A DNA stretch of 64,000 nucleotides from the NCBI GenBank assembly GCA_028753945.1, contig JAPNXP010000010.1, positions 2,793,042 to 2,857,041 on the forward strand. The letters are read 5' to 3'. Source of the DNA: Hexactinellida sp. DTS-2022. Taxonomy: Eukaryota; Porifera; Hexactinellida. Shown one piece after another: positions 1 to 64,000 of the stretch (position 1 is the first letter of the stretch; each line of letters opens with the position of its first letter). The translations under genes and the position numbers were made by a program. The notes beneath the pieces were generated by a model. That model worked only from the letters and a program-made list of their open reading frames with translations. It was not told where the DNA came from and did not search any database.

Positions 1-3000
1 ATTCCGCAGTTCTCCTTGAGTTCATTTGCTACTTTGAATAGTTTTGCTACCTTCTATATAAGCTACAAACATTATTTCAGTAAGTCACTCTTTTTAGCAT
101 TAGTACTATCTGTTATTGTTGTTACCTGGCCATTTCTTGTAACTTTACTAGTTTGTCTACAAGCGAGATATAATCCGCAGATCTCCTTGAGTTCATTTCC
201 TACTTTCAGCAAGGTTTGCTACCTTCTATAAGCTACAAACGTTATTCATTAAGTCACTCTTTTTAGCAATTGTACTAGCTGTTATTGTTTATACTTGGCC
301 ATTTCTTGTAACTTTACTAGATGGTCTACAAGCGAGATTTATTCCGCAGTTCTCCTTGAGTTCATTTGCTACTTTGAGATAGTTTTGCTACCTTCTATAA
401 GCTACAAACGTTATTTATTAAGTCACTCTTTTTAGCACTTGTATTAGCTGTTATTGTTGTTACTTGGCCATTTTGGGAACTTCACTAGTTTGTCTACTAG
501 CGAGATATATTCCGCAGTTCTCCTTGAGTTCATTTGTTACTTTGAGATAAGTTAGCTACCTTTTATATAAGCTACAAACGTTATTTCAGTAAGTCACTCT
601 TTTTAGCACTTGTACTAGCTGTTATTGTTGTTACCTGGCCATTTCTTGTAACTTTACTAGTTGGTCTACAGGCTAGATTTATTCCGCAGTTCTCCTTGAG
701 TTCATTTGCTACTTTCAGCAAGGTTAGCTACCTTTTATATAAGCTACAAACGTTATTTCAGTAAGTCACTCTTTTTAGCACTTGTACTAGCTGTTATTGT
801 TGTTACCTGGCCATTTCTTGTAACTTTACTAGTTGGTCTACAGGCGAGATATATTCCGCAGTTCTCCTTTAGTTCATTTGCTACTTTCAGCAAGGTTTGC
901 TACCTTCTATATTAGCAACCAACGTTATTTCATTTAGACACTCTTTTTACCACTTGTATTAGGTGTTATTGTTGTTACCTGGCCATTTTTGGGAACTTCA
1001 CTAGTTTGTCTACTAGCGAGATATATTCCGCAGTTCTCTTTGAGTTCATTTGTTACTTTGAGATAGTTTTGCTACCTTTTATATAAGCTACAAACATTAT
1101 TTCAGTAAGTCACCTTTTTAGCACTTGTACTATGTGTTATTGTTGTTATATGGCCATTTATAGTAACTTCACTAGTTGGTCTACAAGCGAGATATATTCC
1201 GCAGTTCTCCCTGAGTTCATTTGTTACTTTGAGATAAGTTTGCTACCTTTTATATAAGCTACAAACATTATTTCAGTAAGTCACTCTTTTTACCACTTGT
1301 ACTATGTGTTATTGTTGTTATCTGGCCATTTCTAGTAACTTCACTAGTTGGTCTACAAGCGAGATATATTCCGCAGTTTATCCCTGAGTTCATTTGTTAC
1401 TTTGAGATAGTTTTGCTACCTTTTATATAAGCTACAAACATTATTTCAGTAAGTCACCTTTTTAGCACTTGTACTATGTGTTATTGTTGTTATCTGGCCA
1501 TTTATAGTAACTTCACTAGTTGGTCTGCAAGCTAGATTTATTCCGCAGTTCTCCTTGAGTTCATTTGCTACTTTCAGCAAGGTTTGCTACCTTTTATATA
1601 AGCTACAAACATTATTTCAGTAAGTCACTCTTTTTAGCACTTGTACTAGCTGTTATTGTTGTTATCTGGCCATTTCTTGTAACTTCACTAGTTGGTCTAC
1701 AAGCGAGATATATTCCGCAGTTCTCCTTGAGTTCATTTGTTACTTTGAGATAAGTTTGCTACCTTTTATATAAGCTACAAACATTATTTCAGTAAGTCAC
1801 CTTTTTAGCACTTGTACTATGTGTTATTGTTGTTATCTGGCCATTTATAGTAACTTCACTAGTTGGTCTGCAAGCTAGATTTATTTCCGCAGTTCTCCTT
1901 GAGTTCATTTGTTACTTTGAGATAGTTTTGCTACCTTTTATATAAGCTACAAACATTATTTCAGTAAGTCACCTTTTTAGCACTTGTACTATGTGTTATT
2001 GTTGTTATCTGGCCATTTATAGTAACTTCACTAGTTGGTCTACAAGCGAGATATATTCCGCAGTTCTCCTTGAGTTCATTTGTTACTTTGAGATAGTTTT
2101 GCTACCTTTTATATAAGCTACAAACATTATTTCAGTAAGTCACCTTTTTAGCACTTGTACTATGTGTTATTGTTGTTATCTGGCCATTTATAGTAACTTC
2201 ACTAGTTGGTCTAGAAGCGAGATATATTCCGCAGTTCTCCTTGAGTTCATTTGTTACTTTGAGATAAGTTTGCTACCTTTTATATAAGCTACAAACATTA
2301 TTTCAGTAAGTCACTCTTTTTAGCATTAGTACTATCTGTTATTGTTGTTACCAGGCCATTTCTTGTAACTTTACTACTTGGTCTACAAGCGAGATATATT
2401 CCGCAGTGCTCCCTGAGTTCATTTGCTACTTTGAGATAGTTTTGCTACCTTCTATATAAGCTACTAACATTATTTCAGTAAGTCACCTTTTTAGCACTTG
2501 TACTATGTGTTATTGTTGTTATCTGGCCATTTATAGTAACTTCACTAGTTGGTCTACAAGCGAGATATATTCCGCAGTTCTCCCTGAGTTCATTTGTTAC
2601 TTTGAGATAAGTTTGCTACCTTTTATATAAGCTACAAACATTATTTCAGTAATTTACTCTTTTTAGCACTTGTACTAGCTGTTATTGTTGTTACCTGGCC
2701 ATTTCTAGTAACTTCACTAGTTGGTCTACAAGCGAGATATATTCCGCAGTTTATCCCTGAGTTCATTTGTTACTTTGAGATAGTTTTGCTACCTTTTATA
2801 TAAGCTACAAACATTATTTCAGTAAGTCACCTTTTTAGCACTTGTACTATGTGTTATTGTTGTTATCTGGCCATTTATAGTAACTTCACTAGTTGGTCTG
2901 CAAGCTAGATTTATTCCGCAGTTCTCCTTGAGTTCATTTGCTACTTTCAGCAAGGTTTGCTACCTTTTATATAAGCTACAAACATTATTTCAGTAAGTCA

Positions 3001-6000
3001 CTCTTTTTAGCACTTGTACTAGCTGTTATTGTTGTTATCTGGCCATTTCTTGTAACTTCACTAGTTGGTCTACAAGCGAGATATACTCCGCAGTTCTCCT
3101 TGAGTTCATTTGCTACTTTGAGATAGTTTTGCTACCTTTTATATAAGCTACAAACATTATTTCAGTAAGTCACCTTTTTAGCACTTGTATTAGCTGTTAT
3201 TGTTGTTATCTGGCCATTTATAGTAACTTCACTAGTTGGTCTACAAGCTAGATTTATTCCGCAGTTCTCCTTGAGTTCATTTGCTACTTTGAGATAGTTT
3301 TGCTACCTTCTATAAGCTACAAACGTTATTTATTAAGTCACTCTTTTTGGCACTTGTATTAGCTGTTATTGTTGTTACCTGGCCATTTCTGGGAAATTCA
3401 CTAGTTTCTCTGCAAGCGAGATATATTCCGCAGTTCTCCCTGAGTTCATTTGTTACTTTGAGATAAGTTTGCTACCTTTTATATAAGCTACAAACATTAT
3501 TTCAGTAAGTCACTCTTTTTAGCATTAGTACTATCTGTTATTGTTGTTACCAGGCCATTTCTTGTAACTTTACTACTTGGTCTACAAGCGAGATATATTC
3601 CGCAGTTCTCCTTGAGTTCATTTGCTACTTTGAGATAGTTTTGCTACCTTCTATATAAGCTACAAACATTATTTCAGTAAGTCACTCTTTTTAGCATTAG
3701 TACTATCTGTTATTGTTGTTACCTGGCCATTTCTTGTAACTTTACTAGTTGGTCTACAAGCTAGATTTATTCCGCAGTTCTCCTTGAGTTCATTTGCTAC
3801 TTTGAGATAGTTTTGCTACCTTCTATAAGCTACAAACGTTATTTATTAAGTCACTCTTTTTGGCACTTGTATTAGCTGTTATTGTTGTTACCTGGCCATT
3901 TCTGGGAAATTCACTAGTTTCTCTACAAGCGAGATATATTCCGCAGTTCTCCTTGAGTTTATTTGCTACTTTGAGATAAGTTTGCTACCTTTTATATAAG
4001 CTACAAACATTATTTCAGTAAGTCACTCTTTTTAGCATTAGTACTATCTGTTATTGTTGTTACCTGGCCATTTCTTGTAACTTTACTAGTTTGTCTACAA
4101 GCGAGATATAATCCGCAGATCTCCTTGAGTTCATTTCCTACTTTCAGCAAGGTTTGCTACCTTCTATAAGCTACAAACGTTATTCATTAAGTCACTCTTT
4201 TTAGCAATTGTACTAGCTGTTATTGTTTATACTTGGCCATTTCTTGTAACTTTACTAGTTGGTCTACAAGCGAGATATATTCCGCAGTTCTCCTTGAGTT
4301 TATTTGCTACTTTGAGATAGTTTTGCTACCTTCTATATAAGCAACCAACGTTATTTCAGTAAGTCACTCTTTTTTGCATTAGTACTATCTGTTATTGTTG
4401 TTACCTGGCCATTTCTTGTAACTTTACTACTTGGTCTACAAGCGAGATATATTCCGCAGTTCTCCCTGAGTTCATTTGCTACTTTGAGATAGTTTTGCTA
4501 CCTTCTATATAAGCAACCAACGTTATTTCAGTAAGTCACTCTTTTTAGCATTAGTACTATCTGTTATTGTTGTTACCTGGCCATTTCTTGTAACTTTACT
4601 AGTTGGTCTACAAGCGAGATATATTCCGCAGTTCGCCCTGAGTTCATTTGCTACTTTCAGCAAGGTTTGCTACCTTTTATATAAGCTACAAACATTATTT
4701 CAGTAAGTCACTCTTTTTTGCATTAGTACTATCTGTTATTGTTGTTACCTGGCTATTTCTTGTAACTTTACTAGTTGGTCTACAAGCGAGCTATATTCCG
4801 CAGTTCGCCTTGAGTTCATTTGCTACTTTCAGCAAGGTTTGCTACCTTTTATATATGCTACAAACATTATATCCGTAAGTCACTCTTTTTTGCACTTGTA
4901 CTATCTGTTATTGTTGTTATCTGGCTATTTCTTGTAACTTTACTAGTTGGTCTACAAGCGGATTATATTCCGCAGTTCTCCTTTAGTTCATTTGCTACTT
5001 TCAGCAAGGTTTGCTACCTTTTATATAAGCTACAAACATTATTTCAGTAAGTCACCTTTTTAGCAGTTGACTATGTGTTATTGTTGTTATCTGGCCATTT
5101 ATAGTAACTTCACTAGTTGGTCTGCAAGCGAGATATATTCCGCAGTTCTCCCTGAGTTCATTTGTTACTTTGAGATAAGTTTGCTACCTTTTATATAAGC
5201 TACAAACATTATTTCAGTAAGTCACCTTTTTAGCACTTGACTATGTGTTATTGTTGTTATCTGGCCATTTATAGTAACTTCACTAGTTGGTCTGCAAGCG
5301 AGATATATTCCGCAGTTCTCCCTGAGTTCATTTGTTACTTTGAGATAAGTTTGCTACCTTTTATATAAGCTACAAACATTATTTCAGTAAGTCACTCTTT
5401 TTAGCACTTGTACTATGTGTTATTGTTGTTATCTGGCCATTTATAGTAACTTCACTAGTTGGTCTGCAAGCGAGATATATTCCGCAGTTCTCCCTGAGTT
5501 CATTTGTTACTTTGAGATAAGTTTGCTACCTTTTATATAAGCTACAAACATTATTTCAGTAAGTCACTCTTTTTAGCATTAGTACTATCTGTTATTGTTG
5601 TTATCTGGCCATTTCTTGTAACTTTACTACTTGGTCTACAAGCGAGATATATTCCGCAGTTCTCCCTGAGTTCATTTGCTACTTTGAGATAGTTTTGCTA
5701 CCTTCTATATAAGCTACAAACATTATTTCAGTAAGTCACTCTTTTTAGCATTAGTACTATCTGTTATTGTTGTTACCTGGCCATTTCTTGTAACTTTACT
5801 AGTTGGTCTACAAGCGAGATTTATTCCGCAGTTCTCCTTGAGTTCATTTGCTACTTTGAGATAGTTTTGCTACCTTCTATAAGCTACAAACGTTATTTAT
5901 TAAGTCACTCTTTTTGGCACTTGTATTAGCAGTTATTGTTGTTACCTGGCCATTTCTGGGAACTTCACTAGTTTCTCTACAAGCGATATATATTCCGCAG

Positions 6001-8220
6001 TTCTCCTTGAGTTCATTTGCTACTTTGAGATAGTTTTGCTACCTTCTATATAAGCTACAAACATTATTTCAGTAAGTCACTCTTTTTAGCATTAGTACTA
6101 TCTGTTATTGTTGTTACCTGGCCATTTCTTGTAACTTTACTAGTTGGTCTACAAGCTAGATTTATTCCGCAGTTCTCCTTGAGTTCATTTGCTACTTTGA
6201 GATAGTTTTGCTACCTTCTATATAAGCTACAAACATTATTTCAGTAAGTCACTCTTTTTAGCATTAGTACTATCTGTTATTGTTGTTACCTGGCCATTTC
6301 TTGTAACTTTACTAGTTGGTCTACAAGCTAGATTTATTCCGCAGTTCTCCTTGAGTTCATTTGCTACTTTGAGATAGTTTTGCTACCTTCTATAAGCTAC
6401 AAACGTTATTTATTAAGTCACTCTTTTTGGCACTTGTATTAGCTGTTATTGTTGTTACCTGGCCATTTCTGGGAACTTCACTAGTTTCTCTACAAGCGAG
6501 ATATATTCCGCAGTTCTCCTTGAGTTTATTTGCTACTTTGAGATAGTTTTGCTACCTTTTATATAAGCTACAAACATTATTTCAGTAAGTCACTCTTTTT
6601 AGCATTAGTACTATCTGTTATTGTTGTTACCTGGCCATTTCTTGTAACTTTACTAGTTGGTCTACAAGCGAGATTTATTCCGCAGTTCTCCTTGAGTTCA
6701 TTTGCTACTTTGAGATAGTTTTGCTACCTTCTATATAAGCAACCAACGTTATTTCAGTAAGTCACTCTTTTTAGCATTAGTACTATCTGTTATTGTTGTT
6801 ACCTGGCCATTTCTTGTAACTTTACTAGTTGGTCTACAAGCGAGATTTATTCCGCAGTTCTCCTTGAGTTCATTTGCTACTTTGAGATAGTTTTGCTACC
6901 TTCTATAAGCTACAAACGTTATTTATTAGTTCACTCTTTTTAGCACTTGTATTAGATGTTATTGTTGTTACTTGGCCATTTCTAGTAACTTTACTAGTTG
7001 GTCTATTAGCGAGATTTATTCCGCAGTTTTCCTTGAGTTCATTTGCTACTTTGAGATAGTTTTGCTACCTTCTATAAGCTACAAACGTTATTTATTAAGT
7101 CACTCTTTTTAGCACTTGTATTAGCTGTTATTGTTGTTACTTGGCCATTTCTGGGAACTTTACTAGTTGGTCTACAAGCGAGATATATTCCGCAGTTTTC
7201 CTTGAGTTTATTTGCTACTTTCAGCAAGGTTTGCTACCTTTTATATAAGCTACAAACATTATTTCAGTAAGTCACTCTTTTTAGCACTTGTACTAGCTGT
7301 TATTGTTGTTATCTGGCCATTTCTTGTAACTTCACTAGTTGGTCTACAAGCGAGATATATTCCGCAGTTCTCCCTGAGTTCATTTGCTACTTTGAGATAG
7401 TTTTGCTACCTTCTATATAAGCTACAAACATTATTTCAAGTAAGTCACTCTTTTTAGCATTAGTACTATCTGTTATTGTTGTTACCTGGCCATTTCTTGT
7501 AACTTTACTAGTTGGTCTGCAAGCGGATTATATTCCGCAGTTCTCCCTGAGTTCATTTGTTACTTTCTGCAAGGTTTGCTACCTTCTATAAGCTACAAAC
7601 GTTATTCATTAAGTCACTCTTTTTAGCAATTGTACTAGCTGTTATTGTTTATACTTGGCCATTTCTTGTAACTTTACTAGTTGGTCTACAAGCGAGATTT
7701 ATTCCGCAGTTCTCCTTGAGTTCATTTGCTACTTTGAGATAGTTTTCTACCTTCTATAAGCTACAAACGTTATTTATTAATTCACTCTTTTTAGCACTTG
7801 TATTAGCTGTTATTGTTATCACTTGGCCATTTCTAGTAACTTTACTAGTTGGTCTACAAGCGAGATTTATTCCGCAGTTTTCCTTGAGTTCATTTGCTAC
7901 TTTGAGATAGTTTTGCTACCTTCTATATGCTACAAACGTTATTTATTAAGTCACTCTTTTTAGCACTTGTATTAGCTATTATTGTTGTTACTTGGCCATT
8001 TCTAGTAACTTTACTAGTTGGTCTACAACCGAGATTTATTCCGCAGTTTTCCTTGAGTTCATTTGCTACTTTGAGATAGTTTTGCTACCTTTTATATAAG
8101 CTACAAACATTATTTCAGTAAGTCACTCTTTTTAGCACTTGTACTATGTGTTATTGTTGTTTTCTGGCCATTTATAGTAACTTCACTAGTTGGTCTGCAA
8201 GCGAGATATATTCCGCAGTT
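1..8220 (+). repeat. Left part of the array: heterogeneous monomers, weak higher-order structure
   Basis: The units are the same satellite, but A, B and mixed types are interleaved without a stable long period. Local short-range amplification is visible: several near-identical B units at about 1.1-2.3 kb, a pair three units apart sharing GGGAAATTCAC (3,391 and 3,904), two adjacent units with odd TTTTTTGCA (4.7-5.0 kb), and B units with ACTTGACTATG or AGTTGACTATG that have lost two bases (5.06-5.25 kb). A shared oddity, TTTCCTACTTTCAGC at about 196 and 4,134, links two segments 3,938 bp (23 units) apart. The array continues off the left edge. Confidence 0.8.
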
Positions 8221-9575
8221 CTCCCTGAGTTCATTTGTTACTTTGAGATAAGTTTGCTACCTTCTATCTAAGCTACAAACATTATTTCAGTAAGTCACTC
8301 TTTTTAGCATTAGTATTATCTGTTATTGTTGTTACCTGGCCATTTCTTGTAACTTTACTAGTTGGTCTACAAGCTAGATTTATTCCGCAGTTCTCCTTGA
8401 GTTCATTTGCTACTTTGAGATAGTTTTGCTACCTTCTATAAGCTACAAACGTTATTTATTTAGTCACTCTTTTTGGCACTTGTATTAGCAGTTATTGTTG
8501 TTACCTGGCCATTTCTGGGAACTTCACTAGTTTCTCTACAAGCGAGATATATTCCTTAGTTCTCCTTGAGTTCATTTGTTACTTTGAGATAGTTTTGCTA
8601 CCTTTTATATAAGCTACAAACATTATTTCAGTAAGTCACCTTTTTCGCACTTGTACTATGTGTTATTGTTGTTATCTGGCCATTTATAGTAACTTCACTA
8701 GTTGGTCTACAAGCGAGATATATTCCGCAGTTCTCCCTGAGTTCATTTGTTACTTTGAGATAAGTTTGCTACCTTTTATATAAGCTACAAACATTATTTC
8801 AGTAAGTCACTCTTTTTAGCATTAGTACTATCTGTTATTGTTGTTACCAGGCCATTTCTTGTAACTTTACTACTTGGTCTACAAGCGAGATATATTCCGC
8901 AGTTCTCCCTGAGTTCATTTGCTACTTTGAGATAGTTTTGCTACCTTCTATATAAGCTACAAACATTATTTCAGTAAGTCACTCTTTTTAGCATTAGTAC
9001 TATCTGTTATTGTTGTTACCTGGCCATTTCTTGTAACTTTACTATTTGGTCTACAAGCGAGATATATTCCGCAGTTCTCCCTGAGTTCATTTGCTACTTT
9101 GCGATAGTTTTGCTACCTTCTATATAAGCTACAAACATTATTTCAGTAAGTCACTCTTTTTAGCATTGGTACTATCTGTTATTGTTGTTACCTGGCCATT
9201 TCTTATCACTTTACTAGTTTGTCTACAAGCGAGATATAATCCGCAGATCTCCTTAAGTTCATTTGCTACTTTCAGCAAGGTTTGCTACCTTCTATAAGCT
9301 ACAAACGTTATTCATTAAGTCACTCTTTTTAGCAATTGTACTAGCTGTTATTGTTTATACTTGGCCATTTCTTGTAACTTTACTAGTTGGTCTACAAGCG
9401 AGATTTATTCCGCAGTTCTCCTTGAGTTCATTTGCTACTTTGAGATAGTTTTGCTACCTTCTATAAGCTACAAACGTTATTTATTAATTCACTCTTTTTA
9501 GCACTTGTATTAGCTGTTATTGTTGTCACTTGGCCATTTCTAGTAACTTTACTAGTTGGTCTACAAGCGAGATTT

Positions 9576-9744
9576 ATTCCGCAGTTTTCCTTGAGTTCAT
9601 TTGCTACTTTGAGATAGTTTTGCTACCTTCTATAAGCTACAAACGTTATTTATTAAGTCACTCTTTTTAGCACTTGTATTAGCTGTTATTGTTGTTATTT
9701 GGCCATTTCTAGTAACTTTACTAGTTGGTCTACAAGCGAGATTT
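9576..9744 (+). repeat. Exemplar monomer, type A (169 bp)
   Basis: This is the short form of the unit, between two consecutive ATTCCGCAG marks. Its diagnostics are TTCTATAAGCTAC (no second TA), CAAACGTTATTTATTAAG and GTATTAGCTGTTATTG, usually with GCGAGATTTATTCC at the far end. The two-base TA deletion and a one-base deletion at TTTATTAAG (TTTCAGTAAG in type B) make it 3 bp shorter than the long form. Runs of type A occur near 9.4-9.8, 19.2-20.0, 26.0-26.7, 30.4-30.9, 35.1-35.5, 49.2-49.7, 53.4-53.9 and 55.2-55.7 kb. Length and marker bases are read directly; calling it a subfamily is my classification. Confidence 0.9.
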
Positions 9745-9916
9745 ATTCCGCAGTTTTCCTTGAGTTCATTTGCTACTTTGAGATAGTTTTGCTACCTTTT
9801 ATATAAGCTACAAACATTATTTCAGTAAGTCACTCTTTTTAGCACTTGTACTATGTGTTATTGTTGTTATCTGGCCATTTATAGTAACTTCACTAGTTGG
9901 TCTGCAAGCGAGATAT

Positions 9917-10088
9917 ATTCCGCAGTTCTCCCTGAGTTCATTTGTTACTTTGAGATAAGTTTGCTACCTTCTATATAAGCTACAAACATTATTTCAGTAA
10001 GTCACTCTTTTTAGCATTAGTACTATCTGTTATTGTTGTTACCAGGCCATTTCTTGTAACTTTACTACTTGGTCTACAAGCGAGATAT
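9917..10088 (+). repeat. Exemplar monomer, type B (172 bp)
   Basis: This is the long and commonest form. Its diagnostics are CTATATAAGCTACAAACATT, TTTCAGTAAGTCACTC and either AGCACTTGTACTATGTG or AGCATTAGTACTATCTG. The phrase GAGATAAGTTTGC often replaces GAGATAGTTTTGC. A one-base-shorter variant with CACCTTTTTAGC gives 171 bp. Types A and B differ at CAAACGTT versus CAAACATT, a CpG-to-CpA change that would fit cytosine deamination on the minus strand. Runs of pure type B fill 17.6-18.6 and 24.1-24.9 kb. Lengths of 169, 171 and 172 mean the reading frame is not kept from unit to unit. Confidence 0.9.
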
Positions 10089-10095
10089 ATTCCGC
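10080..10095. other. Near-palindrome at the monomer junction (exemplar)
   Basis: GCGAGATATATTCCGC is imperfect dyad: its reverse complement is GCGGAATATATCTCGC, so GCG, ATATAT and CGC pair and only two symmetric pairs of bases differ. Most type B units have it at their junction. Variants GCGGGATATATTCCGC (63,214-63,229) and GCGGATTATATTCCGC keep similar symmetry with other mismatches, while type A (GCGAGATTTATTCCGC) is weaker. It contains two of the few CpGs of the unit. A role as a protein site or extruding hairpin is speculation. Confidence 0.5.
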
Positions 10096-13029
10096 AGTTC
10101 TCCCTGAGTTCATTTGCTACTTTGCGATAGTTTTGCTACCTTCTATATAAGCTACAAACATTATTTCAGTAAGTCACTCTTTTTAGCATTGGTACTATCT
10201 GTTATTGTTGTTACCTGGCCATTTCTTGTAACTTTACTACTTGGTCTACAAGCGAGATATATTCCGCAGTTCTCCCTGAGTTCATTTGTTACTTTGAGAT
10301 AAGTTTGCTACCTTCTATATAAGCTACAAACATTATTTCAGTAAGTCACTCTTTTTAGCATTAGTATTATCTGTTATTGTTGTTACCTGGCCATTTCTTG
10401 TAACTTTACTAGTTGGTCTACAAGCTAGATTTATTCCGCAGTTCTCCTTGAGTTCATTTGCTACTTTGAGATAGTTTTGCTACCTTCTATAAGCTACAAA
10501 CGTTATTTATTTAGTCACTCTTTTTGGCACTTGTATTAGCAGTTATTGTTGTTACCTGGCCATTTCTGGGAACTTCACTAGTTTCTCTACAAGCGAGATA
10601 TATTCCTTAGTTCTCCTTGAGTTCATTTGTTACTTTGAGATAGTTTTGCTACCTTTTATATAAGCTACAAACATTATTTCAGTAAGTCACCTTTTTCGCA
10701 CTTGTACTATGTGTTATTGTTGTTATCTGGCCATTTATAGTAACTTCACTAGTTGGTCTACAAGCGAGATATATTCCGCAGTTCTCCCTGAGTTCATTTG
10801 TTACTTTGAGATAAGTTTGCTACCTTTTATATAAGCTACAAACATTATTTCAGTAAGTCACTCTTTTTAGCATTAGTACTATCTGTTATTGTTGTTACCA
10901 GGCCATTTCTTGTAACTTTACTACTTGGTCTACAAGCGAGATATATTCCGCAGTTCTCCCTGAGTTCATTTGCTACTTTGAGATAGTTTTGCTACCTTCT
11001 ATATAAGCTACAAACATTATTTCAGTAAGTCACTCTTTTTAGCATTAGTACTATCTGTTATTGTTGTTACCTGGCCATTTCTTGTAACTTTACTATTTGG
11101 TCTACAAGCGAGATATATTCCGCAGTTCTCCCTGAGTTCATTTGCTACTTTGCGATAGTTTTGCTACCTTCTATATAAGCTACAAACATTATTTCAGTAA
11201 GTCACTCTTTTTAGCATTGGTACTATCTGTTATTGTTGTTACCTGGCCATTTCTTATCACTTTACTAGTTTGTCTACAAGCGAGATATAATCCGCAGATC
11301 TCCTTAAGTTCATTTGCTACTTTCAGCAAGGTTTGCTACCTTCTATAAGCTACAAACATTATTTCAGTAAGTAACTCTTTTTAGCACTTGTACTAGCTGT
11401 TATTGTTTATACTTGGCCATTTCTTGTAACTTTACTAGTTGGTCTACAAGCTAGATTTATTCCGCAGTTCTCCTTGAGTTCGTTTGCTACTTTGAGATAG
11501 TTTTGCTACCTTCTATAAGCTACAAACGTTATTTATTTAGTCACTCTTTTTGGCACTTGTATTAGCAGTTATTGTTGTACCTGGCCATTTCTGGGAACTT
11601 CACTAGTTTCTCTACAAGCGAGATATATTCCGCAGTTCTCCTTGAGTTCATTTGTTACTTTGAGATAGTTTTGCTACCTTTTATATAAGCTACAAATATT
11701 ATTTCAGTAAGTCACCTTTTTAGCACTTGTACTATGTGTTATTGTTGTTATCTGGCCATTTATAGTAACTTCACTAGTTGGTCTACAAGCGAGATATATT
11801 CCGCAGTTCTCCCTGAGTTCATTTGTTACTTTGAGATAAGTTTGCTACCTTTTATATAAGCTACAAACATTATTTCAGTAAGTCACTCTTTTTAGCATTA
11901 GTACTATCTGTTATTGTTGTTACCAGGCCATTTCTTGTAACTTTACTACTTGGTCTACAAGCGAGATATATTCCGCAGTTCTCCCTGAGTTCATTTGCTA
12001 CTTTGAGATAGTTTTGCTACCTTCTATATAAGCTACAAACATTATTTCAGTAAGTCACTCTTTTTAGCATTAGTACTATCTGTTATTGTTGTTACCTGGC
12101 CATTTCTTGTAACTTTACTACTTGGTCTACAAGCGAGATATATTCCGCAGTTCTCCCTGAGTTCATTTGCTACTTTGCGATAGTTTTGCTACCTTCTATA
12201 TAAGCTACAAACATTATTTCAGTAATTCACTCTTTTTAGCATTGGTACTATCTGTTATTGTTGTTACCTGGCCATTTCTTATCACTTTACTAGTTTGTCT
12301 ACAAGCGAGATATAATCCGCAGATCTCCTTAAGTTCATTTGTTACTTTCAGCAAGGTTTGCTACCTTCTATAAGCTACAAACATTATTTCAGTCAGTCAC
12401 TCTTTTTAGCACTTGTACTAGCTGTTATTGTTTATACTTGGCCATTTCTTGTAACTTTACTAGTTGGTCTACAAGCTAGATTTATTCCGCAGTTCTCCTT
12501 GAGTTCATTTGCTACTTTGAGATAGTTTTGCTACCTTCTATAAGCTACAAACGTTATTTATTTAGTCACTCTTTTTGGCACTTGTATTAGCAGTTATTGT
12601 TGTTACCTGGCCATTTCTGGGAACTTCACTAGTTTCTCTACAAGCGAGATATATTCCGCAGTTCTCCTTGAGTTCATTTGTTACTTTGAGATAGTTTTGC
12701 TACCTTTTATATAAGCTACAAACATTATTTCAGTAAGTCACCTTTTTAGCACTTGTACTATGTGTTATTGTTGTTATCTGGCCATTTATAGTAACTTCAC
12801 TAGTTGGTCTATAAGCGAGATATATTCCGCAGTTCTCCCTGAGTTCATTTGTTACTTTGAGATAAGTTTGCTACCTTTTATATAAGCTACAAACATTATT
12901 TCAGTAAGTCACTCTTTTTAGCATTAGTACTATCTGTTATTATTCTTACCAGGCCATTTCTTGTAACTTTACTAGTTGGTCTACAAGCGAGATATATTCC
13001 GCAGTTCTCCCTGAGTTCATTTGCTACTT

Positions 13030-15240
13030 TGAGATAGTTTTGCTACCTTCTATATAAGCTACAAACATTATTTCAGTAAGTCACTCTTTTTAGCATTAGT
13101 ACTATCTGTTATTGTTGTTACCTGGCCATTTTTTGTAACTTACTAGTTGGTCTACAAGCTAGATTTATTCCGCAGTTCTCCTTGAGTTCATTTGCTACTT
13201 TGAGATACTTTTGCTACCTTCTATAAGCTACAAACGTTATTTATTAAGTCACTTTTTTTGGCACTTGTATTAGCTGTTATTGTTGTTACCTGGCCATTTC
13301 TGGGAACTTCACTAGTTTCTCTACAAGCGAGATATATTCCGCAGTTCTCCTTGAGTTCATTTATTACTTTGAGATAGTTTTGCTACCTTTTATATAAGCT
13401 ACAAACATTATTTCAGTAAGTCACTCTTTTTAGCATTAGTACTATCTGTTATTGTTGTTACCAGGCCATTTCTTGTAACTTTACTAGTTGGTCTACAAGC
13501 GAGATATATTCCGCAGTTCTCCTTGAGTTTATTTGCTACTTTGAGATAGTTTTGCTACCTTCTATATAAGCTACAAACATTATTTCAGTAAGTCACTCTT
13601 TTTAGCATTAGTACTATCTGTTATTGTTGTTACCAGGCCATTTCTTGTAACTTTACTAGTTGGTCTACAAGCGAGATATATTCCGCAGTTCTCCTTGAGT
13701 TTATTTGCTACTTTGAGATAGTTTTGCTACCTTCTATATAAGCTACAAACATTATTTCAGTAAGTCACTCTTTTTAGCATTAGTACTATCTGTTATTGTT
13801 GTTACCTGGCCATTTCTTGTAACTTACTAGTTGGTCTACAAGCTAGATTTATTCCGCAGTTCTCCTTGAGTTCATTTGCTACTTTGAGATAGTTTTGCTA
13901 CCTTCTATAAGCTACAAACGTTATTTATTAAGTCACTCTTTTTGGCACTTGTATTAGCTGTTATTGTTGTTACCTGGCCATTTCTGGGAACTTCACTAGT
14001 TTCTCTACAAGCGAGATATATTCCGCAGTTCTACTTGAGTTCATTTGTTACTTTGAGATAGTTTTGCTACCTTTTATATAAGCTACAAACATTATTTCAG
14101 TAAGTCACCTTTTTAGCACTTGTACTATGTGTTATTGTTGTTATCTGGCCATTTATAGAAACTTCACTAGTTGGTCTACAAGCGAGATATATTCCGCAGT
14201 TCTCACTGAGTTCATTTGTTACTTTGAGATAAGTTTGCTACCTTTTATATAAGCTACAAACATTATTTCAGTAAGTCACTCTTTTTAGCACTTGTACTAG
14301 CTGTTATTGTTGTTACCTGGCCATTTCTAGGAACTTCACTAGTTGGTCTACAAGCGAGATATATTCCGCAGTTTATCCCTGAGTTCATTTGTTACTTTGA
14401 GATAGTTTTGCTACCTTCTATATAAGCTACAAACATTATTTCAGTAAGTCACTCTTTTTAGCATTAGTACTATCTGTTATTGTTGTTACCTGGCCATTTT
14501 TTGTAACTTACTAGTTGATCTACAAGCTAGATTTATTCCGCAGTTCTCCTTGAGTTCATTTGCTACTTTGAGATAGTTTTGCTACCTTCTATAAGCTACA
14601 AACGTTATTTATTAAGTCACTCTTTTTGGCACTTGTATTAGCTGTTATTGTTGTTACCTGGCCATTTCTTGTAACTTTACTACTTGGTCTACAAGCGAGA
14701 TACATTCCGCAGTTCTCCCTGAGTTCATTTGCTACTTTGCGATAGTTTTGCTACCTTCTATAAGCTACAAACGTTATTTATTAAGTCACTCTTTTTAGCA
14801 CTTGTATTAGCTGTTATTGTTGTTATTTGCCATTTCTAGTAACTTTACTAGTTGGTCTACAAGCGAGATTTATTCCGCAGTTTTCCTTGAGTTCATTTGC
14901 TACTTTGAGATAGTTTTGCTACCTTCTATAAGCTACAAACGTTATTTATTAAGTCACTCTTTTTAGCACTTGTATTAGCTGTTATTGTTGTTATTTGGCC
15001 ATTTCTAGTAACTTTACTAGTTGGTCTACAAGCGAGATTTATTCCGCAGTTTTCCTTGAGTTCATTTGCTACTTTGAGATAGTTTTGCTACCTTTTATAT
15101 AAGCTACAAACATTATTTCAGTAAGTCACTCTTTTTAGCACTTGTACTATGTGTTATTGTTGTTATCTGGCCATTTATAGTAACTTCACTAGTTGGTCTG
15201 CAAGCGAGATATATTCCGCAGTTCTCCCTGAGTTCATTTG
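13030..15240 (+). repeat. Mixed monomers between the two six-unit HOR clusters
   Basis: This is satellite only. A trimer-like segment with GTAACTTACTAG (one T missing), GCTAGATTTATTCC and a CTTTTTGGCACTTG unit appears around 13.1-13.4, 13.8-14.0 and 14.5-14.6 kb. Single oddities include TTATTTGCCATTTC (14.82 kb, one G of TGGCC lost) and TTTGAGATACTTTTGC (13.2 kb). No gene, RNA or element is visible. Confidence 0.7.
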
Positions 15241-17390
15241 TTACTTTGAGATAAGTTTGCTACCTTTTATATAAGCTACAAACATTATTTCAGTAAGTCA
15301 CTCTTTTTAGCATTAGTACTATCTGTTATTGTTGTTATCTGGCCATTTATAGTAACTTCACTAGTTGGTCTGCAAGCGAGATATATTCCGCAGTTCTCCC
15401 TGAGTTCATTTGCTACTTTGAGATAGTTTTGCTACCTTCTATATAAGCTACAAACATTATTTCAGTAAGTCACTCTTTTTAGCATTAGTACTATCTGTTA
15501 TTGTTGTTACCTGGCCATTTCTTGTATCTTTACTACTTGGTCTACAAGCGAGATATATTCCGCAGTTCTCCCTGAGTTCATTTGCTACTTTGCGATAGTT
15601 TTGCTACCTTCTATATAAGCTACAAACATTATTTCAGTAAGTCACTCTTTTTAGCATTGGTACTATCTGTTATTGTTGTTACCTGGCCATTTCTTATCAC
15701 TTTACTAGTTTGTCTACAAGCGAGATATAATCCGCAGATCTCCTTAAGTTCATTTGCTACTTTCAGCAAGGTTTGCTACCTTCTATAAGCTACAAACATT
15801 ATTTCAGTAAGTCACTCTTTTTAGCACTTGTACTATCTGTTATTGTTTATACTTGGCCATTTCTTGTAACTTTACTTGTTGGTCTACAAGCTAGATTTAT
15901 TCCGCAGTTCTCCTTGAGTTCATTTGCTACTTTGAGATAGTTTTGCTACCTTCTATAAGCTACAAACGTTATTTATTTAGTCACTCTTTTTGGCAATTGT
16001 ATTAGCAGTTATTGTTGTTACCTGGCCATTTCTGGGAACTTCACTAGTTTCTCTACAAGCGAGATATATTCCGCAGTTCTCCTTGAGTTCATTTGTTACT
16101 TTGAGATAGTTTTGCTACCTTTTATATAAGCTACAAACATTATTTCAGTAAGTCACCTTTTTAGCACTTGTACTATGTGTTATTGTTGTTATCTGGCCAT
16201 TTATAGTAACTTCACTAGTTGGTCTGCAAGCGAGATATATTCCGCAGTTCTCCCTGAGTTCATTTGTTACTTTGAGATAAGTTTGCTACCTTCTATATAA
16301 GCTACAAACATTATTTCAGTAAGTCACTCTTTTTAGCATTAGTACTATCTGTTATTGTTGTTACCAGGCCATTTCTTGTAACTTTACTACTTGGTCTACA
16401 AGCGAGATATATTCCGCAGTTCTCCCTGAGTTCATTTGCTACTTTGAGATAGTTTTGCTACCTTCTATATAAGCTACAAACATTATTTCAGTAAGTCACT
16501 CTTTTTAGCATTAGTACTATCTGTTATTGTTGTTACCTGGCCATTTCTTGTAACTTTACTACTTGGTCTACAAGCTAGATATATTCCACAGTTCTCCCTG
16601 AGTTCATTTGCTACTTTGCGATAGTTTTGCTACCTTCTATATAAGCTACAAACATTATTTCAGTAAGTCACTCTTTTTAGCATTGGTCTTATCTGTTATT
16701 GTTGTTACCTGGCCATTTCTTATCACTTTACTAGTTTGTCTACAAGCGAGATATAATCCGCAGATCTCCTTAAGTTCATTTGCTACTTTCAGCAAGGTTT
16801 GCTACCTTCTATAAGCTACAAACATTATTTCAGTAAGTCACTCTTTTTAGCACTTGTACTAGCTGTTATTGTTTATACTTGGCCATTTCTTGTAACTTTA
16901 CTAGTTGGTCTACAAGCTAGATTTATTCCGCAGTTCTCCTTGAGTTCATTTGCTACTTTGAGATAGTTTTGCTACCTTCTATAAGCTACAAACGTTATTT
17001 ATTTAGTCACTCTTTTTGGCACTTGTATTAGCAGTTATTGTTGTTACCTGGCCATTTCTGGGAACTTCACTAGTTTCTCTACAAGCGAGATATATTCCGC
17101 AGTTCTCCTTGAGTTCATTTGTTACTTTGAGATAGTTTTGCTACCTTTTATATAAGCTACAAACATTATTTCAGTAAGTCACCTTTTTAGCACTTGTACT
17201 ATGTGTTATTGTTGTTATCTGGCCATTTATAGTAACTTCACTAGTTGGTCTACAAGCGAGATATATTCCGCAGTTCTCCCTGAGTTCATTTGTTACTTTG
17301 AGATAAGTTTGCTACCTTCTATATAAGCTACAAACATTATTTCAGTAAGTCACTCTTTTTAGCATTAGTACTATCTGTTATTGTTGTTAT
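15240..17390 (+). repeat. Second cluster of the six-unit higher-order repeat
   Basis: The units with TTTGCGATAG that start near 15,557 and 16,583 are 1,026 bp apart, and each is followed by the same order of variants as in the 8.2-13.0 kb cluster: CAGATCTCCTTAAG, a TTTATACTTGG unit, a TTTATTTAGTCAC unit, then a CACCTTTTTAGC unit. The 15.56-kb copy lies 4,440 bp (26 units) from the 11.12-kb copy. Private changes such as AGCATTGGTCTTATC (16.68 kb) and ATTCCACAG (16.58 kb) mark the second unit. A further partial copy follows the TTTGCGATAG unit at 18,638. Confidence 0.78.
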
Positions 17391-17605
17391 CTGGCCATTT
17401 CTTGTAACTTTACTAGTTGGTCTACAAGCGAGATTTATTCCGCAGTTCTCCTTGAGTTCATTTGCTACTTTGAGATAGTTTTGCTACCTTCTATAAGCTA
17501 CAAACGTTATTTATTAAGTCACTCTTTTTGGCACTTGTATTAGCTGTTATTGTTGTTACCTGGCCATTTCTGGGAACTTCACTAGTTTCTCTACAAGCGA
17601 GATAT

Positions 17606-18637
17606 ATTCCGCAGTTCTCCTTGAGTTCATTTGTTACTTTGAGATAAGTTTGCTACCTTTTATATAAGCTACAAACATTATTTCAGTAAGTCACTCTTTT
17701 TAGCACTTGTACTATGTGTTATTGTTGTTATCTGGCCATTTATAGTAACTTCACTAGTTGGTCTGCAAGCGAGATATATTCCGCAGTTCTCCCTGAGTTC
17801 ATTTGTTACTTTGAGATAAGTTTGCTACCTTTTATATAAGCTACAAACATTATTTCAGTAAGTCACTCTTTTTAGCACTTGTACTATGTGTTATTGTTGT
17901 TATCTGGCCATTTATAGTAACTTCACTAGTTGGTCTAGAAGCGAGATATATTCCGCAGTTCTCCTTGAGTTCATTTGTTACTTTGAGATAAGTTTGCTAC
18001 CTTTTATATAAGCTACAAACATTATTTCAGTAAGTCACTCTTTTTAGCACTTGTACTATGTGTTATTGTTGTTATCTGGCCATTTATAGTAACTTCACTA
18101 GTTGGTCTGCAAGCGAGATATATTCCGCAGTTCTCCCTGAGTTCATTTGTTACTTTGAGATAAGTTTGCTACCTTTTATATAAGCTACAAACATTATTTC
18201 AGTAAGTCACTCTTTTTAGCACTTGTACTATGTGTTATTGTTGTTATCTGGCCATTTATAGTAACTTCACTAGTTGGTATAGAAGCGAGATATATTCCGC
18301 AGTTCTCCTTGAGTTCATTTGTTACTTTGAGATAAGTTTGCTACCTTTTATATAAGCTACAAACATTATTTCAGTAAGTCACTCTTTTTAGCACTTGTAC
18401 TATGTGTTATTGTTGTTATCTGGCCATTTATAGTAACTTTACTAGTTGGTCTGCAAGCGAGATATATTCCGCAGTTCTCCCTGAGTTCATTTGTTACTTT
18501 GAGATAAGTTTGCTACCTTTTATATAAGCTACAAACATTATTTCAGTAAGTCACTCTTTTTAGCACTTGTACTATGTGTTATTGTTGTTATCTGGCCATT
18601 TATAGTAACTTCACTAGTTGGTCTAGAAGCGAGATAT
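17606..18637 (+). repeat. Dimeric higher-order repeat, three 344-bp dimers
   Basis: Six 172-bp type B units start at 17606, 17778, 17950, 18122, 18294 and 18466. Their ends alternate between GGTCTGCAAGCG (then CTCCCTGAG) and GGTCTAGAAGCG (then CTCCTTGAG; GGTATAGAAGCG in the fifth). The strict alternation, with the rest of the unit nearly unchanged, shows the amplified unit was a dimer of 344 bp. The unit at 18,638 begins the TTTGCGATAG variant and ends the run. Confidence 0.85.
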
Positions 18638-18799
18638 ATTCCGCAGTTCTCCCTGAGTTCATTTGCTACTTTGCGATAGTTTTGCTACCTTCTATATAAG
18701 CTACAAACATTATTTCAGTAAGTCACTCTTTTTAGCATTGGTACTATCTGTTATTGTTGTTACCTGGCCATTTCTTATCACTTTACTAGTTTGTCTACA

Positions 18800-21700
18800 A
18801 GCGAGATATAATCCGCAGATCTCCTTAAGTTCATTTGCTACTTTCAGCAAGGTTTGCTACCTTCTATAAGCTACAAACATTATTTCAGTAAGTCACTCTT
18901 TTTAGCACTTGTACTAGCTGTTATTGTTTATACTTGGCCATTTCTTGTAACTTTACTAGTTGGTCTACAAGCTAGATTTATTCCGCAGTTCTCCTTGAGT
19001 TCATTTGCTACTTTGAGATAGTTTTGCTACCTTCTATAAGCTACAAACGTTATTTATTTAGTCACTCTTTTTGGCACTTGTATTAGCAGTTATTGTTGTT
19101 ACCTGGCCATTTCTGGGAACTTCACTAGTTTCTCTACAAGCGGGATATATTCCGCAGTTCTCCTTGAGTTCATTTGCTACTTTGAGATAGTTTTGCTACC
19201 TTCTATAAGCTACAAACGTTATTTATTAATTCACTCTTTTTAGCACTTGTATTAGCTGTTATTGTTGTTACTTGGCCATTTCTAGTAACTTTACTAGTTG
19301 GTCTACAAGCGAGATTTATTCCGCAGTTTTCCTTGAGTTCATTTGCTACTTTGAGATAGTTTTGCTACCTTCTATAAGCTACAAACGTTATTTATGAAGT
19401 CACTCTTTTTAGCACTTGTATTAGCTGTTATTGTTGTTACTTGGCCATTTCTAGTAACTTTACTAGTTGGTCTACAAGCGAGATTTATTCCGCAGTTTTC
19501 CTTGAGTTCATTTGCTACTTTGAGATAGTTTTGCTACCTTCTATAAGCTACAAACGTTATTTATTAAGTCACTCTTTTTATCACTTGTACTAGCTGTTAT
19601 TGTTGTTATCTGGCCATTTCTTGTAACTTCACTAGTTGGTCTACAAGCGAGATTTATTCCGCAGTTTTCCTTGAGTTCATTTGCTACTTTAAGATAGTTT
19701 TGCTACCTTCTATAAGCTACAAACGTTATTTATTAAGTCACTCTTTTTAGCACTTGTATTAGCTGTTATTGTTGTTACTTGGCCATTTCTGGGAACTTCA
19801 CTAGTTTGTCTACAAGCGAGATTTATTCCGCAGTTTTCCTTGAGTTCATTTGCTACTTTGAGATAGTTTTGCTACCTTCTATAAGCTACAAACGTTATTT
19901 ATTAAGTCACTCTTTTTAGCACTTGTATTAGCTGTTATTGTTGTTATCTGGCCATTTCTGGGAACTTTACTAGTTGGTCTACAAGCGGATTATATTCCGC
20001 AGTTCTCCTTGAGTTCATTTGCTACTTTGAGATAGTTTACTACCTTCTATTAGCTACAAACGTTATTTATTAAGTCACTCTTTTTAGCACTTGTACTAGC
20101 TGTTATTGTTGTTACCTATCCATTTCTTGTAACTTTACTAGTTTGTCTACAAGCGAGATATACTCCGCAGTTCTCCTTGAGTTCATTTGCTACTTTGAGA
20201 TAGTTTTGCTACCTTTTATATAAGCTACAAACATTATTTCAGTAAGTCACCATTTTAGCACTTGTACTATGTGTTATTGTTGTTATCTGGCCATTTCATT
20301 TAACTTTACTAGTTGGTCTACAGGCGAGATATATTCCGCAGTTCTCCTTTAGTTCATTTGCTACTTTCAGCAAGGTTTGCTACCTTCTATATTAGCAACC
20401 AACGTTATTTCATTTAGACACTCTTTTTACCACTTGTATTAGGTGTTATTGTTGTTACCTGGCCATTTTTGTGAACTTCACTAGTTTGTCTACTAGCGAG
20501 ATATATTCCGCAGTTCTCCTTGAGTTCATTTGTTACTTTGAGATAGTTTTGCTACCTTTTATATAAGCTACAAACATTATTTCAGTAAGTCACCTTTTTA
20601 GCACTTGTACTATGTGTTATTGTTGTTATCTGGCCATTTATAGTAACTTCACTAGTTGGTCTAGAAGCGAGATATATTCCGCAGTTCTCCTTGAGTTCAT
20701 TTGTTACTTTGAGATAAGTTTGCTACCTTTTATATAAGCTACAAACATTATTTCAGTAAGTCACTCTTTTTAGCACTTGTACTATGTGTTATTGTTGTTA
20801 TCTGGCCATTTATAGTAACTTCACTAGTTGGTCTGCAAGCGAGATATATTCCGCAGTTCTCCCTGAGTTCATTTGTTACTTTGAGATAAGTTTGCTACCT
20901 TTTATATAAGCTACAAACATTATTTCAGTAAGTCACTCTTTTTAGCACTTGTACTATGTGTTATTGTTGTTATCTGGCCATTTATAGTAACTTCACTAGT
21001 TGGTCTAGAAGCGAGATATATTCCGCAGTTCTCCTTGAGTTCATTTGTTACTTTGAGATAAGTTTGCTACCTTTTATATAAGCTACAAACATTATTTCAG
21101 TAAGTCACTCTTTTTAGCACTTGTACTATGTGTTATTGTTGTTATCTGGCCATTTATAGTAACTTCACTAGTTGGTCTGCAAGCGAGATATATTCCGCAG
21201 TTCTCCCTGAGTTCATTTGCTACTTTGAGATAGTTTTGCTACCTTCTATATAAGCTACAAACATTATTTCAGTAAGTCACTCTTTTTAGCATTAGTACTA
21301 TCTGTTATTGTTGTTACCTGGCCATTTCTTGTAACTTTACTAGTTGGTCTACAAGCTAGATTTATTCCGCAGTTCTCCTTGAGTTCATTTGCTACTTTGA
21401 GATAGTTTTGCTACCTTCTATAAGCTACAAACGTTATTTATTAAGTCACTCTTTTTGGCACTTGTATTAGCTGTTATTGTTGTTACCTGGCCATTTCTGG
21501 GAACTTCACTAGTTTCTCTACAAGCGAGATATATTCCGCAGTTCTCCTTGAGTTCATTTGCTACTTTGAGATTGTTTTGCTACCTTTTATATAAGCTACA
21601 AACATTATTTCAGTAAGTCACCATTTTAGCACTTGTACTATGTGTTATTGTTGTTATCTGGCCATTTCATGTAACTTTACTAGTTGGTCTACAGGCTAGA

Positions 21701-22120
21701 TATATTCCGCAGTTCTCCTTTAGTTCATTTGCTACTTTCAGCAAGGTTTGCTACCTTCTATATTAGCATCCAACGTTATTTCATTTAGACACTCTTTTTA
21801 CCACTTGTACTATGTGTTATTGTTGTTACCTGGCCATTTCTGGGAACTTCACTAGTTTGTCTACTAGCGAGATATATTCCGCAGTTTATCCCTGAGTTCA
21901 TTTGTTACTTTGAGATAGTTTTGCTACCTTCTATAAGCTACAAACGTTATTTATTACGTCACTCTTTTTATCACTTGTACTAGCTGTTATTGTTCTTATC
22001 TGGCCATTTCTTGTAACTTCACTAGTTGGTCTACAAGCCAGATTTATTCCGCAGTTTTCCTTGAGTTCATTTGCTACTTTGAGATAGTTTTGCTACCTTC
22101 TATAAGCTACAAACGTTATT
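18800..22120 (+). repeat. Segmental duplication, left copy (~19.4 units)
   Basis: From the CAGATCTCCTTAAG unit at about 18,800, marker bases recur 6,655 bp (39 units) downstream: CGGGATATATTCC (19,141 and 25,796) and GATAGTTTACTACC (20,031 and 26,686). From about 20,640 the same match continues at a shift of 6,484 bp: GGTCTAGAAGCG and TTATTACGTCAC (21,951 and 28,435). The drop of 171 bp means one unit present here, ending CTAGTTTGTCTACTAGCG near 20.49 kb, is absent from the right copy. A dimer run at 20,505-21,191 is included. Similarity fades after about 22.12 kb. Confidence 0.8.
20505..21191 (+). repeat. Dimeric alternation, second occurrence
   Basis: Four type B units start at 20505, 20676, 20848 and 21020. 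Their ends alternate AGAAGCG and GCAAGCG, as in the 17.6-18.6 kb run. The same alternation reappears in the duplicated copy at 27,160-27,675. The first unit has CACCTTTTTAGC and is 171 bp. Confidence 0.8.
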
Positions 22121-25100
22121 TATTAAGTCACTCTTTTTAGCACTTGTATTAGCTGTTATTGTTGTTACTTGGCCATTTCTGGGAACTTCACTAGTTTGTC
22201 TACAAGCGAGATTTATTCCGCAGTTTTCCTTGAGTTCATTTGCTACTTTGAGATAGTTTTGCTACCTTCTATAAGCTACAAACGTTATTTATTAAGTCAC
22301 TCTTTTTTCACTTGTATTAGCTGTTATTGTTGTTATCTGGCCATTTCTGGGAACTTCACTAGTTGGTCTACAAGCGGATTATATTCCGCAGTTCTCCTTG
22401 AGTTCATTTGCTACTTTGAGATAGTTTTACTACCTTCTATTAGCTACAAACGTTATTTATTAAGTCACTCTTTTTAGCACTTGTACTAGCTGTTATTGTT
22501 GTTACCTATCCATTTCTTGTAACTGTACTAGTTTGTCTACAAGCGAGATATACTCCGCAGTTCTCCTTGAGTTCATTTGCTACTTTGAGATAGTTTTACT
22601 ACCTTTTATATAAGCTACAAACATTATTTCAGTAAGTCACTCTTTTTAGCACTTGTACTATGTGTTATTGTTGTTACCTGGCCATTTCTTGTAACTTTAC
22701 TAGTTGGTCTACAAGCTAGATTTATTCCGCAGTTCTCCTTGAGTTTATTTGCTACTTTGAGATAGTTTTGCTACCTTTTATATAAGCTACAAACATTATT
22801 TCAGTAAGTCACCATTTTAGCACTTGTACTATGTGTTATTGTTGTTATCTGGCCATTTCATTTAACTTTACTAGTTGGTCTACAGGCGAGATATATTCCG
22901 CAGTTCTCCTTTAGTTCATTTGCTACTTTCAGCAAGGTTTGCTACCTTCTATATTCAGCAACCAACGTTATTTCATTTAGACACTCTTTTTACCACTTGT
23001 ATTAGGTGTTATTGTTGTTACCTGGCCATTTTTGTGAACTTCACTAGTTTGTCTACTAGCGAGATATATTCCGCAGTTCTCCTTGAGTTCATTTGTTACT
23101 TTGAGATAGTTTTGCTACCTTTTATATAAGCTACAAACATTATTTCAGTAAGTCACCTTTTTAGCACTTGTACTATGTGTTATTGTTGTTATCTGGCCAT
23201 TTATAGTAACTTCACTAGTTGGTCTAGAAGCGAGATATATTCCGCAGTTCTCCTTGAGTTCATTTGTTACTTTGAGATAAGTTTGCTACCTTTTATATAA
23301 GCTACAAACATTATTTCAGTAAGTCACTCTTTTTAGCACTTGTACTATGTGTTATTGTTGTTATCTGGCCATTTATAGTAACTTCACTAGTTGGTCTGCA
23401 AGCGAGATATATTCCGCAGTTCTCCCTGAGTTCATTTGTTACTTTGAGATAAGTTTGCTACCTTTTATATAAGCTACAAACATTATTTCAGTAAGTCACT
23501 CTTTTTAGCATTAGTACTATCTGTTATTGTTGTTATCTGGCCATTTCTTGTAACTTTACTACTTGGTCTACAAGCGAGATATATTCCGCAGTTCTCCTTG
23601 AGTTCATTTGCTACTTTGAGATAGTTTTGCTTCCTTCTATAAGCTACAAACGTTATTTATTAAGTCACTCTTTTTGGCACTTGTATTAGCTGTTATTGTT
23701 GTTACCTGGCCATTTCTGGGAACTTCACTAGTTTCTCTACAAGCGAGATATATTCCGCAGTTCTCCTTGAGTTCATTTGCTACTTTGAGATAGTTTTGCT
23801 ACCTTTTATATAAGCTACAAACATTATTTCAGTAAGTCACCATTTTAGCACTTGTACTATGTGTTATTGTTGTTATCTGGCCATTTCATGTAACTTTACT
23901 AGTTGGTCTACAGGCTAGATATATTCCGCAGTTCTCCTTTAGTTCATTTGCTACTTTCAGCAAGGTTTGCTACCTTCTATATTAGCATCCAACGTTATTT
24001 CATTTAGACACTCTTTTTACCACTTGTATTAGGTGTTATTGTTGTTACCTGGCCATTTCTAGTAACTTCACTAGTTTGTCTACTAGCGAGATATATTCCG
24101 CAGTTTATCCCTGAGTTCATTTGTTACTTTGAGATAGTTTTGCTACCTTTTATATAAGCTACAAACATTATTTCAGTAAGTCACCTTTTTAGCACTTGTA
24201 CTATGTGTTATTGTTGTTATCTGGCCATTTATAGTAACTTCACTAGTTGGTCTAGAAGCGAGATATATTCCGCAGTTCTCCTTGAGTTCATTTGTTACTT
24301 TGAGATAGTTTTGCTACCTTTTATATAAGCTACAAACATTATTTCAGTAAGTCACCTTTTTAGCACTTGTACTATGTGTTATTGTTGTTATCTGGCCATT
24401 TATAGTAACTTCACTAGTTGGTCTACAAGCGAGATATATTCCGCAGTTCTCCCTGAGTTCATTTGTTACTTTGAGATAAGTTTTGCTACCTTTTATATAA
24501 GCTACAAACATTATTTCAGTAAGTCACCTTTTTAGCACTTGTACTATGTGTTATTGTTGTTATCTGGCCATTTATAGTAACTTCACTAGTTGGTCTACAA
24601 GCGAGATATATTCCGCAGTTTTCCCTGAGTTCATTTGTTACTTTGAGATAAGTTTGCTACATTTTATATAAGCTACAAACATTATTTCAGTAAGTCACTC
24701 TTTTTAGCACTTGTACTATGTGTTATTGTTGTTATCTGGCCATTTATAGTAACTTCACTAGTTGGTCTACAAGCGAGATATATTCCGCAGTTCTCCCTGA
24801 GTTCATTTGTTACTTTGAGATAAGTTTGCTACCTTTTATATAAGCTACAAACATTATTTCAGTAAGTCACTCTTTTTAGCATTAGTACTATCTGTTTTTG
24901 TTGTTACCAGGCCATTTCTTGTAACTTTACTACTTGGTCTACAAGCGAGATATATTCCGCAGTTCTCCCTGAGTTCATTTGCTACTTTGAGATAGTTTTG
25001 CTACCTTCTATATAAGTTACAAACATTATTTCAGTAAGTCACTCTTTTTTTGCATTGGTACTATCTGTTATTGTTGTTACCTGGCCATTTCTTATCACTT

Positions 25101-25126
25101 TACTAGTTTGTCTACAAGCGAGATAT
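22120..25126 (+). repeat. Mixed monomers, two type C units and a type B run
   Basis: This is satellite throughout. At 22.3-22.5 kb units carry GCGGATTATATTCC and TAGTTTTACTACC, resembling 19.95-20.1 kb. Type C units lie at about 22.9-23.0 kb (with an extra C, TATATTCAGCAACC) and 24.0 kb. From about 24.1 to 24.9 kb are type B units, one with GATAAGTTTTGCTACC (extra T, 24,481) and one with TTTGCTACATTTTATATAAG. That pair, and the TTTTTTTGCATTGG unit before 25,127, recur 5,117 bp (30 units) downstream at 29.6-30.2 kb. Confidence 0.75.
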
Positions 25127-25454
25127 AATCCGCAGATCTCCTTGAGTTCATTTGCTACTTTCAGCAAGGTTTGCTACCTTCTATAAGCTACAAACGTTAT
25201 TCATTAAGTCACTCTTTTTAGCAATTGTACTAGCTGTTATTGTTTATACTTGGCCATTTCTTGTAACTTTACTAGTTGGTCTACAAGCGAGATTTATTCC
25301 GCAGTTCTCCTTGAGTTCATTTGCTACTTTGAGATAGTTTTGCTACCTTCTATAAGCTACAAACGTTATTTATTAATTTACTCTTTTTAGCACTTGTATT
25401 AGCTGTTATTGTTGTTACTTGGCCATTTCTAGTAACTTTACTAGTTGGTCTGCA

Positions 25455-28400
25455 AGCGAGATATAATCCGCAGATCTCCTTAAGTTCATTTGCTACTTTC
25501 AGCAAGGTTTGCTACCTTCTATAAGCTACAAACATTATTTCAGTAAGTCACTCTTTTTAGCACTTGTACTAGCTGTTATTGTTTATACTTGGCCATTTCT
25601 TGTAACTTTACTAGTTGGTCTACAAGCTAGATTTATTCCGCAGTTCTCCTTGAGTTCATTTGCTACTTTGAGATAGTTTTGCTACCTTCTATAAGCTACA
25701 AACGTTATTTATTTAGTCACTCTTTTTGGCACTTGTATTAGCAGTTATTGTTGTTACCTGGCCATTTCTGGGAACTTCACTAGTTTCTCTACAAGCGGGA
25801 TATATTCCGCAGTTCTCCTTGAGTTCATTTGCTACTTTGAGATAGTTTTGCTACCTTCTATAAGCTACAAACGTTATTTATTAATTCACTCTTTTTAGCA
25901 CTTGTATTAGCTGTTATTGTTGTTACTTGGCCATTTCTAGTAACTTTACTAGTTGGTCTACAAGCGAGATTTATTCCGCAGTTTTCCTTGAGTTCATTTG
26001 CTACTTTGAGATAGTTTTGCTACCTTCTATAAGCTACAAACGTTATTTATGAAGTCACTCTTTTTAGCACTTGTATTAGCTGTTATTGTTGTTACTTGGC
26101 CATTTCTAGTAACTTTACTAGTTGGTCTACAAGCGAGATTTATTCCGCAGTTTTCCTTGAGTTCATTTGCTACTTTGAGATAGTTTTGCTACCTTCTATA
26201 AGCTACAAACGTTATTTATTAAGTCACTCTTTTTATCACTTGTACTAGCTGTTATTGTTGTTATCTGGCCATTTCTTGTAACTTCACTAGTTGGTCTACA
26301 AGCGAGATTTATTCCGCAGTTTTCCTTGAGTTCATTTGCTACTTTAAGATAGTTTTGCTACCTTCTATAAGCTACAAACGTTATTTATTAAGTCACTCTT
26401 TTTAGCACTTGTATTAGCTGTTATTGTTGTTACTTGGCCATTTCTGGGAACTTCACTAGTTTGTCTACAAGCGAGATTTATTCCGCAGTTTTCCTTGAGT
26501 TCATTTGCTACTTTGAGATAGTTTTGCTACCTTCTATAAGCTACAAACGTTATTTATTAAGTCACTCTTTTTAGCACTTGTATTAGCTGTTATTGTTGTT
26601 ATCTGGCCATTTCTGGGAACTTCACTAGTTTGTCTACAAGCGAGATTTATTCCGCAGTTTTCCTTGAGTTCATTTGCTACTTTGAGATAGTTTACTACCT
26701 TCTATTAGCTACAAACGTTATTTATTAAGTCACTCTTTTTAGCACTTGTACTAGCTGTTATTGTTGTTACCTATCCATTTCTTGTAACTTTACTAGTTTG
26801 TCTACAAGCGAGATATACTCCGCAGTTCTCCTTGAGTTCATTTGCTACTTTGAGATAGTTTTGCTACCTTTTATATAAGCTACAAACATTATTTCAGTAA
26901 GTCACCATTTTAGCACTTGTACTATGTGTTATTGTTGTTATCTGGCCATTTCATTTAACTTTACTAGTTGGTCTACAGGCGAGATATATTCCGCAGTTCT
27001 CCTTTAGTTCATTTGCTACTTTCAGCAAGGTTTGCTACCTTCTATATTAGCAACCAACGTTATTTCATTTAGACACTCTTTTTACCACTTGTATTAGGTG
27101 TTATTGTTGTTACCTGGCCATTTATAGTAACTTCACTAGTTGGTCTAGAAGCGAGATATATTCCGCAGTTCTCCTTGAGTTCATTTGTTACTTTGAGATA
27201 AGTTTGCTACCTTTTATATAAGCTACAAACATTATTTCAGTAAGTCACTCTTTTTAGCACTTGTACTATGTGTTATTGTTGTTATCTGGCCATTTATAGT
27301 AACTTCACTAGTTGGTCTGCAAGCGAGATATATTCCGCAGTTCTCCCTGAGTTCATTTGTTACTTTGAGATAAGTTTGCTACCTTTTATATAAGCTACAA
27401 ACATTATTTCAGTAAGTCACTCTTTTTAGCACTTGTACTATGTGTTATTGTTGTTATCTGGCCATTTATAGTAACTTCACTAGTTGGTCTAGAAGCGAGA
27501 TATATTCCGCAGTTCTCCTTGAGTTCATTTGTTACTTTGAGATAAGTTTGCTACCTTTTATATAAGCTACAAACATTATTTCAGTAAGTCACTCTTTTTA
27601 GCACTTGTACTATGTGTTATTGTTGTTATCTGGCCATTTATAGTAACTTCACTAGTTGGTCTGCAAGCGAGATATATTCCGCAGTTCTCCCTGAGTTCAT
27701 TTGCTACTTTGAGATAGTTTTGCTACCTTCTATATAAGCTACAAACATTATTTCAGTAAGTCACTCTTTTTAGCATTAGTACTATCTGTTATTGTTGTTA
27801 CCTGGCCATTTCTTGTAACTTTACTAGTTGGTCTACAAGCTAGATTTATTCCGCAGTTCTCCTTGAGTTCATTTGCTACTTTGAGATAGTTTTGCTACCT
27901 TCTATAAGCTACAAACGTTATTTATTAAGTCACTCTTTTTGGCACTTGTATTAGCTGTTATTGTTGTTACCTGGCCATTTCTGGGAACTTCACTAGTTTC
28001 TCTACAAGCGAGATATATTCCGCAGTTCTCCTTGAGTTCATTTGCTACTTTGAGATAGTTTTGCTACCTTTTATATAAGCTACAAACATTATTTCAGTAA
28101 GTCACCATTTTAGCACTTGTACTATGTGTTATTGTTGTTATCTGGCCATTTCATGTAACTTTACTAGTTGGTCTACAGGCTAGATATATTCCGCAGTTCT
28201 CCTTTAGTTCATTTGCTACTTTCAGCAAGGTTTGCTACCTTCTATATTAGCATCCAACGTTATTTCATTTAGACACTCTTTTTACCACTTGTATTAGGTG
28301 TTATTGTTGTTACCTGGCCATTTCTAGTAACTTCACTAGTTTGTCTACTAGCGAGATATATTCCGCAGTTTATCCCTGAGTTCATTTGTTACTTTGAGAT

Positions 28401-28600
28401 AGTTTTGCTACCTTCTATAAGCTACAAACGTTATTTATTACGTCACTCTTTTTATCACTTGTACTAGCTGTTATTGTTCTTATCTGGCCATTTCTTGTAA
28501 CTTCACTAGTTGGTCTACAAGCCAGATTTATTCCGCAGTTTTCCTTGCGTTCATTTGCTACTTTGAGATAGTTTTGCTACCTTCTATAAGCTACAAACGT
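25455..28600 (+). repeat. Segmental duplication, right copy (~18.4 units)
   Basis: This is the partner of 18.8-22.1 kb. It matches at a shift of 6,655 bp to about 27,115 and then at 6,484 bp, so exactly one unit is missing at about 27,120. A local patch breaks the match: the left copy reads GGGAACTTTACTAGTTGG then GCGGATTATATTCC near 19.96-20.0 kb, while this copy reads GGGAACTTCACTAGTTTG then GCGAGATTTATTCC near 26.61-26.65 kb, with matching sequence on both sides. That looks like gene conversion or double exchange. At the end the TTATTACGTCAC unit is doubled (28,435 and 28,604, 169 bp apart). Confidence 0.78.
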
Positions 28601-30243
28601 TATTTATTACGTCACTCTTTTTATCACTTGTACTAGCTGTTATTGTTCTTATCTGGCCATTTCATGTAACTTTACTAGTTGGTCTACAGGCTAGATATAT
28701 TCCGCAGTTCTCCTTTAGTTCATTTGCTACTTTCAGCAAGGTTTGCTACCTTCTATATTAGCATCCAACGTTATTTCATTTAGACACTCTTTTTACCACT
28801 TGTATTAGGTGTTATTGTTGTTACCTGGCCATTTCTAGTAACTTCACTAGTTTGTCTACTAGCGAGATATATTCCGCAGTTTATCCCTGAGTTCATTTGT
28901 TACTTTGAGATAGTTTTGCTACCTTTTATATAAGCTACAAACATTATTTCAGTAAGTCACCTTTTTAGCACTTGTACTATGTGTTATTGTTGTTATCTGG
29001 CCATTTATAGTAACTTCACTAGTTGGTCTGCAAGCGAGATATATTCCGCAGTTCTCCCTGAGTTCATTTGTTACTTTGAGATAAGTTTGCTACCTTTTAT
29101 ATAAGCTACAAACATTATTTCAGTAAGTCACTCTTTTTAGCATTAGTACTATCTGTTATTGTTGTTACCAGGCCATTTCTTGTAACTTTACTAGTTGGTC
29201 TACAAGCTAGATTTATTCCGCAGTTCTCCTTGAGTTCATTTGCTACTTTGAGATAGTTTTGCTACCTTCTATAAGCTACAAACGTTATTTATTAAGTCAC
29301 TCTTTTTGGCACTTGTATTAGCTGTTATTGTTGTTACCTGGCCATTTCTTATCACTTCACTAGTTTCTCTACAAGCGAGATATATTCCGCAGTTCTCCTT
29401 GAGTTCATTTGTTACTTTGAGATAGTTTTGCTACCTTTTATATAAGCTACAAACATTATTTCAGTAAGTCACCTTTTTAGCACTTGTACTATGTGTTATT
29501 GTTGTTATCTGGCCATTTATAGTAACTTCACTAGTTGGTCTACAAGCGAGATATATTCCGCAGTTCTCCCTGAGTTCATTTGTTACTTTGAGATAAGTTT
29601 TGCTACCTTTTATATAAGCTACAAACATTATTTCAGTAAGTCACCTTTTTAGCACTTGTACTATGTGTTATTGTTGTTATCTGGCCATTTATAGTAACTT
29701 CACTAGTTGGTCTACAAGCGAGATATATTCCGCAGTTTTCCCTGAGTTCATTTGTTACTTTGAGATAAGTTTGCTACATTTTATATAAGCTACAAACATT
29801 ATTTCAGTAAGTCACTCTTTTTAGCACTTGTACTATGTGTTATTGTTGTTATCTGGCCATTTATAGTAACTTCACTAGTTGGTCTACAAGCGAGATATAT
29901 TCCGCAGTTCTCCCTGAGTTCATTTGTTACTTTGAGATAAGTTTGCTACCTTTTATATAAGCTACAAACATTATTTCAGTAAGTCACTCTTTTTAGCATT
30001 AGTACTATCTGTTATTGTTGTTACCAGGCCATTTCTTGTAACTTTACTACTTGGTCTACAAGCGAGATATATTCCGCAGTTCTCCCTGAGTTCATTTGCT
30101 ACTTTGAGATAGTTTTGCTACCTTCTATATAAGTTACAAACATTATTTCAGTAAGTCACTCTTTTTTTGCATTGGTACTATCTGTTATTGTTGTTACCTG
30201 GCCATTTCTTATCACTTTACTAGTTTATCTACAAGCGAGATAT
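28600..30243 (+). repeat. Lead-in segment to the 30-49 kb block family
   Basis: After a second type C unit (28,777; it repeats the one at 28,266), the order of variants here matches the terminal parts of the following blocks. The extra-T phrase GATAAGTTTTGCTACC at 29,598 recurs at 34,210, 37,285 and 40,363 (shifts 4,612, 3,075, 3,078). The TTTGCTACATTTTATATAAG unit and the TTTTTTTGCATTGG unit follow in the same order each time. This segment is therefore the tail of a block whose start has been lost or replaced. Confidence 0.75.
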
Positions 30244-33200
30244 AATCCGCAGATCTCCTTGAGTTCATTTGCTACTTTCAGCAAGGTTTGCTACCTTCTA
30301 TAAGCTACAAACGTTATTCATTAAGTCACTCTTTTTAGCAATTGTACTAGCTGTTATTGTTTATACTTGGCCATTTCTTGTAACTTTACTAGTTGGTCTA
30401 CAAGCGAGATTTATTCCGCAGTTCTCCTTGAGTTCATTTGCTACTTTGAGATAGTTTTGCTACCTTCTATAAGCTACAAACGTTATTTATTAATTCACTC
30501 TTTTTAGCACTTGTATTAGCTGTTATTGTTGTTACTTGGCCATTTCTAGTAACTTTACTAGTTGGTCTACAAGCGAGATTTATTCCGCAGTTTTCCTTGA
30601 GTTCATTTGCTACTTTGAGATAGTTTTGCTACCTTCTATTAGCTACAAACGTTATTTATTAAGTCACTCTTTTTAGCACTTGTATTAGCTGTTATTGTTG
30701 TTATTTGGCCATTTCTAGTAACTTTACTAGTTGGTCTACAAGCGAGATTTATTCCGCAGTTTTCCTTGAGTTCATTTGCTACTTTGAGATAGTTTTGCTA
30801 CCTTCTATAAGCTACAAACGTTATTTATTAAGTCACTCTTTTTAGCACTTGTATTAGCTGTTATTGTTGTTACTTGGCCATTTCTAGTAACTTTACTAGT
30901 TGGTCTACAAGCGGATTATATTCAGCAGTTCTCCTTGAGTTCATTTGCTACTTTCAGCAAGGTTTGCTACCTTTTATATAAGCTACAAACATTATTTCAG
31001 TAAGTCACTCTTTTTAGCACTTGTACTAGCTGTTATTGTTGTTACCAGGCCATTTCTTGTAACTTTACTACTAGGTCTACAAGCGAGATATATTCCGCAG
31101 TTCTCCTTGAGTTTATTTGCTACTTTGAGATAGTTTTGCTACCTTTTATATAAGCTACAAACATTATTTCAGTAAGTCACCATTTTAGCACTTGTATTAG
31201 CTGTTATTGTTGTTACCTGGCCATTTCTGGGAACTTCACTAGTTTCTCTACAAGCGAGATATATTCCGCAGTTCTCCTTGAGTTCATTTGCTACTTTGAG
31301 ATAGTTTTGCTACCTTCTATAAGCTACAAACGTTATTTATTAAGTATCTCTTTTTGGCACTTGTATTAGCTGTTATTGTTGTTACCTGGCCTTTTCTGGG
31401 AACTTCACTAGTTTCTCTACAAGCGAGATATATTCCGCAGTTCTCCTTGAGTTTATTTGCTACTTTGAGATAGTTTTGCTACCTTTTATATAAGCTACAA
31501 ACATTATTTCAGTAATTCACCATTTTAGCACTTGTACTATGTGTTATTGTTGTTATCTGGCCATTTCATGTAACTTTACTAGTTGGTCTACAGGCGAGAT
31601 ATATTCCGCAGTTCTTCTTTAGTTCATTTGCTACTTTCAGCAAGGTTTGCTACCTTCTATATTAGCATCCAACGTTATTTCATTTAGACACTCTTTTTAC
31701 CACTTGTATTAGGTGTTATTGTTGTTACCTGGCCATTTCTAGTAACTTCACTAGTTTGTCTACTAGCGAGATATATTCCGCAGTTCTCCTTGAGTTCATT
31801 TGTTACTTTGAGATAGTTTTGCTACCTTTTATATAAGCTACAAACATTATTTCAGTAAGTCACCTTTTTAGCACTTGTACTATGTGTTATTGTTGTTATC
31901 TGGCCATTTATAGTAACTTCACTAGTTGGTCTAGAAGCGAGATATATTCCGCAGTTCTCCTTGAGTTCATTTGTTACTTTGAGATAAGTTTGCTACCTTT
32001 TATATAAGCTACAAACATTATTTCAGTAAGTCACTCTTTTTAGCACTTGTACTATGTGTTATTGTTGTTATCTGGCCATTTATAGTAACTTCACTAGTTG
32101 GTCTGCAAGCGAGATATATTCCGCAGTTCTCCCTGAGTTCATTTGTTACTTTGAGATAAGTTTGCTACCTTTTATATAAGCTACAAACATTATTTCAGTA
32201 AGTCACTCTTTTTAGCATTAGTACTATCTGTTATTGTTGTTATCTGGCCATTTCTTGTAATTTTACTACTTGGTCTACAAGCGAGATATATTCCGCAGTT
32301 CTCCCTGAGTTCATTTGCTACTTTGAGATAGTTTTGCTACCTTCTATATAAGCTACAAACATTATTTCAGTAAGTCACTCTTTTTAGCATTAGTACTATC
32401 TGTTATTGTTGTTACCTGGCCATTTCTTGTAACTTTACTAGTTGGTCTACAAGCTAGATTTATTCCGCAGTTCTCCTTGAGTTCATTTGCTACTTTCAGC
32501 AAGGTTTGCTACCTTCTATAAGCTACAAACGTTATTTATTAAGTCACTCTTTTTGGCACTTGTATTAGCTGTTATTGTTGTTACCTGGCCATTTCTGGGA
32601 ACTTCACTAGTTTCTCTACAAGCGAGATATATTCCGCAGTTCTCCTTGAGTTCATTTGCTACTTTGAGATAGTTTTGCTACCTTTTATATAAGCTACAAA
32701 CATTATTTCAGTAAGTCACCATTTTAGCACTTGTACAATGTGTTATTGTTGTTATCTGGCCATTTATAGTAACTTCACTAGTTGGTCTGCAAGCGAGATA
32801 TATTCCGCAGTTCTCCCTGAGTTCATTTGTTACTTTGAGATAAGTTTGCTACCTTTTATATAAGCTACAAACATTATTTCAGTAAGTCACTCTTTTTAGC
32901 ATTAGTACTATCTGTTATTGTTGTTATCTGGCCATTTCTTGTAACTTTACTACTTGGTCTACAAGCGAGATATATTCCGCAGTTCTCCCTGAGTTCATTT
33001 GCTACTTTGAGATAGTTTTGCTACCTTCTATATAAGCTACAAACATTATTTCAGTAAGTCACTCTTTTTAGCATTAGTACTATCTGTTATTGTTGTTACC
33101 AGGCCATTTCTTGTAACTTTACTAGTTGGTCTACAAGCTAGATTTATTCCGCAGTTCTCCTTGAGTTCATTTGCTACTTTGAGATAGTTTTGCTACCTTC

Positions 33201-34855
33201 TATAAGCTACAAACGTTATTTATTAAGTCACTCTTTTTGGCACTTGTATTAGCTGTTATTGTTGTTACCTGGCCATTTCTTATCACTTCACTAGTTTCTC
33301 TACAAGCGAGATATATTCCGCAGTTCTCCTTGAGTTCATTTGCTACTTTGAGATAGTTTTGCTACCTTCTATAAGCTACAAACGTTATTTATTAAGTCAC
33401 TCTTTTTGGCACTTGTATTAGCTGTTATTGTTGTTACCTGGCCATTTCTGGGAACTTCACTAGTTTCTCTACAAGCGAGATATATTCCGCAGTTCTCCTT
33501 GAGTTCATTTGCTACTTTGAGATAGTTTTGCTACCTTTTATATAAGCTACAAACATTATTTCAGTAAGTCACCATTTTAGCACTTGTACTATGTGTTATT
33601 GTTGTTATCTGGCCATTTATAGTAACTTCACTAGTTGGTCTGCAAGCGAGATATATTCCGCAGTTCTCCCTGAGTTCATTTGTTACTTTGAGATAAGTTT
33701 GCTACCTTTTATATAAGCTACAAACATTATTTCAGTAAGTCACTCTTTTTAGCATTAGTACTATCTGTTATTGTTGTTACCAGGCCATTTCTTGTAACTT
33801 TACTAGTTGGTCTACAAGCTAGATTTATTCCGCAGTTCTCCTTGAGTTCATTTGCTACTTTGAGATAGTTTTGCTACCTTCTATAAGCTACAAACGTTAT
33901 TTATTAAGTCACTCTTTTTGGCACTTGTATTAGCTGTTATTGTTGTTACCTGGCCATTTCTTATCACTTCACTAGTTTCTCTACAAGCGAGATATATTCC
34001 GCAGTTCTCCTTGAGTTCATTTGTTACTTTGAGATAGTTTTGCTACCTTTTATATAAGCTACAAACATTATTTCAGTAAGTCACCTTTTTAGCACTTGTA
34101 CTATGTGTTATTGTTGTTATCTGGCCATTTATAGTAACTTCACTAGTTGGTCTACAAGCGAGATATATTCCGCAGTTCTCCCTGAGTTCATTTGTTACTT
34201 TGAGATAAGTTTTGCTACCTTTTATATAAGCTACAAACATTATTTCAGTAAGTCACCTTTTTAGCACTTGTACTATGTGTTATTGTTGTTATCTGGCCAT
34301 TTATAGTAACTTCACTAGTTGGTCTACAAGCGAGATATATTCCGCAGTTTTCCCTGAGTTCATTTGTTACTTTGAGATAAGTTTGCTACATTTTATATAA
34401 GCTACAAACATTATTTCAGTAAGTCACTCTTTTTAGCACTTGTACTATGTGTTATTGTTGTTATCTGGCCATTTATAGTAACTTCACTAGTTGGTCTACA
34501 AGCGAGATATATTCCGCAGTTCTCCCTGAGTTCATTTGTTACTTTGAGATAAGTTTGCTACCTTTTATATAAGCTACAAACATTATTTCAGTAAGTCACT
34601 CTTTTTAGCATTAGTACTATCTGTTATTGTTGTTACCAGGCCATTTCTTGTAACTTTACTACTTGGTCTACAAGCGAGATATATTCCGCAGTTCTCCCTG
34701 AGTTCATTTGCTACTTTGAGATAGTTTTGCTACCTTCTATATAAGCTACAAACATTATTTCAGTAAGTCACTCTTTTTTTGCATTGGTACTATCTGTTAT
34801 TGTTGTTACCTGGCCATTTCTTATCACTTTACTAGTTTATCTACAAGCGAGATAT
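30244..34855 (+). repeat. Higher-order block 1 (27 units, 4,612 bp)
   Basis: The block runs from one type D start to the next. Marks by offset: type D at 0; a TTCAGCAGTT unit about 0.66 kb in; type C mark at 31,681; a TTTCAGCAAGG unit at about 32.46 kb; ACAATGTG at about 32.73 kb; extra-T GATAAGTTTTGC at 34,210; TTTTTTTGCATTGG just before the end. It holds an internal repeat of about four units: the ACCAGGCC, GCTAGATTT, CTTATCACTTCAC series at 33.09-33.29 kb recurs at 33.78-33.98 kb. GGCCTTTTCTGGG (31.39 kb) is private. Type C here is followed by ACCTGGCC, unlike blocks 2-4. Confidence 0.85.
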
Positions 34856-37800
34856 AATCCGCAGATCTCCTTGAGTTCATTTGCTACTTTCAGCAAGGTT
34901 TGCTACCTTCTATAAGCTACAAACGTTATTCATTAAGTCACTCTTTTTAGCAATTGTACTAGCTGTTATTGTTTATACTTGGCCATTTCTTGTAACTTTA
35001 CTAGTTGGTCTACAAGCGAGATTTATTCCGCAGTTCTCCTTGAGTTCATTTGCTACTTTGAGATAGTTTTGCTACCTTCTATAAGCTACAAACGTTATTT
35101 ATTAATTCACTCTTTTTAGCACTTGTATTAGCTGTTATTGTTGTTACTTGGCCATTTCTAGTAACTTTACTAGTTGGTCTACAAGCGAGATTTATTCCGC
35201 AGTTTTCCTTGAGTTCATTTGCTACTTTGAGATAGTTTTGCTACCTTCTATTAGCTACAAACGTTATTTATTAAGTCACTCTTTTTAGCACTTGTATTAG
35301 CTGTTATTGTTGTTATTTGGCCATTTCTAGTAACTTTACTAGTTGGTCTACAAGCGAGATTTATTCCGCAGTTTTCCTTGAGTTCATTTGCTACTTTGAG
35401 ATAGTTTTGCTACCTTCTATAAGCTACAAACGTTATTTATTAAGTCACTCTTTTTAGCACTTGTATTAGCTGTTATTGTTGTTACTTGGCCATTTCTAGT
35501 AACTTTACTAGTTGGTCTACAAGCGGATTATATTCAGCAGTTCTCCTTGAGTTCATTTGCTACTTTCAGCAAGGTTTGCTACCTTTTATATAAGCTACAA
35601 ACATTATTTCAGTAAGTCACTCTTTTTAGCACTTGTACTAGCTGTTATTGTTGTTACCAGGCCATTTCTTGTAACTTTACTACTAGGTCTACAAGCGAGA
35701 TATATTCCGCAGTTCTCCTTGAGTTTATTTGCTACTTTGAGATAGTTTTGCTACCTTTTATATAAGCTACAAACATTATTTCAGTAAGTCACCATTTTAG
35801 CACTTGTATTAGCTGTTATTGTTGTTACCTGGCCATTTCTGGGAACTTCACTAGTTTCTCTACAAGCGAGATATATTCCGCAGTTCTCCTTGAGTTCATT
35901 TGCTACTTTGAGATAGTTTTGCTACCTTCTATAAGCTACAAACGTTATTTATTAAGTATCTCTTTTTGGCACTTGTATTAGCTGTTATTGTTGTTACCTG
36001 GCCATTTCTGGGAACTTCACTAGTTTCTCTACAAGCGAGATATATTCCGCAGTTCTCCTTGAGTTTATTTGCTACTTTGAGATAGTTTTGCTACCTTTTA
36101 TATAAGCTACAAACATTATTTCAGTAATTCACCATTTTAGCACTTGTACTATGTGTTATTGTTGTTATCTGGCCATTTCATGTAACTTTACTAGTTGGTC
36201 TACAGGCGAGATATATTCCGCAGTTCTTCTTTAGTTCATTTGCTACTTTCAGCAAGGTTTGCTACCTTCTATATTAGCATCCAACGTTATTTCATTTAGA
36301 CACTCTTTTTATATCTTGTATTAGGTGTTATTGTTGTTACCAAGCCATTTCTAGTAACTTCACTAGTTTGTCTACTAGCGAGATATATTCCGCAGTTCTC
36401 CTTGAGTTCATTTGTTACTTTGAGATAGTTTTGCTACCTTTTATATAAGCTACAAACATTATTTCAGTAAGTCACCTTTTTAGCACTTGTACTATGTGTT
36501 ATTGTTGTTATCTGGCCATTTATAGTAACTTCACTAGTTGGTCTAGAAGCGAGATATATTCCGCAGTTCTCCTTGAGTTCATTTGTTACTTTGAGATAAG
36601 TTTGCTACCTTTTATATAAGCTACAAACATTATTTCAGTAAGTCACTCTTTTTAGCACTTGTACTATGTGTTATTGTTGTTATCTGGCCATTTATAGTAA
36701 CTTTACTAGTTGGTCTGCAAGCGAGATATATTCCGCAGTTCTCCCTGAGTTCATTTGTTACTTTGAGATAAGTTTGCTACCTTTTATATAAGCTACAAAC
36801 ATTATTTCAGTAAGTCACTCTTTTTAGCATTAGTACTATCTGTTATTGTTGTTACCAGGCCATTTCTTGTAACTTTACTAGTTGGTCTACAAGCTAGATT
36901 TATTCCGCAGTTCTCCTTGAGTTCATTTGCTACTTTGAGATAGTTTTGCTACCTTCTATAAGCTACAAACGTTATTTATTAAGTCACTCTTTTTGGCACT
37001 TGTATTAGCTGTTATTGTTGTTACCTGGCCATTTCTTATCACTTCACTAGTTTCTCTACAAGCGAGATATATTCCGCAGTTCTCCTTGAGTTCATTTGTT
37101 ACTTTGAGATAGTTTTGCTACCTTTTATATAAGCTACAAACATTATTTCAGTAAGTCACCTTTTTAGCACTTGTACTATGTGTTATTGTTGTTATCTGGC
37201 CATTTATAGTAACTTCACTAGTTGGTCTACAAGCGAGATATATTCCGCAGTTCTCCCTGAGTTCATTTGTTACTTTGAGATAAGTTTTGCTACCTTTTAT
37301 ATAAGCTACAAACATTATTTCAGTAAGTCACCTTTTTAGCACTTGTACTATGTGTTATTGTTGTTATCTGGCCATTTATAGTAACTTCACTAGTTGGTCT
37401 ACAAGCGAGATATATTCCGCAGTTTTCCCTGAGTTCATTTGTTACTTTGAGATAAGTTTGCTACATTTTATATAAGCTACAAACATTATTTCAGTAAGTC
37501 ACTCTTTTTAGCACTTGTACTATGTGTTATTGTTGTTATCTGGCCATTTATAGTAACTTCACTAGTTGGTCTACAAGCGAGATATATTCCGCAGTTCTCC
37601 CTGAGTTCATTTGTTACTTTGAGATAAGTTTGCTACCTTTTATATAAGCTACAAACATTATTTCAGTAAGTCACTCTTTTTAGCATTAGTACTATCTGTT
37701 ATTGTTGTTACCAGGCCATTTCTTGTAACTTTACTACTTGGTCTACAAGCGAGATATATTCCGCAGTTCTCCCTGAGTTCATTTGCTACTTTGAGATAGT

Positions 37801-37930
37801 TTTGCTACCTTCTATATAAGTTACAAACATTATTTCAGTAAGTCACTCTTTTTTTGCATTGGTACTATCTGTTATTGTTGTTACCTGGCCATTTCTTATC
37901 ACTTTACTAGTTTATCTACAAGCGAGATAT
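34856..37930 (+). repeat. Higher-order block 2 (18 units, 3,075 bp)
   Basis: It copies the first part of block 1 at 4,612 bp shift (for example type C at 36,293 and the TTCAGCAGTT unit at 35.53 kb), then jumps near 36.84 kb straight to the ACCAGGCC, GCTAGATTT, CTTATCACTTCAC terminal series. It lacks nine units present in block 1, including the TTTCAGCAAGG unit and the ACAATGTG unit. ACCAAGCC follows type C (about 36.34 kb). TTTTTATATCTTGTATTAGG, where the others read TTTTTACCACTTG, is private. Confidence 0.85.
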
Positions 37931-40900
37931 AATCCGCAGATCTCCTTGAGTTCATTTGCTACTTTCAGCAAGGTTTGCTACCTTCTATAAGCTACAAACG
38001 TTATTCATTAAGTCACTCTTTTTAGCAATTGTACTAGCTGTTATTGTTTATACTTGGCCATTTCTTGTAACTTTACTAGTTGGTCTACAAGCGAGATTTA
38101 TTCCGCAGTTTTCCTTGAGTTCATTTGCTACTTTGAGATAGTTTTGCTACCTTCTATTAGCTACAAACGTTATTTATTAAGTCACTCTTTTTAGCACTTG
38201 TATTAGCTGTTATTGTTGTTATTTGGCCATTTCTAGTAACTTTACTAGTTGGTCTACAAGCGAGATTTATTCCGCAGTTTTCCTTGAGTTCATTTGCTAC
38301 TTTGAGATAGTTTTGCTACCTTCTATAAGCTACAAACGTTATTTATTAAGTCACTCTTTTTAGCACTTGTATTAGCTGTTATTGTTGTTACTTGGCCATT
38401 TCTAGTAACTTTACTAGTTGGTCTACAAGCGGATTATATTCAGCAGTTCTCCTTGAGTTCATTTGCTACTTTCAGCAAGGTTTGCTACCTTTTATATAAG
38501 CTACAAACATTATTTCAGTAAGTCACTCTTTTTAGCACTTGTACTAGCTGTTATTGTTGTTACCAGGCCATTTCTTGTAACTTTACTACTAGGTCTACAA
38601 GCGAGATATATTCCGCAGTTCTCCTTGAGTTTATTTGCTACTTTGAGATAGTTTTGCTACCTTTTATATAAGCTACAAACATTATTTCAGTAAGTCACCA
38701 TTTTAGCACTTGTATTAGCTGTTATTGTTGTTACCTGGCCATTTCTGGGAACTTCACTAGTTTCTCTACAAGCGAGATATATTCCGCAGTTCTCCTTGAG
38801 TTCATTTGCTACTTTGAGATAGTTTTGCTACCTTCTATAAGCTACAAACGTTATTTATTAAGTATCTCTTTTTGGCACTTGTATTAGCTGTTATTGTTGT
38901 TACCTGGCCATTTCTGGGAACTTCACTAGTTTCTCTACAAGCGAGATATATTCCGCAGTTCTCCTTGAGTTTATTTGCTACTTTGAGATAGTTTTGCTAC
39001 CTTTTATATAAGCTACAAACATTATTTCAGTAATTCACCATTTTAGCACTTGTACTATGTGTTATTGTTGTTATCTGGCCATTTCATGTAACTTTACTAG
39101 TTGGTCTACAGGCGAGATATATTCCGCAGTTCTTCTTTAGTTCATTTGCTACTTTCAGCAAGGTTTGCTACCTTCTATATTAGCATCCAACGTTATTTCA
39201 TTTAGACACTCTTTTTACCACTTGTATTAGGTGTTATTGTTGTTACCAAGCCATTTCTAGTAACTTCACTAGTTTGTCTACTAGCGAGATATATTCCGCA
39301 GTTCTCCTTGAGTTCATTTGTTACTTTGAGATAGTTTTGCTACCTTTTATATAAGCTACAAACATTATTTCAGTAAGTCACCTTTTTAGCACTTGTACTA
39401 TGTGTTATTGTTGTTATCTGGCCATTTATAGTAACTTCACTAGTTGGTCTAGAAGCGAGATATATTCCGCAGTTCTCCTTGAGTTCATTTGTTACTTTGA
39501 GATAAGTTTGCTACCTTTTATATAAGCTACAAACATTATTTCAGTAAGTCACTCTTTTTAGCACTTGTACTATGTGTTATTGTTGTTATCTGGCCATTTA
39601 TAGTAACTTCACTAGTTGGTCTGCAAGCGAGATATATTCCGCAGTTCTCCCTGAGTTCATTTGTTACTTTGAGATAAGTTTGCTACCTTTTATATAAGCT
39701 ACAAACATTATTTCAGTAAGTCACTCTTTTTAGCATTAGTACTATCTGTTATTGTTGTTATCTGGCCATTTCTTGTAACTTTACTACTTGGTCTACAAGC
39801 GAGATATATTCCGCAGTTCTCCCTGAGTTCATTTGCTACTTTGAGATAGTTTTGCTACCTTCTATATAAGCTACAAACATTATTTCAGTAAGTCACTCTT
39901 TTTAGCATTAGTACTATCTGTTATTGTTGTTACCTGGCCATTTCTTGTAACTTTACTAGTTGGTCTACAAGCTAGATTTATTCCGCAGTTCTCCTTGAGT
40001 TCATTTGCTACTTTCAGCAAGGTTTGCTACCTTCTATAAGCTACAAACGTTATTTATTAAGTCACTCTTTTTGGCACTTGTATTAGCTGTTATTGTTGTT
40101 ACCTGGCCATTTCTTATCACTTCACTAGTTTCTCTACAAGCGAGATATATTCCGCAGTTCTCCTTGAGTTCATTTGTTACTTTGAGATAGTTTTGCTACC
40201 TTTTATATAAGCTACAAACATTATTTCAGTAAGTCACCTTTTTAGCACTTGTACTATGTGTTATTGTTGTTATCTGGCCATTTATAGTAACTTCACTAGT
40301 TGGTCTACAAGCGAGATATATTCCGCAGTTCTCCCTGAGTTCATTTGTTACTTTGAGATAAGTTTTGCTACCTTTTATATAAGCTACAAACATTATTTCA
40401 GTAAGTCACCTTTTTAGCACTTGTACTATGTGTTATTGTTGTTATCTGGCCATTTATAGTAACTTCACTAGTTGGTCTACAAGCGAGATATATTCCGCAG
40501 TTTTCCCTGAGTTCATTTGTTACTTTGAGATAAGTTTGCTACATTTTATATAAGCTACAAACATTATTTCAGTAAGTCACTCTTTTTAGCACTTGTACTA
40601 TGTGTTATTGTTGTTATCTGGCCATTTATAGTAACTTCACTAGTTGGTCTACAAGCGAGATATATTCCGCAGTTCTCCCTGAGTTCATTTGTTACTTTGA
40701 GATAAGTTTGCTACCTTTTATATAAGCTACAAACATTATTTCAGTAAGTCACTCTTTTTAGCATTAGTACTATCTGTTATTGTTGTTACCAGGCCATTTC
40801 TTGTAACTTTACTACTTGGTCTACAAGCGAGATATATTCCGCAGTTCTCCCTGAGTTCATTTGCTACTTTGAGATAGTTTTGCTACCTTCTATATAAGTT

Positions 40901-41008
40901 ACAAACATTATTTCAGTAAGTCACTCTTTTTTTGCATTGGTACTATCTGTTATTGTTGTTACCTGGCCATTTCTTATCACTTTACTAGTTTATCTACAAG
41001 CGAGATAT
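37931..41008 (+). repeat. Higher-order block 3 (18 units, 3,078 bp)
   Basis: Same marks as blocks 1, 2 and 4, but all features after the first unit come 169 bp earlier than in blocks 1 and 4 (type C mark at offset 1,268 rather than 1,437). The missing piece is one type A unit: the type D unit here is followed directly by the CTTCTATTAGCTAC unit, without the TTTATTAATTCAC unit. It keeps the TTTCAGCAAGG unit (about 40.0 kb) lacking in block 2, then joins the terminal series directly. ACCAAGCC follows type C. Confidence 0.85.
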
Positions 41009-41177
41009 AATCCGCAGATCTCCTTGAGTTCATTTGCTACTTTCAGCAAGGTTTGCTACCTTCTATAAGCTACAAACGTTATTCATTAAGTCACTCTTTT
41101 TAGCAATTGTACTAGCTGTTATTGTTTATACTTGGCCATTTCTTGTAACTTTACTAGTTGGTCTACAAGCGAGATTT
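41009..41177 (+). repeat. Exemplar monomer, type D (169 bp), block-start marker
   Basis: This variant begins AATCCGCAGATCTCC (creating AGATCT) and carries TTTCAGCAAGGTTTGC, CGTTATTCATTAAG, AGCAATTGTACTAG and TTATTGTTTATACTTGG. Copies start near 7,532 (altered head), 9,238, 25,127, 30,244, 34,856, 37,931, 41,009, 45,112, 49,049 and 55,029 (head replaced); related units lie near 170 and 4,109. I use its start as the boundary of the 30-49 kb blocks. Because CAGCAAGG replaces the GAGATAG stop-bearing phrase, each copy yields the same 61-codon TTG-initiated open frame, which I regard as non-coding. Confidence 0.85.
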
Positions 41178-44100
41178 ATTCCGCAGTTCTCCTTGAGTTC
41201 ATTTGCTACTTTGAGATAGTTTTGCTTCCTTCTATAAGCTACAAACGTTATTTATTAATTCACTCTTTTTAGCACTTGTATTAGCTGTTATTGTTGTTAC
41301 TTGGCCATTTCTAGTAACTTTACTAGTTGGTCTACAAGCGAGATTTATTCCGCAGTTTTCCTTGAGTTCATTTGCTACTTTGAGATAGTTTTGCTACCTT
41401 CTATTAGCTACAAACGTTATTTATTAAGTCACTCTTTTTAGCACTTGTATTAGCTGTTATTGTTGTTATTTGGCCATTTCTAGTAACTTTACTAGTTGGT
41501 CTACAAGCGAGATTTATTCCGCAGTTTTCCTTGAGTTCATTTGCTACTTTGAGATAGTTTTGCTACCTTCTATAAGCTACAAACGTTATTTATTAAGTCA
41601 CTCTTTTTAGCACTTGTATTAGCTGTTATTGTTGTTACTTGGCCATTTCTAGTAACTTTACTAGTTGGTCTACAAGCGGATTATATTCAGCAGTTCTCCT
41701 TGAGTTCATTTGCTACTTTCAGCAAGGTTTGCTACCTTTTATATAAGCTACAAACATTATTTCAGTAAGTCACTCTTTTTAGCACTTGTACTAGCTGTTA
41801 TTGTTGTTACCAGGCCATTTCTTGTAACTTTACTACTAGGTCTACAAGCGAGATATATTCCGCAGTTCTCCTTGAGTTTATTTGCTACTTTGAGATAGTT
41901 TTGCTACCTTTTATATAAGCTACAAACATTATTTCAGTAAGTCACCATTTTAGCACTTGTATTAGCTGTTATTGTTGTTACCTGGCCATTTCTGGGAACT
42001 TCACTAGTTTCTCTACAAGCGAGATATATTCCGCAGTTCTCCTTGAGTTCATTTGCTACTTTGAGATAGTTTTGCTACCTTCTATAAGCTACAAACGTTA
42101 TTTATTAAGTATCTCTTTTTGGCACTTGTATTAGCTGTTATTGTTGTTACCTGGCCATTTCTGGGAACTTCACTAGTTTCTCTACAAGCGAGATATATTC
42201 CGCAGTTCTCCTTGAGTTTATTTGCTACTTTGAGATAGTTTTGCTACCTTTTATATAAGCTACAAACATTATTTCAGTAATTCACCATTTTAGCACTTGT
42301 ACTATGTGTTATTGTTGTTATCTGGCCATTTCATGTAACTTTACTAGTTGGTCTACAGGCGAGATATATTCCGCAGTTCTTCTTTAGTTCATTTGCTACT
42401 TTCAGCAAGGTTTGCTACCTTCTATATTAGCATCCAACGTTATTTCATTTAGACACTCTTTTTACCACTTGTATTAGGTGTTATTGTTGTTACCAAGCCA
42501 TTTCTAGTAACTTCACTAGTTTGTCTACTAGCGAGATATATTCCGCAGTTCTCCTTGAGTTCATTTGTTACTTTGAGATAGTTTTGCTACCTTTTATATA
42601 AGCTACAAACATTATTTCAGTAAGTCACCTTTTTAGCACTTGTACTATGTGTTATTGTTGTTATCTGGCCATTTATAGTAACTTCACTAGTTGGTCTAGA
42701 AGCGAGATATATTCCGCAGTTCTCCTTGAGTTCATTTGTTACTTTGAGATAAGTTTGCTACCTTTTATATAAGCTACAAACATTATTTCAGTAAGTCACT
42801 CTTTTTAGCACTTGTACTATGTGTTATTGTTGTTATCTGGCCATTTATAGTAACTTCACTAGTTGGTCTGCAAGCGAGATATATTCCGCAGTTCTCCCTG
42901 AGTTCATTTGTTACTTTGAGATAAGTTTGCTACCTTTTATATAAGCTACAAACATTATTTCAGTAAGTCACTCTTTTTAGCATTAGTACTATCTGTTATT
43001 GTTGTTATCTGGCCATTTCTTGTAACTTTACTACTTGGTCTACAAGCGAGATATATTCCGCAGTTCTCCCTGAGTTCATTTGCTACTTTGAGATAGTTTT
43101 GCTACCTTCTATATAAGCTACAAACATTATTTCAGTAAGTCACTCTTTTTAGCATTAGTACTATCTGTTATTGTTGTTACCTGGCCATTTCTTGTAACTT
43201 TACTAGTTGGTCTACAAGCTAGATTTATTCCGCAGTTCTCCTTGAGTTCATTTGCTACTTTCAGCAAGGTTTGCTACCTTCTATAAGCTACAAACGTTAT
43301 TTATTAAGTCACTCTTTTTGGCACTTGTATTAGCTGTTATTGTTGTTACCTGGCCATTTCTGGGAACTTCACTAGTTTCTCTACAAGCGAGATATATTCC
43401 GCAGTTCTCCTTGAGTTCATTTGCTACTTTGAGATAGTTTTGCTACCTTTTATATAAGCTACAAACATTATTTCAGTAAGTCACCATTTTAGCACTTGTA
43501 CAATGTGTTATTGTTGTTATCTGGCCATTTATAGTAACTTCACTAGTTGGTCTGCAAGCGAGATATATTCCGCAGTTCTCCCTGAGTTCATTTGTTACTT
43601 TGAGATAAGTTTGCTACCTTTTATATAAGCTACAAACATTATTTCAGTAAGTCACTCTTTTTAGCATTAGTACTATCTGTTATTGTTGTTATCTGGCCAT
43701 TTCTTGTAACTTTACTACTTGGTCTACAAGCGAGATATATTCCGCAGTTCTCCCTGAGTTCATTTGCTACTTTGAGATAGTTTTGCTACCTTCTATATAA
43801 GCTACAAACATTATTTCAGTAAGTCACTCTTTTTAACATTAGTACTATCTGTTATTGTTGTTACCAGGCCATTTCTTGTAACTTTACTAGTTGGTCTACA
43901 AGCTAGATTTATTCCGCAGTTCTCCTTGAGTTCATTTGCTACTTTGAGATAGTTTTGCTACCTTCTATAAGCTACAAACGTTATTTATTAAGTCACTCTT
44001 TTTGGCACTTGTATTAGCTGTTATTGTTGTTACCTGGCCATTTCTTATCACTTCACTAGTTTCTCTACAAGCGAGATATATTCCGCAGTTCTCCTTGAGT

Positions 44101-45111
44101 TCATTTGTTACTTTGAGATAGTTTTGCTACCTTTTATATAAGCTACAAACATTATTTCAGTAAGTCACCTTTTTAGCACTTGTACTATGTGTTATTGTTG
44201 TTATCTGGCCATTTATAGTAACTTCACTAGTTGGTCTACAAGCGAGATATATTCCGCAGTTCTCCCTGAGTTCATTTGTTACTTTGAGATAAGTTTGCTA
44301 CCTTTTATATAAGCTACAAACATTATTTCAGTAAGTCACTCTTTTTAGCATTTGTACTAGCTGTTATTGTTGCTACCTGGCCTTTTCTAGTAACTTCACT
44401 AGTTGGTCTACAAGCGAGATATATTCCGCAGTTTATCCCTGAGTTCATTTGTTACTTTGAGATAGTTTTGCTACCTTTTATATAAGCTACAAACATTATT
44501 TCAGTAAGTCACCTTTTTAGCACTTGTACTATGTGTTATTGTTGTTATCTGGCCATTTATAGTAACTTCACTAGTTGGTCTACAAGCGAGATATATTCCG
44601 CAGTTTTCCCTGAGTTCATTTGTTACTTTGAGATAAGTTTGCTACATTTTATATAAGCTACAAACATTATTTCAGTAAGTCACTCTTTTTAGCACTTGTA
44701 CTATGTGTTATTGTTGTTATCTGGCCATTTATAGTAACTTCACTAGTTGGTCTACAAGCGAGATATATTCCGCAGTTCTCCCTGAGTTCATTTGTTACTT
44801 TGAGATAAGTTTGCTACCTTTTATATAAGCTACAAACATTATTTCAGTAAGTCACTCTTTTTAGCATTAGTACTATCTGTTATTGTTGTTACCAGGCCAT
44901 TTCTTGTAACTTTACTACTTGGTCTACAAGCGAGATATATTCCGCAGTTCTCCCTGAGTTCATTTGCTACTTTGAGATAGTTTTGCTACCTTCTATATAA
45001 GTTACAAACATTATTTCAGTAAGTCACTCTTTTTTTGCATTGGTACTATCTGTTATTGTTGTTACCTGGCCATTTCTTATCACTTTACTAGTTTGTCTAC
45101 AAGCGAGATAT
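41009..45111 (+). repeat. Higher-order block 4 (24 units, 4,103 bp)
   Basis: It matches block 1 in having the full early part: TTCAGCAGTT unit (about 41.69 kb), type C (42,446), TTTCAGCAAGG unit (43.2 kb) and ACAATGTG (about 43.50 kb, 10,765 bp after the block 1 copy). It has ACCAAGCC after type C, as blocks 2 and 3 do. The internal four-unit repeat of block 1 is present once. The extra-T unit is replaced by one with GCATTTGTACTAG and TTGTTGCTACC (44.37 kb). GGCCTTTTCTAG (44.38 kb) and TTTTTAACATTAG (43.83 kb) are private. Confidence 0.85.
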
Positions 45112-47332
45112 AATCCGCAGATCTCCTTGAGTTCATTTGCTACTTTCAGCAAGGTTTGCTACCTTCTATAAGCTACAAACGTTATTCATTAAGTCACTCT
45201 TTTTAGCAATTGTACTAGCTGTTATTGTTTATACTTGGCCATTTCTTGTAACTTTACTAGTTGGTCTACAAGCGAGATTTATTCCGCAGTTCTCCTTGAG
45301 TTCATTTGCTACTTTGAGATAGTTTTGCTACCTTCTATAAGCTACAAACGTTATTTATTAATTCACTCTTTTTAGCACTTGTATTAGCTGTTATTGTTGT
45401 TACTTGGCCATTTCTAGTAACTTTACTAGTTGGTCTACAAGCGAGATTTATTCCGCAGTTTTCCTTGAGTTCATTTGCTACTTTGAGATAGTTTTGCTAC
45501 CTTCTATTAGCTACAAACGTTATTTATTAAGTCACTCTTTTTAGCACTTGTATTAGCTGTTATTGTTGTTATTTGGCCATTTCTAGTAACTTTACTAGTT
45601 GGTCTACAAGCGAGATTTATTCCGCAGTTTTCCTTGAGTTCATTTGCTACTTTGAGATAGTTTTGCTACCTTCTATAAGCTACAAACGTTATTTATTAAG
45701 TCACTCTTTTTAGCACTTGTATTAGCTGTTATTGTTGTTACTTGGCCATTTCTGGGAACTTCACTAGTTTGTCTACTAGCGAGATATATTCCGCAGTTTA
45801 TCCCTGAGTTCATTTGTTACTTTGAGATAGTTTTGCTACCTTTTATATAAGCTACAAACATTATTTCAGTAAGTCACCTTTTTAGCACTTGTACTATGTG
45901 TTATTGTTGTTATCTGGCCATTTATAGTAACTTCACTAGTTGGTCTGCAAGCGAGATATATTCCGCAGTTCTCCCTGAGTTCATTTGTTACTTTGAGATA
46001 AGTTTGCTACCTTTTATATAAGCTACAAACATTATTTCAGTAAGTCACTCTTTTTAGCATTAGTACTATCTGTTATTGTTGTTACCAGGCCATTTCTTGT
46101 AACTTTACTAGTTGGTCTACAAGCTAGATTTATTCCGCAGTTCTCCTTGAGTTCATTTGCTACTTTGAGATAGTTTTGCTACCTTCTATAAGCTACAAAC
46201 GTTATTTATTAAGTCACTCTTTTTGGCACTTGTATTAGCTGTTATTGTTGTTACCTGGCCATTTCTTATCACTTCACTAGTTTCTCTACAAGCGAGATAT
46301 ATTCCGCAGTTCTCCTTGAGTTCATTTGTTACTTTGAGATAGTTTTGCTACCTTTTATATAAGCTACAAACATTATTTCAGTAAGTCACCTTTTTAGCAC
46401 TTGTACTATGTGTTATTGTTGTTATCTGGCCATTTATAGTAACTTCACTAGTTGGTCTACAAGCGAGATATATTCCGCAGTTCTCCCTGAGTTCATTTGT
46501 TACTTTGAGATAAGTTTGCTACCTTTTATATAAGCTACAAACATTATTTCAGTAAGTCACTCTTTTTAGCATTTGTACTAGCTGTTATTGTTGCTACCTG
46601 GCCATTTCTAGTAACTTCACTAGTTGGTCTACAAGCGAGATATATTCCGCAGTTTATCCCTGAGTTCATTTGTTACTTTGAGATAGTTTTGCTACCTTTT
46701 ATATAAGCTACAAACATTATTTCAGTAAGTCACCTTTTTAGCACTTGTACTATGTGTTATTGTTGTTATCTGGCCATTTATAGTAACTTCACTAGTTGGT
46801 CTACAAGCGAGATATATTCCGCAGTTTTCCCTGAGTTCATTTGTTACTTTGAGATAAGTTTGCTACATTTTATATAAGCTACAAACATTATTTCAGTAAG
46901 TCACTCTTTTTAGCACTTGTACTATGTGTTATTGTTGTTATCTGGCCATTTATAGTAACTTCACTAGTTGGTCTACAAGCGAGATATATTCCGCAGTTCT
47001 CCCTGAGTTCATTTGTTACTTTGAGATAAGTTTGCTACCTTTTATATAAGCTACAAACATTATTTCAGTAAGTCACTCTTTTTAGCATTAGTACTATCTG
47101 TTATTGTTGTTACCAGGCCATTTCTTGTAACTTTACTACTTGGTCTACAAGCGAGATATATTCCGCAGTTCTCCCTGAGTTCATTTGCTACTTTGAGATA
47201 GTTTTGCTACCTTCTATATAAGTTACAAACATTATTTCAGTAAGTCACTCTTTTTTTGCATTGGTACTATCTGTTATTGTTGTTACCTGGCCATTTCTTA
47301 TCACTTCACTAGTTTCTCTACAAGCGAGATAT
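45112..47332 (+). repeat. Higher-order block 5 (13 units, 2,221 bp)
   Basis: It starts with the type D and type A run, then at about 45.75 kb switches to a CTAGTTTGTCTACTAGCG end (the type C type of end) without a type C unit, and continues into the terminal series. The TTGTTGCTACC mark (46,592) lies 2,221 bp after that of block 4 (44,371). The block ends in the TTTTTTTGCATTGG unit, but that unit finishes CTTATCACTTCACTAGTTTC instead of leading to type D, so the junction is recombinant. Confidence 0.8.
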
Positions 47333-49048
47333 ATTCCGCAGTTCTCCTTGAGTTCATTTGTTACTTTGAGATAGTTTTGCTACCTTTTATATAAGCTACA
47401 AACATTATTTCAGTAATTCACCATTTTAGCACTTGTACTATGTGTTATTGTTGTTATCTGGCCATTTATAGTAACTTCACTAGTTTGTCTACTAGCGAGA
47501 TATATTCCGCAGTTTATCCCTGAGTTCATTTGTTACTTTGAGATAGTTTTGCTACCTTTTATATAAGCTACAAACATTATTTCAGTAAGTCACCTTTTTA
47601 GCACTTGTACTATGTGTTATTGTTGTTATCTGGCCATTTATAGTAACTTCACTAGTTGGTCTGCAAGCGAGATATATTCCGCAGTTCTCCCTGAGTTCAT
47701 TTGTTACTTTGAGATAAGTTTGCTACCTTTTATATAAGCTACAAACATTATTTCAGTAAGTCACTCTTTTTAGCATTAGTACTATCTGTTATTGTTGTTA
47801 CCAGGCCATTTCTTGTAACTTTACTAGTTGGTCTACAAGCTAGATTTATTCCGCAGTTCTCCTTGAGTTCATTTGCTACTTTGAGATAGTTTTGCTACCT
47901 TCTATAAGCTACAAACGTTATTTATTAAGTCACTCTTTTTGGCACTTGTATTAGCTGTTATTGTTGTTACCTGGCCATTTCTTATCACTTCACTAGTTTC
48001 TCTACAAGCGAGATATATTCCGCAGTTCTCCTTGAGTTCATTTGTTACTTTGAGATAGTTTTGCTACCTTTTATATAAGCTACAAACATTATTTCAGTAA
48101 GTCACCTTTTTAGCACTTGTACTATGTGTTATTGTTGTTATCTGGCCATTTATAGTAACTTCACTAGTTGGTCTACAAGCGAGATATATTCCGCAGTTCT
48201 CCCTGAGTTCATTTGTTACTTTGAGATAAGTTTGCTACCTTTTATATAAGCTACAAACATTATTTCAGTAAGTCACTCTTTTTAGCATTTGTACTAGCTG
48301 TTATTGTTGCTACCTGGCCATTTCTAGTAACTTCACTAGTTGGTCTACAAGCGAGATATATTCCGCAGTTTATCCCTGAGTTCATTTGTTACTTTGAGAT
48401 AGTTTTGCTACCTTTTATATAAGCTACAAACATTATTTCAGTAAGTCACCTTTTTAGCACTTGTACTATGTGTTATTGTTGTTATCTGGCCATTTATAGT
48501 AACTTCACTAGTTGGTCTACAAGCGAGATATATTCCGCAGTTTTCCCTGAGTTCATTTGTTACTTTGAGATAAGTTTGCTACATTTTATATAAGCTACAA
48601 ACATTATTTCAGTAAGTCACTCTTTTTAGCACTTGTACTATGTGTTATTGTTGTTATCTGGCCATTTATAGTAACTTCACTAGTTGGTCTACAAGCGAGA
48701 TATATTCCGCAGTTCTCCCTGAGTTCATTTGTTACTTTGAGATAAGTTTGCTACCTTTTATATAAGCTACAAACATTATTTCAGTAAGTCACTCTTTTTA
48801 GCATTAGTACTATCTGTTATTGTTGTTACCAGGCCATTTCTTGTAACTTTACTACTTGGTCTACAAGCGAGATATATTCCGCAGTTCTCCCTGAGTTCAT
48901 TTGCTACTTTGAGATAGTTTTGCTACCTTCTATATAAGTTACAAACATTATTTCAGTAAGTCACTCTTTTTTTGCATTGGTACTATCTGTTATTGTTGTT
49001 ACCTGGCCATTTCTTATCACTTTACTAGTTTGTCTACAAGCGGGATAT
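47333..49048 (+). repeat. Higher-order block 6 (10 units, 1,716 bp), start lost
   Basis: It repeats only the terminal series of block 5, at a shift of 1,716 bp (TTGTTGCTACC at 46,592 and 48,308). The type D and type A head is absent; instead an AATTCACCATTTTAGC unit leads into it. The next type D unit, at 49,049, lies 3,937 bp from that at 45,112, which equals 2,221 + 1,716. TAACGCT-type changes are not seen; the only obvious change in the following D unit is CGGGATATAATCC. Confidence 0.78.
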
Positions 49049-51120
49049 AATCCGCAGATCTCCTTGAGTTCATTTGCTACTTTCAGCAAGGTTTGCTACC
49101 TTCTATAAGCTACAAACGTTATTCATTAAGTCACTCTTTTTAGCAATTGTACTAGCTGTTATTGTTTATACTTGGCCATTTCTTGTAACTTTACTAGTTG
49201 GTCTACAAGCGAGATTTATTCCGCAGTTCTCCTTGAGTTCATTTGCTACTTTGAGATAGTTTTGCTACCTTCTATAAGCTACAAACGTTATTTATTAATT
49301 CACTCTTTTTAGCACTTGTATTAGCTGTTATTGTTGTTACTTGGCCATTTCTAGTAACTTTACTAGTTGGTCTACAAGCGAGATTTATTCCGCAGTTTTC
49401 CTTGAGTTCATTTGCTACTTTGAGATAGTTTTGCTACCTTCTATTAGCTACAAACGTTATTTATTAAGTCACTCTTTTTAGCACTTGTATTAGCTGTTAT
49501 TGTTGTTATTTGGCCATTTCTAGTAACTTTACTAGTTGGTCTACAAGCGAGATTTATTCCGCAGTTTTCCTTGAGTTCATTTGCTACTTTGAGATAGTTT
49601 TGCTACCTTCTATAAGCTACAAACGTTATTTATTAAGTCACTCTTTTTAGCACTTGTATTAGCTGTTATTGTTGTTACTTGGCCATTTCTGGGAACTTCA
49701 CTAGTTTCTCTACAAGCGAGATATATTCCGCAGTTCTCCTTGAGTTCATTTGCTACTTTGAGATAGTTTTGCTACCTTTTATATAAGCTACAAACATTAT
49801 TTCAGTAATTCACCATTTTAGCACTTGTACTATGTGTTATTGTTGTTATCTGGCCATTTCATGTAACTTTACTAGTTGGTCTAAAGGCGAGATATATTCC
49901 GCAGTTCTTCTTTAGTTCATTTGCTACTTTCAGCAAGGTTTGCTACCTTCTATATTAGCATCCAACGTTATTTCATTTAGACACTCTTTTTACCACTTGT
50001 ATTAGGTGTTATTGTTGTTACCTGGCCATTTCTAGTATCTTCACTAGTTTGTCTACTAGCGAGATATATTCCGCAGTTTATCCCTGAGTTCATTTGTTAC
50101 TTTGAGATAGTTTTGCTACCTTTTATATAAGCTACAAACATTATTTCAGAAAGTCACCTTTTTAGCACTTGTACTATGTGTTATTGTTGTTATCTGGCCA
50201 TTTATAGTAACTTCACTAGTTGGTCTGCAAGCGAGATATATTCCGCACTTCTCCCTGAGTTCATTTGTTACTTTGAGATAAGTTTGCTACCTTTTATATA
50301 AGCTACAAACATTATTTCAGTAAGTCACTCTTTTTAGCATTAGTACTATCTGTTATTGTTGTTACCAGGCCATTTCTTGTAACTTTACTACTTGGTCTAC
50401 AAGCGAGATATATTCCGCAGTTCTCCCTGAGTTCATTTGCTACTTTGAGATAGTTTTGCTACATTCTATATAAGCTACAAACATTATTTCAGTAAGTCAC
50501 TCTTTTTAGCACTTGTACTATCTGTTATTGTTGTTATCTGGCCATTTCTTGTAACTTTACTAGTTGGTCTACAAGCTAGATCTATTCCGCAGTTCTCCTT
50601 GAGTTCATTTGCTACTTTGAGATAGTTTTGCTACCTTCTATAAGCTACAAACTTTATTTATTAAGTCACTCTTTTTGGCACTTGTATTAGCTGTTATTGT
50701 TGTTACCTGGCCATTTCTTATCACTTCACTAGTTTCTCTACAAGCGAGATATATTCCGCAGTTCTCCTTGAGTTCATTTGTTACTTTGAGATAGTTTTGC
50801 TACCTTTTATATAAGCTACAAACATTATTTCAGTAAGTCACTCTTTTTAGCACTTGTACTATGTGTTATTGTTGTTACCTGGCCATTTCTTGTAACTTTA
50901 CTAGTTGGTCTACAAGCGGATTATATTCCGCTGTTCTCCTTGAGTTCATTTGCTACTTTGAGATAGTTTTGCTACCTTTTATATAAGCTACAAACATTAT
51001 TTCAGTAAGTCACTCTTTTTAGCACTTGTACTATCTGTTATTGTTGTTACCTGGCCATTTCTTGTAACTTTACTAGTTGGTCTACAAGCGAGATTTATTC
51101 CGCAGTTTTCCTTGAGTTCA
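49049..51120 (+). repeat. Ten-unit segment, copy 1
   Basis: It runs type D, three or so type A units, an AATTCACC unit, type C (49,974), a unit with TTTCAGAAAGTCACC (50,145), a unit with ATTCCGCACTTC, then GCTAGATCTATTCC, AAACTTTATTTATTAAG and GCGGATTATATTCCGCTG (about 50.92 kb). The whole stretch recurs at 55,029 with a shift of 5,980 bp (35 units), and the match ends near 51.12/57.10 kb. It reads AAGCTACAAAC before AATTCACC and ATTCCGCAG near 50.75 kb, where copies 2 and 3 have changed bases. Confidence 0.82.
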
Positions 51121-52520
51121 TTTGCTACTTTGAGATAGTTTTGCTACCTTCTATAAGCTACAAACGTTATTTATTAAGTATCTCTTTTTGGCACTTGTAT
51201 TAGCTGTTATTGTTGTTACCTGGCCATTTCTGGGAACTTCACTAGTTTCTCTACAAGCGAGATATATTCCGCAGTTCTCCTTGAGTTTATTTGCTACTTT
51301 GAGATAGTTTTGCTACCTTTTATATAAGCTACAAACATTATTTCAGTAATTCACCATTTTAGCACTTGTACTATGTGTTATTGTTGTTATCTGGCCATTT
51401 CATGTAACTTTACTAGTTGGTCTACAGGCGAGATATATTCCGCACTTCTTCTTTAGTTCATTTGCTACTTTCAGCAAGGTTTGCTACCTTCTATATTAGC
51501 ATCCAACGTTATTTCATTTAGACACTCTTTTTACCACTTGTATTAGGTGTTAATGTTGTTACCTGGCCATTTCTAGTAACTTCACTAGTTTGTCTACTAG
51601 CGAGATATATTCCGCAGTTCTCCCTGAGTTCATTTGTTACTTTGAGATAGTTTTGCTACCTTTTATATAAGCTACAAACATTATTTCAGTAAGTCACCTT
51701 TTTAGCACTTGTACTATGTGTTATTGTTGTTATCTGGCCATTTATAGTAACTTCACTAGTTGGTCTAGAAGCGAGATATATTCCGCAGTTCTCCTTGAGT
51801 TCATTTGTTACTTTGAGATAAGTTTGCTACCTTTTATATAAGCTACAAACATTATTTCAGTAAGTCACTCTTTTTAGCACTTGTACTATGTGTTATTGTT
51901 GTTATCTGGCCATTTATAGTAACTTCACTAGTTGGTCTGCAAGCGAGATATATTCCGCAGTTCTCCCTGAGTTCATTTGTTACTTTGAGATAAGTTTGCT
52001 ACCTTTTATATAAGCTACAAACATTATTTCAGTAAGTCACTCTTTTTAGCACTTGTACTATCTGTTATTGTTGTTATCTGGCCATTTCTTGTAACTTTAC
52101 TAGTTGGTCTACAAGCTAGATATATTCCGCAGTTCTCCTTGAGTTCATTTGCTACTTTGAGATAGTTTTGCTACCTTCTATAAGCTACAAACTTTATTTT
52201 TTAAGTCACTCTTTTTGGCACTTGTATTAGCTGTTATTGTTGTTACCTGGCCATTTCTTATCACTTCACTAGTTTCTCTACAAGCGAGATATATTCCGCA
52301 GTTCTCCTTGAGTTCATTTGTTACTTTGAGATAGTTTTGCTACCTTTTATATAAGCTACAAACATTATTTCAGTAAGTCACTCTTTTTAGCACTTGTACT
52401 ATGTGTTATTGTTGTTACCTGGCCATTTCTTGTAACTTTACTAGTTGGTCTACAAGCGAGATTTATTCCGCAGTTTTCCTTGAGTTCATTTGCTACTTTG
52501 AGATAGTTTTGCTACCTTTT
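51120..52520 (+). repeat. Eight-unit segment shared with the 57.6-63.2 kb blocks
   Basis: Marks: AAGTATCTCTTTTTGG, an AATTCACCATTTT unit, type C (51,515), GGTCTAGAAGCG, AAACTTTATTTTTTAAG (52,191). They recur 6,833 bp (40 units) downstream at 58.0-59.35 kb, and again 2,732 bp further. ATTCCGCACTTCTTC and GTGTTAATGTTG (51.44 and 51.55 kb) are private. The match stops near 52.52 kb, where a CACCTTTTTAGCACTTGTAA unit follows. Confidence 0.8.
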
Positions 52521-53493
52521 ATATAAGCTACAAACATTATTTCAGTAAGTCACCTTTTTAGCACTTGTAATATGTGTTATTGTTGTTATCTGGCCATTTA
52601 TAGTAACTTCACTAGTTGGTCTACAAGCGAGATATATTCCGCAGTTTTCCCAGAGTTCATTTGTTACTTTGAGATAAGTTTGCTACATTTTATATAAGCT
52701 ACAAACATTATTTCAGTAAGTCACTCTTTTTAGCACTTGTACTATGTGTTATTGTTGTTATCTGGCCATTTATAGTAACTTCACTAGTTGGTCTACAAGC
52801 GAGATATATTCCGCAGTTCTCCCTGAGTTCATTTGTTACTTTGAGATAAGTTTGCTACCTTTTATATAAGCTACAAACATTATTTCAGTAAGTCACTCTT
52901 TTTAGCATTAGTACTATCTGTTATTGTTGTTACCAGGCCATTTCTTGTAACTTTACTACTTGGTCTACAAGCGAGATATATTCCGCAGTTCTCCCTGAGT
53001 TCATTTGCTACTTTGAGATAGTTTTGCTACCTTCTATATAAGTTACAAACATTATTTCAGTAAGTCACTCTTTTTTTGCATTGGTACTATCTGTTATTGT
53101 TGTTACCTGGCCATTTCTTATCACTTTACTAGTTTGTCTACAAGCGAGATATAATCCGCAGATCTCCTTGAGTTCATTTGCTACTTTGAGATAGTTTTGC
53201 TACATTCTATATAAGCTACAAACATTATTTCAGTAAGTCACTCTTTTTAGCACTTGTACTATCTGTTATTGTTGTTATCTGGCCATTTCTTGTAACTTTA
53301 CTAGTTGGTCTACAAGCTAGATCTATTCCGCAGTTCTCCTTGAGTTCATTTGCTACTTTGAGATAGTTTTGCTACCTTCTATAAGCTACAAACGTTATTT
53401 ATTAATTCACTCTTTTTAGCACTTGTATTAGCTGTTATTGTTGTTACTTGGCCATTTCTAGTAACTTTACTAGTTGGTCTACAAGCGAGATTT
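52520..53493 (+). repeat. Junction segment with terminal-series units of the 30-49 kb family
   Basis: This is satellite only. The order CACCTTTTTAGC, TTTGCTACATTTTATATAAG, ACCAGGCC, TTTTTTTGCATTGG and a CAGATCTCC start copies the end of blocks 1-6, but the expected type D unit is replaced at about 53.19 kb by a unit with TTTGAGATAGTTTTGCTAC and ATTCTATATAAG that belongs to the ten-unit segment. TTTTCCCAGAGTTC (52.65 kb) and ACTTGTAATATG (52.56 kb) are private. Confidence 0.7.
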
Positions 53494-55053
53494 ATTCCGC
53501 AGTTCTCCTTGAGTTCATTTGCTACTTTGAGATAGTTTTGCTACCTTCTATAAGCTACAAACGTTATTTATTAATTCACTCTTTTTAGCACTTGTATTAG
53601 CTGTTATTGTTGTTACTTGGCCATTTCTAGTAACTTTACTAGTTGGTCTACAAGCGAGATTTATTCCGCAGTTTTCCTTGAGTTCATTTGCTACTTTGAG
53701 ATAGTTTTGCTACCTTCTATTAGCTACAAACGTTATTTATTAAGTCACTCTTTTTAGCACTTGTATTAGCTGTTATTGTTGTTATTTGGCCATTTCTAGT
53801 AACTTTACTAGTTGGTCTACAAGCGAGATTTATTCCGCAGTTTTCCTTGAGTTCATTTGCTACTTTGAGATAGTTTTGCTACCTTCTATAAGCTACAAAC
53901 GTTATTTATTAAGTCACTCTTTTTAGCACTTGTATTAGCTGTTATTGTTGTTACTTGGCCATTTCTGGGAACTTCACTAGTTTCTCTACAAGCGAGATAT
54001 ATTCCGCAGTTCTCCTTGAGTTCATTTGCTACTTTGAGATAGTTTTGCTACCTTTTATATAAGCTATAAACATTATTTCAGTAATTCACCATTTTAGCAC
54101 TTGTACTATGTGTTATTGTTGTTATCTGGCCATTTCATGTAACTTTACTAGTTGGTCTAAAGGCGAGATATATTCCGCAGTTCTTCTTTAGTTCATTTGC
54201 TACTTTCAGCAAGGTTTGCTACCTTCTATATTAGCATCCAACGTTATTTCATTTAGACACTCTTTTTACCACTTGTATTAGGTGTTATTGTTGTTACCTG
54301 GCCATTTCTAGTATCTTCACTAGTTTGTCTACTAGCGAGATATATTCCGCAGTTTATCCCTGAGTTCATTTGTTACTTTGAGATAGTTTTGCTACCTTTT
54401 ATATAAGCTACAAACATTATTTCAGAAAGTCACCTTTTTAGCACTTGTACTATGTGTTATTGTTGTTATCTGGCCATTTATAGTAACTTCACTAGTTGGT
54501 CTGCAAGCGAGATATATTCCGCACTTCTCCCTGAGTTCATTTGTTACTTTGAGATAAGTTTGCTACCTTTTATATAAGCTACAAACATTATTTCAGTAAG
54601 TCACTCTTTTTAGCATTAGTACTATCTGTTATTGTTGTTACCAGGCCATTTCTTGTAACTTTACTACTTGGTCTACAAGCGAGATATATTCCGCAGTTCT
54701 CCCTGAGTTCATTTGCTACTTTGAGATAGTTTTGCTACATTCTATATAAGCTACAAACATTATTTCAGTAAGTCACTCTTTTTAGCACTTGTACTATCTG
54801 TTATTGTTGTTATCTGGCCATTTCTTGTAACTTTACTAGTTGGTCTACAAGCTAGATCTATTCCGCAGTTCTCCTTGAGTTCATTTGCTACTTTGAGATA
54901 GTTTTGCTACCTTCTATAAGCTACAAACTTTATTTATTAAGTCACTCTTTTTGGCACTTGTATTAGCTGTTATTGTTGTTACCTGGCCATTTCTTATCAC
55001 TTCACTAGTTTCTCTACAAGCGAGATATATTCCACAGTTCTCCTTGAGTTCAT
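53494..55053 (+). repeat. Ten-unit segment, copy 2
   Basis: It matches copy 1 at a shift of 4,276 bp (25 units) and copy 3 at 1,704 bp (10 units). Marks: TTTCAGAAAGTCACC at 54,421, type C at 54,250, ATTCCACAG near 55.03 kb. It shares AAGCTATAAAC (54.06 kb) and ATTCCACAG with copy 3 but not copy 1, so copies 2 and 3 are the closer pair. It starts with type A (no type D). Confidence 0.82.
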
Positions 55054-57100
55054 TTGCTACTTTCAGCAAGGTTTGCTACCTTCTATAAGCTACAAACGTT
55101 ATTCATTAAGTCACTCTTTTTAGCAATTGTACTAGCTGTTATTGTTTATACTTGGCCATTTCTTGTAACTTTACTAGTTGGTCTACAAGCGAGATTTATT
55201 CCGCAGTTCTCCTTGAGTTCATTTGCTACTTTGAGATAGTTTTGCTACCTTCTATAAGCTACAAACGTTATTTATTAATTCACTCTTTTTAGCACTTGTA
55301 TTAGCTGTTATTGTTGTTACTTGGCCATTTCTAGTAACTTTACTAGTTGGTCTACAAGCGAGATTTATTCCGCAGTTTTCCTTGAGTTCATTTGCTACTT
55401 TGAGATAGTTTTGCTACCTTCTATTAGCTACAAACGTTATTTATTAAGTCACTCTTTTTAGCACTTGTATTAGCTGTTATTGTTGTTATTTGGCCATTTC
55501 TAGTAACTTTACTAGTTGGTCTACAAGCGAGATTTATTCCGCAGTTTTCCTTGAGTTCATTTGCTACTTTGAGATAGTTTTGCTACCTTCTATAAGCTAC
55601 AAACGTTATTTATTAAGTCACTCTTTTTAGCACTTGTATTAGCTGTTATTGTTGTTACTTGGCCATTTCTGGGAACTTCACTAGTTTCTCTACAAGCGAG
55701 ATATATTCCGCAGTTCTCCTTGAGTTCATTTGCTACTTTGAGATAGTTTTGCTACCTTTTATATAAGCTATAAACATTATTTCAGTAATTCACCATTTTA
55801 GCACTTGTACTATGTGTTATTGTTGTTATCTGGCCATTTCATGTAACTTTACTAGTTGGTCTAAAGGCGAGATATATTCCGCAGTTCTTCTTTAGTTCAT
55901 TTGCTACTTTCAGCAAGGTTTGCTACCTTCTATATTAGCATCCAACGTTATTTCATTTAGACACTCTTTTTACCACTTGTATTAGGTGTTATTGTTGTTA
56001 CCTGGCCATTTCTAGTATCTTCACTAGTTTGTCTACTAGCGAGATATATTCCGCAGTTTATCCCTGAGTTCATTTGTTACTTTGAGATAGTTTTGCTACC
56101 TTTTATATAAGCTACAAACATTATTTCAGAAAGTCACCTTTTTAGCACTTGTACTATGTGTTATTGTTGTTATCTGGCCATTTATAGTAACTTCACTAGT
56201 TGGTCTGCAAGCGAGATATATTCCGCACTTCTCCCTGAGTTCATTTGTTACTTTGAGATAAGTTTGCTACCTTTTATATAAGCTACAAACATTATTTCAG
56301 TAAGTCACTCTTTTTAGCATTAGTACTATCTGTTATTGTTGTTACCAGGCCATTTCTTGTAACTTTACTACTTGGTCTACAAGCGAGATATATTCCGCAG
56401 TTCTCCCTGAGTTCATTTGCTACTTTGAGATAGTTTTGCTACATTCTATATAAGCTACAAACATTATTTCAGTAAGTCACTCTTTTTAGCACTTGTACTA
56501 TCTGTTATTGTTGTTATCTGGCCATTTCTTGTAACTTTACTAGTTGGTCTACAAGCTAGATCTATTCCGCAGTTCTCCTTGAGTTCATTTGCTACTTTGA
56601 GATAGTTTTGCTACCTTCTATAAGCTACAAACTTTATTTATTAAGTCACTCTTTTTGGCACTTGTATTAGCTGTTATTGTTGTTACCTGGCCATTTCTTA
56701 TCACTTCACTAGTTTCTCTACAAGCGAGATATATTCCACAGTTCTCCTTGAGTTCATTTGTTACTTTGAGATAGTTTTGCTACCTTTTATATAAGCTACA
56801 AACATTATTTCAGTAAGTCACTCTTTTTAGCACTTGTACTATGTGTTATTGTTGTTACCTGGCCATTTCTTGTAACTTTACTAGTTGGTCTACAAGCGGA
56901 TTATATTCCGCTGTTCTCCTTGAGTTCATTTGCTACTTTGAGATAGTTTTGCTACCTTTTATATAAGCTACAAACATTATTTCAGTAAGTCACTCTTTTT
57001 AGCACTTGTACTATCTGTTATTGTTGTTACCTGGCCATTTCTTGTAACTTTACTAGTTGGTCTACAAGCGAGATTTATTCCGCAGTTTTCCTTGAGTTCA
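55029..57100 (+). repeat. Ten-unit segment, copy 3
   Basis: It begins at the unit containing ATTCCACAG and TTTCAGCAAGG, which is the type D body with its head replaced by the end of copy 2. Marks recur from copy 1 at 5,980 bp (GCGGATTATATTCCGCTG at about 56.90 kb) and from copy 2 at 1,704 bp (TTTCAGAAAG at 56,125, type C at 55,954). The hybrid first unit shows the crossover point of the tandem duplication lies inside one unit. Confidence 0.82.
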
Positions 57101-57586
57101 TTTGCTACTTTGAGATAGTTTTGCTACCTTTTATATAAGCTACAAACATTATTTACTAAGTCACTCTTTTTATCACTTGTACTAGCTGTTATTGTTGTTA
57201 TCTGTGCATTTCTTGTAACTTCACTAGTTGGTCTACAAGCGAGATTTATTCCGCAGTTTTCCTTGAGTTCATTTGCTACTTTGAGATAGTTTTGCTACCT
57301 TCTATAAGCGACAAACATTAGTTCAGTAAGTCACTCTTTTTAGCACTTGTACTATCTGTTATTGTTGTTACCTGGCCATTTCTTGTAACTTTACTAGTTC
57401 GTCTACAAGCTAGATTTATTCCGCAGTTCTCCTTGAGTTCATTTGCTACTTTGAGATAGTTTTGCTACCTTCTATAAGCTACAAACGTTATTTACTAAGT
57501 CACTCTTTTTAGCACTTGTATTAGCTGTTATTGTTCTTACCTGGCCATTTCTTGTAACTTTACTAGTTGGTCTACAAGCGGGATAT
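57100..57586 (+). repeat. Three-unit lead-in with TTTACTAAG units
   Basis: The units carry CATTATTTACTAAGTC, TTATCTGTGCATTTC (TGGCCA lost), AAGCGACAAACATTAG, CTAGTTCGTCTAC and TTATTGTTCTTACC. They are the same kinds of unit that end the two blocks that follow (59.37-60.3 and 62.28-63.2 kb), but here the middle units of that series are missing, giving a shortened version. Confidence 0.75.
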
Positions 57587-60318
57587 ATTCCGCAGTTCTC
57601 CCTGAGTTCATTTGCTACTTTGAGATAGTTTTGCTACCTTTTATATAAGCTACAAACATTATTTCAGTAAGTCACTCTTTTTAGCACTTGTACTAGCTGT
57701 TATTGTTGTTACCAGGCCATTTCTTGTAACTTTACTACTTGGTCTACAAGCGAGATATATTCCGCAGTTCTCCTTGAGTTTATTTGCTACTTTGAGATAG
57801 TTTTGCTACCTTTTATATAAGCTACAAACATTATTTCAGTAAGTCACCATTTTAGCACTTGTATTAGCTGTTATTGTTGTTACCTGGCCATTTCTGGGAA
57901 CTTCACTAGTTTCTCTACAAGCGAGATATATTCCGCAGTTCTCCTTGAGTTCATTTGCTACTTTGAGATAGTTTTGCTACCTTCTATAAGCTACAAACGT
58001 TATTTATTAAGTATCTCTTTTTGGCACTTGTATTAGCTGTTATTGTTGTTACCTGGCCATTTCTGGGAACTTCACTAGTTTCTCTACAAGCGAGATATAT
58101 TCCGCAGTTCTCCTTGAGTTTATTTGCTACTTTGAGATAGTTTTGCTACCTTTTATATAAGCTACAAACATTATTTCAGTAATTCACCATTTTAGCACTT
58201 GTGCTATGTGTTATTGTTGTTATCTGGCCATTTCATGTAACTTTACTAGTTGGTCTACAGGCGAGATATATTCCGCAGTTCTTCTTTAGTTCATTTGCTA
58301 CTTTCAGCAAGGTTTGCTACCTTCTATATTAGCATCCAACGTTATTTCATTTAGACACTCTTTTTACCACTTGTATTAGGTGTTATTGTTGTTACCTGGC
58401 CATTTCTAGTAACTTCACTAGTTTGTCTACTAGCGAGATATATTCCGCAGTTCTCCCTGAGTTCATTTGTTACTTTGAGATAGTTTTGCTACCTTTTATA
58501 TAAGCTACAAACATTATTTCAGTAAGTCACCTTTTTAGCACTTGTACTATGTGTTATTGTTGTTATCTGGCCATTTATAGTAACTTCACTAGTTGGTCTA
58601 GAAGCGAGATATATTCCGCAGTTCTCCTTGAGTTCATTTGTTACTTTGAGATAAGTTTGCTACCTTTTATATAAGCTACAAACATTATTTCAGTAAGTCA
58701 CTCTTTTTAGCACTTGTACTATGTGTTATTGTTGTTATCTGGCCATTTATAGTAACTTCACTAGTTGGTCTGCAAGCGAGATATATTCCGCAGTTCTCCC
58801 TGAGTTCATTTGTTACTTTGAGATAAGTTTGCTACCTTTTATATAAGCTACAAACATTATTTCAGTAAGTCACTCTTTTTAGCACTTGTACTATCTGTTA
58901 TTGTTGTTATCTGGCCATTTCTTGTAACTTTACTAGTTGGTCTACAAGCTAGATATATTCCGCAGTTCTCCTTGAGTTCATTTGCTACTTTGAGATAGTT
59001 TTGCTACCTTCTATAAGCTACAAACTTTATTTTTTAAGTCACTCTTTTTGGCACTTGTATTAGCTGTTATTGTTGTTACCTGGCCATTTCTTATCACTTC
59101 ACTAGTTTCTCTACAAGCGAGATATATTCCGCAGTTCTCCTTGAGTTCATTTGTTACTTTGAGATAGTTTTGCTACCTTTTATATAAGCTACAAACATTA
59201 TTTCAGTAAGTCACTCTTTTTAGCACTTGTACTATGTGTTATTGTTGTTACCTGGCCATTTCTTGTAACTTTACTAGTTGGTCTACAAGCGAGATTTATT
59301 CCGCAGTTTTCCTTGAGTTCATTTGCTACTTTGAGATAGTTTTGCTACATTTTATATAAGCTACAAACATTATTTACTAAGTCACTCTTTTTATCACTTG
59401 TACTAGCTGTTATTGTTGTTATCTGTGCATTTCTTGTAACTTCACTAGTTGGTCTACAAGCGAGATTTATTCCGCAGTTTTCCTTGAGTTCATTTGCTAC
59501 TTTGAGATAGTTTTGCTACCTTCTATAAGCTACAAACGTTATTTATTAAGTCACTCTTTTTAGCACTTGTATTAGCTGTTATTGTTGTTACTTGGCCATT
59601 TCTGGGAACTTCACTAGTTTGTCTACAAGCGAGATTTATTCCGCAGTTTCCTTGAGTTCATTTGCTACTTTGAGATAGTTTTGCTACCTTCTATAAGCTA
59701 CAAACGTTATTTATTAAGTCACTCTTTTTAGCACTTGTATTAGTTGTTATTGTTGTTACCTGGCCATTTCTAGTAACTTTACTAGTTGGTCTACAAGCGA
59801 GATATTTTCCGCAGTTCTCCTTGAGTTCATTTGCTACTTTGAGATAGTTTTGCTACATTTTATATAAGCTACAAACATTAGTTCAGTAAGTCACTCTTTT
59901 TAGCACTTGTACTATCTGTTATTGTTGTTACCTGGCCATTTATAGTAACTTCACTAGTTGGTCTACAAGCGAGATATTTTCCGCAGTTCTCCTTGAGTTC
60001 ATTTGCTACTTTGAGATAGTTTTGCTACATTTTATATAAGCGACAAACATTAGTTCAGTAAGTCACTCTTTTTAGCACTTGTACTATCTGTTATTGTTGT
60101 TACCTGGCCATTTCTTGTAACTTTACTAGTTCGTCTACAAGCTAGATTTATTCCGCAGTTCTCCTTGAGTTCATTTGCTACTTTGAGATAGTTTTGCTAC
60201 CTTCTATAAGCTACAAACGTTATTTACTAAGTCACTCTTTTTAGCACTTGTATTAGCTGTTATTGTTCTTACCTGGCCATTTCTTGTAACTTTACTAGTT
60301 GGTCTACAAGCGGGATAT
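57587..60318 (+). repeat. Higher-order block, 16 units (2,732 bp)
   Basis: The block runs between two units starting GCGGGATATATTCC. The order of marks is ACCAGGCC, CACCATTTTAGC, AAGTATCTC, AATTCACC, type C (58,348), GGTCTAGAAGCG, AAACTTTATTTTTTAAG (59,024), TTTACTAAG (59,372), CCGCAGTTTCC (one T short), GATATTTTCC twice, CTAGTTCGTCTAC, TTATTGTTCTTACC. The next block repeats this order with one extra unit. GTGCTATGTG (58.2 kb) and AAGCGACAAAC (60.05 kb) are private relative to the next block. Confidence 0.87.
58270..58441 (+). repeat. Exemplar monomer, type C (172 bp), once-per-block marker
   Basis: This is a distinctive variant with TTTCAGCAAGGTTTGC, TATATTAGCATCCAACG, TTTCATTTAGACACTC, TTTTTACCACTTG and TTAGGTGTTATTG, followed by TCTACTAGCGAG at the end of the unit. 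The core CATTTAGACA is found by eye about 18 times: near 931, 20411, 21782, 22974, 24001, 27066, 28266, 28777, 31681, 36293, 39199, 42446, 49974, 51515, 54250, 55954, 58348 and 61080. It occurs singly, usually once per higher-order block, which makes it a phase marker. Earlier copies (931, 20411, 22974, 27066) read AGCAACCAACG instead of AGCATCCAACG, so the type has two lineages. Confidence 0.85.
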
Positions 60319-63222
60319 ATTCCGCAGTTCTCCTTGAGTTCATTTGCTACTTTGAGATAGTTTTGCTACCTTTTATATAAGCTACAAACATTATTTCAGT
60401 AAGTCACTCTTTTTAGCACTTGTACTAGCTGTTATTGTTGTTACCAGGCCATTTCTTGTAACTTTACTACTTGGTCTACAAGCGAGATATATTCCGCAGT
60501 TCTCCTTGAGTTTATTTGCTACTTTGAGATAGTTTTGCTACCTTTTATATAAGCTACAAACATTATTTCAGTAAGTCACCATTTTAGCACTTGTATTAGC
60601 TGTTATTGTTGTTACCTGGCCATTTCTGGGAACTTCACTAGTTTCTCTACAAGCGAGATATATTCCGCAGTTCTCCTTGAGTTCATTTGCTACTTTGAGA
60701 TAGTTTTGCTACCTTCTATAAGCTACAAACGTTATTTATTAAGTATCTCTTTTTGGCACTTGTATTAGCTGTTATTGTTGTTACCTGGCCATTTCTGGGA
60801 ACTTCACTAGTTTCTCTACAAGCGAGATATATTCCGCAGTTCTCCTTGAGTTTATTTGCTACTTTGAGATAGTTTTGCTACCTTTTATATAAGCTACAAA
60901 CATTATTTCAGTAATTCACCATTTTAGCACTTGTACTATGTGTTATTGTTGTTATCTGGCCATTTCATGTAACTTTACTAGTTGGTCTACAGGCGAGATA
61001 TATTCCGCAGTTCTTCTTTAGTTCATTTGCTACTTTCAGCAAGGTTTGCTACCTTCTATATTAGCATCCAACGTTATTTCATTTAGACACTCTTTTTACC
61101 ACTTGTATTAGGTGTTATTGTTGTTACCTGGCCATTTCTAGTAACTTCACTAGTTTGTCTACTAGCGAGATATATTCCGCAGTTCTCCCTGAGTTCATTT
61201 GTTACTTTGAGATAGTTTTGCTACCTTTTATATAAGCTACAAACATTATTTCAGTAAGTCACCTTTTTAGCACTTGTACTATGTGTTATTGTTGTTATCT
61301 GGCCATTTATAGTAACTTCACTAGTTGGTCTAGAAGCGAGATATATTCCGCAGTTCTCCTTGAGTTCATTTGTTACTTTGAGATAAGTTTGCTACCTTTT
61401 ATATAAGCTACAAACATTATTTCAGTAAGTCACTCTTTTTAGCACTTGTACTATGTGTTATTGTTGTTATCTGGCCATTTATAGTAACTTCACTAGTTGG
61501 TCTGCAAGCGAGATATATTCCGCAGTTCTCCCTGAGTTCATTTGTTACTTTGAGATAAGTTTGCTACCTTTTATATAAGCTACAAACATTATTTCAGTAA
61601 GTCACTCTTTTTAGCACTTGTACTATCTGTTATTGTTGTTATCTGGCCATTTCTTGTAACTTTACTAGTTGGTCTACAAGCTAGATATATTCCGCAGTTC
61701 TCCTTGAGTTCATTTGCTACTTTGTGATAGTTTTGCTACCTTCTATAAGCTACAAACTTTATTTTTTAAGTCACTCTTTTTGGCACTTGTATTAGCTGTT
61801 ATTGTTGTTACCTGGCCATTTCTTATCACTTCACTAGTTTCTCTACAAGCGAGATATATTCCGCAGTTCTCCTTGAGTTCATTTGTTACTTTGAGATAGT
61901 TTTGCTACCTTTTATATAAGCTACAAACATTATTTCAGTAAGTCACTCTTTTTAGCACTTGTACTATGTGTTATTGTTGTTACCTGGCCATTTCTTGTAA
62001 CTTTACTAGTTGGTCTACAAGCGGATTATATTCCGCTGTTCTCCTTGAGTTCATTTGCTACTTTGAGATAGTTTTGCTACCTTTTATATAAGCTACAAAC
62101 ATTATTTCAGTAAGTCACTCTTTTTAGCACTTGTACTATCTGTTATTGTTGTTACCTGGCCATTTCTTGTAACTTTACTAGTTGGTCTACAAGCGAGATT
62201 TATTCCGCAGTTTTCCTTGAGTTCATTTGCTACTTTGAGATAGTTTTGCTACCTTTTATATAAGCTACAAACATTATTTACTAAGTCACTCTTTTTATCA
62301 CTTGTACTAGCTGTTATTGTTGTTATCTGTGCATTTCTTGTAACTTCACTAGTTGGTCTACAAGCGAGATTTATTCCGCAGTTTTCCTTGAGTTCATTTG
62401 CTACTTTGAGATAGTTTTGCTACCTTCTATAAGCTACAAACGTTATTTATTAAGTCACTCTTTTTAGCACTTGTATTAGCTGTTATTGTTGTTACTTGGC
62501 CATTTCTGGGAACTTCACTAGTTTGTCTACAAGCGAGATTTATTCCGCAGTTTCCTTGAGTTCATTTGCTACTTTGAGATAGTTTTGCTACCTTCTATAA
62601 GCTACAAACGTTATTTATTAAGTCACTCTTTTTAGCACTTGTATTAGTTGTTATTGTTGTTACCTGGCCATTTCTAGTAACTTTACTAGTTGGTCTACAA
62701 GCGAGATATTTTCCGCAGTTCTCCTTGAGTTCATTTGCTACTTTGAGATAGTTTTGCTACATTTTATATAAGCTACAAACATTAGTTCAGTAAGTCACTC
62801 TTTTTAGCACTTGTACTATCTGTTATTGTTGTTACCTGGCCATTTATAGTAACTTCACTAGTTGGTCTACAAGCGAGATATTTTCCGCAGTTCTCCTTGA
62901 GTTCATTTGCTACTTTGAGATAGTTTTGCTACATTTTATATAAGCTACAAACATTAGTTCAGTAAGTCACTCTTTTTAGCACTTGTACTATCTGTTATAG
63001 TTGTTACCTGGCCATTTCTTGTAACTTTACTAGTTCGTCTACAAGCTAGATTTATTCCGCAGTTCTCCTTGAGTTCATTTGCTACTTTGAGATAGTTTTG
63101 CTACCTTCTATAAGCTACAAACGTTATTTACTAAGTCACTCTTTTTAGCACTTGTATTAGCTGTTATTGTTCTTACCTGGCCATTTCTTGTAACTTTACT
63201 AGTTGGTCTACAAGCGGGATAT
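60319..63222 (+). repeat. Higher-order block, 17 units (2,904 bp)
   Basis: It is the direct tandem neighbour of the 16-unit block. Shifts are 2,732 bp up to the AAACTTTATTTTTTAAG unit (61,756) and 2,904 bp from the TTTACTAAG unit (62,276) on. The difference, 172 bp, is one unit: 62,030-62,201, which starts ATTCCGCTGTTC. The same GCGGATTATATTCCGCTG head occurs at about 50.92 and 56.90 kb. Private bases include TTTGTGATAG (61.72 kb, generating a TTG-initiated open frame) and TGTTATAGTTG (63.0 kb). Confidence 0.87.
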
Positions 63223-63715
63223 ATTCCGCAGTTCTCCTTGGGTTCTTTTGCTACTTTGAGATAGTTTTTCTATCTTTTATATAAGCTACAAACATTATTT
63301 CAGTAAGTCACTCTTTTTAGCACTTGTACTATGTGTTATTGTTGTTATCTGGCCATTTATAGTAACTTCACTAGTTGGTCTACAAGCGAGATATATTCCG
63401 CAGTTCTCCTTTTGTACATTTTCTACTTTCAGCAAGGTTTACTACCTTCTATAAGCTACTAACGTTATTTCATTAAGTCACTCTTTTTAGCACTTGTACT
63501 AGCTGTTATTGTTGTTTACCTGGCCATTTCTTGTAACTTCACTAGTTTGTCTACAAGCGAGATATATTCCGCAGTTCTTCTAAATTCATCTATTACTTTG
63601 TGATTAATTTGCTACCTTTTATCTAAACTACAGAAGTTTATCTAGTGAGTGACACTTTATAGCACTTGTACTAACTGTTATTCTTTTTCTACCTTTCCAT
63701 TTATTGTTTACTTTC
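63223..63715 (+). repeat. Degenerate edge of the array
   Basis: Units starting 63,223 and 63,395 keep the phase but carry many private changes: GGGTTCTTTTGC, TTTTTCTATC, CTTTTGTACATTTTC, GGTTTACTACC, GCTACTAACG. The last unit, from 63,566, is worse: CTAAATTCATCTATTAC, TGTGATTAATTTGC, TATCTAAACTACAG, AGTGAGTGACACTTTATAGC, TTATTCTTTTTCTACC. Recognisable homology ends with CATTTATTGTTTACTTT at about 63,715 (give or take 20 bp). Divergence rising toward the boundary is usual at satellite edges, where exchange no longer homogenises copies. Confidence 0.88.
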
Positions 63716-64000
63716 ATATTCTCCTTCTCTGTTCTGTGATTCTATGCCGGTGTCTTAATGTTTTTCTTCAGCAAACTTTGTCTTTTCATTCAATTTTTGT
63801 TATATATTTTGATGTTATTCCCTCCCCGTTTTGGCGTCTAACTCATTCTCAATGACATACGATTACCGCGTTTATTTTGATCTCGGTTTACATTGATTGC
63901 GGATATCTAATACTTTCTCCCAATTCCTACTATCTATCTATCATTTGTGTATTCGCTGTATGTGTGATTTTATTAATTGCATATTTTTTTTCGTTGTAAA
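63716..64000. other. Non-repetitive flank outside the array
   Basis: The sequence stops following the repeat after about 63,715 and remains AT-rich and T-rich. I see no repeat unit, ORF starting with ATG of useful length, RNA gene or element end. A short TATC run (about 63,930-63,943) is the only simple repeat. A 68-codon GTG-initiated open frame spans 63,649-63,855, but it starts inside the decayed satellite unit and looks accidental. The stretch is too short to identify. Confidence 0.75.

What the first reader, a model, noticed from the sequence alone, without database searches (positions are those of the whole stretch)
1..63715. Large, uninterrupted, apparently unfamiliar ~171-bp satellite: candidate centromeric array
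About 370 units in one orientation with no transposon, inversion or gene. Nucleosome-scale unit length and nested higher-order repeats are the usual features of centromeric satellites. I do not recognise the sequence. Centromere identity is inferred.
Basis: partly seen in the sequence, partly recalled or inferred. Interest (0 to 1): 0.7.

Follow-up and report, generated by a model that had tools for sequence, protein, structure and literature searches.

The report
Satellite array in a duplicated block
The window is almost entirely one 171-base DNA repeat copied hundreds of times in a small genome, probably an animal's; large arrays of it were found on only two of the 18 assembled pieces, inside a block shared by both, so it looks like an ordinary satellite and not a repeat common to all centromeres.

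Summary
In detail: window 1-63706 is one head-to-tail ~171-bp satellite in one orientation, without insertion or gene. It is the right-hand 81% of a 78.3-kb array (C2:2778444-2856747, 458 monomers) in a 112-Mb, 18-contig genome. The nested repeats are real but irregular: local blocks, no fixed higher-order period. The centromere reading is weakened. In two whole-genome pattern counts every forward-strand match lies inside this array. The reverse-strand counts are about what one other large array (C11, ~71.6 kb) and a 14-unit relic give, so no further large array is indicated on the other 16 contigs. The C2 and C11 arrays sit in one shared block of at least ~103 kb with flanks 96-100% identical. 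It includes a Mutator-like transposase gene on one side and short cofilin-type and ubiquitin-like ORFs on the other. The arrays inside are not collinear where compared (about 33.8 of 71.6 kb of C11), and monomers group by array: array turnover outran flank divergence. Divergent units occur at the array edge, in the relic and in a ~1.6-unit remnant on C14. Best reading: a locally amplified satellite shared by interchromosomal duplication. A centromere of C2 and C11 alone is not excluded.

The parts
1..63706 (+). Right-hand 81% of the ~171-bp satellite array (whole array C2:2778444-2856747; begins 14,598 bases before the window)
33146..57076 (+). Most homogeneous part of the array (monomers 280-419): 75-100% of monomers per 20-monomer bin have an identical partner in the array, against 10% in the outermost left bin; the outermost right bin is still at 78%
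63564..63706 (+). Last, divergent edge unit: 119 of 138 aligned columns match the relic-array consensus, 113 of 143 match the main consensus
63707..64000 (.). Start of the non-satellite right flank; window 63650-64000 is 97% identical to C11:10577650-10577998

Best explanation
A non-coding satellite array. A degenerate ~171-bp unit already present in a larger dispersed repeat was amplified by unequal exchange and local block duplication into arrays of more than 400 units. The array and both flanks are shared by two chromosomes as one interchromosomal segmental duplication of at least ~103 kb. Since then each array has been rebuilt by its own recombination, so monomers resemble those of their own array while the flanks still match at 96-100%. 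Shown: the array, the shared flanks, two large arrays plus a relic, non-collinearity in the parts compared, irregular block duplication, a divergent edge unit. Inferred: unequal exchange as the mechanism, the order of events, and the absence of a function common to all chromosomes.
For: Forward-strand genome counts equal the counts inside the C2 array exactly (448 = 448 and 426 = 426), reversed-pattern controls 0. Flanks: 98.8% over 5,452 columns on the left, 98.1% over 2,606 on the right, 96-100% in further pieces. The reported left match ends at C2:2767931. In about 33.8 kb of the C11 array (178 monomers) the longest stretch shared with C2 in order at >=95.5% is 3 monomers and none is identical (in one search, with 139 monomers, no run of 5 and none identical), while C2 alone has 584 identical pairs. 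Nearest neighbour in the same array: 449 of 458 C2 monomers (6 ties) and 165 of 178 C11 monomers (8 ties). Relic of 14 hits at C11:2874684-2876979, consensus 83% identical to the main one. C14 remnant of ~1.6 units, E 2.6e-13 and 7.5e-11, 78 bp before a segment homologous to DNA right of the array.
Against: About half of the C11 array was not compared. At the right edge the outermost ~260 bp of array are still collinear with C2 within a 98.1% match. The two consensus sequences differ at only 3 of 172 columns, with majority bases at 51-72%, so the arrays are not separate subfamilies. The C2 nearest-neighbour count is favoured by the larger C2 sample. The right edge is not older by the identical-partner measure. 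The direction and date of the duplication are unknown. The assembly was not checked with reads. The homogeneous interior also fits a centromere core.
Confidence: 0.72

Rival explanations
1. The array is the centromere of C2 and, through the duplication, of C11; other chromosomes use unrelated sequences.
For: One large array on each of two contigs at internal positions (44% and 68% along; contig lengths); AT-rich (65-66%), nucleosome-scale unit, one orientation, most homogeneous inside with a divergent outermost unit. An array of 70-80 kb could suit a 112-Mb genome (inference).
Against: No further large array indicated on the other 16 contigs; no fixed HOR; no CENP-B-box match (not required in most animals, recalled); ORFs of cellular type 12 and 32 kb away. 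Whether this organism has localised centromeres is unknown, and tandem arrays of other families on other contigs were not surveyed.
Confidence: 0.17
2. The satellite is the internal tandem repeat of a giant Mutator-type mobile element that moved between C2 and C11.
For: A Mutator-like transposase (PF20700, E 1.8e-61) lies ~2.8 kb upstream of the C2 array and its homologue beside the C11 array; the block holds ORFs that may be copied gene pieces; C14 has a transposase copy and right-flank homology in the same order and orientation.
Against: The transposase is a dispersed family: of the listed places over 2 kb outside C2, 20 in number, 15 are on C11 and only one adjoins a large array. In the C11 block its reading frame is split into three open pieces. 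No inverted or direct repeat was found between the left end of the block and the C2 DNA held right of it; the right end was not reached.
Confidence: 0.07
3. The C2/C11 sharing is an assembly artefact or a heterozygous rearrangement counted twice.
For: Near-identical flanks on two contigs; no reads available.
Against: Flank pieces differ by 0-4%, by an extra 5.9 kb in C11 and an extra 1.1-kb dispersed repeat in C2; the C11 array holds a ~0.9-kb dispersed repeat that C2 lacks; the left match ends.
Confidence: 0.04

Closest known systems
Satellite DNA with array-specific homogenisation (concerted evolution), in general (recalled)
   Same: Long head-to-tail array, AT-rich ~171-bp unit, local block duplications, divergent unit at the edge
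   Different: Large arrays found at two loci of one shared block only, about 150 kb of 112.4 Mb (0.13%), not spread over all chromosomes
Primate alpha satellite (recalled)
   Same: Unit length near 171 bp, one orientation, block duplications
   Different: No CENP-B box, no regular HOR, large arrays on two contigs only; its letters were not aligned here
Cg_HINE Helentron elements of Crassostrea gigas with satDNA-like central repeats (PMC7492417; abstract and outline seen)
   Same: Satellite-like repeats in a repeat-rich context with shared flanking DNA
   Different: Here the neighbour is a Mutator-like transposase, the array has hundreds of units, and no mobile element containing the array was delimited

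Membership tests
Satellite DNA | Long array of head-to-tail, non-coding units | tested here: met
   458 monomers, spacing 168-173 bp, one strand; no credible coding ORF
Centromeric satellite | Present on all or most chromosomes, usually the most abundant tandem repeat (working assumption of PMC4053949, passages seen) | tested here: not met
   Large arrays on 2 of 18 contigs. Whether another repeat is more abundant was not tested, and chromosome-specific centromeres would escape this test
Centromeric satellite | CENP-A/CENH3 occupancy | not testable with these tools
   no chromatin data
Centromeric satellite | Regular higher-order repeat (in some taxa only) | tested here: not met
   no dominant lag over 1-60 monomers; irregular blocks only
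Alpha-satellite-like with CENP-B box | CENP-B box TTCGNNNNANNCGGG (motif recalled) | tested here: not met
   0 matches on either strand of the C2 array
Mutator-type transposon carrying the array | Transposase inside the moving unit | tested here: inconclusive
   PF20700 ORF in the shared block, but the family is dispersed on its own elsewhere
Mutator-type transposon carrying the array | Terminal inverted repeats and target-site duplication at the ends of the block | tested here: inconclusive
   none found between the left end and the C2 DNA held on the right, but the right end was not reached

The most novel reading that the evidence does not exclude
Chromosome-specific centromere seeding: a satellite that serves as centromere on one chromosome was copied with its flanks to a second chromosome and rebuilt there, while the other 16 chromosomes use unrelated sequences.
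Probability: 0.12. Interest if true: 0.55.

Novelty: new member of a known kind. Interest (0 to 1): 0.27.

Why it matters
Two arrays of common origin sit between flanks that still match at 96-100%, so flank divergence gives a clock for satellite turnover: in the parts compared the arrays have lost collinearity while the flanks changed by 0-4%. The divergent edge unit, the relic and the C14 remnant suggest how a satellite can start from a unit in a larger repeat. It also warns against calling a centromere from unit length and array size alone.

Tried and rejected
Phage records: no match to window 1-2400. Viral contigs: 0 exact matches to a 25-base word. Rfam: 0 matches. tRNA: 0. COX1 family search for a mitochondrial contig: 0. 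Naming the species by assembly size and chromosome number in the literature gave nothing that fits (search listings only, listing 30 of 44). S6 kinase and proteasome beta-3 ORFs match PDB entries of those names best (the tables name no organisms), so only 'probably an animal' is claimed, by inference. Two further literature searches were seen as listings only, apart from the two papers named in this report. A C14 array between the transposase copy and the right-flank copy was suspected; the 1.7 kb read there holds only a ~1.6-unit remnant. A periodic HOR was looked for and not found. Two places with the 570-bp pre-array segment (C5:1367191, C12:910866) could not be read to see whether satellite follows.

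Full report
Observation. The window is C2:2793042-2857041 of a 112.4-Mb, 18-contig genome. TRF reports one array over window 1-63682, period 172, 372.7 copies; a consensus search gives 373 hits, all on the + strand, to 63706. The whole array runs from C2:2778444 to 2856747, 78.3 kb and 458 monomers, all spaced 168-173 bp. G+C is 34-35% in every 2-kb bin. There is no Rfam or tRNA match and no credible coding ORF. ORFs near by (S6K1-like kinase, proteasome beta-3) suggest an animal; the species was not identified.

Internal structure. Mean pairwise identity of the 458 monomers is 0.901; 251 are distinct. 65 runs of at least 6 consecutive monomers are repeated at >=96% identity, the longest 25 monomers at 99.7%; of 20 shuffles of the monomer order 19 gave none and one gave 1. 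Lags differ from block to block, and mean identity is 0.896-0.913 across lags 1-60. So the array grew by irregular block duplication, not by a fixed higher-order repeat. In bins of 20 monomers the share with an identical partner is 0.10 at the left edge, 0.20-0.75 in bins 20-239, 0.80-1.00 in bins 240-379 and 0.70-0.90 in the remaining right-hand bins; the gradient is thus one-sided. The last unit before the right flank matches the relic consensus (119 of 138 columns) better than the main consensus (113 of 143).

Where else it occurs. A 25-base pattern with up to 3 mismatches matched 448 times forward and 397 times reverse genome-wide; a 32-base pattern matched 426 and 378; reversed-pattern controls were 0. 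The C2 array alone gives 448 and 426 forward and 0 reverse, so no forward match lies outside it. The listed reverse places are all on C11, but each search lists only its first 100 places. Three pieces of the C11 array with 141 consensus hits gave 140 and 124 pattern hits. Scaled to about 414 units, and with 3 and 7 for the relic, that predicts about 414 and 371 against 397 and 378 seen: no room for another large array, though a few scattered reverse-strand copies are not excluded. An earlier unit search listed 77 matches, all on C11, but scored only 6 of 10 candidates. A diverged array of 14 hits lies at C11:2874684-2876979, and a pattern made for it matched 5 places, all there. Patterns miss more diverged relatives: the C14 remnant was met only by reading the DNA.

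Duplicated block. The left flank of the C2 array matches the high-coordinate side of the C11 array at 98.8% over 5,452 columns and at 99% further out to C2:2767931 / C11:10660064, where the reported match ends. The other flank matches at 98.1% over 2,606 columns, then in pieces at 96-100% to at least C2:2872341 / C11:10557488. The C11 side has an extra 5.9 kb, the C2 side an extra 1.1-kb dispersed repeat. Thus at least 104.4 kb of C2 corresponds to 102.6 kb of C11, arrays included. The C11 array contains a ~0.9-kb dispersed repeat near 10619748-10620658 (another copy, 91% identical, is in L046) that C2 lacks. On the left the C2 block carries an 832-codon Mutator-like transposase ORF (PF20700, E 1.8e-61; PHD finger below its cut-off); the C11 homologue is split into three open pieces. 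Outside C2, 20 places over 2 kb of this family are listed, 15 of them on C11 (40 of 2,513 candidates scored). On the right the block holds a cofilin/ADF-type ORF, 12 kb from the array, and a ubiquitin-like ORF; outside it a proteasome beta-3 ORF lies 32 kb left of the array.

Turnover. In about 33.8 of 71.6 kb of the C11 array (178 monomers) the longest stretch shared with C2 in order at >=95.5% is 3 monomers and no monomer is identical, while C2 alone has 584 identical pairs. The C11 pieces have their own internal runs of >=6 monomers (3 and 4, up to 11 and 16 monomers). Nearest neighbours lie in the same array for 449 of 458 C2 monomers (6 ties) and 165 of 178 C11 monomers (8 ties); the C2 figure is helped by the larger C2 sample. 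Against full independence: the two consensus sequences differ at only 3 of 172 columns, and the outermost ~260 bp at the right edge are still collinear. The simplest account is that an array was copied with its flanks and both copies were then reshuffled by local recombination faster than the flanks diverged.

Origin. On C14, four copies of a segment homologous to DNA right of the array are spaced 5.0-6.5 kb apart. Some 78 bp before the first of them, in reading direction, lie ~1.6 degenerate satellite units, E 2.6e-13 and 7.5e-11. Weak half-unit matches (E 0.0086) lie in both copies of a repeat flanking the C2 array. This suggests, without proving it, that the satellite grew from a unit inside a larger dispersed repeat.

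Centromere question. For: nucleosome-scale unit, uniform orientation, homogeneous interior, internal position on both contigs. Against: no further large array indicated on 16 of 18 contigs, irregular structure, cellular-type ORFs near by, and a shared location explained by duplication. [quoted passage not shown] I put it at 0.17.

Limits. No reads or chromatin data were available.

Noticed in passing
C11 (G000), about 2.6-11.8 Mb: Mutator-like transposase copies are concentrated on C11: 15 of the 20 listed places over 2 kb outside C2 (capped list); many matches to other dispersed repeats also fall between about 2.6 and 10.9 Mb of C11. This may be a repeat-rich or sex chromosome.
   Followed up: no
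L032 from 5350 (C2:2872391 on): A ~2.8-kb minisatellite right of the part of the block that was traced is open in all three forward frames (935 to 939 codons).
   Followed up: no
C14:3200416-3219276: Four copies of a right-flank segment in the same orientation, spaced about 5.0, 6.3 and 6.5 kb; C11:3588111 and 3593907 show a similar pair.
   Followed up: partly
L046:1430-2863, L037:2898-3515: S6K1-like kinase (478 codons) and proteasome beta-3 (206 codons) are each a single uninterrupted ORF, unusual for an animal (recalled) and perhaps a sign of an intron-poor genome.
   Followed up: no
L038:423-2555 (C2:2733464-2735596): A 711-codon ORF with a weak match to the RAG1 recombinase family (PF12940, E 2.8e-7), perhaps a RAG-like or related transposase.
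   Followed up: no
C5:1367191-1367768 and C12:910866-911437: The 570-bp segment that precedes the array on C2 and C11 also occurs here at 93%; whether satellite units follow was not read.
   Followed up: partly
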